NCBI GenBank assembly: GCA_032358255.1 | Contig: JAULBX010001780.1 | Span: forward strand, 62,001-126,000 | Reading direction: 5' to 3' | DNA length: 64,000 bases | Source: Heterotrichella gracilis | Lineage: Eukaryota > Sar > Xanthophyceae > Tribonematales > Xanthonemataceae | Part shown: positions 1 to 64,000 of the stretch, piece after piece | How positions within the stretch are numbered: position 1 is the stretch's first letter | How the letters are laid out: every line of letters begins with the position of its first letter | The notes under the pieces: model-generated | Databases searched by the model: none | Told to the model about the DNA's origin: nothing | The model's input: only the letters and a program-made list of their open reading frames with translations | Translations under genes and position numbers: made by a program

Positions 1-63
1 GTCGAGCTGGCACGCGCAATCCATCCCCATTTCGTCCCTGCCCCCTCCTCCCCTCGTCCCCAC

Positions 64-1595
64 ATGTACTGGAAGGTCAGCATCGACATGGCGTGCCCCC
101 TGACCCTATCGGAGGGTAACCTGGACCCCTACGATGGCTATGTGACCTACAGGCTGCTGCGTGCGGTGGCAGGGCATGCGGGGGTGCTGGCTGGGGAGAT
201 TGGGGATATGGAAAAGATGGTGAACCACAAGGTGAGGGGACTTCTTGGTGCCCATGGGGATTTAGGTAGGAGTATGGAAAGACGGGAAATTAAATGTAGA
301 TTGGGGATATGGGAAAGATGGTGAGCCAGAAGGTGAGGAGTGGTGATGTATCTTTTGTTAGGTTTTGGGGATGGCGGTGAATCAGAGAGTGCGGATGCGC
401 AATTGCAGCCCTGTATACCCCTGAGGGTAAGCGTGCAGTGGACAGTAGACGCTCACATAATGCCGCCACATGCATGCGCCAGATTGCGTGCACCTAACAC
501 CTGTGAGGAACCTATCTCACGGAATGATACCTAGGCATAACCTTCACCTATATCACGCGTTCAACTCTTATGAACAATCTGCACTAACTCCCTTTCCCTC
601 CCTTATTTCAGTACCCCTCCTACGCCAGCAGCGACCCCCTTGACCTAGGGGAGGCGCTGTGGCTGACGCACTGGGGAGGACAGGGGGAGATCGGGGACAG
701 GGAGGAGAGCATGGCGGGGAGGAGAGGTGGGTCGCAGCATGATGATAGGTTTGGTCATCATCTGATTGATCACATGTGACTCATTTGAAGCGGGGCATTA
801 ATGGAACGGGAGGCTCCCGCGCACTTGTAGTGCCCATGTATGGCCACTCAATGAGGGATGTAGTTTAGGGTTTCAGCTCACCCCACCTGGCCAAGCAGCT
901 TGGGACAACAATTCGTTGCCACCCCCCCCTCACCAACAAACTCACCATCATCACCCCCTTTGCAGCCCCGCCAGGTGGCGAGGCCTGGGCGCGCACCCTC
1001 ACCACACGCAGCCTGTCCACCTTGGATGCGCTGTGGGAGCGGGGGCTGTTCCGCCTGCCTCGCCACTCGCGCCTTGCGTTCAGGGAGATGGGGACCACGC
1101 TGGGGTTGCAGGTGGGGGTTAGGGTGTAGGAAGGTGGGGTTTGGGGTTTAGAGCTTCAAGGAGATGCGTGCGATGCTGGGTCTGCAGGTAGGGTTTAAGG
1201 TGTTGGGTTCCAAAATACAAGGGTGTGCCACCAACTTCTGTCATGACACTTTATGAATCATTTCCTGGCCTTTTCTGTGGCATTTCCTGGCATGTTTTCG
1301 CATGTTGCGTGTGGCAAGCTCAAATCTGAGTCCCCTTCCCACTGGCAGGAACGTACGTATCTCCAAATTGTTTTGATCATTTCAGTAAATTAAATATGTG
1401 TGGACGTGGCAGGTCAACCCCGAGTCCCCTCCCTACTGGCAGGGGCGCGTATCCTCCCTGCACCAGTTCTGGGAGCCGCACCGGTGCGAGAGGGACAGGG
1501 ACATCACACCTGTCATGCTGGGGGCCTCGCTGCTCCCGGGGGTGTGGAGGCAGGGGTACTGGGCGGGGCGCAGGCCCAGGAATCCAGAGCCATGA
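64..1595 (+). CDS. Unrecognised protein, 3' part (gene enters from the left)
   Basis: Four exons join in frame: up to 231, 612-726, 966-1111 and 1413-1595, with the stop at 1593-1595. The joins are phase 0, phase 1 and phase 0, which is strong support for one gene. The first visible exon may begin upstream of 64: a pyrimidine tract followed by AG lies near 80, so ATG 64 may be internal. The product is soluble, with short motifs such as LDPYDGYVTYRLL, LDALWERGLFRLP and ITPVMLGASLLPG. It has no obvious signal peptide or membrane segment, and I do not recognise the family. Introns 1 and 3 carry decayed copies of the preceding exon's 3' edge (293-333, 357-392 and 1154-1188), and the last intron carries a copy of part of the last exon (1327-1358). 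Confidence 0.55.
190..392 (+). repeat. Three-copy ladder of exon 3' edge plus donor in intron 1 of the first gene
   Basis: The real exon end (GATTGGGGATATGGAAAAG... then GTGAGG, about 190-237) is repeated at 293-337 with only a few changes. A more degenerate copy lies at 357-392. Each copy carries or nearly carries a GT donor. Confidence 0.7.
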
Positions 1596-2219
1596 TATAT
1601 GAGGTCGTTCACGTGTGATGTGTGGTTTTCTTGGTGCAACAGTTGGCATACTATGATCCATGGATTCAATCCACAGTTGAGAATACCTCTGTCAAAGTGC
1701 TGTTGACAGTGCGTTGCAAATGAGAAGGAACAACTTATTGAATAATATGATCCCACTTACCACTTAGGGGCGCACTCTGCATTATGCTACTATGATACTA
1801 TGATGATCATATCGGGGGCTCATGAGTATACTCTGATCAGCAAGCCCCTGCCAAGTGTGCCTGCCGCAGTGTTGGGCCACATTGGGTCGTTGGGCCATCC
1901 TTGTCAAGGATTGACTCCGCATCTACTTTAAAGGCTTCAAAGTTTGCGTGTCTGCTCATAACATGTCCAATGCACTACCCATGTGCCTGGACCAGCTTGT
2001 AGTTGTAGGATCTAACCGTCGATGACATGACATGTATATCAGACTTACTGTAAGCTACGAGGCTAGCAAAACTTTTGAAGCAGCAATTTTGATGTGTTAT
2101 GTACTGTCTAGATTGCCTTCCTCTGTCAGCGACTGCTAGTGGCCCTGTACCAGTTACAGGTACCCCGCCCACTGTGTGCCTGCCCCTGCCCAATGTCGTG
2201 GCAGATTGTATACAAGGCC
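1596..2219. other. Convergent intergenic region
   Basis: This is the 3' flank of the first gene facing the 3' end of CSN3. I see no coding signal. A TGTAA for CSN3 lies on the minus strand near 2154-2158. Confidence 0.5.
2154..2158 (-). promoter_or_regulatory. TGTAA poly(A) signal for CSN3
   Basis: TGTAA on the minus strand (TTACA on +) lies about 60 nt past the CSN3 stop codon. This is the usual green-algal poly(A) signal. Confidence 0.45.
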
Positions 2220-5200
2220 TCAGGCGGGGCCCGCCATCGGGAAGTTGAACTGCTGGCCCTCCTCCAGCGCCGCCACCACCTCCCCTGAGGGTGCGTCGTA
2301 GCGCGTGTGCCTCTCGCGCGACAACACCTTGCTCACGTACTGGGCGCTCTTGGACATCTGAGGAGGCCAAGGGAGCGCCGGTGTGTTAAAGGTAGCAGCT
2401 GGGACATGCAAGAGTGCCGCAGCGGTGTATGCTAGTTTAGACCAGGGGTGTGTGGGTATCTTTTAGCATTAGGATAAGATAAAGGCATCATGTGTCATTT
2501 TCCCCTCAATCAAACTTCCATGATGTTTAATGAAAACCGTTTTTCCTGCGCACCTCGTCATCCACCTCCTGCAGCTTTGCTGTGAGCTGCGTTGCGCGCG
2601 CCACCATGTCGTGCACCCTGCCCACCACCGCGCGGCTGCTGAACTGCTCGGCGTCCTCCAGGAATCGCACCATGCCCTCGTCCTCGCTGATCTCGGCAAA
2701 CACCTCGCCGCCGTCGATCAGCCTGCGGCAGGCAAGTGAGGAAGGTGGTGCATTACAAGGATTCCAACAGTGACCAACACTGATTGGATGTTCAGTTGAT
2801 TTATATGTATAAAAAATAAGAAGGATGAATAATCAAGGGGCGCTGTGCTTCAACCTGGGAAGCGCAGACCCCACGGAGCTGTACATCCTCAGGTAAATAC
2901 ATATGTGATATGATCACTTGTTGATATGCTGATCTGGCTGTATTGCCGAACGCCCATATAAGTACTAATCCGTGTCACCGCACCCGCATGGAGAGCCCGG
3001 CCTCTCCCTCTTAGGGGCTGATATCCACCACTGTCAGGATATCACCCAAACAAAACCAAGAGGGAGAGGCGCTGCACCCCTTGGCTATTCATTAAATTAG
3101 ACATCGATAGTTTATTTTGTTTACCTGAGGATGTACAGCTCCGCTGCGTCTGCGCTGCCCAGGTTTAGGCGCTGCGCCACGTCTGTGAGCGGCAGCGTGA
3201 GGAATGTCTGCGTGATGCGCTGGATCTGCTTCTTGCGCTGGGAGTCAACCACCTGCTTCACCAGCCCCAAGTTGCCGTCCTGCACGGTAGGTGGGCAAGC
3301 TTGAGACCCTCCAGCATGGTGGAGACCATTGGGCGCGTGTGGCACCCAATCTTGCCATGCCACCATGTACCAGTCTGACAGTGTTTAAACTACAGCGCAG
3401 CGTCGGCAAACACCCTACATGCACAACACCCAACATCCTGCAAGTAACCCTACATGCACAGCACCCAAATCCCAACTAACCAAACCCCGCACCAACATGA
3501 ATGCCTGCATGTGGCTGCTGACAGATTTGTTCACACCTCTCAACACCCTAAAACCCATGCAAAGATAGAAAAGGAGACCGGCATGCATGAGTCGGGTTTG
3601 CAGTTAACCCAACACCCCGCACCTCTGTGAAGGCCTGCCTATGGTTGTTGACAAAGGCCTCAAGCTCAGAGGTGGTCTTGCCATACACCCCTGCCAGGTC
3701 GCTGTACAGGCCGCACTCAAGCTTGAGGCTGCGGTGCACAGGCTGGGAGGTGTAGTTGGGCAGCGCGGTTGACTGGCCTGTGGGCGCAGGCCGAGGTTTA
3801 GGGGTTGCGGCGAGGGGCAAGGATCCCATGATGGCAAGGAACGGATTTAATTCGAAACGCCAATTCCGTTCCCTAGGCTCCTCTCCCCAGGTTTATCAGG
3901 CGTAGGCAAAGGGCATGGGGCACAATGTTACCTAGTCAGCGACATTGGATCAGCAAACAAGCGGGTGCAGAAATGGCAAGATTTTTGAAGAGCTACAATG
4001 CGGTACTGCCTTGTGACCGCATCATACAACCCTGTACCATGCAAGTAGTAGTTCAGGCGTGTGCATGGAGGGTCGATGCTGCAGGGTAGAATTTAAGTAC
4101 CTGTGTGGATGAGCGAGACCAGGATGTACTTTTTTAGCGTGGCCACTGTGATGGCGTTCATCACGCCGGTGGGAGCCGTGAGGCCGATCAGCAGCTGGTC
4201 CAGCGCCCTCGAGTACTGCTTCCTCCCTGCACATGCGCACAAAGGAAGGCCTCAGAAGAGGATGCCCAGTTGGCGTTCAGACAGTCACTATAGAGGATGT
4301 ACATGGCGCAATCCCTATCACCCCACATTTGCTTGCAAAGCGCAGATTCATGTGCTCCTAGTTGTGCACGATTGTGCCTCTGGGTTACACATGCTACCCC
4401 ACTCACACACATCTGTTGGCACTCAAGGTGCACACCCAGCACAGTGTGGGTTCATAGCGGTAGTACACCAGGTGAAGCATGGTCCCGCACCTATGTGTAT
4501 CATGGCGCCGTAGAGGCAGAACAGCAGCATTGACGTCGGCGTGTCTGCAGTCTTGACCGGGTCCACCTTGAACACGTCCTGTTCCAGCATGGGCAGCGCT
4601 TCCCGGTAGCATCGCGACAGGAGGCACCTGCACCCGAGGGCCCCAGTTTCCGCATGAGGTGCAGTGACAGGCGGCCTAGCTAGGCCATGCTACGAGGATT
4701 GACGGGGGGGTGCAGGGTGGGGATGCCACCTACACAGTGCAAGCGAAGCAAGTATGTGGTGGGTTGGGTGACATGCACTAACACACTCACACTTGTAGGT
4801 AGTCACAGTGCAGGGGTGTGAGTGTTTCGGGTGTTGGCGCCAGCTTCTCATAGGCTGCTCGCAGGGGCACCAGCGCCCTCCTGGGGAAGTTCTCTGCTAT
4901 GCACAGCTCCTTGAACTTCCTGGCTAGCCTCACAACTGCACAGGCACAGCCAGCTGTCAGCAAACATGGCGAGACTACATGGATGAAGGATTTTATAACA
5001 AACATGCGCAGGTATGTGTGTACGCGCCCGGTTGCGAGGTGACCCCTAAGGATGCGGCCTAGGCCTTATTTTTATTTGGTAGTGCGGGGGGGCTGTGCGG
5101 GTTCGAAGTTGTAGGTGTGGTACATTCAAGCTATTAGTGTTGTGGTCTAAAGGGGAGTGTTTTGAACCAGCACAGGCTCAACTCCGGCAAAAGGAAACGT

Positions 5201-5597
5201 TTCTGCTAGGCCAAGACTTACACTTTTCAGGGGCCAGAGCCACAGCTGACGGCTTGCAGACTAGTAGCAGCAGCTTTGACAGGTTGATCACTTCCTGCTG
5301 GGCCTGCGCTGCTTGTGAAGAGGTGGCAAACTTCTCCCTGCAAACACAGGCATGCTTACGATGAATGGCGCCACAACACAACACCAATCAAAACAATGAA
5401 TACAGCAAAGGAACTTACAGGATGTACAGGCATCCCAGGGAGTGTTGAGCAGGGTCTAGCGTTTGGTAGGCTTCTAGGAGGTTGTTTATGTTTTGCTGCA
5501 ACACGTGCTCGTGCTGTTTCAGTGTGTTTGAGAGCTGATTCAGGTGAGGCCCATCAGAAAGGCCTTGGATGTTTGCAACTACTATGTCAAGCGACAT
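2220..5597 (-). CDS. CSN3: COP9 signalosome subunit 3
   Basis: Nine exons on the minus strand: 5419-5597, 5222-5337, 4791-4935, 4491-4627, 4101-4226, 3623-3777, 3125-3279, 2554-2722 and 2220-2357. The protein matches CSN3 along its length. The N-terminus has a helical segment ending DPAQHSLGCLYIL (compare human VQEHSLGVLAVL). The middle has CYREALPML and LKKYILVSLIHTG. Then come LPNYTSQPVHR, the PCI-domain stretch GLVKQVVDSQRKKQIQRIT-TFLTLPL, and LIDGGEVFAEI. CSN3 is a scaffold of the COP9 signalosome, which removes NEDD8 from cullin-RING ubiquitin ligases. The start is the only ATG ahead of the conserved N-terminus. Intron 7 holds an inverted copy of the end of exon 7. The gene is divergently transcribed from the small membrane protein at 6114. 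Confidence 0.93.
2837..2897 (+). repeat. Inverted copy of the CSN3 exon 7 end, in intron 7
   Basis: On the + strand this stretch reads as the last ~56 nt of CSN3 exon 7 followed by a GTAAAT donor, about 84% identical to the real exon end (minus strand of about 3125-3180). It keeps an open frame for NLGSADPTELYILR but lies in the opposite direction to CSN3. In CSN3 pre-mRNA it is therefore antisense to exon 7 and could pair with it. Confidence 0.85.
3001..3069. repeat. Small nested inverted repeat in CSN3 intron 7
   Basis: A perfect 12-bp inverted repeat (CCTCTCCCTCTT at 3001-3012, AAGAGGGAGAGG at 3058-3069) encloses an inner pair TGATATCC/GGATATCA. It is small enough to be a hairpin or a very short MITE remnant. 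Confidence 0.7.
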
Positions 5598-6113
5598 CGT
5601 TGCTGAGAAAACAGGAAACCCACTAATACTTTAAATAGTACAGCAGCATCAGTGGCGGCAAACAAACAGCGATGGGCAATGTGAGGTGGGCCCAGTCATG
5701 ACATGCCGTTGATCATGAGTGATGGCATTGGCCAAACTAAACGCTAATAGTCGAAAGCCTGCCGGGTTGCAAACGAGAAGCGGTCTGAAGGCTGTTTTGG
5801 GTATACGATATTGGTGTTTAAAACAGCCAAGTCCGGCTTAAACGGCTTATGATGTGATATCAAGACGTTTTGTCCAAAGTGCCCACCTCAGGTAGTTGGG
5901 CAGTGAGTGTGCCCAGCCAGGAATACTCGTACAGCTATATGTACACCGCCATATACCTTCAAAGCTTTAATACAACCTCAATAGGACTGAAGCCGTGGTA
6001 GTGTCCTGCTGTTTTCTTGCGACAGAGCTATCGACAAGACACGTTCACAACCGGTATATGCATGCATTGTAAGTAGCTTAACCCCAACCCTCAGCTGCTC
6101 CTCAGCTGTGTGC
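5598..6113. other. Divergent promoter region between CSN3 and the membrane protein/SAC1 pair
   Basis: About 515 bp lie between two divergently transcribed starts. It should hold both promoters and 5' UTRs. I see no clear TATA box or coding signal. Confidence 0.4.
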
Positions 6114-6335
6114 ATGGCAGCGACACCGACCAAACCACTGCACGTCGCCCTGCAAGTGTTTGCTGGGGCGGGCATCTTTGCCGGGCTGTACTACGCTCTG
6201 GCTCCCTTGCTGAAAGCACCCACACCGGCCCCAGTCGTGCGGGATAGCGAGGGTAATAGCCTCGACAGGGAGCTGAAAGAAACCTCGGCGAAGATCTGGG
6301 CGTCGTACGGAACAGAACCCACCAGCCGCAAGTAG
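6114..6335 (+). CDS. Small single-pass membrane protein, upstream ORF of a probable bicistronic unit
   Basis: A 73-codon ORF without introns. Residues about 10-34 form one hydrophobic helix (HVALQVFAGAGIFAGLYYAL) followed by a proline-rich hinge (KAPTPAP) and a charged, soluble C-terminal tail (NSLDRELKETSAKIWASYG). This layout resembles small organelle inner-membrane or complex-assembly subunits, but I do not recognise the family. ATG 6114 is preferred to ATG 6108, because MAATP follows the usual pattern. The stop is only 25 nt before the ATG of SAC1, in a different frame, and no promoter could fit between them. The simplest reading is one mRNA with two reading frames, as reported for Chlamydomonas and Chromochloris. 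Confidence 0.7.
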   Translation: MAATPTKPLHVALQVFAGAGIFAGLYYALAPLLKAPTPAPVVRDSEGNSLDRELKETSAKIWASYGTEPTSRK

Positions 6336-6360
6336 TGTCCCCCACGGGATCACAGCAATT

Positions 6361-9300
6361 ATGTACGCTGTGATGAGGATGCAAGTGGACGGGTCAGAGG
6401 TGGTGCTCCAGCCTCTGTCAGGCAAAACCGTGTCTGGCATGTCCCTGGTTGTTGACCTCTCGGCAGGGACCCTCAAGCTCACTGACCTGCCCAAGATCGA
6501 GGACAACTTTACGATGGTCCATGGTGTCCTTGGGTTCCTCAAGCTGCAAGGGGGGTCAGTGCTGGCGGTCATCACTGGGGCAGAGGAGGTATGGGATTGC
6601 AGCGTTACCCACTTTATTGTCTTGGTAGTATCAGGAGGTTGCACCTAGCATCAGATCTTGAGCAAGCTTCGCATGCTGTGATCATAAGCGCCGAGGAGGT
6701 ATCGCCTTGGGTGCTGCCTGTGCAGCTTTCTTTATCCACTTTGAAGTCAAGGCAGTATCAGGAGGTGGTCACACAGCAGTAGGAGTGTGAGCTCAGCAAC
6801 CTTGTGTGCTTGTCCTCCTAGGTGGCAGTCTTGCATGGCAGCCCCATCTACAAGGTCACCGCCACCAACGTGCTTGGCTGCAGCAACGACGTGCCGCATG
6901 CAGACGCAAACTACAGGTGAGTTAAGACACCCACAAACCTTCCTTCCCCTAAACCGACAGCCTCTTGGCATCATCTTTAGCAACATCCACTCACTTCACA
7001 AACCGACCACTCAGTTCAAAAGACCATATTGCTCAACCACAATGAAATGGCGATAGTTGGTGCTCGGTTTGGAGGTTTGCGTGCAGTTGTTATTGTAACC
7101 TGACTGCTACCCTAACTGTAACCCATGTGGTGCTGCAGCTTTGCCCAGCTGCTGAAGGAGGGGGTGGACCCCGCAGCGTTTGGCAGGGGGCTCTACTTCT
7201 CATATGGCCTGGACCTCACCCAGACCCGGCAGCGCGTTGCTGAGCTGGCAAAGGACCCAGCCAACGCGTCCAAGGCGCTGTATGAACGCGCGGAGCAGCG
7301 GTTCTTCTTCAACCACCACCTCGCTGCCCCACTCATAGGTAAGTACTCTATGCCCTTTCTACGAAGTTGGCATGCTGGATATGCTGCCAGCACTGGGCTT
7401 GGGAAGGATGACTCACCTGTAAGGACACTTCAGTTGTCTGCATTATAACAGAAGTGTACACCTGGGAGCAGTTGCCTGCAACCTGAGCAACAGCTCAATC
7501 ATCCTGCAAACTGCTGGAAAGTGACTAACCAGCCAACGACGGCGCAGAGGCTAAGCTGGACAAGTGGGTGCTCCCAGTCATCTTTGGCTTTGTGGAGCAG
7601 CTGGTGGACGTGGAGTTTGAGACGCCCTTCAAGCGCCAGGTGGCCACCATCACGCTCATCGCGCGCCGCACACTGGGCCGCACAGGCACGCGACACTGGC
7701 GCAGGGGCGCAGACCTGCAGGTGGGTGCTGCCTAAAGGGTTTGGGATTTGCTAGGGTTTTGTTAGGGTTGCGGTGTACAGGCATATGCGGAACTGGCGTA
7801 GGGGCGCAGTCCTGCAGGTGAGCATTCCTTAACCGCAACGTGATCAAATTCAGCGGCATGTGATCATTGCCATGTGTAATCGGTTATCATGCATGATCAC
7901 TGCGTATGGTTGTTAACCCATCAGTGATGAGCTACCCACATTTACCATGTGTGGTGCAAGGCAAGGTGGCCAATCTTGCCCCCAACCAATGGCCCATTAC
8001 AACCAATCAACCACCCACCCACTACTGACCGCTGCTGCCCTTGTACTGCAGGGCAAGGTGGCCAACTTTGTTGAGTCGGAGCAGATTGTGCAGATGCCGG
8101 AGAACAACGTGCTGTCGTCATTTGTGCAGATCCGCGGCTCCATCCCCCTGCTGTGGTCCCAGATCCCCAACATCAAGTACAAGCCACCCACGGTGATGGC
8201 GCCCACCCTGGAGGCGGAGGTGGGCTTTGAGATGCACTTCAACCGCCTGATAAAAAACTACGGGGTGAGTGTGTGCACTGCATGGGTGGCTGGTGATGCC
8301 AGGATTGAACTGCATGGTGCCGCATGTGCAAGGCTGCCTGCCAGCTGGCTGTGTTGCCGGAAAGCACAGAATTAAGCGGCGGTTATGTGCGTACCCCATG
8401 TGTGTACTACGTGACAGTGTGCAGCTTGCATGTGTGGACGCCATTCCATGTTGCTGCTGTACCTGTCTGCCTCTCCCGGAGGCCAACTATCCACCCGCCT
8501 AGCATCCACTGGCGTGTGGCTGAAAGCCTCCGCACACACATGCACGGATATCAGCCGCGGGCCGGACCACTCCCCTGGCACGTGGTTAAACTGCCTTGCA
8601 AAATGCCCGCACAGCCGCCTGGCCACCCCTTACACTGACATGCGTGCCCCTGGAGGGATTCATCTGTTGGTACTAGCCACACTGCCATCTGCCATGAGTG
8701 GGATATAATTACGCTGTTCTGTGGTGTCACGGGATGGCCTTGCGCCAAATCATGGCAGGCTTTCTCAGCGCAATAGGTGCTGTACCGTGGGGGGTTCAAC
8801 GGCTGTTTCTTTTTTTTTTACACTGATTCACAGCACACGACGAATGGTGAAAATCTTACAATTTTCCCAGAAATCATAGTTGGATCCTGGTATCTGCCGA
8901 GCTTACCCTGGGCATTTGTAACCGCTCTCGTCTAATTCTTTGGCTGTATGCGGTTCCAGGCGGTGACAGGTGTCACCCTGGCCAACTTCCACGGCACCGA
9001 GGGCCGCCTGACCGATGCGTACAAGGCGCTGGCTGCCAAGCTGGCTGCCAAGACTGACAAGTTCCACCTGGTGCCATTCGACTTCCACAAGGAGTGTGGG
9101 GCTACGCGCTACGACAGGTGAATGCGGTAGCTGGTTACAGCGTTCTTGTGGTACCCCTTTTTCCATGTAGCCCTTCCCACACCAGCGTATAGAGGGAAGC
9201 GCATGGCTTTGTATACAGCCGTTTGCTGGTATCTTCGAATCTGCCATGGCGTATTTTGATGTTTACAACGAGTTGTCCTTGCGACACAAAAATGCATAGC

Positions 9301-11971
9301 GACGTGACATGACTGAGTGTGATGGCGGCATCTGGTGGCTAACTGCCTGGGTGCGCCCTCCCGCAGGCTATCGCTGCTGCAGGACGCCATTGCCGCTGAC
9401 TTCAAGTCATACGGCTACTTCTTTGAGGACTCTACAGGCACGCAGCAGATGCAGGTGAGGGGGACACATGGCAGCCACCAATGTGAAATGCGTACGCGGC
9501 CTTTGTGCCACCCATGCAGCGGGTTTAGGGTCGTGTGCCACCCAATCCTGCTTGCTGATGCGCTGCTTGAATGACTCCAAGCCCGCGCTCCCTGTGCATA
9601 TTCCGCATGCCATGGCATGATTTACTGGACTTGCGATTTTTGTTTTTCTTTATGTATTCTGTGCATGTTTATTTGTGTGAAGTAAATGTGCATGAACGTC
9701 TACTTACATGCGTTCCACCAGTACAGCTTAGCATAACTTTTGACACGTTGGTTTCTGTGGCTGCGCAGCACGGCGTGTTCCGCGTGAACTGCATCGACAG
9801 CCTTGACCGCACCAACGTGGTCCAGGGCCAGCTGGCGAAGAAGCAGCTGGAGGTGCTGCTGGTGCGCATGGGGCTGCTGCACGAGAAGGCGTCATTCGTC
9901 AGTGTATTCCCGGAGGTGGGTGCGATGCATGAAGGAAATTCCGTACTTCACCAGCGATGTTTATAAAATATGTACTTAATCATACCTTTCAGGGGGCAGT
10001 AGGAAAGTAAATTTCAGACCCTATGCCAAATGTTTTTCTAACTGCCGCCAGGACACCCCCCCACCCCCCCCAACCTCACAGAATGGGGCAGAGTACGTGG
10101 CAAAGTGACCGCTGCACACATCTAAATCCGACTGTACAGTTGCTGATGGCCGAAAGTCTATGGGCAGAAAGTTTTAAAGGATTAATCACGAAATGACAGT
10201 ATTATATTATATCATTTTAATACCATTAAATTCAAATATCATTACTTATTAAATACAATTCATATATCACCATGCATGTATATGGTTGCAACCACTGCAC
10301 TACCCATAAGGCAAGTACAACTACTTCTAAAGGTGTTTAACACGGCTGTTACACCTGTAGTTACTTTCGCCCTATTCGAGTGATCAGGGCCTCTCAAAAA
10401 AAGTTAAAGGATTTTTTAGTTTTGCACAAGTTTTTTTAAGGGCCCTTGAGACACCCACCCACCCCCCCTACAAAAAGAGGTGGTAGCTTTTTATCTCCTT
10501 GGTACAGGAGGTCCCTAGGGCCAAGCCCTTTCCATTTCTGCACGAAAAACCTGCACTTCCGGCATAGGGTCAAACAGTTATTTAACTATTGCCCCCTGCC
10601 TCATTAGGATAATCTAAAATATCTTCTAGATACGGACATGGATGATTGAATGTATCTTGTCTGAATCTGATTACATTCAGAATTTTTGAGCAAAAGGAGG
10701 GACGTATGTGGCGCTGGCGGAGGGTTAGGCCTGGGCAGTCTGGTACCCAAGGGCGCATGGGCGTGGCTGTGGAGGCGGGGCGACATGGTTGCAATGCCTG
10801 CGCCGCATTAAGTTAATACCACATGCCGGCCCTGCTTAGGCCCCGCACCCCTGTAGGTGGACAAGCGGCTGCGCGTGATGTGGGCGGACCACGGCGACGC
10901 CATAGCGGTACAGTACGCGGGCACAGGCGCCATGAAGAGCATGTTCACGCGCACAGGCAAGCGCACGCTGGCGGGCATGGTGGACGACGGTGTCAAGGCG
11001 GGCGTGCGGTACTACCTCAACAACTTTGTGGATGGGCAGAAGCAGGACGCGTTTGACCTAATTGTGGGCAACTTCACGCCAGGTATGCTGCATCCTTTTT
11101 TTTCTTAAATAGTAACCATTACTTTTAGAGTGTGGAGGGTATGATCTGGATGCGGTGGGTGGTGGGCATATTTGGGCACAGGGGATTAAATTCTTCATGT
11201 GTACCCATGTGACGGAGAGCATGATCTAGTGTGAATGGTATTGCCTCGGGATATTGCCTCAGGCTGGTCATGTGGGCAAGTGGTTTGGGAGTAAATGACG
11301 GGTTTTGCTGCTGCACACTGTTGCTGAGCAGGGCGTTGTCTGGCTGTGCAGGTGTGGACAACCCCTTCGTCTCCCAGGCGTCTCCCACGGTGCCCCTGCT
11401 GGTGGCCTTTGCATCGCTGCTGTTTGCGGTGTACTCTGGCGCCACTGCCCTGACGGTGAGGCTGGATACGTTGCCATGGAGCCACTTTTGAGTGCTTCTG
11501 ACAAGTACATGTATGAGTACAAGTAATGGCATTCTAAGCCCAAAATGACTCTGATTGATTATGGCTAGTACTGGTAGGAATAGGGAAAGAAACGCATAGT
11601 ACTGGTAGGAAAAGGGAAACAAACGCATTGCCAAAGGCAAATTGCATGTACAGATGGCACATTGATTGCACCAAAACTGACCACTCTGTGCTTAGGCTAT
11701 ATGGCCATGGCTTTGTACCAGTATATTTGTGATACTTTTGAAGTCCACCAACAGCTTGTATGCAATGAAAACGCCGTTTCTTATGCTGACACGGCTCGCT
11801 GTGTACCTGCAGCGCGACGGCCTCCCCTCCTTGATGCTGGTGGTGCAGTCTGTTCTCCTGCCTGTGCTGCTGGCCATGCTCACGCTGGTGCTGATCATGA
11901 GGAACGGCAGGAAGCTGGTGTGCAAGCCACAGCTGCGGCAGGATCTCATACAGCCGTGGGCAAAGCCATAG
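6361..11971 (+). CDS. SAC1: SAC1-type phosphoinositide phosphatase
   Basis: Eleven exons: 6361-6588, 6822-6916, 7139-7338, 7548-7720, 8052-8264, 8960-9117, 9367-9454, 9769-9915, 10857-11082, 11352-11455 and 11813-11971. All joins keep frame. The Sac domain fills the first ~500 residues. It includes RGSIPLLWSQ and the catalytic CX5R loop RVNCIDSLDRTN, in which the nucleophile Cys, the Arg and the following Thr are all present. Two hydrophobic segments near the C-terminus (TVPLLVAFASLLFAVYSG and LMLVVQSVLLPVLLAMLTLV) match the ER/Golgi membrane anchor of the SAC1 family. The enzyme removes phosphate from phosphatidylinositol monophosphates, mainly PI4P. Intron 8 holds a transposon-like insertion. 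Introns 4 and 5 carry copies of exon edges. Confidence 0.93.
7776..7816 (+). repeat. Copy of the SAC1 exon 4 end plus donor
   Basis: The end of exon 4 (about 7681-7720 and its GTGGGT donor) is repeated about 95 bp downstream with a GTGAGC donor. TTTAGGG-like sequence (AGGGTTTGGG, CTAGGGTTTTGTTAGGG) lies between the two copies. Confidence 0.75.
9990..10598. mobile_element. Candidate non-autonomous DNA transposon in SAC1 intron 8
   Basis: The ends form imperfect terminal inverted repeats of about 38 bp. The left begins CAGGGGGCAGTAG and ends GACCCTATGCC; the reversed right end begins CAGGGGGCAATAG and ends GACCCTATGCC. The interior is far more AT-rich than the surrounding gene (10185-10300), has C-rich runs near both ends (10049-10072 and 10455-10468), and has no ORF. 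The CAGGG terminus resembles hAT-type ends, but I cannot find a convincing target-site duplication, so the class is open. Confidence 0.6.
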
Positions 11972-12803
11972 CCACAGCCGCAGCCTTGGCTTCAACTTTG
12001 TGTGCGGCCGCGCCTCCATCTGGGGAGTATCAGGGATGCCCAAAACATGCTAGGAACGTGACTAAGGGCCATACACATGGCCATGGGCCAACCATTAGGC
12101 ACAGCCTGATTGTAACTGAGGACACTATACCATAGGCAACACTGACCAGTGGTGCCAAGAGCAAGTAGAATGGTTTGTGCCAGCCGGGTGTAGCAGTGGT
12201 GCCCAGCCATGCACCGTGTCCTCGCCCACCCCTAGGGCACCATGACGAGGTGTCACCCAGGTTTCCATGGTGCAATGTTGGCGAGCGTGTCATTGTTTTC
12301 ATATGAATGGCTGTGCTTGGCAAGTGGCCACAGCAATGGCCCGCCATGACTGCTAGCTGACATACATGGACTTCAAAATCTCTGGAATTGTCCAGTCCAT
12401 ATGCATGTGGTGTTCCTCGCGCATTGACAGTGTCTGAACATGCCTGCTGCTGCTCCGGCATGAGCAGAAAACCGATATGGCGGTTTCATGACCGGGTCAT
12501 GGGGTGCCAGAGAGGCAATGTGTACTAATACGGCTGTGGGAGTTGAGTTACAGTGATACTGTGGCGCAGCCTGTCTATTGCGGCATCAGTCTCAGTTGAT
12601 AAAGCAGCGAAAACAGAAAGGAGTCAAAATCCCTGAGCAGCTGTTGGCTTGGCAGCACAGCTGGGCATTGGGTGGAAGGCCTGCTGGGGTGTCTGAAGTT
12701 TAACCTGCAGGCAACAAGCCAATCAAATAAGCAGCAAGCTCAAGCTTTGCACCACCCAAGTCATAGCTGCAGGAAAGCGGCTCAACTCACCAGGAGCCAG
12801 TCT
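11972..12803. other. SAC1 3' flank and convergent intergenic region
   Basis: It holds the SAC1 3' UTR, with TGTAA at 12111-12115, and the 3' flank of the uS17 gene on the other strand, with TTACA near 12545. No coding signal was seen. Confidence 0.5.
12111..12115 (+). promoter_or_regulatory. TGTAA poly(A) signal for SAC1
   Basis: A TGTAA about 140 nt past the SAC1 stop, in the expected position for the green-algal signal. Confidence 0.45.
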
Positions 12804-13166
12804 CTAGTTCTGTGCCTTCTTCACGACTGAGGCAACCGCGAAGTTCTTGGTCTTGCTGATGGGTCTGCACGGCTCGATGGTCACCACGTCTCCCTCAGCG
12901 GCCATGCCAGCCTCGTCGTGTGCCTTGTACTTCTTGGTGCGGCGGATGCGCTTGGCGTACACCGGGTGGGGGACTAGGGAAGTCACCAAAACCACAGCGG
13001 TCTTCTCCATCTTGGTGGAAATGACAGTGCCCTGCAGCCGCTGTGTCATGGTGACGGCCGTCCGGAGAGGAGCAGGCCCGCTCTGGAAACATTGTCTGCT
13101 GCTTATCCTGGTTCCTGACAGTGAAGAGCTGGCCAGCTGCACCCGCTGTACGCTGGCGAGCTGCAT
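12804..13166 (-). CDS. PRPS17: Plastid 30S ribosomal protein uS17, nuclear-encoded
   Basis: A 120-codon uninterrupted frame. Residues 1 to about 38 (MQLASVQRVQLASSSLSG...) are rich in Ser, Ala, Arg and Gln and lack acidic residues, as in a plastid transit peptide. The rest matches bacterial S17: RLQGTVISTKMEKTAVV, HPVYAKRIRRTKKYKAHDE, GDVVTIEPCRPISKTK. The protein binds 16S rRNA early in 30S assembly. An upstream in-frame ATG at 13259 would add 31 residues; I chose 13166 because it opens a typical transit peptide. It is one of the few genes here without an intron. Confidence 0.92.
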   Translation of the reverse strand: MQLASVQRVQLASSSLSGTRISSRQCFQSGPAPLRTAVTMTQRLQGTVISTKMEKTAVVLVTSLVPHPVYAKRIRRTKKYKAHDEAGMAAEGDVVTIEPCRPISKTKNFAVASVVKKAQN

Positions 13167-14037
13167 AGTGCCTAGTTGTGCGGCGTAACTGGGCGTCGAC
13201 ACTAAGAGATTGTCAGCCAACGGGCCTGTATGTGTATGGCAGTGAGGCAAAGTGTTCACTTGCAGGAACCCGAGAAAGGCAGCGTCTAGTGTTCACAGTT
13301 ACTGCTTTAGCATGGGCAGAAAAGGGCGGGTGGGTCAGCAGCCACCACAAACCTTGCCCAGATTGTGGGCGCATTACGCAAGCGGGGAGGAACTCCCCAC
13401 TAAAAGGCAGACCATTTTTGGAAGCAGCTATTTTGTTATTCTGAAGCAATGCACCCTACGCAGCTTGACAGTTGGCACTCAGTATGCAACAGAGTGGTCT
13501 CTTAGTATTTCTGTGAGGATTAAATAGAATCACAAGTGTTGGCATCAGCATCTGGTTCTTGGCTGCGTCAACCTACAGTCACTTGATTGGTCAGTTGAGA
13601 GGTTCAATGTTCAACTTGCTGCATTCTACCTCGTCTAGCACTCAACAAAAAACATGCTGCAGTGCGGAGTTGCTACACAGTGCTATATTGCACATGTACA
13701 ACTTCAAAAGTCAACTTGGTACACCGAAAGAGATAAACACCTTCTATCCTACGACGTTCACACACAAGCTCTCGCCACTAGGGGTCATGCCTGCTGCGGG
13801 GTTACAAAGCCCCTAAACACCCTTGCTAAATCTATGTGCATTGCAATAATTGGGTGGGCCCGGGGTGGCTCCCTGTTTGTGACTGTCAATATTTTATTGG
13901 TGGGCGGCCCAGTGGGTGCAGTTTTGCTACCCAATCAAAACAGCCCTTGCAAGCGACGGGTCTCCTAATTTGGCTAGTAGGTGTGAGATTCATTTTTGCA
14001 TCTTTGGGATGGCAGCATGCCACCCACCCAGCACAAC
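13167..14037. other. Intergenic region between uS17 and the glycosyltransferase
   Basis: It holds the uS17 promoter and the 3' flank of the glycosyltransferase gene (TTACA near 13800 may be its poly(A) signal). No coding sequence is supported. Confidence 0.4.
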
Positions 14038-16904
14038 TCATTGCAGGTCAGGCTCTGTTGGGTAGCCATCGCTGAGCAGGCGCGTGAGGAATTCGTCCCA
14101 CACCCCCGCATGCCGCTGGTCATCCGCAAACTTCGTCAAAAGCCCCTGCCCATATTCTACCACCCCTTGCGCCCCGCGAACATCCCCGAGAACCCTGTCC
14201 ACCACCTGCACGAGGTCTGAGAAGTCCCCCCGCACGCCAAACACCGCCTTGTCCGGCAGGTAGATGTTGGGGTAGGCCCGCACATACTGCGGAAGCGGCT
14301 TGACCAGCACACACCCGCACATAATGGCCTCGTAGTCCTTGAGCGACCACTCCCCCATGCCGTAGGGTGATATGAACACCTTGATGCTCATGAGCGTGGA
14401 GATGTACTGCGTGTAGCTGTCCAGGAAGGTGCCGTTCAGCACCGTGAGGTTTGGCCGCTGCAGCGCCACGTGGGACAGCATCTCCAGTGCCTGCTGGCGG
14501 TGGGCGGTGACCTCGGGGGAGTACTTATAGTGGGTGTTGCCCACAAACCCCACGTCATGCGTGCGGTCCTGCAGGAACACATGATGTTGATGCGTGGGAA
14601 GGACACCGGCGTTGGATGGCATGGCTTGGACATGGTGGGCTGACAGTCCATGGACTGAACTGTTCAGCGGCATGCGGTGCAAGCATGCCATTCCATGGTG
14701 CCATTGCGCCTTCCATGATGGACTGCGTGTCGCCATGCCACAACAGCTGCAAGTGGCCCTACGAGCAAATGGCCCTCAAATTGTCCCATCAGTAGCACTT
14801 GGCAGTGCAGGTCATGCGCACCTGCAGCGGCGGCGGGCGCCAATTCGAGCTGTTGGGATGGAAGAAGCCCGCAAAGCGCAGCCAGTTGAGGTTGCTGTGC
14901 CGGGCGCCATCCAGCGGGTAGCGCCAAGCAAAGATGTGCGGCACCATGGCCACAAACTTGCGCAAGGAGTCGGGTGTTAGCGGCGGGTCTCGATGGAATG
15001 CGGTGTTTTCCCCCGGCATCCACATCATGTGGGCGGTGCCCAGCCCCGCATGCAGTGGCCTGCACCGCACATGTACCAGTTTCACAACCACAGAGCCACC
15101 TTTGAGCGCCAACATACCCATGCCACAACACCTTATGGTTACAAATGTGAAGAGCCCACATTATCGCTGGCAAATAGTGCAAGTGATGAATATATATAAA
15201 GAATAGAATGATGGAAATTAATATATACATATAAATCATAAGAATGAGGATAAGAATGCAGCTTGAACAACAGTCTTCCCAAAGGCAATACCGTGTCGGA
15301 AAGAGGCTGCAGTGCCAATTCTCTGCAAGCATCACCGCCACCTACCCATTGTTGAGCGACGGCGGTTGCAGGCGCGAATGCTTGATGATTGCAATGATCT
15401 GCGGGCTGCTGGCGTCGATGAGCGTGTACAGCGTGGCGGAGTCCGATGTGTCGATGATGATGTAGCGCTTATCTGGGTGCTGGGCAAAGGCCACGGCTGT
15501 GTCGTTGCGCAGCGCCAGCTGGCCAAAGGTGATGATTACATCCGCCTGCAATTGGTAGGGTTTGGGGGCATGAAGACTAAAATTTCCTAGGTTTATGAAG
15601 TTGGAAAGGCTGAACAAATAGCATGCAGGATTGGGTATTTGCAGGTAGAACCCTGCATGTATCAACAAGCTTGGAACCCAAAAGTACACACTTTCATTAT
15701 TTCCATGTGGTCGTACCATGGCGATGGTCTGCTCCACGGTCCCCCCAGGACTGCCTCCAATTGACACCGTGTCGATCTGCCATCCCATCTGCTGCAGGTA
15801 TGGAACTGCACGCTTGATGCCCAGCCAGTACCTGTTGCCATGGACCCTCCTTAGACCATGAGCACATGATGTGCACATGCAAATTGCGAGTGTTCTCCGC
15901 AGTTCATCATGCATACATGCACCATTTGATACTCGCACGACAATAAGGGGACAAGATGCATCATCAATGCAATACCAATCTGTACCCACGTTTTTTTGTA
16001 CTTGAACTTGGTGGCAGGTAGCTTGCAGTGGTTGCAGTGGTCAGACACCGTCATGACGTCGTATATGCACTGCATGGGCTCTCTCCACCCGCACTTCTCA
16101 GCGATCTCTCGCGTACACGTCTCCTCCGCATCCTGCATGCCAGTTTCCAACCCTTTGTCACCACAAGCCAACTATGTGCAGCAAGACAGAGGTGGCTGTG
16201 GAGTGTGTACAATGAACCCTGCTTGACACCTCTTGCTACCTTGGTGAGCCCAGGGGCATGCGGGGTGACTTGACCTAGCAGGACTTTGTGAGTCACTAAT
16301 CAGGTTGCATGGCAATATGCCTTGTAACTTGTGCTTGTAGCTACCGTAATGCTTATGACTGACCTTGGTGAGGAGCTGAGCAGGGAAGTCCTTCATCGCC
16401 ACCACAATCCGGACATTCTTCTTGTCGACCGCTCTGAACTTCCCTGCTGCTGTTGCTTTTATGGACACCTTGGTACCATTGGAACCCAGGCCGTGTGCCT
16501 GCCTTGCCCTTGCAGCTGCCCATTCAGCGAGTGTGGACTTTGCCTGCTGCCCTGACACCCGTACAGTCGTCACTATGCTGACCGTTTTGGTAGTGGTCTG
16601 TGCATAGTGAAGTCGCTGGGGGACGTCCACTACTGTGTCGGTTGCCTCACCGGCTGCGGTATCAGAGTAGTACCTGAAAGGCCAGTATCTCCCCCTCAGA
16701 GCGCAGTGATGTACAGAGAACTGCATATAAATTGGTGCAAGTGAAACGACGCTGGAGTGTGCAACACTTGTGCAGCAGATGTTGCCGCGTATAGTGAGGT
16801 GCTTACCTCCACGCTTGCCCAAACACGAGATATCCCACTGAGACTACCAGCAGGGCTTGGGAGATGGGGGCATAGCCCAAGCAGTGCAAGCTCCCCAACC
16901 TCAT
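14038..16904 (-). CDS. Type II membrane glycosyltransferase-like protein
   Basis: Seven exons: 16807-16904, 16364-16673, 15990-16132, 15717-15831, 15346-15545, 14822-15059 and 14038-14568, with consistent phases at the joins. ATG 16904 was chosen because the short first exon encodes a signal-anchor (QALLVVSVGYLVFG) and splices in phase to the next exon. After a Lys/Thr-rich stem come two Rossmann-like halves. The first has ADVIITFGQLAL and KRYIIIDTSDSATLYTLI. The second has HDVGFVGNTHYKYS and the conserved acceptor-side block FISPYGMGEWSLKDYEAIMCG followed by LVKPL. This matches GT-B folds of the CgeB/exostosin-like kind, probably acting in the Golgi. Donor and acceptor sugars cannot be read from sequence. 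Confidence 0.75.
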
Positions 16905-18043
16905 GGCTCAGTGAGCATTGCCTGCACAGCCACATAAAAGCTGGGTTGCTGCCATCGGTCAGGCAGCCATATGAGAATAACCACAGGACACAAAAGAGTG
17001 CGAAACTTAAACGTTATTACACGTTCACACTTTGCATTGCAGTCAAGGTGGTTGGAGACATGTGGACATGGCCAGTAGCAACTGACCAATATGCAACCTC
17101 ATTCCAGGGAACAGGATACGTACCACTGCTGTGCCATGCACGTACGCCCTGTGACTCGGCTGTTTGAGCTTTCAGGTGGCACATAAACCTGCCCAGACTG
17201 GACTTTTGACTACACCACAGGCAATGGTGGCATGTGTCCTGTTCCTGCAGCTGCTCCGATCAGGGTTTGCCCGAAGCTGTCACTGAAATACTGGTGAATG
17301 TGTTATCTTATCCCACGGGTTTGCCGCGTAACATCTGTGGGGCAGCTGCTGTCGACACTTGTCTTGCTGCAACTGGACGGGGCGGTACCAGTCTCAACTG
17401 AGAACGTCAGCCGCCACAAGTCAACAGTCACACAACGTTGGCGTAAGATGCTGATCTCGAACAGTCAACAGGGTGAAGCACAAGGCTGTTGCTGGTGCTG
17501 GTTCATGTCAGGGTGGCGCTTACATCTGTTACACCGTCGGTCAACCAACCAGTGTCACGACCTGGGGCGAACAGGATCTGAGGGCAAAGGGTTCCCGTCC
17601 AGACGCACAATGAGATACGCACTTGGCCCTACAACAATGCTGTTAGTGACTGAAAAACGAAACGCCATTGCATGCATAAAAAAATGACCTGGGAGGGGCG
17701 GACCCCGGAGTTCGATATGGGCAACCCTTTTTGTCAAAGGGTTAACCGCGGTATGCACAAGGCACAACTGCCACTGGAAGTGGCTTGAATACCATCACCT
17801 TCTGCTCGGTTCGTTGGGGCAGCAACTGGTTGTGGGCACTGCGGCAGTTCCCGGAATGGGGCCACCCATCGTACATTGGCATGCCGTGACGCCAACGGTC
17901 TCTGCGTGGCTTTTGAGTCGAAAACCGCTTGCTTTGCTGTTGAATTGATACTTCTAGACCCTGAATCCTACCTGCGTGGTAACGGGCACGCCCTCTTCGT
18001 AAAAACTACCACTTTTCGTTCCGGAAACCTCACCCTCCACAAG
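16905..18043. other. Divergent intergenic region
   Basis: It holds the promoter regions of the glycosyltransferase (-) and the sialidase-like gene (+). A short inverted repeat (AACCCTTTTT...AAAGGGTT) sits near 17725-17745. No gene was recognised. Confidence 0.4.
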
Positions 18044-21000
18044 ATGCAGACGCACCACTTGCTGTTCGCCTGCACGGTCTGGGTCCTGGTTGCGTCTGGG
18101 GCGACACACCTGCTGCAAGATTCCACTCTGGGCCTTTCTGAAGTGAACTGGCAACCCGAGAGCAGCTACACCTACTTGGGCTCTCCCAGCATTGTCCAGC
18201 TCAGCAACGGCAGCATACTGACCAGCCACGACAAGTTTGGTCCAGCACCAGTACGTATTTTGCGCAGCGTTTTTGCCTAAGCTCACAATGCAGAAAGTCA
18301 GAACCACTGCTTGGTCTTGGGAACCGAATTCAATTATGCATGCATTCCAATTACATTTGCGTTACCCCAGCAATTCAATTGCGTACGAGCCCACAATGGG
18401 TGCGTTTGTTGCAGGTGCATATCCACACATTGTTACCTTGACACTGGTGTGTTGCCTCCCTAAGTAGTGACCAACTGTTATTGCACTCTTCCAAGTCCCT
18501 TGGTGCTCTATCCCTAGCTAAAACTGCAGTTGACACAACCCTTCCACTTTGAACCAGAACATAGGCCACGACACCTACGTGTACATCTCCAACGACCACG
18601 GGGCCACCTGGAGGTACGTGAGCAAGGCTACAGACCAGTACTGGAGCACGCTCTTCCTCCATGGGGGTGCAGTCTATCTCCTGGGGAGCAGCAGCAGTGG
18701 CCCGGGGAGCGACATACGCCTGTCCAAAAGCATCGACAGCGGGGCATCGTGGACACAGGTATGTGTTGGTCACTGAGGTGGCTACTTGTACTTTATGCGC
18801 CCACCGGGTCAGAAGCTTGTGACCCGCATTCCTTGAACCAGCTAGTCCTGTCCTGGCGTTGCTTTAGCCTTTGCACTACCGGTGCAACTTGCAGCTAACT
18901 GTCGCACAGCAGGTATGGTGCAAGCGCAACGCATCATGTCATGTGGTGTCCTGGTGCTTTCATGCAAGGGTTATCGCACTTTGCGGCGCAACTGATATGG
19001 CGCCTTCCTTCGCTCACAGCCCCTTTCCATTCCCTTCACCAGGTGGTCCTGTTCCCCAACCTGGGGTCGTTGGGAGCCTATGCCACCGGCCCCACACCAG
19101 TAACAGAAGCCAATGGTCGGCTGTGGCGTGGCATGGAGTTCTGGAGGGCGCCTTATCGCTGGCCACAGGTGGGGCAAAATTCCCATTTTTGTGACCACCA
19201 GTATGGTGGGATGAATTCCCCCACGCGTGCCATCCACCACCTCTGATACAGCACACTGGGACGCCTCCCCGCAGTGTGCATGGTGTGCAATACACCAACA
19301 TCGCCACGCAGTGCATGTCCTTAGTATGTCTCTGAGGAAGCATATCTGCTTGGCATTAGCCACTGTGTAACCCTTGCCGCAGGACTACGTTCAGGTTTTA
19401 GGGTGAATGGCTTACTGGTGCATGAGATGTTTTGTAACCCTTGCGCAGGACTACGAGGCAATGGTCATCTCAGTGGATGTGCACGCAGACATATTTGACT
19501 CACGTGCCTGGCAAACCACCCCGCCACTGCGATTCGACCCCAGCCTGCTCCCAGCCTGGGTGCCCCCACCGGTGACCATCTCAGGTACAAAGATCACTCG
19601 CTTTGTCCAAATTGCATTGAAATGGGCAGTGTGCGAGGACAGCCAGTGCATACAAGATTTACAAGATGTATTTGACAGACATTTTCAGGGAGCCGACCCG
19701 GGCTCACAAGACTCAACATCACAAATAAATGAGAAATTAATGTAACATTTTTATGTTAATTCATTAGTATTTGCTCTTAAGGTTATTGTTAGTTGTCGTA
19801 GTTGGTCGTTGTTATTTGTTGTTTCGTCCCGTCGCCTGCAGGGTACCTGGAGTGCAACGCAGTGGGTGCGCCCAGCGGGCGCCTGGCGGTGATCTGCCGG
19901 GCCAGCCTGATGAAGGCGGATTGGTCCTCACCCAGCCTGGACCTGGCGGTGATGCTGGAGTATGACAACGCAACCTCGCTGGATGACAAAACCAATGGTG
20001 CGGGACGTGGTGGTGGGAGGCCATTGTTGGACCAGGAATATATAACAGTGGGGGGAAAACACATTCTAATGCCGGCAGGCAGGCCCAGTGTATCAATGTA
20101 GGAAACTAACGACGTAATGAAAGGCAAAGGGCCTTTGCCCAGCCTGTTCCTTGCTTGCTGGAGAATGACAAAATCAGGGTGCGGCGACTGCATCTGCTTA
20201 CATGCAGCCCAGCAGTACAGTTAGATGAGCAGTCACCCTTGTATGGCTGGCGCCAAGCAGCAATGTCCTGGCAGGCCTTACACCATTACAACCCCTCCTC
20301 TTCCACTCCCCCTTCTTTTCCTATTTGAAGAGGTGGCTGCCCATGATTAAACGATGCGTGGTGATCCTGCAGGGCCCGCGGCGGCGCCTGGTGTTGGCAC
20401 CAGTGTGGGAGGAAGCACCTTTGGCAAGCTAGTGTGGAAGGGCATCATCAACATGCCGGGGGGTGGCAACAAATTCACCATTCGGCGGGACCCCAAAGCA
20501 AAGCTGTATGTGTCCCTCAACAACCCGGGGATCGACCGCATGGGCTTCGATCCCCGCAACGTGCTGGTGGTGATTGTGTCGGAGGACCTGGTCAATTGGA
20601 GGATCATCACCACGGTGCTTCAGGATGACACAGGTGTGTGGCAAACCCTAAATTGTAAAACCCTAAAAGGTTGGGTGGCAACCCTAGCTCCCAAGGGTGT
20701 GGGATGCATATACCATATTCGTTGCTGCATCAGTCAAGGAAACTCCATAGCTTACACAGGGTGTCCATTGTATTCCTCTCCCATGTTATTTATTGCGTTG
20801 CCACGTTTCCTTTCATGAGGACAGTCCTTGCCCCGCCTCCCTGGCCTACACAGGATCTTTACTTGTTCGCTTTTATCTTTATTTGTTTAATTCTTTTCTT
20901 CCTCATTGGCCTGCTTTTCCTCCCGTGCAGGCCAGACCTGGTCCGACTCCCTGGCCTACTCAGGCTACATACTTGTTTCTTCTATTATCATTTATATCCA

Positions 21001-21437
21001 GATATTTAAAATGTTTTTCCTCCCCTGCAGGCCAGACCTGGTCCGACTCCCTGACCTACACAGGCTTCCAGTACGTGGACTGGCAGTTTGACGGCCCAGA
21101 CCTCATCTGCGCCATCCGCACATCCTACCGCGGGGCAAACAGCTACCACAACTCCAACCGCCTCACCTTCAAGCGCATCAGCCACTGGCAGCAGTACCTG
21201 GATGCGCCACTTGGCGGGCCCACGAGGGGCCAGGTCAGCAGCGCCGGGCTGGGGGCGAGCCAGTGGGGTGGGGGGTTGGGGGGTGCGGGTGGGGCGGGGC
21301 GCTGTGGTGGTGGTGGTGGGGGTGGTCAAGGGGGGGAGGTGTTTCTGCATGGGAATATGTGCTGCACCAGGGGAGAGGCATGTTGGCGGTGTGGGGGGGG
21401 GCCTGCGCCCGCCACGGCTCCATCTTCGGGCAATTGA
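18044..21437 (+). CDS. Secreted sialidase-like BNR/Asp-box protein
   Basis: Seven exons: 18044-18250, 18558-18758, 19043-19168, 19449-19584, 19842-19997, 20373-20633 and 21031 onward. The N-terminus is a signal peptide (MQTHHLLFACTVWVLVASG). A six-bladed sialidase fold is suggested by three Asp-box motifs: SNDHGATW, SIDSGASW and, across the last splice, DDTGQTWS. Other marks are SPSIVQLSNGSILTSHD near the start and YHNSNRLTFKRI near the end. The pattern resembles bacterial sialidase-family proteins of planctomycetes and Bacteroidetes more than any plant protein I know. The substrate is unknown. The C-terminus is uncertain: the last frame runs into a G-rich stretch with a stop at 21435-21437, and a further intron there is possible. 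Confidence 0.72.
19368..19456 (+). repeat. Duplicated acceptor and start of sialidase exon 4
   Basis: GTAACCCTTGCCGCAGGACTACG (about 19369-19391) recurs as GTAACCCTTGCGCAGGACTACG at about 19434-19455, where the real exon begins. Sequence resembling TTTAGGG lies between. Confidence 0.75.
20826..21068 (+). repeat. Triplicated start of the last sialidase exon
   Basis: The real exon start (21025-21068: CTGCAG acceptor, then GCCAGACCTGGTCCGACTCC) is repeated almost perfectly at 20921-20968, acceptor included. It is repeated more loosely at 20826-20860. The copies are about 100 bp apart. The middle copy could act as a true alternative exon, since TGQTWSDSLAYSGY stays open. Confidence 0.82.
21241..21415 (+). 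repeat. G-rich tract with G-quadruplex potential
   Basis: Many G-runs of three to nine on the + strand overlap the predicted end of the sialidase-like gene. The encoded residues become almost pure Gly, which suggests untranslated or intronic sequence or a recent expansion. Confidence 0.7.
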
Positions 21438-22428
21438 GTTGCTTGTTGCGGCTGGTGACCAGTTGATATCCAGTTGGTATGGGAGGGTCTCGCAGGGCTG
21501 TGTATGAGGTATGGGTGGGTTGATGGAGCTTGCAGCGTTGAAGGGAGGCTTGCAACATTGGAGGTTGGGGGTGCAGGCTGTACAAGTTTGATTGGTGGTT
21601 TGGCTGTGCTGCTAGGATGCAGATTTTGGAATCACCAACGCACCATCGCAAGCGCGTTTGAATCAGAAGATTTTGAACTTTTAGAGTATGCCCCGAGAGG
21701 GGGTGCATGCTGGGGCAGCCAGGTGGTGCCGCATGGTTATGGGAAGAGGGTTGGATATAGTATATTTAGGGTAAAACATAGTTTTTATCTGGGGGGCGTG
21801 CACCGCTTTAGGTGCAGGTTTTTGCACCCTCTGACAGCTGCCAAGCATTTGCAGTGCCGATGCAAGTGCGCTTGCTTGGCCCCAGGCACGTGCACGTGGT
21901 TTTCTGTATAGTTAGTGTACTTCGTTTTTCCACCAATATTTATGCATGTGTAGTGTGTGCGTGATCGGTTGCTGCCAGTAAGTGTGCTGGGGTTGGGCCA
22001 GCGCCAATATGATGCCCATCATGGTGGTGTGTATATTACCCAGTCCCCCGTTGTTCGAGTAGGTAGCGTTTTGAAGCCAAGTGGCCATCGCTGTATGTAG
22101 GATGCATCTGGTTTTTGGCGAAATATCCGAGCAGCTGGGGCCTTCAAGGCTGTATTTCAAGTCTGTAGGGTTTGCAAGTGGTGGCCTCAGTACCCTTGGC
22201 TAGGGTAGAACTGCTAGCCGTGACTTACGATGTAGGGTGGAGTTGTAATGTGAAAGTAGCCTTCGCCACCAACTCCTTAGGCTATTGGTAAGTCCTTGTA
22301 ACCGACCTACTGCAAATTTCTACGTTCCTTGTCGACAGTGCCCCGCCAGGTGAAACAGCTCGAGGGCTGGTCGTATGCATGCATAAACCTTCCACTCCTA
22401 CCCCGTGACCCGTCACGCACCAGCCACC
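21438..22428. other. Intergenic region before DHAD
   Basis: 3' flank of the sialidase-like gene and 5' flank of the dehydratase. No coding signal was seen. Confidence 0.4.
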
Positions 22429-25400
22429 ATGCAGCAACTGCTATCCCAAGGCTCGCCCACCCTCCCGTTGGGGGGGCACCATGCGCGCAGCTCGCAAGCC
22501 GTCCGCCCGCCCAGGCGGCATGCGTGCAGGGTGAGCAATGTAGCCGCCGAGGAGACAGCTGCACCCACCACCAACCCTGCCACCGCGGGGCTGAACAAGT
22601 TCAGCTCGCGCATCACGCAGCCCAAGTCCCAAGGCGCCTCCCAGGCGCAGCTGTACGGCACTGGGCTGACCAAGGATGATATGGACAAGCCACAGGTGAA
22701 CCCAATTATGCCCTTTGCGCATATGCATGCATGCACTCCAGTACTAGGCCATCAAGGTAATGCCCAACGTTGGCGGGGTTGGTTGGTGCATAGCCCCTGC
22801 TGCTTGTTTTCGGTGCGGCCTTGCACGTTGGATGCGTAATCTCCTGCAGATTGTGTGTCCAATTGTGTGGTGCATTTAACCTCAGCCCATTGTTGGTCAG
22901 CCTTTGCTCAGCGCATGCCATGCCAGTACCCACCATCTGCCCACCCCTTCCCAACTCACCCCCTGACACACCATGCACCTCCCCAGATCGGCATCTCCTC
23001 GGTGTGGTATGAGGGCAACACGTGCAACATGCACCTGCTCACCCTGGCTGAGGAGGTGAAGAAGGGGGTGGAGGACGCGGGCATGGTGGGGTTCAGGTAG
23101 GAAAACGCTTCACAGCTTGAACTCTGAACACTAAAGGTAAATATTTATGGGTGGGGTTTTGGGGTCAGATAGGGACACATAGAAATTGAGCATCCTCCAA
23201 TGCGCGCAACCTCTAATGCAATTTTGATTATTGTGCTACCTATGTCAAGAACCCTGCTCTCTCTCACTCTGCTCCTTGACGCCCTTTGTAAGCAGACGAA
23301 GAATTTGTGTATCGATGTTAATAAAATTACCTACTTTTTGGGCTCAGGTTCAACACCATCGGCGTGAGCGACGGCATGTCCATGGGCACCGATGGCATGA
23401 GCTTCAGCCTGCAGTCCCGGGACCTCATCGCCGACAGCATCGAGACAGTCATGGGCGCGCAGTGGTACGACGGCAACATCTCGCTGCCCGGCTGCGACAA
23501 GAACATGCCGGGGACCATCATCGCAATGGCGCGGCTCAACAGGCCCGGCATCATGGTGTACGGGGGCACCATCAAGCCCGGCCACAGCAGCATCACTGGC
23601 TCGCCGCTGGACATCGTCTCGGCGTTCCAGAGCTACGGTAGGCAAGCTGCGCCTTTCAGGACCCTTCCTGCGCATTATCAAAGCCTTTGCACATGCAACC
23701 TTGCCAATGCACACCCATGCCGGGGACCATCATCGCCATGTGCGCACCAGGCCCGGCAGCATGGTGTATGGGGCCACCGACAAGTGGGGTCACAGTAGCA
23801 ATCCAGGAGCAGCACAGGACATTGGCTTGGCATTCCAAAGTTACGGTGAGCATTGTCCACCGTTTCACCTGCATCATCAATGGACGCGATCCCAAATCCC
23901 CATTCCGCATCCCAGCGCACACAAACCTCAAACCAGGAGACCCCATCCATGCACATAATTATTTTCAAGGGCGACATCGTCAAGAACCCCTTAGGGTCTA
24001 TAGGTTTAGTGTTGAGAAGTAAACCCTCCTCGTCCCTAGCGCAGGAGCGTACGCCGCGGGCCTCATCACTAAGGCTGAGCGGTACGACATCATCAAGGAC
24101 CCGGTAGGATCTATAAGTAGGGTTTAGGAATTTAATCTTCCTCGTCCTCATTGCAGGCGCATACGCCGCTGGCCTGATCACCGAGGCTGAGCGGTACGAC
24201 ATCGTCAAGAACTCCTGCCCAGGCGCCGGCGCATGCGGCGGCATGTACACCGCCAACACCATGTCCGCAGCCATTGAGGCGCTTGGCATGAGCCTGCCCT
24301 ACAGCTCCTCAGTGCCTGCTGAGGACCCGCTCAAGATGGTGGAGTGCAGGCTGGCGGGAAGGTGGGTGTGCGTGACAAAATGATCGCAAGTGTGTCCTCA
24401 AATGCTTTTATGAAGCGACGCTGGCAATGAAAACAACCCTCCCGCCCGCTGTGTCTCGTGCCATGATGCGGGCCTGCCCTGCGGCGCCTTGAAACTGTAG
24501 AGGACCCATAATAAAGTAGATGCCCCACTCTGGACCCTAAAACCCTAAGCCCAACCTATATTTAATCACAGGGCCCTGCTCGAGCTGATGCGGCGCGACA
24601 TCAAGCCGCTGGACATCATGACCCGCGCCGCCTTTGAGAACGCCATGGTCCTGGTCATGGCAACAGGCGGCTCAACGAATGCAGTGCTGCACCTGATCGC
24701 CATGGCGCACGCCTGCGACATCACACTCACCCTGGACGACTTCCAGGCGGTGAGCGACCGCGTGCCCTTCATCGCGGATCTCAAGCCCTCGGGGAAGTAC
24801 GTGATGGAGGACCTGCACAAGGTGCGTGCAGGGTGGTGGGTGAAACCCTAAACCCTAAACCCTAAAACCCTGACGGTGCCTTTCATCGCCGACCTCAAGC
24901 CCTCTGGGAAGTACGTGATGGAGGACCTGCACAAGGTGCGTGGGGGGTGCTGACCACGGCGTGAACCCTAGACCCTAAATCTTAAACCCCTCAACCCTGA
25001 GCGGTGCCTTTGATATGGGAAGTGCATGCATGCATATTTGCCTTGCCTCCTGTGAAACCATTTACATACTCTATGTTTATACACATTGTTTTCTGATTTT
25101 CCAAATGCATTTTATTATGCAGTCAATTCGTTTGTCGTATTCTCATGTTTTTCATCTGTTTATGAATTTATTATTGTCCCCGTAGGTTGGCGGCACCCCC
25201 GCTGTGCTCAAGTACCTGCTCAAGGAGGGTTACATAGACGGAAGCTGCATGACCGTCACCGGCAAAACCCTAGCCGAGAACCTAGACACTTGCCCAGGCC
25301 TGGCTGAGGGTCAGCAGGTCATCATGCCCCTAGAGAAGCCCATCAAGCCCTCCGGACATTTGCAAATACTGTACGGGAATCTGGCCCCCGAGGGCTCCGT

Positions 25401-27147
25401 GGGCAAGATCACCGGCAAGGAGGGCATGGCCTTCAAGGGTGAGTGTAGGGTTTAGGGTTTAGGTTCAGGGTGTATAGTTTGGGTGTAGGGCATGGCATTC
25501 AACGGTGAGGGTAGGGTGTAGGGTTTGGGATTAGGGCATGGCGTACAAGGAGAAGTACCAGGTTTTGAGGTTGTAGGGATGGTTGTGTGCAAATGATCAC
25601 GCGCTGCGGCATGGTTTGTGGGGATATCTGGAACTTTGCCCGGACATGTGAGCACACACGCCCGTGGGTTGCCATGTCAGAGCTTAGCAGGTGTCCGTGG
25701 TTGTACCTGATACCCAGATGGGTTAGGGCTTAGGGTCACGGAATCACGGTGGTACCCAGATGGGGTAGGGTTTAGGGTCACGGAATCACTCTGGTACCCC
25801 TGCGCAGAGCCCTACAGCCATCTGTTGCGGAATTCATATCTAAAGCTAGATTGCCAACTCTGTTTGCCCTCCCTTTCAGGCCCTGCCCTGGTGTTTGATG
25901 GCGAGGAGGACATGCTGGCTGCACTGGCGCTGGACTCGCAAAGCTTCAAGGTGGGTGGAGGTTGGGCAGGGAGGGGGGGATGAGGGCATTTGCAATGGAC
26001 AAGAATAAATTGACGCGTGGGCAGCTATGATGATGCACATATGAGTGCTCTGGACCAGCGTTAAGGACCGCACACCGCATTGCAGGGCACCGTGGTGGTC
26101 ATCCGGTACGAGGGACCCAAGGGAGGCCCGGGGATGCCCGAGATGTTGACCCCCACCTCCGCCATCATGGGGGCTGGCCTGGGTCAAGACGTGGCGCTCA
26201 TCACTGATGGGCGCTTCTCGGGCGGGTCGCATGGCTTTGTGATTGGCCACGTGGCGCCTGAGGCGCAGGACGGGGGCGCGATCGCTCTGGTGAGGCGGGC
26301 GGGGTGGTCAGGGGTGTGGGGGTGTGGGGGGGAAATGTAGGAGGTTTTGGGATTTGGGGTGCACCAGGTGGGCTCGTGCATACAATGGCAGGTTATGGAA
26401 AAGGCTTCTTGGGCAGGTCGCGCTGATTTGTGATTGTCCACGAGGTGAGGCGGGTAGTATGGGGTAATGTGTGTGTGTGTGTACCCTGAGGATGCGCCAC
26501 TGCCTACGGCACAGAGGTGGTGCTAGTCATGCGAGGAGTGGGGGGAAGAGGGCGCATTGGGGAGGGAAGAGCGGCACCGATGAGGCCTCATTAATGGGTC
26601 ATGTAGTGGGTGCCAGGATGTGGCGTGGCAGGGCATACACACAGTCACCTGTGGGGACAAGCAGCGCATGCACGAGGGCAGCAGATGTGCATGGTCTGGG
26701 GCATTGCAAGCCATGTGGTCCAAATACAGGCTACAGGCCCACTCCCTCATGGGTCCACATGCCTTTTGCTTGCCTGTCACCAATGTGCATTGCAAACCCC
26801 GACCAACCACACGCCTCCCTACCAAGACCATACCCGACAGATTAATTGATAGAATCAATTAAATGAGATTTATTAAATTATAGTGAAAATTTAGATTCTC
26901 ACCATTGGTTGGCCATCCTAGCTCTCCCCTTTTGACACCCCCCACCGCCCCCCCGCAGGTCCAAAACGGCGACATCATCGACATCGACATCGTCAACCGC
27001 ACCATGAACGTGCTGCTCAGCGAGGAGGAGCTGGCCAGCCGGGCCGCCGCCTGGTCGCCCCCGCCCCTCAAGGCCTCCAAGGGCACGCTGTACAAGTACA
27101 TTAAGTGCGTGTCGTCGGCCTCCAAGGGCTGCGTTACCGACCTGTAA
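22429..27147 (+). CDS. ILVD: Dihydroxyacid dehydratase, plastid
   Basis: Nine exons: 22429-22695, 22987-23096, 23348-23637, 24157-24360, 24572-24821, 25186-25438, 25880-25950, 26086-26289 and 26959-27147, with consistent phases. The first ~60 residues are a likely plastid transit peptide. All three Fe-S cluster cysteines are present: [19 protein letters not shown] and [15 protein letters not shown]. Other family blocks are [20 protein letters not shown]-like [36 protein letters not shown] and the C-terminal [11 protein letters not shown]. The enzyme makes 2-keto acids in valine, isoleucine and leucine synthesis. Five of its introns contain decayed copies of neighbouring exon sequence. Confidence 0.95.
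23702..23850 (+). repeat. Decayed copy of the second half of DHAD exon 3
   Basis: This matches about 23501-23640 (CATGCCGGGGACCATCATCG; GGCCCGGCA..ATGGTGTA; TTCCA.AG.TACGGT). It keeps the exon-end TACG plus a GT donor but is broken by substitutions and indels. It sits in the intron directly after the real exon. Confidence 0.85.
23966..24220 (+). repeat. Tandem unit of about 110 bp covering the start of DHAD exon 4 and its acceptor
   Basis: GCGACATCGTCAAGAA-type sequence occurs at about 23969, 24086 and 24198, each about 112 bp apart. Each copy is followed by GG(A/G)TCTATA..GTTTAG and a CCTCGTCC..GCAG acceptor, except the last, which is the true exon. The middle copy (24046-24103) even re-creates an acceptor and coding start, [14 protein letters not shown]. 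Confidence 0.85.
24876..25030 (+). repeat. Copy of the DHAD exon 5 end plus donor, with telomere-like spacers
   Basis: 24876-24941 is over 90% identical to the exon 5 end with its GTGCGTG donor (24763-24827). Between them lies AACCCTAAACCCTAAACC at 24844-24861. After the copy comes another CCCTAGACCCTAAATC stretch and the start of a third, degenerate copy (25000-25020, GCGGTGCCTTTGAT). Confidence 0.9.
25421..25560 (+). repeat. Three copies of the DHAD exon 6 end plus donor
   Basis: AGGGCATGGCCTTCAAGGGTGAG (real exon end at 25421-25443) recurs at about 25487-25510 and about 25534-25555. TAGGGTTTAGGGTTTAGG and similar sequence lie between copies. Confidence 0.75.
26400..26456 (+). repeat. Decayed copy of part of DHAD exon 8 and its donor
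   Basis: GGCTTCTTGGGCAGGTCGC...TTTGTGATTGTCCACG followed by GTGAGGCGGG matches the DHAD exon 8 block GGGCGCTTCTCGGGCGGGTCGC...TTTGTGATTGGCCACG and its GTGAGGCGGG donor, with an internal deletion. Confidence 0.7.
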
Positions 27148-28174
27148 GGGTTGGGGTTTAGGGTTTGGAGGATGTGGCCGCCCACTGCTGCGGTGTTGGC
27201 GTCTGGTTGTGGGCACGGGTGGGTGCGTGCGGGGGTGGGGGATGGCAGCCGGGCTGGAGTGCTGTGCCTGTGGAAGCTGCTGGATCCAGAGAGTCTCAGT
27301 GGGTTGGAAGGCATTGGCACTGCAAATGGATCCAGGCAGCGGGTTTGTGGGTGCTGGGCAGCTGTGGGGACTGTTTTGCTGTAGAGGGCTGTGGCAATGC
27401 CAGGTGTGTAGGCATGTAGACATGTTTGTCCAGGACTGCTAGACTCAGACAGCTAGTGTCAGGATTTTAGGGGCTCTCTTTTTGGAAATTATTTCGCCGC
27501 CGTGACTTGTGTGTTTATGTGGGTTGGTGCCGCGGTTTTGACGCACTCACTTGACAACCGTACACAACATCGTCAAAACAGCCCAAATATCCTGCATGGC
27601 ATGCAATCCTTGCTCTATTTTGTCACCACTTGCCAGCACTGCACTAGGGGCGAGGTTTCCAGGACTCACAGACCTGTGTGAAAGGCGGGGTCATTGCACG
27701 CCTGAAAGGACAAAAGCTTTATCCAAGAACCTGGAGCCAGGTTTTTTGCTGGCGCTGCTATGAGAAACTGCCGTCAAGCATCAACACAAACTAGGCAGTA
27801 CCCTTACAAACCACCCTAGCCCTGACAGTTTGTCAAACACGTGTAATAACTGACTCAAATTGGGGCATTGGGCAATATTTGTTCTCGCAAGTAGGGATGG
27901 TCAATGTCCCCGGGATTTGAGGTGGCCTGGTCAGCAAAAGCATTTTGGAAGAAAGCGTGCAAGCGCCACGTCAGCTGATCTTGGTGCATCCTGGATGTGC
28001 TTTCCGAGTGGCCAGCGATTCTGTCCGTAAAATCTACTGCTCATCCTGTTCGATGCAAAAGCCTTCTTTTTGCCTGCTCCCAAACCTTCGACACCTTGAT
28101 AACCCAGGCGCGTTGCACTGCTCGCCACCCTCCCTGCCTTGATTCACGTTCAGTCGTATTCAACGGGAGTCACA
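27148..28174. other. Intergenic region between DHAD and PsbP
   Basis: DHAD 3' flank and PsbP promoter. No coding signal was seen. Confidence 0.4.
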
Positions 28175-29798
28175 ATGGCAGCAGCAATGAAGGCCCTGAA
28201 CGTGAAGACTGCCTTCTCTGGCAGCAAGGTCGAGCTGCGCAGCAAGAGCAGCAGCAAGGCAGCTCGCGCCCCGGTGGCCGTTCGCGCACAGCAAGACCAG
28301 GTAGAAGCCTGTTTTACCTCTCTTCTGGTTATGCGCATTGCCCACCTGCAGATGTGACGGCTGCATCAACGCCCTGGCTCATGGTCTCACCTGTGCTGCA
28401 TCAGGGTGTCGACCGCCGCGCTGCCCTTGGCATGTTCGCTGCCGCCGCTGCCCTGGCCACCCGCGTGGCTCCCTCCGAGGCCGCCTACGGTGACTCTGCC
28501 CGCGTGTTCGCCGGCAAGATCACGAACAAGTCTGGTGAGCATTGGGGCGCATTGGGGTCGCTAGTACTGGAATGAAATATATCGACAAAGGAAGGGTGAC
28601 AAGTTGGTTGGTTTGTGCAGGTTTCGTGCCATATGCCGCTGATGACTACGCACTGCTGCTGCCATCCCGCTGGAACCCTTCCAAGGAGAGGGACTTCCCC
28701 GGAGTGGAGCTCAGGTTGGTGCCTGGCATTGGCCAGCCCTTGGTTTACAGCATGGCAGGCCCATGCTAAGTGGGATAACAGGGACACCCATGCCTAGCCT
28801 AGATACTGGAGGCCAGGTTCAGCTGTGGGGAAGGCTTTTTCCTTAACCTTGGTTCCTTTTTGCAGGTATGAGGACAACGGTGATGCCGTGAACATGCTGT
28901 TTGTGCTCAAGCAGAAGACTGACAAGAAGAGCATCACCGACTTCGGCGCACCCGAGAAGTTCTTGAACGACGTGTCCTACCTGTTTGGCGAGACCACCTT
29001 CTACGGTACGTGGGTGGCCTGTCAGGGGGTGCCAGCTGGTTTTTGGCAAGCTTAGCCCTAAGTTAGGGCAGTAGAGGTACCGGTACCTCTCAAACTGTAC
29101 CTCCTCAACCCATGTTGGTTTCCACTGTGCTTGACACACTGTGCCTCAGTGACTGCGTCAATTGAACACCAGCCATTCCAACATGGTGCCTGCTGAGCCT
29201 GACTCTCCTGCTGATGAGATGTGTGTCAAGTATCTAATGCATTGCCACCTCAACCCATGGGGGCACCTCAATGCCCATATTGCTGTGCATGACGCTGTGC
29301 TGCTGTGGCTGTGTAGGTGAGTCCAGCTCGGAGGGTGGCTTCGCCCCCAACAAGTACGCAGCCGCCTCCATCCTGGACGTGAGCACAGCAGAGAAGGGCG
29401 GAAAGACGTACTACAAGTACGAGCTGCTCACCCGCTCAGGTACGCTCACAGCCCCTGGACAGCTTGCACGGGGTCACCTTGTTGCTTGCTGGACCACACC
29501 ACCACTCCCCTGGTTTTCACCTTGATTTTACTCGGTAATCTGGTTGTGCACAGCCCAATGTATGTGAGCCACAGGAAAGGAAGGAAGGAAACCTGCAATA
29601 TTTCCGGGGTAAATTTTCTGACATCTGACTCTCTCTGCTGCAGCTGACGGTGACGAGGGTGGCCGCCACCACTTGCTGTCTGCTGCCGTCAACAACGGCA
29701 CCCTTTACATGTACAAGGTGCAGATCGGTGACAAGAGGTGGTTCAAGGGGGCAAACAAGGATGCCCAGACCAGCTTCGAGTCTTTCCAACTTGCTTAG
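28175..29798 (+). CDS. PSBP1: PsbP, 23-kDa oxygen-evolving complex protein of photosystem II
   Basis: Six exons: 28175-28300, 28405-28534, 28621-28714, 28866-29005, 29317-29439 and 29644-29798. The protein carries a bipartite targeting sequence: a stroma-type transit region rich in Ser/Lys/Arg, then a twin-Arg thylakoid signal ([19 protein letters not shown]) ending near [10 protein letters not shown]. The mature part matches algal Psb[76 protein letters not shown] and [10 protein letters not shown]. It stabilises Mn, Ca and Cl binding at the lumenal face of photosystem II. Confidence 0.96.
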
Positions 29799-31051
29799 GC
29801 GCACAATTTTTTCCAGCAGTTGAACACCTTAGAGAGAAGAGTAAACCTTGAGTAAGCTGCCCATTCAGGCAGACCACCAACTTTGTTGCTGTTGTACTTC
29901 TGTACCATTAATGTAACTTCTTTCCCCTGCAAAAAATGGCGTGTGCACAGCTGTGTTGTATGCGGCTATTGAGACCAGGCACCACCTTCCAGCATCAACC
30001 TGTGTTGATGCTGCCAAGCTGCTCGTTGGCTAGCGTGCACTGATTTTACAACAAACTGCATTGTCCTGGCAACGGCGTTGCTAGCATTTGAGATGAATGG
30101 GGCCCTGAACAGCCAAGAAGGCGCAACAACTGCACGGCACAAAACGCCACGCTTGTTGAGTCGCTTGAGGCACCTATCACAGTGATACAGCACTGTGCAC
30201 AAAAATTCGAAAAGGTTTTTAAGCTCGCGCTGAGGTTGCAGAGCGGGCTAAAAAGCAACCCAACAGACGCTTCTATCCGCCCAGAATGGCCGGCATTGCA
30301 GCGTTAGTAGCCAATGCCAGCATTGAAAGTATAAGTGGCGTCATCATTGCACTTTCAGGGCCGCAGAGAATATGGCCGCCCCAAGGCCAGTCACACTGTA
30401 CCAAGTAACTTGGTGACTGGTCAGGCTCTAGGCATCAACTGCCAAAGTGGACCGGCTCGTTGTTATGTTACAATGGGGGGACAAAAAACAAAACCTCCGC
30501 ACTGCCTGGGAAGGTCCAGCGCTTGGAAGTAAATATAGTCTACAGGCAGACCACCAACTTGCTGTAACAGTTGGCAGTTGCGCAACACAACACAGCGGGT
30601 ACAGCTTGCTTGCTTCTCCGTATTGTGCAACACTACTGATAGCTGATGTAAGAAAGGAAAACATATGTGGGTACGCAGCATGTATTGTTGGAAAGCTTGG
30701 AAACTCACTGGCATAACAGCCTGTGAGTGGAAGGTCCACTCTGCAGGGCGGCTATAGGTACAGAGTTGAGGCTGAAGCCCTCCCTGCTTTCACGGTATGA
30801 TACAATTGCAAGAGGGCCGCGAGAAAAACATATTGGACACAACAGTTGCCTTTCACCAGATGCAAAGTGCTAATAGTACACCACCACCGCGCCCTGCCAG
30901 TGCACAGCAGGACAGGTGCGGCCTCTAAGAATGGCATGCATGCGCGGCCCCAATACACCAAGGGAAGACAAAGCACTGATACAGCTAGTTTAACCCCTTG
31001 ATACAGTCTTTGCTGAACGGACCAGCACCTCCTGGTCGCCTCCCCCACCCC
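29799..31051. other. Convergent intergenic region between PsbP and ATG8
   Basis: It holds the PsbP 3' UTR, with TGTAA at 29912-29916, and the ATG8 3' flank. No gene was recognised. Confidence 0.45.
29912..29916 (+). promoter_or_regulatory. TGTAA poly(A) signal for PsbP
   Basis: TGTAA about 115 nt past the PsbP stop, in the usual algal position. Confidence 0.55.
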
Positions 31052-31762
<711 letters not shown>

Positions 31763-32555
31763 CGTGGAACGTTGTTTCGAAAAAAGGGGCTGCCTGGGGG
31801 GTTTAGTGGGCTCCTGAACTGGGCAACAACCTGGGCACAAACTGGGCAACACGCCACCCTCCCTTTGAGCAGCAGCAGATGCGCAAACTCGCAGATACGT
31901 CGTGGGTTTCGTGGGCGACGGACAGCATTGCCTGACGCAACGGTGGCTATGTGTACTGTCGAGCCCAAACCTTTTGCGGAGGTCGCCCGTGTGGGGCCAC
32001 TCGGTAATCACCCCGCTTTCACTTCACTAAAACACACCCCGCATGAACAAAGGGCGTGCACATGACTCTGGCTGAGGCCCGTTGCTGGTAAGCAGACAGC
32101 CCAGAACACCTACCCATAAGGCCAGGCCAGGTTGAAAAAAGTGCAGACTGGTGGTCGTGGCACTGGAGCTGATCGACGGCAATGTCATTGGGCATGTGTC
32201 ACCGGTCGAATGTAGCCAGTTGATGGGGTCTAGACACAGCTATACGCTCGACCATTCTCCTGTTCAACCGCGAAGAAGGCGTTTTGATTTCCGTAAGTTC
32301 AAGAATGGGGCCTTTGCCCACTAGCTGGGGTCTGAAACAGCCTTGACGGACTGCATTTCTCGTTCAAAAGTTCAAACAAACAGGCTGTACTGTACCCATC
32401 ATATTCGGGAGCCAAACTCTCCAGCTGTTCAGATATATATGTTTCGATACGTGGCAGACAATGAAGCACAGCAGCGCTGGGTTGTAAAGCTGCACATGCA
32501 ATGAGGCCAACAGCAGGGCAGCCTCTGATTCACAACTTTTTCAAGGCTCCAAAAC
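31763..32555. other. Divergent intergenic region, ATG8 and ESCO promoters
   Basis: A long open frame runs across here and over ATG8 in antisense, but it is not supported. I see no other gene. Confidence 0.4.
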
Positions 32556-34847
32556 ATGGCACAACTGCCTCCTGTGCTGATAAAGAAAAGCAACAAAGAG
32601 ACGCTGGGGGTTGCGCTGAAAGCCACCCTACAACAGCTTTGGACACCGGCTCGCTCCCAACGCCATCCAGTAACCAGTGAGTATACAATTGCACCGTACA
32701 ATTGCCCATGCATGCACCTGGGTTGGGTACCACAACAGCAGCAACGCGCAGACAACAAACCCCTTGGCTTGGTGCCAGCAGGTCTCAAAGTTTGGATGCA
32801 TCCCGGGGGTTGGGCAAAGCCACACGGACAGCTGGCAAGGTGCAGCCCACCACCCAACCATCCAAGAAGCAGCGGTTGGGCCTTGCAGGCCCCCAGCCAC
32901 TGACGCAGATGCACCTCGACCTGGGGCAGGTGTGTGCGAGTCTGAGCGCGCAATTGGCCCATACTTACCACTGTGCCGCACACTCCCCACTGCACGCCTC
33001 CCTACTGTTGCCACCGCCCACCTGGCATCCCGCTCTAATCGTGCACTGCTGGTTGCCTTCGTTTGCTCCATACTTGACAGCGCCATCCGCTATCACATCC
33101 AAGTTATCCCTCTGCATCCACAAGCTGTCCCTGTGCATCCTCAGGCGGACTTTTGTGTGTTTACGTGCCCCACCTGTGGCCTCATGTACACCAAGGGCAC
33201 CGAGCAGGACGAGAAGTTGCATGCCAGGTATCACGCCAGGGTCACCTCGGGGGTGTTCCAGTACCAGGTACGCCCTTTTGTATGAACATTGATGCTGTAC
33301 GATGGCGCCTTGTGCTCGCTTCTGCCACTCTGAATATGTTACTCCCATGGGGCAACTCAAGTCCACCTACCTGCCTGCATATAGTTGGTGTAGGGTGTCG
33401 GGCTGTGGTGGTTCACTTACGCGTGGTTGTGCCTTAGGGGTGGAAGCGGGAGCGGGCTGTGCACCACAACATGCAGCAAGGGAAGGTGCTGCTTGTCTTG
33501 CCTGAGGATTCAGCACCACACAAGAAGAAGGTGGGGCAGGCGTTGCCTGCGCCCATGTCTGATGCCACATCTTGTTATATATATTTGCAATGCACACCAA
33601 GCTTGGCCACCTGTTGCATTAAAGATTTATGTGGTTGTTGGTGCAGGTGAAGGAGGTGTGTGAGGCGATCGAGGAGCAGCTGGGCTTATCATCAGGGTGG
33701 CTGTTGGAGCAGGACTGGAAGGTAAACCCCAAACCCTAACCCAAACCCTCGATAGGGTCATTGTCTCATATGCATGCATATACACTTGCATACAAGGAGC
33801 AACACTAAGGCCACCAACTTAAACCTACCTATTCCTCCTCCTGATCTTGCTGCGGTATCTGTGCAGGTTTTCATGTTCGTCTCCCCACAGAAGCAGATCA
33901 TCGGCTGCGTGATCACGCACCATGCCCGCCACGCCCACCCACTCATCCTCACAAGCCCCCCTGCCAACGACGGTGACAATGCAGCCCAAACAAGCAGCCA
34001 AGGGCGTGCTGGCGGCAAAACCAGTACGCCTGCGACTGGCACTGAAACAGTGCCATTGACCAGTGACAGTGCAGAAATGGCGTGCCTGGAAGGGGATGCC
34101 ATTGAGGCCTGTGAGCCATGCACCTCCCCACAGGCACCTCCACAAACCACACCCACAGCCACAGCCACAGCCGCAGCCACAGCCACACCCACATCCTCTG
34201 CCAAACGCCGCCAAGCCACCATCAGCCTCGCGCCCTCCCCCGCCACCCAAAACCCTGCGCTAGGGCTCCGCCAGGTTCCCAAGCGCAGGCTCCAGCAGTC
34301 TGGAGGGCCGCTCGAGTGCCCTGTGCCAGGTGGCGGCACCACGGCTGTCGACATGAGCAGGCGTGTGCGTGTGGCGTGTGGGGTGCGGCTGGTGTGGGTG
34401 ACTCAGCAGCACCGGCGCAAGGGGGTGGCCACCAGATTGCTGGACTGTGCAAGGTAATTACCAAAATTACTGGTTTGCTAGGTATGTACAGACTGCTAAT
34501 GTGGCTGTAATGCTGGAATGCATTTACTTACCTAAGTTATCGTAGGTCTTGCAGTCCATGTGAGCGCAACAATTAGGTTCCATCCACTCATGGGCCCTAA
34601 AATCACCTGCAGTTGTAGCCCCCACCATCCCACAGGTGCCACAGCGTGAAGGGTTATGCAGTGCCAGCGACCAGCCTAAACCCTAATGTATAACCGTAAC
34701 CCGATCTTCATCCCTCACAGGTGCCATAGTGTGATGGGCTATGCGGTGCCACGCGACCAGCTGGCATTCACACAACCCTCTGAGGACGGACTGAAGCTGC
34801 TGAGGGGGTACCTCTCGGGGGCGCCACCGCTGATCATGGATGCCTAA
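32556..34847 (+). CDS. CTF7: Cohesin acetyltransferase ESCO/ECO1/CTF7
   Basis: Exons: 32556 to about 32680 (uncertain), about 32782-32929, 33145-33267, 33438-33530, 33647-33721, 33867-34453 and 34721-34847. A PIP-like/linker segment ending QMHLDLGQ leads into the C2H2 zinc finger CPTCGLMYTKGTEQDEKLHARYH. Then come GWKRERAV and LLVLPED, and the GNAT acetyltransferase core: IIGCVITHH, VRLVWVTQQHRRKGVATRLLD and the ESCO-specific LAFTQPSEDGLKLL. The enzyme acetylates SMC3 to establish sister-chromatid cohesion in S phase. Exon 6 carries a long low-complexity insert (about 33950-34320, Thr/Ala/Pro-rich) inside the acetyltransferase domain. The first splice is uncertain: a GTGAGT donor at 32677 is out of phase, whereas GTATAC at 32681 is in phase. 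Confidence 0.87.
34634..34680 (+). repeat. Copy of the ESCO last-exon start with acceptor
   Basis: CACAGGTGCCACAGCGTGAAGG...TATGCAGTGCCA matches the real exon start CACAGGTGCCATAGTGTGATGG...TATGCGGTGCCA at 34716-34752. The copy ends at CCTAAACCCTAATG, a telomere-like motif, before the real acceptor. Confidence 0.85.
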
Positions 34848-35778
34848 GGGATTGGGTCCCGAGGAACCCAGCGCACCACCCAGCCACCAGCTGAAAATTT
34901 TGAAATGATGTACCAATGTCGAGAATTTTGGCTGATGCAGATTGGTGCAGCATAGTCATTTACTCCACGTCATCGTGAATCTGGCATCCACAAGTGGTAT
35001 TGAGGCAGGAAGGGTTTTACACCAGCTGTGCTTTGAGTGGTTGGGCCGCCAAGTGTTTCCGCATTGGCCTACATTTTTTGTTTCGTATGTCTTTCATGTG
35101 CTAGAATTAACACTTCCTATTCATTTGGAAAGGCACAACACCGTATATATTGCAGAATCCCTCAATGATACAGTCGTGCAAGGATCCTCATGAACGGACC
35201 CCCATGTCACGGACATATGTTCTGCCATATAAAAATGAAACTGCGTGCAAACAGTGAATCTTTAGCTAAAATGGAATAACAAACGTATATGTCCCATAAC
35301 TTTGCCTTTGTTTGCTTTCGTTCGCTCTCTTTTTTATTGCGTGCAATTTGTTGGGAAGATTGGGCTGATATGACGGTCACCCAGCATTGGGTGGGGGATG
35401 TACAATGGTGTAACAAAACAGTGCCAGGATAAAACTATAGGCGCCGCCCGCCAGTGCAAACTGACTACTGATGTACAGCTGGCTGTTCTGCTGGGATGCA
35501 TGCACCTACTAAATATAACACAATTGCATCAATTTGATAGCTGTGTTGCTGACAAACTACTAATAGGCTAAATTACCCTCATGTGCGCGCCACATGCATT
35601 GGAGGCTTCTTTGCCGTATGATGCCAGCAGGTGTACAGATATCTCGATGTGCCATTGGTGAGCAATGCACAAACCTCGACAGCAGCTGCACCGCCACAAT
35701 GTGACCACATGGGTCTGACCCAGGGGAAGACCCACGCCGTTTGATACCAGGGCCTGAAACCCCTAAGAAGTGCACACA
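34848..35778. other. Convergent intergenic region
   Basis: 3' flanks of ESCO (+) and the dioxygenase (-). No gene was seen. Confidence 0.4.
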
Positions 35779-38708
35779 TCACAGCCCCTCCTCCGCACGC
35801 AGTGGGACAGTGAGTTTGATGTCCTTGGTCCAGATGCCCCCCCTGTCGCCAGGGGTGGTGCCAGACCCATAGCGCTCGGCATACGCGGGGGGAAGGGGCC
35901 GGGCGCCAGGCGGGGCCAGCCACAGGCGCAGCAAGTGACGCTTTTTTGAAGGATCCTGCACCAAGACAGGACGTCGTACATATACACATCTGTATATGAA
36001 TACATAAACAATGGGATGCGGATTGAATCATATATGGAAACACGCCGTGCCACGTGGCAGGCATGATGCGGGCGCAATAAATGATGATCATTATTATAAT
36101 TTCATAGTATTATGATGGGCTTAAACTACTGTCTATCCTGCGTGGATGACTTTAACAGTAAAGTTTAACAATCAATTGTTATCAACCAACATGAGCCCCT
36201 AAACATGACCAATGGCAGCAAGCCATGCAGCGCCTGCTGCACCCACCTGCCAGTCCTTGAAGCTCGACCTATTGTGCAGCGCTGTGTGATTGTTGACCAG
36301 CTGGATGTCGCCGGGCACCAGATTGAACCTCATGCGCACATCATCGCGGCTGGCAATGGAGTCAAAGGCAGCAAGCGCCTGCAAATCGCAAGGCATGGGT
36401 CATTTGTGGACCTAGATTCTGCCTGGGAAGTGGCGATTTCTGTTCATATAAAGCAGCAGTATTTGTGATCACAGTGGGCATGATGGCACATGCAGTCGTT
36501 GAAAGATGGGGTGAAACTAATCGCATGGTGCTTACATAGTGCCTGTGTGCGCCTGCAATGATTGCCTCCCATGCGCATGCAATATTTTGCAAGGCAAGCT
36601 GAAAATTCAGAGATAATATATCTTACAGGGGTAAAAATCACACATGTTGCCCTCACCTGCGCCTGCTGCGGTGTGATGCACGGCACCTCCTGCAGCCGCT
36701 GACCGGCCTTATTTAAGATGTAGGGTTTAGGGTTTCATTTGGCCCCACCTGCGCCTGCTGCGGTGTGATACGCGGCACCTCCTGCAGGCGCTGGCCAGTG
36801 GCAATAAAGTTGGGCTCGTAATTCACGCTCAGCAGGCCCTGCAAACATGTGAATAAGTAATTAAATAGGTAAATGAACATGTATTTAAAACAATAAAAAT
36901 TATCTACCCACTCACAACTGACATCAAAAAGGATATAAACAAGCTTGGAAGGCAGGTTTGGTGACTGTCATTAAATAGGATCTTAACAACCTTGAAAACA
37001 GGGATGGTGTCACAGGGCAGCTTTCCATCCAAATGTACTTTTCTTGCTATTGAAAACCACACAAGGGCTTTGCTAGGGTTTTCAAGCAAAAAATTAAACC
37101 CTAATCACCCGTCACTGCCACAGCAAGGGGCCTTACATCATGGTAGTTGAAGACAGGGATGACGGCGTAGGGCAGCTTGCCATCCGGGATCTCGTTCTTG
37201 CGGTCCAGGTAGAAGGGTTGCGCTAGGGTTTTCACCGCCTTGGGGTGTGTGCGCAGCAGCTCGTTGTGCACTGTGTGCGAGGAGCACCACTCGCTCTGCC
37301 CCCCCTCCTTGGCGGTCTTGAGGCATAGCAGGACTGGAGGGAGGGGGTAAATAAATAATAGTAAGTAATCAAGTAATACATAAGCAATGAGAAAAATCAA
37401 AGGGTGGGAGGCATGAATGATGACCAAGTGAGGCAGCTTGGTCGGATCAGATGCGGCATTGGTATGCGCGTGGCATGCTGGTTTCATATTTCAGAGGCTT
37501 TGCGGCAGCAGGCAGGTTGTGAACTGTATAGCAATGGCAGTGCCGCAGCCTTGTCATGCAGATTGGTGACCAGATATATGCCAATGCCTGCAATGCATGG
37601 CCACAAGCCAAGCCACATCAGCCTGGTCACGTGCAGGGAGGGGTGGAGCCCTGCACCATGCAGAGACCAAAGCCCTCAGTAGGGCCTGCAGTGGGGCAGG
37701 AGATACCTGCACCATACATCGCCGCCATTCCCGCCCCTGCAACCCGCGTGCATTGCAAGTGGCAACGCGCACAAAGTGACACATTTGTTGGCACGCACCC
37801 ACGACATCTGCCTCGTCCGTGTGCCACGGCTGGGCCAGGGTGGTGCCGTAGAGTCTGGTGAATGGGCTGTTGGGGTCAAAGCCAATGTCCTGGAGGTACG
37901 GGGCGATTAGGGTTCAGGGGTTGGATTAGGGCCACGGGGTTCTGGGGTAGATGCAACCTGCTAGAGATTGGGGGTTTACTCCCAGGGAGCAAACTGGATG
38001 GACGGTACTCACCTTGACATGGCCCAGCAGGTGGCCGCGCGCGTTCTGCGGCACCGCCCTGCCCCAGTGCAGCCCCAGCCCCCAGTAGGCGATGGCGGTG
38101 CGCTCAAGGTCCCAGCACCCCACCGGCAGACCCCGCAGCACAGCGAAGCCCTTCCCCTCCAGCACCTCATTAATGACGCTGGCCAGGCGGGGGCCCAGGG
38201 AGGGGAGGGGGAAATCAGCGGCTGTCAGCACCTGTGTGGGGTTGCAGCTATATTATTTACCATTTAATCGCACGTATATAGAGTCCCATACTTAATGGCA
38301 TCTAATCTAAATGCGTGAGGCAATGACATCTCATTTTCGTATCATGATTTATGTGCAAGCTTTTTCATTGTGCCCAGTGTTCCGGAATTCCGTGTGCGTG
38401 CGTATGGCCCCATGGGCACATACTTTGCAACCGGAAACGAATGGTACCCCGTAAACCACCCCCCACAAAAAGGGTACACACACGATGCCTACTGTTTTAA
38501 ACCCGCATCTGGATCTGAATCCTACGCATATTGCATGCGCACACCCACCTGCAGGTTGTTGTGCTGCTGCCTAGCAATGACGCCCTCCACCGCAACCTCT
38601 ATCTCTGAGATGTCCTGTGCAGTGAAGGTGTAGGTCCACAGGGAGGGGTCCTGGAGCTGTGAGGAGTACCACACAGAAGGGCCTGACACGGGGTTGAAGG
38701 GCTCCACC
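35779..38708 (-). CDS. TauD/TfdA-type Fe(II)/2-oxoglutarate dioxygenase, 5' end not found
   Basis: Seven exons found: 38549-38708, 38013-38231, 37799-37889, 37137-37333, 36749-36838, 36247-36378 and 35779-35955. The iron-binding HxD motif is in QPWHTDEADVV; the distal His and the 2-oxoglutarate Arg fit NNHTALHNRSSFKDW. Other blocks are VLRGLPVG, LYGTTLAQPWH, LLCLKTAKEGGQSEW and HLLRLWLAPPG. It resembles the plant clavaminate synthase-like proteins (for example Arabidopsis At3g21360), whose substrate is not known. The first exon(s) with the start codon lie above 38708. A plastid-transit-like frame near 39520 on the same strand (MATLHSRCSPRTHQ) is possible but unproven. Two introns contain exon copies. 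Confidence 0.85.
36656..36715 (-). repeat. Copy of the dioxygenase exon 5 end plus donor
   Basis: CACCTGCGCCTGCTGCGGTG...CACCTCCTGCAG.CGCTG occurs here and at about 36746-36793, where the real exon ends. TAGGGTTTAGGGTTTCATTT separates them. Confidence 0.88.
36975..37090 (-). repeat. Decayed copy of dioxygenase exon 4 end
   Basis: On the minus strand it reads DGKLPCDTIPVFK where the real exon reads DGKLPYAVIPVFN. Both are preceded by a matching GCTAGGGTTTTCA stretch. The copy has extra bases and lies within the following intron. Confidence 0.75.
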
Positions 38709-39979
38709 CTGCAGTGGCAGTAACCTCATATCAATTGAACATCATTTGCTTGTGTACGAAGCCGTGTGTGACAGTATCTGGACTGTGGTTATGGTCCTTG
38801 CTGGAAAGTACTGTTGTACACATGTACAGGTGGATTGCAGTGCCAAGTCTGAACTGGAGTGTGGTGTGTGTTGTAGGAGTCAGGGTGGCCCACCCACAGT
38901 CTTTCTGATCATGATAGACCTCCACAAATAGTAATGTAGGGCCTCACAAGGTTTGGTTGCCAGGTTTTGAAACCACCTTCCTACAGGATAACATCAGTTT
39001 TGGCACCTTTCTGCTGGAGGAGATGATTGCCTAGGTTGCTTGATAATAGGTCCCATGTCTCAAGGGTTCAGTGGGATTAGTGGGATGCTACGGGCGTAGA
39101 TGGGTCACGCTGTTGGAAGGCTTGTAGCTGTTGCGTTATTGGGACAGGCTCTGCGCAGGTGCCACTTAGTAACGGGGAAGGCATGCCGTGGGATGGGTGT
39201 TTCAAAGAGTGAGCCACTAGAACCACTTTGCAACGCACAAGTGCACAGTCCTTCTGGAGGGTTGCCTCAAGCTGTGTTTTCCTCCTGCTATTTTGGTGCC
39301 TTGTCGTTTGTCACGCCACGCTTGCGGCGTGGATACGTCGCTACGCTGCCGACTTCCATTGCGCTGTGTGAGTTGAGCTGCGCTGTGAACCTCCCTCACA
39401 ATATCTGGGTAAGCCGAAGCGGCAAACAAGGGGCACCATACAAAACACAGACACATCGCGTGATAAGGCGACAGTTTGGTGCGTCCTAGGAGAGCATCGA
39501 CTGTGCAAGGTGGCCATCGCCTGTGCAACCAATCGGGACCAGGTAGTGCATGCATGCATGTCTGCTGACACTGAATGGGAGACCTCCGAGGTGGTCCAAA
39601 GCGCGCAAAATGGTCACTCGACCATTTATCGACTGAAAACCATCCTAATTGCAACTGGGTCCCTGTTTAATTCCAGCAACCTTCTCCATTCCTCCTCATC
39701 TGCTGACCTTGACTGGGTTGCACCCACACACCATATGGCACACGGTTGTCATGGTCATGCCAGCCGCCATGTGGATACATATCACAGGATATCTTCCACT
39801 TAATGTTGAGTATATCCTGCGTGGTGTATAGGGACAGTACGCACTTGAGTCTTTTACTGTGACCAGTTGTTGTAACGCAGCATGCATACGGCATGTGCCA
39901 CTTTCCTGGCACATATTCTCCAAGGAATGGCGGCTAGCGTTGCCCATGCGCTCACCTCTTTTACCTCTGTGCAGCCAAA
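38709..39979. other. Region between dioxygenase and AUX1-like gene
   Basis: It should hold the missing 5' exon(s) of the dioxygenase and the AUX1-like promoter. Candidate minus-strand transit-peptide frames exist at about 39340-39520, but no splice path is convincing. Confidence 0.35.
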
Positions 39980-42900
39980 ATGGCTGATGTGGACTTCTCC
40001 AAAGGGGAGGGCCAGGGCAAGGTGGGTGCGCCCCTTATCGAAGACTTTGACGTGGACGAGGCCATGACCATCGACACCGACCAGTCAACAATTGCTGACC
40101 TCACAACCGTCAACAAGCGGGGTATCGCTAAAGGTCAGCTGTAACGCCGTCTTCCTCAAAACACGCCTAGTGGAGGCAACTCTGTCAGCTTTTGGTCTTC
40201 TGGCCTAAACCCCTGTACATGTAGCGCAGAGAACCTAACACACTTGTACAACCGCCCACGAGCCACCTTGCACCTTCAGATGCACCTGCACTGTGCAGCG
40301 ACGCTGTGGTCGATGCAGCCTCAACGTTCACCCACAACATAGTTACATCTCTTTCTGCAGGCACCTTTGCCAACACGCATGCTCCAACCGCTCAAGAAAC
40401 CGGCTGGCTCAAGTTCGCACTGTGGGAGGGGGGCACCCCCTGGGACGCCTTTTTCACGTGTGCGTCGGCGCAGGTCGGTCAGGTCATCCTGTCGCTGCCG
40501 CACTCGCTATGGCAGACTGGCATGGTGGCGGGCATCGCGATGATGGTGCGTGCAATGTGGATGCATAAGCCTCTATGCACACGTGCATGCATGCACTGCT
40601 TCGCCTTGGTTTGAAGCGCAGCAACAGGGGAACCATATTGGCTCTCGAGTGTATCTTGTGGTTCAAATGCCTTGCGACAATGCCCACATACCGCAGCTGG
40701 ATTTGCGAATTGGAATGTTTAGGGTTTAGGGTTTACATGGTGTGTCCTTGCAGTGCCAAGGAAATACCAATTGCTGACCCGCGTGTCTCCGCCCGTTCCC
40801 GCAGTTGTTATTTGCCACCCTGGCCATGTGGACGGTGTATCTGCTGGTGGTGCTGTACCTGGACCACAAGAACAGGAAGGTGAGACGCCGAGGGTTTAGG
40901 GTTAGGGGTTTATCGTTAGGGTTCAAAGTTCATTGCCTCCACACAGAGGTCCCATGCCGGCAAGCTGAGCAAGTGATCAAACCTATCCTACCCTTGGAAC
41001 TTGATTGCCACCATGCACACAGCAAAATCCCCCACAGGGATCTCCATCAGGCTGGACGAGGTATACAACCTAAATCCTAACGCCAGGGTTTAAAGTGTAC
41101 CACCATTGTTAACCCTAGGGTTACGCCTAGACCCTAGCTGCGCCATGATACAACATACCGGTACACTGACCCAGAAAACCTTCCCCTGCCTGCACAGATC
41201 AAGCTGGGCGAGTGGTACAACACCAAGACCAAGGACCGGGTGCAATCCACCCAGTACCACGAGATCATCGGCACAGCCACCAACAAGTACCTGGCGCTCT
41301 TCTCACGCATTGTGGTCATCATTGCCCTAGGAGGGTTGGCCACGGCGCAGATCATTGCCTCCAGCTCCAACTTTTACCGCCTGGAGCCCTCCTTGAATAA
41401 GCGCGATTGGACGCTGGTGTGGGGCGGGGTGGCGATGTTCATGTCACTGCTTCCAGGTGGGGTTTTGGGTTTGTAATATGTCTTGAGGGGGCCCAATGTT
41501 CAAAGTTCTGCTCGCCAGTTCCTCCACCATTGCATGCCTTTTCTGTTGGTACGCCTGTCAAACAACTCTGAGGGAGGTTGGGGTTAAGGTTTAGGGTTTG
41601 CAATGTGCATCCCATCCATCAATTCATCCACCTGTTCACTGATGTATATTGCCCCCGCTGTCCCAGACTTCCGGAACTTCCGCATCTTTTCCTTTGCCGC
41701 CCTGGTCGCCACCACCTACACCGCCTGGTACATGGTGTCGCAAGGCATCAGCAACGGGTTGGAGTCGGTGGCCTGGACAGATCAGAAGCCTCCGTCCCTG
41801 GACAACTTCTTTGCCGGCGCGTCAAACATCATCTTCACCTTTGGAGGCCACGCAATGCTCATGTGAGGAAAAGCTGAACTCTAAATCCTAAGAATCACCT
41901 TTGCATTTAAAGGCCACGTTATGCGTATGTGCATACAAAGCTGAACACTAAAACCTGAACCCTAAAGTTCATCTTTGCAATTGGAGGCAACGCCATGCAT
42001 GCGCATGTAAGTGCAAGTATGGAAGCATATACCCTATATAAACCCTAAAGGTCATCCAAAGTTGCATGTGGGGCCACGCCGTGGTCATGTGCGCACAGCT
42101 GCATCATGATGCGCAAACCACCTTGCATGCATGCAGTGCACTGCTTGTGTACGCATATGCAAATGTGCAAGCATACAACTTTTTCGGAATGGTCCCCCAT
42201 GGTGCCCAATAAGCGCCTGCATGGTAACCCAGAGGCACACTGCGCCCATTGTTAATCCAATACCTGAAGTATGTCCTCAACCCCATGTATTGAAATAAAC
42301 CAATCAATATGCACTGCACACTTCACCTGCAGTGTGTTGCAGTGTTTTCAGAGCTTAATTACGTTTAAACTAGATTTGCATGCTTTTTTAGGGAGGTCAT
42401 GGACAGCATGTTCCGGCCCTACAAGTTCCACAAGGTCTTCTACGGCTCCTACCTGTATGTGTTCACGCTGGTGCTGCCAAACTCTGTCTTCATCTACTGG
42501 GGCTACCCTGTGGAGGCGGGAGAGTACGGTATGGAGAACGTAGCCGTAACCCTAAACTAAACCCTTAAGAGGCCTCAAAAATGCTTTCCCTAACCTGCAT
42601 TGATTCTTCAATGAACGTGCATGCTGTTAGCGCCATTCACACCTTTGGCCCTGCCTCTCCTGTGCCACATGTGCATGTGCAAACATGTGCCACTGCGGCA
42701 GGCAACATGCTTGCCTACATGCCCCCTAGCGCCTGGCGCGACATGGGCATTGTGGGCGTGGCCACCCACCAAATGCTGCCATGACCTTGAAAACTACATA
42801 ATAAATTCTCGCCCTCATTGCCAGATTAAAACGAAGTCTAAACACCCTCCCTCCCCTCCCTCCTGTGCAGGCAACGTGTTTGCCTACATGCCGCCCAGTG

Positions 42901-44315
42901 CCTGGCGCGACGTCGCCATCGTGCTGATGGTGATCCACCAGATGGTTGCCTTTGGCCTGTTCATCTTCCCCATCTACTTCATGTCCGAAAAGTACTGGGG
43001 GGTGCACAACGCGGCGCTGTGGAAGCGGCTGCTGGTCAGGCTGCCAATCGGTGAGGGTCAGCTTAGGGTTTGCCTTTGAGGTTTAGGGAAACTGGGGGGT
43101 GCACAACGCGGCGCTGTGGAAGAGGCTGCTGGTCAGGCTGCCAATTGGTGAGGGGCTAGGGTTTAGGGTTATTGCCAATAAAATATGATGGAGCAAGTGC
43201 ACAGCCTGCTACCAATTGGCCAAGGGACAGTTCTGGTGACTCGCCTAGGTCACCTGCACTGTGATCAGCAAAATTGGGCTGGAATCAGTTCACTGGTGAT
43301 GAGGGTTTTGTGCAGGCACCTGGAGTGCAGTGTGAGCGTCTAGGGTGATTGATGGGTGGCCTGGCCCAATGCACATGCATTTTGAGCTAGGGAATGCTCT
43401 GGACAGATACTCGCACGTGAAAACATATTTCTACACCTCATGCGACGTCCCACAGGCCTGTTTAAATATTCAGAGTTTATGTAGTTCAAGCATGCGTTTT
43501 AGCTTGCAGGCCTGGTTGTGTGGTTTACCGCCCTCAGATGCTCCCCTCCTTTGGCGTGATCAACGACCTGCTGGGCGCACCTCTGAATTGTTCACTTGCT
43601 CACTGAAGGCTCTTTATTTGCGTACAATGGAAATGAATCATGCATCTCCTTCCCGCAGGCCTGTTTGTGTGGTTCATCGCCCTTGCCTTCCCCTTCTTCG
43701 GCGTGATCAACGACCTGCTGGGCGCATTCACAACCACCTTTGAGACATTCATCATCCCCTGCCTGGCCTACAACCTGCACTACCAGATCAACAAGGGGGC
43801 GGAGGAGAACAGGGTGGGGGCGCCCAAGCAGCCACCCAAGTAAGGGGATGTAATACATGAGCACATGGAAACTGCAATCTAAAGATTTTTTGCTCTTGCT
43901 TATTCACTTGCAGTGACATCATATTCGATGCATTATTACACGCTCCAGTCCTCTTGAACTTGTGTCCTCAATGGCAAGTACCTACCTCGTACGTACTCTA
44001 AATTTCATTCTATGTGCATGTGGTCATGTCTTTTGATCCATATTATCCCACAATTTGCAGCATTTCCATCATCTGCCATCACTGATGAAATATTGAAAAT
44101 TTAGCCAGTCTTAAGTTTTTCCTGACACCGCGCCCTCGTGTGCGTGCAGGTTCTGGGAACGCTTTGGTGGCTGGAAGTTCATCTTCTACTTCAACTGGGT
44201 CATCATCATCTTCACCGCCATATTTGGGTTTGGAATGGGCGGCTACGCATCCATCAAGGCGTTTGTGGACGCCTGGTCGTCCTTTGGAATGTTTGCAGCG
44301 TGCTACAACTGCTAG
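39980..44315 (+). CDS. AUX1/LAX-like amino acid/auxin permease
   Basis: Nine exons: 39980-40133, 40361-40545, 40805-40879, 41198-41456, 41667-41862, 42392-42528, 42871-43050, 43659-43839 and 44150-44315. The protein follows Arabidopsis AUX1 block by block: WEGGTPWDAFFTCASAQVGQV (WHGGSVWDAWFSCASNQVAQV in AUX1), TYTAWYM, GASNIIFTFGGHAML, PSAWRDVAIVLMVIHQ, FFGVINDLLGA, and the C-terminal GFGMGGYASIKAFVDAWSSFGMFAACYNC. It has about 11 membrane helices and belongs to the AAAP family of proton-coupled carriers. Plant members import auxin; the algal substrate may be an amino acid or an indole. Exon 8 ends in CCACCCAA followed by GTAAGG, which keeps the frame to exon 9. The stop codon lies inside a perfect hairpin. 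Confidence 0.9.
41836..42095 (+). repeat. Four-copy ladder of the AUX1-like exon 5 end
   Basis: The real end (TTCACCTTTGGAGGCCACGC.. ATGCTCATGTGAGG) is followed by three decayed copies at about 41894-41940, 41967-42010 and 42052-42095. Each keeps CATCTTTG/CACCTTTG, GGCCACG/GGCAACG and a GT-containing end. CTAAATCCTAA, CTAAAACCTGAACCCTAAA and ATAAACCCTAAA lie at the successive junctions. Confidence 0.8.
42699..42782 (+). repeat. Copy of the AUX1-like exon 7 start with acceptor
   Basis: GCAGGCAACATGCTTGCCTACATGCC and GCCTGGCGCGACATGG match the real exon start 42867-42960. The frame is retained for about 24 codons, then diverges. Confidence 0.88.
43087..43152 (+). repeat. Copy of the AUX1-like exon 7 end plus donor
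   Basis: Over 90% identical to 42994-43053, including the GTGAGG donor. TTAGGGTTTGCC..GTTTAGGG separates the two copies. Confidence 0.9.
43498..43585 (+). repeat. Copy of the AUX1-like exon 8 start with acceptor
   Basis: TTGCAGGCCTGGTTGTGTGGTTTACCGCCCT and GGCGTGATCAACGACCTGCTGGGCGCA match the real exon start 43655-43728, with a deletion between them. Confidence 0.85.
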
Positions 44316-44354
44316 GATCCCTCCCGGGCTGCAAGGGATCCTAGCAGTTGTAGC
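44302..44354. repeat. Perfect 21-bp hairpin spanning the AUX1-like stop codon
   Basis: The arms at 44302-44322 and 44334-44354 are perfect inverted repeats around an 11-nt loop. The left arm contains the last codons (CYNC) and the TAG. The right arm is an inverted copy of coding sequence. Confidence 0.95.
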
Positions 44355-46329
44355 CAGGTTGGCAACAATAACCTGGGTTGGCAACCCCACAAGGCAATGC
44401 AATTGGCCTTTAGAACCTGGCTACTGGTATATTCCATGCACTGGGTGTGTCGTTGTCCTCATGTCAGCCAGTTACTGGTCTGTCTCCGAGAGGCCGAGAG
44501 TGACACACAGGGTTACTTGCACCCCGCAAAGATTGCAATTATTTTCAACTAAAAAATTCTGGCTGCTCACACTGGAGCCCATCTAATGGTACGGCCTTGT
44601 ACCATATGCAGAATGCAAGGCTGTCTACTGATATTGAGTCAGCACCTGTCCACTGACAGGGAATTGTTCCTAGATCAGGCACTTTCAGGATGAGCCCACA
44701 GTGGTGGTTGTTTCCTCCCCTGCACCATCTTTGACTCGCAGGGGTGGTATTATATTGTGCCGTATCTCCTTCAGGCAGTTTAGGTAAATATTGGTGCCAT
44801 TCAGTGGTTCCGGCTTCCAGTTGTATTGAATTTAGGCGCGAGACCTGGGTACACCCTGGGGTACACCCCATCAAGGTCTATAGCAGGTCAAGGAACCCTA
44901 CATAGAGGGCATAGTAAAGTTGCAGTACAACAATTGTTACGACACTCGTGGTACAGGCAGTGTTATTATGTCTGATATCCTGTGGATAGCCAACTTTTGT
45001 GAGCATGGTGACTCCCCTTCTCCCCCACACCCACCACAACCTTACCGTGGCGGCGCTGAAACCCTGTTTGAAACCCTAACGCTGGAAACTAGCAGTTACG
45101 AAAAGCCTTCAAACGCTTGGCAAACCATCATAAGTTGCTCAGGGTTGGCTTTTGCCCTTATACAAAGGCAAAGCACAAGTTGAAGCCAAAATGAGCATGC
45201 CATTAAAATCAAAACCCTTATCCAAACCCTAGGCAGTCCATATATGCATGCATGCATCCATGCTATAGCTCAGACACCCAGGAAAGGGTTTATCTAGGAG
45301 GCTCCCCCCACTGTTGGTGGTCGTATACATTGGTGACAGAGTGATTTGCCACTCTTTAGCACACTGCTGAGCACACCCCGCAACCTGATTCCTCCACACA
45401 CTCGCATCACAGTGGCCGATCAGAAGGCAACGGTGCAGACAGCTGACTCAGGGCCTCTGCTGAACCAAACAGAATCATCAAAACAGCCTTCTACTATTGA
45501 TGTATACCACCCTATCAGAACACCTGGCACAAGTTGCTGGCGCAGTTTGTACCCCCGCAATCAGCCAGACACCTAGCAACGCAGTTTAGCGGTTGGGTGG
45601 GACTCAGAAAGTGGAACAGCCATTCAATCGTTTCTGCTGATCAAGACGTGCCCCCAGGCAAATACAAGCTCTGGAGAGGTAAACAGAAGATCATCAGGCT
45701 GCAAAGCTGTGTCTGGTACTATTGCAACGGACCACAGCCAAACCTAGCAAGCAGCTGGACTGCAGTTGGTTAATGGTCGCAAGCATTAGGGCACGGTAGT
45801 CTCTATGGTATTTTTGCTGCGTTTGCCTCGCCCGTTTGCTTTTAAAAAGGTGGTGCTTTCAAAAACACCAACAAACCCTAGCCTAGGTGCCTAGGTGCCT
45901 TGACAACAACGTTAAAGTGCTTGCACCAGGTGAATACATTCAAGGTCCACCCACCCAGTGCCAAGGTCAGTTACACACTGCTTTGGCAGTTGCAACACCG
46001 ATGCTTCACCACTCGTTGCTTTTAACATATGTTGCAGCCAATGCTGCCTCCCACTCCCACTCACTGCGCCTCCCACAACTGGGTGTAGTCCCACCGTCCA
46101 CTTGCATGCAGCGCAGCAACTTGTGAGCTTGCTTGTTACTACCACAGTGCAGCTGCATGATTGGTTTGTGTCAATCAATAGCAGTAGCGCGTCCAGGGTC
46201 AGACGGTTGGTGGAGCCACGTATGTGGCACCGTACAGTTACTCGTTAACCATTTCTACAACCACACTTGTACATTTTGTTTCCCTTGTGCGGGGACTTGT
46301 TGGCAGATAGGCGGCACTGTCACTGGCAC
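44355..46329. other. Intergenic region downstream of the AUX1-like gene
   Basis: No gene was recognised. A short repeated motif (GGGTACACC twice) lies near 44849-44870. Confidence 0.35.
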
Positions 46330-46616
46330 TTGTGCACCCTCCACTGGTGAATGCAACTTGCGCCGATTTTACAGAGGTGGGAAGGCGGCTTGACTTGCGC
46401 ATTGTGGATGAAAAAGGGAAGCCAATCTCGAATGAGGAGGTGTCATCACCGAGGAAGCGCCCTTCAACCCTTTTGACTCAGTCAAGTCCCCCGGCCTTGA
46501 GGTGCTTGGATGGAACAGCACTGAGAATTCTACACCCCCAGCGTCCTACATGTTCCCTGCCAAGTATATGCCCCTCGCATCAGACTCCACGGTTGTGTGG
46601 CTGAAATGCAAGGGGG
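46330..46616 (+). pseudogene. Possible degenerate coding fragment
   Basis: Two overlapping frames look coding in succession: LDLRIVDEKGKPISNEE, then after a shift APFNPFDSVKSPGLEVLGWN up to WLKCKGG followed by GTAAGC. This could be a broken exon. The family is not recognised. Confidence 0.3.
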
Positions 46617-46977
46617 GTAAGCACATGTTAGGCTTGGAGACAAGCAGCCATCTATTGGAGTTGTGCTTGGCTCTGGAGTAGCCTGGCAGGATGAAAGTGA
46701 TGTCTATGTCCAGCAATTTGGGGTGTTAGCAAACACCGGTGTTGGCAACGATGCATAGCTATGTACTGATACCAAACAGCGTAACCGGTAGCTGCGGGGG
46801 TTATCCCTGGACTGTCGTCAAGGTGACTTGAGGAACCCTATCATAACCCTAGCTAAGGGTTCATGTAGTGACCTGCTACATCTGCAAGCGCGCCAATGGC
46901 CCACATAACACATGTCTCCACAGTTTCGTGGCTGCAGAAACTCTTTGCTCCACAAGGCTGAAGGCTCAGGTGGCGGA

Positions 46978-47664
46978 TGTGTGTTCTGTATCCCCATCGC
47001 CATCGCCATCGTGCTCATGGTCATCCACTACATGGTCGCCTTTAGGCTGTTGATCATCCTCATCTACTTCATGTTTGAGGAGTACTGGGAGGTGCACAAC
47101 GCAGCGCTGTGGAAGAGGCTGTTAATCGGTGAGGGGCGAGGGTTTAGGGGCGAGGGGCGAGGGTTTAGGATGCAGCGATTACACAAGTTTGCTACCAACT
47201 GGCAAGGGACAGTTCTGGCAACTACCCTGCATCGTGGACAGTAATTTTGTGCTGGAGTTTATTATTCGTGTTAAGGAATATATGCAGGCACCTGGACTGG
47301 GCTGTGAGCAACGCTTTAGGGTGATTGGTGACAGGCCTGGCGCAGTGCACACGCCTGCCATGCGTGTTGAGCAAGTGAATGCATCGGATAGATACACGTG
47401 GAGTACATATCCCCATATTTCATGCGACATGACCTTTATTAAAATTTTCATGAATGTTGTTTGTACCATTTCCATCCCGCAGGCCTGTTTGTGTGGTTCA
47501 TCGCCCTTGCCTTCCCCGTCTTCGGCGTGATCAACGACCTGCTGGGCGCATTCACAACCACCTTTGAGACATTCACCATCCCCTGCCTGGCATACAACCT
47601 GCACTACCAGATCAGCAAGGGGGCGGAGGAGAACAGGTGGGAGCCCCCAAGCAGCCGCCCAAGT
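46978..47664 (+). pseudogene. Truncated AUX1-like pseudogene (exons 7 and 8 only)
   Basis: The exon 7-like part (to 47128, GTGAGG donor) reads IVLMVIHYMVAFRLL and YWEVHNAALWKRL. The exon 8-like part (47483-47664, CCCGCAG acceptor) reads FVWFIALAFPVFGVINDLLG and LAYNLHYQISKGAEENR. The intron between is also recognisably copied from 43180-43450. Near 47637 one G is missing relative to the parent, which shifts the frame after GAEENR. No other exons are present, so this is a segmental copy, not a second gene. Confidence 0.85.
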
Positions 47665-49571
47665 GATAAGCCCACAGCATGCTGCCAGACTGGGTGGTTT
47701 GGCCAGCCTGAGACTGATCCACTGGCATACCAGGTGGACATACCGTGTGCACCATTGATGTCCTTAGGATGTTTTGGTTGTCAACCCTCAATGAGCTGGG
47801 TCCATGTCCCTTCATGTGCATGTCTTGCTATCAGAGGGGTGATGGCTTCACTGTCGCTGTCCCAATTCAGCGGGGCTGTTTTCCCTTATTGAAGAAGAAA
47901 AAAAACTATTGTTTATTGCAGTAAAACATTCTCACCGTTGTATCCGAGCCATCACTGCACTGGGAAACTCTTATTTGAACATCTTATTTGAACAAGGTGC
48001 CGCGGGTTTCTTGGGGCAATTGTATGCTGTCAGCTAGTGAGCCATCACATGTGCGCATGCATGGATCGACGTGACCTCTAGACTTCAATATTTGCTAAGC
48101 CATTTAATAAGTTATGAATGCCCTGGGGCAGTCAGATGAGCTCATGAGTTCAGCAGTCTGGCAGCCCCAAAATGGCCAGAGTTTGCCATGGCCAATCACT
48201 GGGTCATGCAATTGCCACGTGAAGTTCAACTTGATGGTTGAAGAATCCTCATCTGCAGATGCCAACTGCGGGTCGTAATCATTCAGTGTTGAACATATGA
48301 ATCCACAATCCCTAGATTGATTGTGACTGGCAGTTGCGGCAATGGGCAGTCTAGACAGATGCTGTAAAATACAACGCCTTCCAACGTGCCAATGGTTTGA
48401 ATGTGGCGCCACATGCGCATCAAACTGAGTGCATAACCAACGTGGTTCAGAATTAATTCAATTGCAATGTTGGTGGTGAAGGTCCTGCCATTCAAGTAAC
48501 CACGCAACGTTCTTTTCTCAAAGTTTCTTTCTTCTAGATTAGATGGCGTGCATGTGAGGTCATGGAGATGAAGAGCACAAATATGCAGCTGCGCTGGCCG
48601 CAGTGCCACTGTTGCGGCAACTGGTATTATCCATTGTGGCATGGCATGTTCCCCATGTCCTAGCAACACAGCTTCACCTCTGTAACTGACCACCCTCAGC
48701 TGCTGCAGGTGCTCCTGAGCATTAAAATGGCAATTGATTGACCGTTCAGAAAAGGCCACCCAGCATTACTGGTGCAACAGCCCCGGACATTGTCCTGGCA
48801 CTGTCTGCTGCCATACCCTGCATCCTACATCATCTACAGCAACCTCTGCATCTTACCCCTGCCAAAGTACCTCTGCAGTAGGTGCTGTCCCCGCATACCA
48901 CTCGGGCTCATGCAGAAAAGGTCCCTTCCTTGAAGCGAAGTTCCCCCGGCAACCCTCCTTCCCCCTACCCGCCTGCCTTGGCAAGTAACTTGTGATCGCA
49001 GGAGCTCCTTCACTTCTCATTCAGTGCTGTCTGGCCCTACGTAGCCCCTCCAAGTTCGCTATCCCCCAAAGGCAAGGACGCCCCCATTCACTTAGATGCC
49101 CTCTCACCCTCCCCTTCCCTCTGATGCTTCACAAGGTCACGAAAGCTCCCACCACCCATGAACAGCGCTGCCCGCTGAAAGCATGGCTGACCACTGAGGT
49201 ATCGCTGCGCCCCCCCCATGTGAAATCCTAAACCCTAAACAGCGCTGCCTGATGAAGGCATTGCCGACCACCCAACCATGGTTGGTGGACCCCATGCCGG
49301 TCACAGCATGGGTGCGCCTCCCCATGGCAACGTGTCGAAGGCATGGCAGATCATTCAGGCATGGCTGTGACCCCGCCAGGTAAACCCTGCCTGGCATGGC
49401 TGACCCCGCCAGGCGAAACCCTGTCTGCCACCACCGCATGGCACCATGGGGACGCGTAGCTGCGCCCTCCTCCCCCAACCACCCCCTCTTTGCGCCTCTG
49501 CGTCCGACCGAATCCCACCACTCCTGGCTGGCATTCCGACCCTTTCCTCACCCCAGCCCCCCTCATCCACC
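47665..49571. other. Intergenic region
   Basis: A 158-codon minus-strand frame (48283-48759) is present but not supported. Diverged GGCATGGC..ACC repeats and one CCTAAACCCTAAAC motif lie at 49180-49430. Confidence 0.35.
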
Positions 49572-52500
49572 CTACTCCACGGGCGCCTTCTGCAAGCCCA
49601 GCAGGCGGATGTAGTCCACCCACAGCAACGACCCCAGGAAGGTGTTGCCGGTGCGCACAATGAAGGACAGGGCGGTGCAGATCTGCAAGGGGGGGGAGGG
49701 GGGGTGTCAAGGGGAGGTGCCAGGATGGCGATCGGGGAGGTATTCTTGGTGCGCTCGGGATTTTTTTCCCGGTGCGCACAATGAAGGACAGGGCAGTGCA
49801 GATCTGCAAGGGGGGGACAGGGGGTGTCAAGGGAACAATTCGATGCCTGGAGGTACAAGGATGGGGTGCGGGAGGCATCCCTGGTGCCTCCATGAGTAGC
49901 TTCTTGTTTGTGGTGGAACGTGTGGTGGATGGGCAAACCAAGAACACAATGGCTGCACTCCTATAGGTTGCACCCCTTGAAGCTACTAGTGATGTATGAC
50001 CCCATGCGCCACCCCCGACCTGTGGAGTTGGCGATCGCCACCTCTACCCCAGCTTCGACACTGGAATGCAGATACTTACCTCCACTGCACTCAACTCTGC
50101 CCTTCAGCTGTGGGTTCTTTTTGAACGCCACCTCAACCCCTTCCCCGCCCACCCCTCACATGTATTTCCCCCTAAACCCTACACCCTGATGGATGACCCG
50201 GTGCAACGCAACCCTTCACCCTAAAACCCACCCCTCACCTGTGGGTACTTTGCGAACATCACCTCTATCCCGCGCTCCTCCACCACCCCGGCAATGAGCT
50301 GGTAGCGCAGGTTGGAGGAGGTGGCCATGTAGGAGGCGTAGGCAGCGCTCATCACAAACACGTTCTGCGGCGGGGCAAAAAGAAGGGAGTAGGGTTTTAG
50401 CTGAGGGTTTACAAATCAGGAGGCGTAGACAGCGCTCATCATCACAAACACGTTCTGCGGCGCGGGAACGGGGAGGGTGGTAGGGTTTGGGAGTTTAGGG
50501 TTCAGCCGTGTGGACTAGGGTTTGTACAAAGGGGCTCCGGTTTTGGGGATGGATTCGATGACGTGGCCATGTAGGAGGCGTAGGCAGCACTCATCATAAA
50601 GAAAGGTTCTGCGACGCGAGGTATGTGTGTGTTTGGTGCCTAGAATTTAGCAGGGAGGCACGAGCCAACAACGATTGGTACAAAGGAAGGACAGGCGGTG
50701 CTTGCTAAATTAGGCAAAATAAACAGCAGCAGAGAAGTACGGAAATACAGCTCATGCGATACTACAGCGTCCTGTGAAATGCAACATACACTACAATCAA
50801 CAGCCAGAACAACTTGCAAGTGCTTGGCTCCCATTATGCAGACTGCTAATATGGCTGTGCATTCCATTCTACATGGGCTACTCAACTTGTTGATCAAACA
50901 ACTAAGCCTGCTTGTCTGTTGCGCATTCAGTGGCTGCCACGACAGGTCCATGGCCCATCTGACTTTGATGGTAATTGTATTTATTATCCACCCATATAAG
51001 AACGATACACATAGGTTACAATGCTCTTTACCTGCAGGCGAGTTGAGTGGCTCCCACACTGTTCCACAATCTGCCTCAATAGTGAGGCAAAAACAAGGTA
51101 CCAATATACGACATTCCAGCACCCTCCCTACCTGCGGTGAGTTGAGCGGCTCCCACGAAGGGTCCATGGCCTGCCTGGCCGCGATGAGCACGTTGGTGAT
51201 GCCCACGCCGATGAGCGAGGAGCAGCAGCCCACGCCCACCAGCTTGGTGCCGTTGCGCACCACCGCCCCAAAGCGCTGGGCAAGGGAGAAGGGCGCGTAG
51301 CCCGAGGGCACCTGGATGGGACAGAAAAGTGAATCTATTGCATGAAATAGCATCAAATGCTGCACTGATGCGTGTTCAACAATGAGTCACATGAAAGCAT
51401 ACTGACTCATATACTCATACCAAGGTGTATAGAAATAAGAATGCATATACTCATTTGAAATATAAGAAAATTTGAAAAATGGTCACAAAGATCCTGCCCT
51501 TGAGCGGGCTATAGGTCAACGAGGAGGATTTGGCGAGGAGGACATTGTCCTGGTTTATATGCTAGCGTCTCTGGCACCATGCAACAGGTCGGCGGCTGGT
51601 GGCCTGCCCTCCAGTGTCATGCTTTTTGGGCAAAGAGGAGGGCACTACCCTTTATCGATAAGTCCACTATGTCCCCCCACCACACCATGCCTTTTGAAAC
51701 ATATTGTCTGGGCATTTTAAGAAATTGAGCTAAAATGACTATGAAATAGCCCCCCAGACATGTATCTCTCAAGGCTAAGAATAGAGAGACCCAACACAGT
51801 GGTATGCGCTATACGATGACGTGGGCCTATCTCCACCATGTCACCCCGCCATGCCATACCTTTTGAAACATGTTGTCTGGGCAGGTGGCGAAGAAGCGGG
51901 ACACGGCGTTGGTGGTGGAGGAGGGTGCGCCCCTGCGAGTGGGTGAGGGAAGCGCGTGATGGTGGTGGGTTGAGACCAGGATGTACCCAAGAGAACGCTT
52001 CAGGAAGGGTGCGCCGCACGTGCACAGCCAGCATGCGTGCCCATCATTATTGCGCCATGAATGCATTACCCAGAGAGTGCGCCACACACAAATGCGCCAA
52101 CAAGAGGCGCGCCCACATGACTATGCCACCACAACCCATGAATAATTGGGTCTGGTAATAAACTCTACTCGAAGGACAGGGTGTGCGCCGCCAGCCCCAC
52201 CAGCAGAAATAATTGGGTTATCATAAACCCTAAACCCTAACCTTAACCCTACCTGAAGGACAGTGTAGGTGCCGGCAGCCACACCAGCATGAAGTCTGCA
52301 ATGAGCGCCATGATCACGTTGGCGAGCACAAAGTCCAGCTCGCTGTTGAAGGACTTGCCGCGCTTGCTGTATTCAGCAGCGCTCTTGGTGCAGATGCCGA
52401 TGCCAACCTGGACGAGGGATGAGTGAGTAAGCATGCGCTCAGCTAAGGTGGAAGCTGAGGGCTTAGGTTTGACTTGCTGGCTGCACTCAGCAGCCCTTTT

Positions 52501-54011
52501 GCCAGCCTGGGTATGCGTGACAGGGCTTGAACGTGAGGGGTTGTCGTTTATAATAACGAATCTTACAGGAGACAAGTAACGGCCACAATGCCTGCCAAGT
52601 CAGCGCGCTGATCTAAACACACATGGTGAGTTCACTATAATATGGTCTACCAAATCCCAGCATAAAGAAGTACATAATATGAACGTGCACGCTGTTTCAC
52701 GCCTGCTTGTGGAGTTGTGTTGGTACACAGTAACTGCCATGGGACTTGACCCAGAGGTTGCGCTTTTCCAAAAACCTGAACCGTAACAGCTAGACCTTAA
52801 CCCACCTCGATGGCCACCTTGGACAGGAAGCCTGGATCCCCCAGCAGGCGCTCACGGAAACCCCTGTGGGGTTCAAGGGAACAAAAGGCCGTCAACCCAA
52901 AACCCTAAAAACCCTAAGATGCTGTGCATCCACAAGGAGCAGTCGGGGGACACCATTCGGTTGTGAGGTCGGTTGTGTGGTGAACAAGCGGTTGAAGGGA
53001 TGAGCAACCCACTTAGCCACCCAAGGTATGCAGCGGGTGCTTACATGAAACGTGACAGGAAGGCTGTGATTGGGTTCTTCTGCATGTCCAGGTAGCGCTG
53101 CAGGACGTCACTGGATACCTTGCCAGCTGCCAGGGCCTCAGCAAGGTCTGCACAGCCATGAAGGTAGCGGGTTGGAATGAGAAGGATTGGCAATAACCCT
53201 TGCGGGCCGGGTAGCTGAGGCGTGCAGTGGCCAGTGGGTGGTCCCTGGATGCTCTAATCACATAGTAGGGACAGGCTGGCAATAAAGTTTGGCCGTAGCA
53301 CCGTCTGTACCAGCCGATGGGGAGTTAAGAAGGGATGTTTGGCACTCTGATGCTATGCGAGCAAGGTATGTTTGGGCGCAGCTGGTCAACGGCCCTGGTG
53401 GAGTGTCGTGCCGGTTGGCAAGTCGACCCATGTCCATGCCGACTAGGAGGTTGCGAATGATGGAGTACCGCTATGCCCACCCCACTCACCAACAGGCAAG
53501 TCTTTAGCGGGCTCCCCGCTGTCGTCTCCATCGCCACCACCCCCACCGCTCCCTCCTGCACCAACCAGCACAGGTTCAGGATAAGGCCCAGCGCATGCAT
53601 GGCAAGGGGCCTCCACATCACTTAAATGGACACCTCTTGAGCCGTTCGGGACACCGGAGCTAGCACTCAAGTTCATTATACCGCATGAAAAATACTTGGG
53701 TTGCTCGTTGTTCCCCCTACTTTCGTACCAATCACTCCACCGGTGCCCCCACCAGCGCCTGCAGCCAGCCTCTTCTCAGAGCCACACGCCTCAGACTGCT
53801 TCCCTCTCAGAATAGGCAGTTTCGAGAGAAACTTCAATCCATCTATGCCACGGTTGTTGGGCTGCCTTGGCTGATGGAACGGGGAACGTCTGCTGGCAAC
53901 GACCACCTGTCTGGTGTTGTAGCATGTCGGTGCACGGCCCCGCCTAGCCGAACCAGTGGAGAACGCCACACCCGCAGGCGGTGCGTTACGAACGAGTGCG
54001 CTAGAAGCCAT
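49572..54011 (-). CDS. RETICULATA-related plastid envelope protein (DUF3411)
   Basis: Nine exons: 53729-54011, 53490-53555, 53045-53147, 52806-52863, 52253-52407, 51860-51932, 51132-51311, 50239-50364 and 49572-49682, in consistent phase. Exon 1 is a long Arg/Ser/Ala-rich plastid transit region ending in a Gly-rich linker. Family blocks follow: ERLLGDPGFLSKVAIEVGIGICTKSAAEYSKRG, LDFVLANVIMALIADFMLVWLPAP, RFGAVVRNGTKLVGVGCCSSLIG, ITNVLIAARQAMD, YASYMATSSNLRYQLIAGV and the final FLGSLLWVDYIRLLGL. Several membrane helices are visible. Plant relatives sit in the chloroplast envelope and affect leaf cell development and purine or amino acid metabolism; the molecular role is not settled. At least five introns contain exon-edge copies. 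Confidence 0.88.
49766..49815 (-). repeat. Copy of the RETICULATA-related exon 9 start with acceptor
   Basis: CCGGTGCGCACAATGAAGGA and ATCTGCAAGGGGGG occur both here and at 49649-49692. The two are nearly identical. Confidence 0.92.
50094..50142 (-). repeat. Copy of the RETICULATA-related exon 8 end plus donor
   Basis: CTGTGGGT.CTTT..GAAC..CACCTC.A.CCC matches 50238-50275, the real exon end. Confidence 0.65.
50413..50615 (-). repeat. Two copies of the RETICULATA-related exon 8 start with acceptor
   Basis: AGGAGGCGTAGACAGCGCTC..CAAACACGTTCTGCGGCG at 50418-50463 and a looser copy at 50560-50613 both match the real exon start and acceptor (50330-50370). TAGGGTTTTAGCTGAGGGTTTA and similar sequence lie between. 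Confidence 0.88.
50924..51085 (-). repeat. Two decayed copies of the RETICULATA-related exon 7 end
   Basis: The real exon ends ...DPSWEPLNSPQ. The copy at 51033-51085 reads VWEPLNSPA. The copy at 50924-50985 reads AMDLSWQPLNAQQ. Both are on the same strand. Confidence 0.8.
51664..51718 (-). repeat. Copy of the RETICULATA-related exon 6 end
   Basis: CCTTTTGAAACATATTGTCTGGGCA with its upstream flank matches the real exon end 51832-51885. Confidence 0.85.
52163..52206 (-). repeat. Copy of the RETICULATA-related exon 5 end
   Basis: GAAGGACAG.GT..G.GCCG.CAGCC.CACCAGCA occurs here and at 52255-52292. TAAACCCTAAACCCTAACC sits between. Confidence 0.8.
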
Positions 54012-54331
54012 GGTTTAGGCCAGCAGCCGGCCAAGATGCAGGCTGCTCAGAGCTGTCCTGTCTACGTTTCAAACGTGACGACAACGTTGAGTCACCGGGC
54101 TAACTAGCGCAAGCCCCACACCCTCTGAGGGACAGCCCTGGCTGGCGCCCTTTTAAGCTTATGTAATGAGCAGCACGCAACAGGCTCAACCTGCCCTGCA
54201 CGGAAGAGTTTGTGCTGTCAAAGTGGCAAACCAATACAACACACATGCACCCTTCCCGTGCAGTGCGAAAAAGGACGTGCCCACAGGTTAGGATTACATG
54301 GTATGATGTGCGGGAGAGAACAAATATTAAT
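54012..54331. other. RETICULATA-related gene 5' flank
   Basis: Probable promoter region; no gene seen. Confidence 0.35.
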
Positions 54332-54371
54332 AACAGGGGGACTAGAATAGGACTATTCTAGTCCCCCTGTT
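54332..54371. repeat. 40-nt palindrome with core AATAGGACTATT
   Basis: Perfect 19-bp arms (54332-54350 and 54353-54371) around a GA spacer, flanked by AT-rich sequence. It shares its core with the palindrome at 59544-59591. Confidence 0.92.
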
Positions 54372-54881
54372 AATAATTATAATTTTCTTTTCCAGTTGGA
54401 GGCACTGTTGTACTGCCCCAAATGTCTAGAGTTCCAGGAAGCGTGGTGGGAACAAAAGGAGCTACAAAACTGCAGCTTCCATATGTTACAGGAATGTTTT
54501 TCAGCTGACAACGTCATTGTGCAACCCCGTGCGCTTGGACTCGCTACAAACTACTGCCCATGGCCAGGGAATTGCCCAATACTTGGGATTAAATAGGGTC
54601 TGGTCTGGTCTACTATGGTGACCATGTTACTAAAAGTACAGTAGCACGCCACCAGGGGCTTACACTACAGGGATGGCGCAGTCGCCCGCCAACACCAGTT
54701 GCTGCTGGGCAGTGGTCAAGGAGCTGCCACCCCCGTGGTTGGTTCCCGTGGCTGATTGTGAATACACAGGGCTGATTACTCACTATGGATGATGTTATTT
54801 CCCGTGGTTTGCAATGATACCTTTACTGATGACCATACCCACCCATAAGTGCACCCACTTGGTAACCAAGAACACGTGTGT

Positions 54882-55140
54882 CGACCCATGAAGGCAGATA
54901 TACGATAAGATAAATGGCCCGAAAATCAGAGAGGTAAGGATATTAGGCCTAAAAAGCTGACAGATAGAGATAAACGATGGGCTAGCCCGCCCAAGGCCAC
55001 ACGGAAAAAATAGAGATAAACCTGAACCAGCAAGGGTTAAAGCTAAGATAAGGATTTGTTTTCCAAGGATAAAGATAAACTGACCAAAAATACCAAAGCT
55101 AATAATAAATCAAGGCTGATTTATCTGCCTTCATGGGTCG
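54882..55140. mobile_element. MITE with 19-bp perfect terminal inverted repeats and probable 8-bp target-site duplication
   Basis: The left end CGACCCATGAAGGCAGATA (54882-54900) is the exact reverse complement of 55122-55140. The flanks ACGTGTGT (54874-54881) and ACGTGTGG (55141-55148) match at 7 of 8 bases, as for an 8-bp target-site duplication of hAT-type elements. The 259-bp element has no ORF and is filled with AGATAA/GATAAA motifs. Confidence 0.85.
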
Positions 55141-55148
55141 ACGTGTGG

Positions 55149-55649
55149 CAAAGAGCGGCCTCGGGGATGGCTCTCCCTCAGACTGCCTCAACTCATTCAA
55201 CGCCCGGGCGCGCTCATGCTTTGAAAACAGAAGAGCATATATATCTACTTATTCATTTAAGTAGCTATAGCTACATTTATTTATCTACCCCCGAATGGTG
55301 ATCGCAGCGGTGGCCTTTCTCCCAATGGGTGCATGCCGTTGAACGAGATGGCAAACTGCCTCCTGCGAAGCCTGATCAATCCCACTCTAGTATACACCTC
55401 CTGCCTTGACTCTAGGACCTACTCCAGCAGGAAAGGTCCTGAAAATTACCGTTGAGAAGTACAGGCGGCCCTGAACAAACCAACAAGTCACCAATTTGTT
55501 CACTGGCTTTAGAGAACAGATCACATATATCACATACATAACATGATAGCAAACAACTTCCGTGCGCTATACTATACGAAGTGAGACATTTCATTAGGGG
55601 AAGCACAAGACGGTTGCAATCGGTAACTTTGCGGGCAGTGTTTGCACCA
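55149..55649. other. Intergenic region between MITE and segmental duplication
   Basis: AT-rich; nothing recognised. Confidence 0.35.
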
Positions 55650-56156
55650 GCCTGCCTGCTAGCTGGTTCTTCCCGAGCTTAGGGTTCAGGGTGACCTAGC
55701 ATCGACCGTATACCAAAGGGGCTGCTTGATTGCCGAGCTCGGCAGTCTTGTAGGTGCAGGATAAGCGGGAGTGTGCATAGTAGAAGGTGCAAATGAGTGC
55801 CTTACCCTCTTAGAGTCAGCAGCCTTATGCAGAACAAGATGTTCTGGCAAGGTGCAGCCTCAGACGAACGCTCTTACGACCCAAACTGCTCGCTAGTGCC
55901 GGTTGAGGCGCTGAAGCTGTTTCAAACTTATCAAGCCTGCACGCAAAGACCGTCCGTCTCACGTTACCCCACTCTGTCACCTGCCTGCCCTTTGCTGTCG
56001 CAGCTGGGGAGGGTCGCTCCACCGATGATGCACCTGGTCAGAGCACACACAGCGCCGCAGCCCGTGCGTGCGCGGTGCGCACGACTCGTCATGTGTCAAG
56101 ACGGAGCACCCAATGCGACACCCACAGGTGCCGGGCGGTAGCGCTGTGTAGGGGTA

Positions 56157-56795
56157 GTGGGTGGTGCCATGTGCACATGCATGCATGCGTGCGTGGCTAA
56201 AAAGTTGGGTCACCTCTTCCTGGTCTCCACAGCAGCGGTCTTTTCGTTTGCTGTGACACACGAAACCATTCCACACATAGGATTGGCCGCCCTTCGTCAT
56301 CCCACGACACAGTTGGTTTCCTGGGTAATGTTGCCGTGTGTAATTTCGATGTGGCTTGGCTGTGCAGCGAAGCGCTTGCACATCACGCTGCCCTCGGGCG
56401 AGCAGCGCAAGTTCCTTGTGGCTACTGATGCGGGGCTCAAGCGCTGGCTCAGTGGCACTGTTGGCTACGGTGACGCGAGGCTGCGTGACCTGGACACTTC
56501 AGAAGAGATCTTGGATCTCGAAGAGTTGGACGATGGAGGGCGCTACGAAGTCCTGCTTCCATATCGCGCCCGCCCAGCGCCTGAGAAGACAATCAACATC
56601 ACGTGGCCAGGGGACGGCACCAAGAACACCAGGCGCTGCTATGCGGGGCTTTCTCAGAAGTGGCTGGACAGCCTTCTCGACAGGGAGCTGTGTCAGGGTC
56701 TGAGGCCTGTGGATGAGCAGAATGTGGTGTTGACTCGCTTGGATCAGTTGGAGGCTGACCAGGAGTATGTGGCAGTACGCCGCTTCAACATCTGA
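56157..56795 (+). CDS. Gene A, copy 1: unrecognised protein with two related domains
   Basis: An uninterrupted 212-codon frame. The conserved part starts at about residue 71, directly after a CTGTGCAG acceptor at about 56366, so the first 70 residues may be intronic or 5' UTR. Residues about 74-135 (ITLPSGEQRKFLVATDAGLK..., ending ILDLEELDDGGRYEVLLP) and about 145-210 (INITWPGDGTK..., ending VVLTRLDQLEADQEYVAVRR) align with each other, which suggests an internal duplication of a small alpha/beta domain, perhaps ubiquitin-like. The family is not recognised. An upstream exon with LVPVEALKLFQT (about 55900) is possible. Confidence 0.55.
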   Translation: MGGAMCTCMHACVAKKLGHLFLVSTAAVFSFAVTHETIPHIGLAALRHPTTQLVSWVMLPCVISMWLGCAAKRLHITLPSGEQRKFLVATDAGLKRWLSGTVGYGDARLRDLDTSEEILDLEELDDGGRYEVLLPYRARPAPEKTINITWPGDGTKNTRRCYAGLSQKWLDSLLDRELCQGLRPVDEQNVVLTRLDQLEADQEYVAVRRFNI

Positions 56796-58041
56796 GGAGC
56801 CATGCTGAAGTTTGTGTTGGGCTAACAGCCAAGTTCCCTTGCCTGTGCTGTACTGACACAGGCGTTGCTGAGTGGATGCCTTTGCTGAAACCTTGCAACT
56901 GCTAGCGTCCAAGTTTGCCCAGTGTTGTTGTGTAGTGCGTCCAGCTGGATGGCTAAAGTTATGCCACACTTGGGGGTGTGAATCAAGCAGGCACGTGTAT
57001 TTTACCACCCCACAACAGTTTTTCCACACACAGCTATTGTTCCAGGCGTCGCCTAGCGGTTCTGTGTGTGCTGTCCTGCACCATCCTTGTGTCCTCATCC
57101 AACACAAGGAGGGCATGGCAAAACGTTTGCGTTGCAGACCTATCCGCACGTGTACATTATGTTGGTCAGACCTCAAACCCTTGGATACGGTTTGGACCTG
57201 CAGTTGTTTTTGTTGCAGGTGCACTGCATGCTTTGGTGACTAGCATATATATGCTCATGATAGGTTATCACATGTGACAGCGCGTGTAGGGTATTCAGCC
57301 TGGTAGGTAAACCTCAGGCTTTATCCTCACCCTTACTCATGCTGCCTGGCCATTAAATGTGCCATGCAGTATTTGCACTTGCCATATGTGGCATGCACTG
57401 ACCAGCTGTAAGCATGTGTTACTCAGTTCAATATCGAACAACTTGTATCTATAACAGTATGTTCCTTGTAATGAATATCTGTCAGATATTTCACACCTCC
57501 CCCAAGGAACAAAGTACACAACGCTGTTAGTGCCATTGCACTTGGCTAAAAAGTTCAGATCAAGCAGTCATCTAGGGATGCTGCAGCTTACTACTGTCCC
57601 ACCCTGAATTCCCTGCTTGGACTACGTGTGTTGTTTAAGTGCCCTAGCGGTGATAGGGCATCCACTAGAAACCCCAAAGTAGGGTATTGCGTACATGCAG
57701 AGCTAAACACGCTCCAAGGCATGACACACGCATTCCATCCACAAAGCCAGTGTAGCAGTCAGCCTTGCATAGTACACACAAATCAGTGTATCCTGAGTTC
57801 ATTTGTATTGCATACACCTGCAGCTGTGCCTACTTGAACAGCGTGTGTCTGATAATCGGATCAATCATCACCTTTTAATATTTGTAACATGCACAGATAT
57901 GGTACAGTAATACCAACGCTTTGCTTCAGCAACCCTTTTGTCAGGAAGGCCCAGACTGGCCAGCAACAAACCATGCATCGCTTGAGCAAGCACTAGAATC
58001 TCCAATTGCCATTTTGACCCTGGGCTAGCGCATCGTCGGCT

Positions 58042-59366
58042 TCAGTCCTTATCATCGCTGCCAAACAGGGCATGCATGCGCGCCTTGCAGTCCAAGGCAG
58101 CGATGATCATCGCAGTGCATTGCATGCGCCACCTGCACAAACAACGTAGCACATCTAGGCCTCACCCGGGTTTAGGGTCATGTGACACATGCCCAGGGTG
58201 TCTGTCGCAAAGAGCCCAGACCATAATGCAAGCAGAAGGACACAAAGCCGTGCAAACCACAGTGTGGCACCACATCCTGGCTCACAAACCCTAATCCCGT
58301 CTGGCACCACCCGCACCTGGTCCAGCTCCTTCCCCTCCTCCTCATCGCTATCATCAAACTGCGCAGCGGCTTGGTTCTTCTTGAGGGGGGAGGCTCGACA
58401 CCACCTTCCCCTTCCCCACCCACCTCTCCCACCACATCCACCTCCTTCTCATCCTCCAGGGTGGCGGGGGTGGTGGAAGTGGCTGCGCCGTAGCCAGCAC
58501 CACCCTCTGCAAGGGAGGGGAGGGGATTTCGATGTAAAGAACTTGCATCCTAATACCACACAGCCCACCAGCAGCAGCAAGCAGCCATTAATGTTGGAAT
58601 ATTCCAACATGCACACGCGCGTGTTCCATAATGCCCACTGGCCCGTGACGCTGCCACTTGTTGTGGGATGCAAGCCTAGAACATTTTTTAGTCTCTTTTT
58701 CTACCCTAAAATCCATGCTGCAAACGGAAGCATGGCACAGAAAGGCAGCCTATACCCCAACGCTTGTTCCTTCCCCTTCCCCCCAAACGCACTTGTTTCC
58801 CCCTGCTTCAACCTGCCTCCCCCTGGCTGCCCAGGGCTGGGCCCCACCCCCGCACCCCCTCCCTCCTCCTCATCGCTGCTGTCCAGGCCAGCAGCAGCCA
58901 GGGATGCCTTGCCCGCTGACTCCCCATCCTGCATCACACGTAATATGACTCCCCTTAGCACCATTGTGGGCCAAGGCTGCTGCAACGGCAGCTGCAAAAA
59001 ATGCTTGCAAGTTGAACATCCGTTCATGCCGAAGTCAGCGTCTAAGGCTGCTACTATCATGGAGTGACTATTCATGGCTAGGTGATAAAGCGGCAATTCC
59101 ATAGCGCCACGCCCCAGGGGTGCACCCCTACACCCCCGCATCCCCCTCCCTATCTACACCCTCCACCCGCTTCCTCCCACCCACCTTGGTGGTCGCCCCG
59201 CGCCCCCTCCCTCCTCCTCCTCCTCCTCCTCCTCCCCTTCCACATAATCCACATCCTCCTCCTCATCACCGTCGCTCTCAGCCAGGCCCGCTGCCTTGAG
59301 CCGCTCAACCGCAAACACAGGCTCGTCCATGTACTCAACCTCATTGTCGCCCACAACCATGTCGTC
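58042..59366 (-). pseudogene. Gene B, copy 1: acidic protein, probably broken
   Basis: It has the same exon set as copy 2: DNEVEYMDEP (about 59155-59366), GKASLAAAGLDSSDEEE (about 58800-58930), a penultimate exon (about 58321-58512) and the last exon. Relative to copy 2, one base is missing near 58385, in the run before AAGAAG, which puts the following DDSDEEE block out of frame. The last exon carries 22 extra bases before KARM.ALFGSDD. Both changes disrupt the reading frame. Confidence 0.65.
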
Positions 59367-59543
59367 CTGCGGGGAAGGGGGTGGGGAATTATTCAGTTAA
59401 ACAAACATATGTCAAAGTGAACAATAATGTATTCTAACATTTTGTACAAGGGGAATGGCGCATCCATGCACTGAATGTCACCCACCCACAGCCATGTCTC
59501 CCCACAGGGGTGTTTGCACACGAGTTATGCAATGGTGCAATAG

Positions 59544-59591
59544 CAAGGGTAATAAGATAATAATAGTCCTATTATTATCTTATTACCCTTG
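59544..59591. repeat. 48-nt palindrome with core AATAGTCCTATT, absent from the paralogous site
   Basis: Perfect 23-bp arms around a TC spacer. The other segmental copy has GAGTGATGCAAC...CACCCACCGCAG at this place (about 63750-63785) with no palindrome. Confidence 0.93.
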
Positions 59592-59967
59592 GCAAAAGCC
59601 CACCGCAGTCCTTCAAAGTATGGCCAACTCCTAGGTGTTGCAGATCACAGGGATGTGTGCACACCATTTATTTGCGAATATAAAGGGAGATAAGCGGGAA
59701 GTCAAAAGAAGGGGAATATAGGACACGTGGTCGCAGGGTCACAATAATAAACTAAAGAACCTACATCTTGGTTTTTACCCGGTTTACACACCTGTGGCAG
59801 CCAGCGCAATTATTGGCGTCAACCCTTAATCTATACAAGGCCACTACCATTGCTGCCTCTTCTAATTCTTATTCTCCACCTTGCCCCCATCCTCCTCGAT
59901 GGCGGCGCACAGTGTGAACCGTAACCACACCCTAAACCCTAACTAGTGTCCGTACCATTGCCTTGGC

Positions 59968-60075
59968 CTACTTCTTCTTCTTCTCCTTGCCCCCATCCTC
60001 CTCGATAGCTCTGGGAGTGGCGGCCTCCTCCCGCCAACTCTGCTTCACGAAGTTTCTTTTGCGTGACCTTTTCTG
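59968..60075 (-). CDS. Last exon of an unrecognised basic protein
   Basis: After a GGTTCAG acceptor the frame reads KRSRKRNFVKQSWREEAATP and ends GGKEKKKK at a TAG (59968-59970). Such a Lys-rich tail suits a nuclear or nucleolar protein. Upstream exons are not identified. A partial copy of the CTTGCCCCCATCCTCCTCGA stretch lies at about 59880-59900. Confidence 0.35.
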   Translation of the reverse strand, partial: QKRSRKRNFVKQSWREEAATPRAIEEDGGKEKKKK

Positions 60076-60789
60076 AACCCCAAACTGGACGGGAATGGGC
60101 AACATAGCCGGGGCCTCCCCGCTAGGAGTGCTATCTAGAATCCCCTATCTGGCCATGTGAACAACGCCTATCCCCTCTCCAACGAAATTGAGGAGGGCGA
60201 CGTAGGAGCCATACGTGTACTCTGTACCGGTGCCCACAAACCGCGGGTTTCCCACCTATTCCTGTATCCGCAGGTTGCAACCCACGACTGCCTGCTAGTT
60301 GGTTCTACCCTAGCTTAGGGTCCAGTACGACCTTGCAGGGGCTGTTTACAAGCAAGGGCCGATCATAACCTCGGCAGTCTAGTGATAGGTGCAGGGTGAG
60401 AGGGAGTGTGCAACGTGGATGGGTGCATCTGAGTGTCTTACTCTCTCAATCAGCAGCCTAATTCAATATAAGGTATTCTGACAAGATGCAGCTCGGACTG
60501 GTGCTTTTACGAACCAACTGCCTACTAGTGCCGGTTGAGGAGCTGAAGCTGTTTCAAACACTTATCAAGTCTGCACGCAAACCCGTGTGACGTTCCCCCT
60601 CTGTCACCTGCCTGCCCTTTGCTGTCGCAGCTGCGGACGGTATCTACACCCACAATGCACCTGGTCAGAGCGAATGTGCACACAGCGCCGCAGCCCGTGC
60701 GTGTGCGGTGCGCACGACTCGTCATGTGTCAAGACGGAGCACCCAATGCGACACCCACAGGTGCCGGGCGGTAGCGCTGTGTAGGGGTA

Positions 60790-61453
60790 GTGGGTGGTGC
60801 CATGTGCACATGCATGCATGCGTGCGTGGCTAAAAAGTTGGTTTACCTCTTCCTGGTCTCCACAGCAGCGGTCTTTTCGTTTGCTGTGACACACGAAACC
60901 ATTCCACATATAGGATTGGCCGCCCTTCGTCATCCCACGACACAGTTGGTTTATTGGGTTTCTCTACGGACAAGGTGCTTTGTTGCCGTGTGTAACATCG
61001 ATGTGGCTTGTTGTGCAGCGAAGCGCTTGTACTTGACGTTGCCCTCCGGCGAGCAGCGCAAGGTCATTGTACGTACTGATGAGGGGCTCAAGCGTTGGTT
61101 CAGGGGCACTGTTGGCTATGGTGACTCGAGGCTACGCGACCCGGACACTTAATAGAGATTTTGGAACTCGTAGACTTGGAGGATGAAGGCACTACCAAGT
61201 CCTGCTTCCATTTCGCGCCCGCCCAGTGCCTGAGAAGACAATCAACATCACGTGGCCAGGGGACGGCACCAAGCTTAAGGACACAAGGCACTGCTTTGTG
61301 GGACTTTCTCAGAAGTGGCTGGACAGCCTTCTCGACATGAAGCTGTGCCAGGGTCTGAGGCCTGTGGATTCAAAGGAGAATGTGGTGTTGACGCGCTTGG
61401 ATCAGTTGGAGGCTGGCAAGGAGTATGTGGCAGTACGCCGCGTCAACATCTGA
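60790..61453 (+). pseudogene. Gene A, copy 2: broken paralogue
   Basis: It opens like copy 1 and reads LTLPSGEQRKVIVRTDEGLK up to RLRDPDT. It then hits a TAA at about 61150 caused by a one-base deletion against copy 1. A further in-frame TAG and a second one-base deletion follow within 50 bp. After that the original frame returns (PEKTINITWPGDGTK to the end, YVAVRRVNI). The second domain alone (61226-61453) stays open. Confidence 0.75.
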
Positions 61454-62247
61454 GGAGCCATGCTGCAAGTTTGTGTTGGGCTAACAGCCAAGTTCCCTTG
61501 CCTGTGCTGTACTTGACACAGACGTTGCTGAGCACACGCCTTTGCTGAAACCTTGCAACTGCTAGCGTCCAAGTTTGTTTGTCCAGTATTGTTGTGTAGT
61601 GCGTCCAGCTGGACAGCTAAAGGTGTGCCACACTTGTGGGTGTGCATCCAGTAGTCACTTGTATATTACCACCCACAAAACTGTTTTTTCCACACACAGC
61701 TATTTCTCTTGCGCCCAGCGGTTCTGTGTGTGCTGCCCTGCACCACCCTTGTGTCCTCATCCTACACTGGGATGGCATGGCAAAACGTTTGCGGTGCAGC
61801 CACATCCGCACATGGACATTATGTTTGTTCAGACCGCGAACCCTTGGATACGGTTTGGACCTGCAGTTGCTGTTGTTGCAGGTGCAGTGCACGCTTTGGT
61901 GACTAGCATATGAGCTGATGGTTTGTTATTACACGCATTCCATCCACACAGCCAGTGTACCAGTCAGCCTTGCATAGTACACACCAACCAGTCTATCATT
62001 TGTATTGCATATACCTGCAGCCATGCCTACTTAAACAGCGTGTGTCTGATAATCGGATCAAACATTGCCTTTTAATATTTGTAACATGCACAGATATGGT
62101 ACAGTAATACCAACGCTTTGCTTCAGCAACCCTTTCGTCGGGAAGGCCCCAGCTGGCCAGCAACAACTCATGCATTGCTTGCTAATATCCCCTTGGAAGT
62201 TGCCTTTTCAGCATGTATTTTGACCCTGGGCTAGCGCGTCGTCGGCT

Positions 62248-63639
62248 TCAATCCTCGTCATCGCTGCCAAACAGCGCATCCATGCGCGCCTTGGACTGCT
62301 GCGCTGCAAGCGCCACCTGCACATACCAAGCACCACATCTAGGGTTTAGGGTCATGTGACACATGCCCGGGGGTGTCTGTCGCAAGAGCCCAGACCGTCG
62401 TGCAAGTGGCAGGACACAAAGACGTTCAAAACCCACTGTGGCCCCACATCCTGCTCACAAACCCTCATCCCTGATTGGCACCCCGCCCCATCAGATTCCT
62501 CCCCTCCGCCACCACACCCACCTGGTCCGTCTCATAAAACCCTAAATCCCTGCTGGCACCACACCAACCTGGTCCAGTTTCTAAACCTAAACCCTAAACC
62601 CCTTGTGGCACCACACGCACCTGGTCCGGCTCCTCCCCCTCCTCCTCATCGCTATCGTCAAACAGCGCAGCAGCTCGGCTCTTCTTGCGGGAGGGGGGCT
62701 CGCCACCACCTTCCCACTCCCCACCCACATCCCCCACCACATCCACGTCGTCCTCATCCTCCAGGCTGGCGGGGGTGGTGGATGGGGCTGCGCCATCGCC
62801 AGCACCACCCTCTGCAAGGGAGGGAAGGGGATTCTGATGTAAAGAACTTGCACCTTGATACCACACAGCCCACCACCAGCAGGAAGCAGCCATTTCAGAT
62901 TGCACACGCCTGTGTTCCACATTGCCCACTGGACGGTGCCACTTATAGGATGCAAGACCCAGAACACAGTTTTAAATTTATTTTCTACCCTACAAACCAT
63001 GCTGCAAACGCAAACATGTCACACGAAGGCAGCCTGCACCCCAAAACTTGTCCCTTACCCCCACGCACCTGTTTCCCGTCGCCGCTTCAACCTGCCCCCC
63101 CCTGGCTGCCCAGGGCTGGGCCCCACCCCCGCACCCCCTCCCTCCTCCTCATCGCTGCTGTCCAGGCCAGCAGCAGCCAGGGATGCCTTGCCCGCTGGCT
63201 CCCCATCCTGCGCCACACGTAATATGACTCCCCTTAGCACCATTGTGGGCCAAGGCTGCTGCAACGGCAGCTGCAAAAAATACTTGCAAGTTGAACATCC
63301 GTTCATGCCGAAGTCAAGGCTACCCTATCGTGGCTAGGTGATGAAATGGTAAACAATCCCATACCACCACCGCCCCAGGGATGCACCCCTACACCCCCGC
63401 ACCCCCTCCCTATCTACACCCTCCACCCGCTGCCTCCCACCCACCTTGCCGGCCGCCGCCGACCCCCCTTCCTCCTCCTCCTCCTCCTCCCCTTCCACAT
63501 AATCCGCATCCTCCTCCTCGTCCTCGTCGCTGTCTGCCAGGCCCGCTGCCTTAAGCCGCCGCCGCCGCTCAGCAGCCTCAGCCGCAGACACAGGCTCATC
63601 CATGTACTCAACCTCATTATCACCCACAACCATGTCGTC
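62248..63639 (-). CDS. Gene B, copy 2: acidic nuclear-type protein, C-terminal exons
   Basis: Four exons: 63445-63639, 63069-63207, 62621-62811 and 62248-62316. The visible protein reads DDMVVGDNEVEYMDEP, a KAAGLADSDEDEEED acidic run, GKASLAAAGLDSSDEEE, SRKKSRAAALFDDSDEEE, and ends KARMDALFGSDDED. The gene continues beyond the window. Long acidic runs with SD-E/D-rich sites and short basic patches are typical of chromatin or transcription-elongation factors. A CTR9/LEO1-like tail is one guess, not supported by a diagnostic motif. Confidence 0.6.
62499..62640 (-). repeat. Three copies of a gene B exon end plus donor with CCCTAAA spacers
   Basis: ACC(A)CACACC.ACCTGGTCC occurs at about 62511, 62560 and 62613. 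The first two copies are each followed on the + strand by AAACCCTAAATCCC or CTAAACCTAAACCCTAAACC. The paralogous segment has only one copy (about 58300-58325). Confidence 0.85.
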
Positions 63640-63669
63640 CTGCAAGGGGAGGGGTGGTTTACTTTAATA

Positions 63670-63722
63670 GGATTGGCGCATGTATGTACTCGACCTCATT
63701 GCCACCCACAACCATGTCCTGT
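63670..63722 (-). repeat. Copy of a gene B exon start with acceptor
   Basis: ATGTACTCGACCTCATTGCC and ACCCACAACCATGTC match the real exon start at 63601-63642. Confidence 0.85.
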
Positions 63723-64000
63723 GGTGTGGTGGTGTGGTGTGGTGCACACGAGTGATGCAACAATGGTTGCAACACCCACCGCAGTCTTTGAACCCAAGGT
63801 GTTGCAGATTGTACGCCCACCATTCAATGACCAATTAGAAGGAGATAACACGGAAGGGGAATATAAGAAACGTGGTCGCAGGGTCACAGGGTCACCCTTA
63901 ACCATACATGTAAAATATACATCTCAATTCTCACTGCTTTACACACCTACTAGGGTTTAGGGTGCATTTGCCAGCCAGCCCCATTACCGACGTCAACCCC

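Follow-up and report, generated by a model that had tools for sequence, protein, structure and literature searches.

How do the ends of exons come to be repeated within the introns that adjoin them, and why do telomere-like motifs lie between so many of the copies? The question is raised by a 64 000-nucleotide stretch of the Heterotrichella gracilis genome, bases 62001-126000 of contig C20, referred to below as the window. A preliminary description of the window reported introns holding copies of the adjacent exon edge, separated by CCCTAAA/TTTAGGG-like sequence, and proposed that introns grow by tandem duplication of the exon edge during break repair. Here, the window was analyzed together with 24 pieces of 10 kb from the same genome (68.5 Mb in 903 contigs), giving a pooled sample of 304 kb with 4.1 kb of N. 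Exons and introns were defined by a gene model self-trained on this sample, not by an annotation. It comprises 25 models and 328 introns with a median length of 314 nt, some adjacent genes being merged and some absent, and the splice consensus of its introns is clean.

Several genes of the window could be identified. Pfam confirmed COP9 signalosome subunit 3, the RETICULATA-related gene and ESCO, while PDB sequences confirmed SAC1 and AUX1. DHAD was confirmed by protein matches, the best named ones being mostly from green algae (Micractinium, Coccomyxa, Myrmecia and Trebouxia, with 77-80% identity); the top identity among the 120 matches listed is 80%, so that the species itself is not one of those listed. 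By these matches the DNA is that of a green alga. The sialidase-like gene matched no Pfam family, and its label, like that of the 'dioxygenase', is the one given in the preliminary description. The model edges used in DHAD, SAC1 and the AUX1-like gene are consistent with homologous proteins, and Pfam matches extend across those used in ESCO and the RETICULATA-related gene.

The edge tests covered the 316 introns of up to 2 kb and compared the terminal 100 nt of each adjoining exon with its own intron (score at least 34). A direct copy of the exon edge was found on 23 of the 316 donor sides and 23 of the 316 acceptor sides, and is present in 42 of the 316 modelled introns of the sample. Reverse-complemented edges gave 1/316 donor and 1/316 acceptor matches, and exon edges set against the introns of other genes gave none (0/1505 twice, that is 0/3010). 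The pooled sample contains 116 local direct repeats (at least 36 bits, within 400 bp) versus 33 inverted ones, and a dinucleotide shuffle of the sample yields 0. Exon-edge copying is thus confirmed as real and far above chance, more strongly than had been stated at the outset. Assembly error or chance would explain some simple-sequence matches, namely four pairs removed by the complexity filter used for the counts (a stricter earlier filter had lost true copies) and one of the 46 edge matches (L011 14163-14215), yet as the source of the copies they are hardly credible: apart from the empty shuffle, the edge copies have a median identity of 82.8%, unlike the near-identity of assembly doubling, and one copy is common to two paralogs.

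The copied segments straddle the splice site, which most listed edge copies include; they are a few tens to about 120 nt long and duplicated directly, often with telomere tracts of either strand between the copies. The start-to-start distance has a median of 113 bp and a range of 58-265, so that the spacing of 45-120 bp first given was only partly right. These are direct local duplications of tens of nucleotides, not of repeats, as in small tandem duplications at staggered breaks. They are clustered by gene model, with copies in 0 of 32 introns in one and 6 of 19 in another (P = 0.0024); region, expression or mixed sources could be the cause. Among the individual pieces, L013, L019, L023 and L027 have none in 32, 25, 15 and 24 introns, respectively, and L021, L025 and the window have many.

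The window alone contains 20 edge duplications plus five in unmodelled stretches, distributed over SAC1, the sialidase-like gene, DHAD, ESCO, the AUX1-like gene, the RETICULATA-related gene, gene B (62.2-63.8 kb) and others. On the forward strand, an unmodelled gene fragment (197-338) has an exon edge at 197-237, with the donor inside, and a 93% identical intron copy at 298-338 with no telomere motif between them. The donor edge of SAC1 (7682-7820; exon end 7720) is copied at 7777-7820, and AGGGTTT, TAGGGTTT and TTAGGGTT lie between. The sialidase-like acceptor edge and its copy (20806-21066; exon from 21031) are separated by a lag of 110 and carry no telomere motif. DHAD, also on the forward strand, has four such edges. 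Its donor edge at 23504-23847 (exon end 23637) has a decayed copy at 23716-23847, and when the Coccomyxa DHAD protein is aligned with the DNA the decayed copy is found at 23749-23853 with 51% identity versus 77% for the real exon. The acceptor edge at 23972-24212 (exon from 24157) has a copy at lag 113 with GGTTTAG...TAAACCCT between. The donor edge at 24762-25014 (exon end 24821) is copied from 24876 at lag 114, the two copies being separated by the telomere tract AAACCCTAAACCCTAAACCCTAAAACCCT at 24843-24871, and the Coccomyxa protein alignment passes over this copy at 24876-24952. The last donor edge, at 25421-25536 (exon end 25438), is copied at 25487-25536 and has a telomere tract at 25446-25463.

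Still on the forward strand, the ESCO acceptor edge (34626-34761; exon from 34721) has a copy at 34626-34675 and a telomere tract at 34675-34686. In the AUX1-like gene, an acceptor edge at 42698-42944 (exon from 42871) is copied at 42702-42775, a donor edge at 42994-43164 (exon end 43050) at 43091-43145 with TTAGGGTTT and GGTTTAGGG between, and a second acceptor edge at 43506-43726 (exon from 43659) at 43510-43579. On the reverse strand, an unmodelled gene has a donor edge and a 90% identical copy at 36647-36796, with a telomere tract at 36721-36735 between them. The RETICULATA-related gene, likewise reverse, shows an acceptor edge with a 93% identical copy and no telomere motif at 49645-49833, an acceptor edge with two copies and AAACCCTA motifs between at 50312-50616, and donor edges with one copy each at 51663-51883 (exon end 51860) and at 52161-52289 (exon end 52253; telomere tract 52224-52240). 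Finally, gene B on the same strand has three donor-edge copies joined by CCCTAAA-type tracts at 62474-62632, and an acceptor edge at 63593-63718 (exon 63403-63639) copied at 63675-63718.

Paralogs differ in some of these copies. At the site paralogous to the three donor-edge copies of gene B, 58293, there is one copy, still with a telomere motif; the acceptor copy of gene B has a more decayed counterpart near 59461; and the AUX1-like acceptor copy at 43510-43579 is absent from a partial paralog at 46951-47700. The process may have acted both before and after these gene duplications, or copies may have been lost. The paralogs belong to two tandem duplications. One, of about 4 kb with two genes in each half, pairs 55600-59800 with 60240-63960; three aligned stretches are 80-85% identical, and about 56.1-56.4 kb is nearly identical to 60.7-60.9 kb, which suggests gene conversion. 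In the other, 46951-47700 is a partial tandem copy of the AUX1-like gene with 95% identity in the exon and 69% in the intron, suggestive of conversion or constraint. A search for an allelic contig of one AUX1 region gave only this partial tandem paralog.

The motif between the copies is very probably the telomere repeat of this genome. Two-repeat TTTAGGG places number 5629 genome-wide versus 5 for the reversed control, and three-repeat places 834 versus 0. Six-repeat arrays give 63 overlapping matches: 31 lie no more than 273 bases from the start of a contig, 28 are on five more contigs and four are single, of which the one on C120 is interior. Interior telomere tracts are mostly short, and such short tracts of a genome's own telomere repeat away from chromosome ends are what is seen in interstitial telomeric sequences left by break repair. 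Coverage by telomere 7-mers in the pooled sample is 21.2 bases per kb in introns versus 5.1 for the control, 9.9 versus 3.5 in intergenic or unmodelled sequence, and 2.29 versus 2.28 in exons. Their density reaches 115 per kb between copies versus 46 elsewhere in the same introns, so that the enrichment at copy junctions first described is borne out; introns without edge copies have 18 per kb. Between young copies the density is 187 per kb versus 71 for older ones. A telomere 7-mer is present in 21 of 44 spacers versus 0.26 expected from equal intervals elsewhere in the same introns (two of the 46 spacers, outside the limits of 10-220 nt, were excluded), with 11/17 at a copy identity of at least 88% and 10/27 below. 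The other 23 of the 44 have no intact 7-mer, and therefore duplication does not need the filler.

The telomere motifs peak just within introns, at 10-25 nt from the donor and 25-50 nt from the acceptor, and one may ask whether they are selected splicing signals, G-runs at donors and CCCTAAAC as branch-point plus pyrimidine tract near acceptors, the duplications being incidental. CCCTAAA does exceed TTTAGGG near acceptors (-25 to -50; 31.1 versus 8.5 per kb), and splicing signals may contribute to the acceptor-side motifs. As a general account this is nevertheless improbable: near donors both telomere strands are equal, the spacers between copies hold the motifs at a higher density than the remainder of those introns, and multi-repeat tracts are unnecessary for such signals.

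At loci with three perfect repeats, duplicated flanks (score at least 34) were found in 10 of 20 versus 10 of 200 random places, the 20 loci being listed rows from contigs C11 to C27, taken with some rows skipped and irrespective of content, not a random draw. In young cases, the telomere tract is flanked by two copies with a median of 43.5 nt, resembling a target-site duplication; at L039, L042 and L043 the tract adjoins each copy with no more than one base between them, and at L046 and L048 whole units are repeated, in four and three copies. The remaining 10 of the 20 three-repeat loci and 6/6 two-repeat loci (L003-L008) had no duplicated flanks at score 34, and five of those 10 have a predicted splice site within about 35 nt. 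Across the pooled sample, telomere tracts of at least 12 nt number 82, and 28 of them have duplicated flanks (score 30); among intronic tracts the count is 22 of 69, 15 of the 22 spanning a modelled splice site. Merged into 23 loci and sorted by the author from gene model and sequence displays, the 28 rows comprise 19 loci at splice edges, one unclear (window 59929) and three elsewhere (window 25766, window 49227 and L009 4498).

A tract between two target copies resembles an insertion, and one could imagine a mobile element or introner that has telomere-like ends and leaves long target-site duplications. It is very improbable, however, as the insert is the telomere repeat alone in the cleanest cases and the introns share no family: only 10 similar pairs (19 introns) occur among the 316, of which two are tandem paralogs and eight show alignments of 46-96 nt, and no set of many introns alike along their length was found. 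As a separate observation, the eight other pairs, mostly in different genes (L017, L023, L013, L019, L031 and the window), share these 46-96-nt stretches, several in opposite orientation; they are perhaps a small dispersed element.

Among the 11 junctions at which copy and tract abut, 10 have at least one ancestral base in register with the repeat versus 25% expected, in a count read by eye with two array cases omitted; the register is alike at both tract ends. Of the 53 candidates in this part of the analysis, 27 had been picked for duplicated flanks. Two tests for telomerase polarity were negative: the tract lies within 2 nt of the expected primer end in 10/36 cases and of the other end in 14/36, and opposite-strand neighbours are G-then-C in 13 and C-then-G in 14, with no head-to-head excess. 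In arrays, the nearest copy scores best in 10 of 16, and the order expected from outer-edge growth is weak.

The duplications are nearly confined to exon-intron junctions. Local duplications (at least 36 bits, lag up to 300 bp) number 55 at edges, 11 within introns, 0 within exons and 11 in unmodelled sequence; in four of the 11 intron-internal ones a copy lies inside an exon, and at least three of the 11 unmodelled ones appear to be edges (window 197, window 36647 and the L011 copies at 388-578). If duplications were placed uniformly over introns, 27-34% of them would fall at edges. Under a strict definition, 54 of 66 cross a junction (p 1.6e-7 even when the expected odds are doubled, which is the author's estimate of the effect of slower decay of exon copies), as do 15/19 at an identity of at least 88% (p 0.011) and 8/9 at at least 92% (p 0.022). 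The duplicated unit is mainly exonic, with medians of 51 nt of exon and 13 nt of intron on donor sides (19 of 23 rows usable) and of 46 nt and 21 nt, respectively, on acceptor sides (16 of 23 rows usable), averages which omit the 4/23 donor and 7/23 acceptor rows that do not cross the edge; it holds less intron than uniform placement gives (p below 0.001). A young exception to the junction rule is the intron-internal direct repeat L021 5804-5888 / 6020-6104, of 85 nt and 98.8% identity, which has no telomere motif. This avoidance of intron interiors (55 edge versus 11 internal) is absent from the preliminary description, and random break repair tolerated in introns does not predict it.

Such a pattern would be expected from breaks that are mainly exonic, with only junction-spanning events surviving, and equally from targeting of the junctions themselves. 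Under the latter, duplication would be aimed at splice junctions and not at exons generally, through splicing-linked breaks, RNA-DNA hybrids, or diverged-template repair aborting at the exon/intron change. The near restriction to junctions and the small share of intron in the duplicated unit fit it equally well, and the peaks of telomere motifs just inside donors and acceptors speak for it. We nonetheless regard targeting as rather unlikely, as donors and acceptors are equally affected (23 and 23), which a donor- or acceptor-specific device does not predict, no strand bias is seen at +10 to +25 from donors (36.6 versus 43.9 per kb), and the intron-side break coincides with the end of the splice signals, a position that selection by itself would produce.

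The reading we favour, and hold to be probable, is that staggered breaks in or beside exons are filled in and rejoined with telomere-repeat filler, and that the survivors lengthen introns from their ends. The first step would be a break in or beside an exon, its staggered ends offset by tens of nt; filling in of the single-stranded ends would leave identical sequence on both; a short telomere tract would follow, its likeliest source being telomerase extending a 3′ end; and end joining would give copy-telomere-copy. An event wholly within an exon would ruin the gene and be lost, and one reaching past the splice site would be spliced out at the outer site, so that the gene survives with a longer intron. 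Later duplication of whole units would produce arrays, and copies would decay. Breaks or duplicating repair would have to be much commoner in exons and at their borders than in intron interiors. A combination of telomerase and CST fill-in is favoured because a 3′ overhang would be a suitable substrate for each; as neither polarity test was positive, the filler could also come from captured telomere fragments or another source. Contig C626 encodes a telomerase RNA-binding domain; a CTC1_2 search gave no match, its control searches being silent too.

The preliminary proposal is partly supported. Intron growth by exon-edge tandem duplication with telomere-like filler fits these data: the median length is 434 nt for introns with edge copies versus 290 nt for the others (p about 1e-6), most of the listed copies carry the splice site, and the same repeat as in the filler is present at contig starts. 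The part concerning break repair is an inference, and the tests gave no telomerase polarity. The spare donors and acceptors it foresaw are present in the sequence and might or might not be used or selected. Birth of new introns by edge duplication was considered and rejected, its signature being absent: an intron end repeating the upstream exon end and an intron start repeating the downstream exon start (score at least 22) were found in 0 and 1 of 313 introns, versus 1 and 0 of 304 in the null. More tentatively, a mutational process that leaves telomere-filled duplications, and affects exons or junctions many times as often as intron interiors, could be a main source of intron length in this lineage because only junction-spanning events survive, introns accreting from their ends and the telomere machinery shaping gene structure.

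Until now, intron lengthening and the places where break-repair scars survive, coding sequence not permitting them, have mostly been inferred from single cases. Here, a readable scar is present in about one in eight modelled introns of one genome, with many ages represented, so that the size, rate and target of small duplications become measurable. These introns offer a natural record of telomere-repeat addition at breaks, in which splicing acts as a filter letting gene damage survive at exon edges only.

A non-exhaustive search at title and abstract level found no description of telomere-filled exon-edge duplications. The individual ingredients are all known; what the literature searched does not describe, as far as the accounts drawn on here extend, is their scale, the telomere filler and, most of all, the near confinement to junctions. 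Direct repeats of 4-30 bp by splice sites, found by comparing both intron borders, have been read as break repair (PMC11782384); those described here are likewise direct, near splice sites and so read, but are longer copies of one edge, lie inside the intron and have telomere filler. In the potato RdRp gene, a duplication across an intron-exon boundary carries splice signals, as here, but concerns one gene and a new intron (PMC4974935), whereas here many genes are affected, existing introns are lengthened and the new-intron signature is absent. In nickase experiments, fill-in of 3′ overhangs by CST-guided Pol alpha-primase gave small tandem duplications, with overhangs of 43 bp (PMC8355091). 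Those duplications, too, are direct and of tens of nucleotides, and there involve staggered breaks and telomere-complex proteins; the breaks are induced and that account reports no telomere filler, whereas the duplications described here are natural, telomere-filled and at exon edges. Finally, in mammals telomere repeats are inserted at double-strand breaks as short interstitial sequences, and simple duplication accompanies 4.6% of the loci in rodents, 16% in primates and 4.5% in the horse, further cases being mixed; for human, these sources give no exon insertions and an intron share that fits random insertion (PMC2246262, PMC7215372). The tracts described here resemble them in being short and internal, in the register at their junctions, in the direct target duplication that sometimes accompanies them and in the lack of exon insertions, as seen in human. 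They differ in that duplication is rare in mammals, whereas here 10 of the 20 three-repeat loci are duplicated, at splice junctions.
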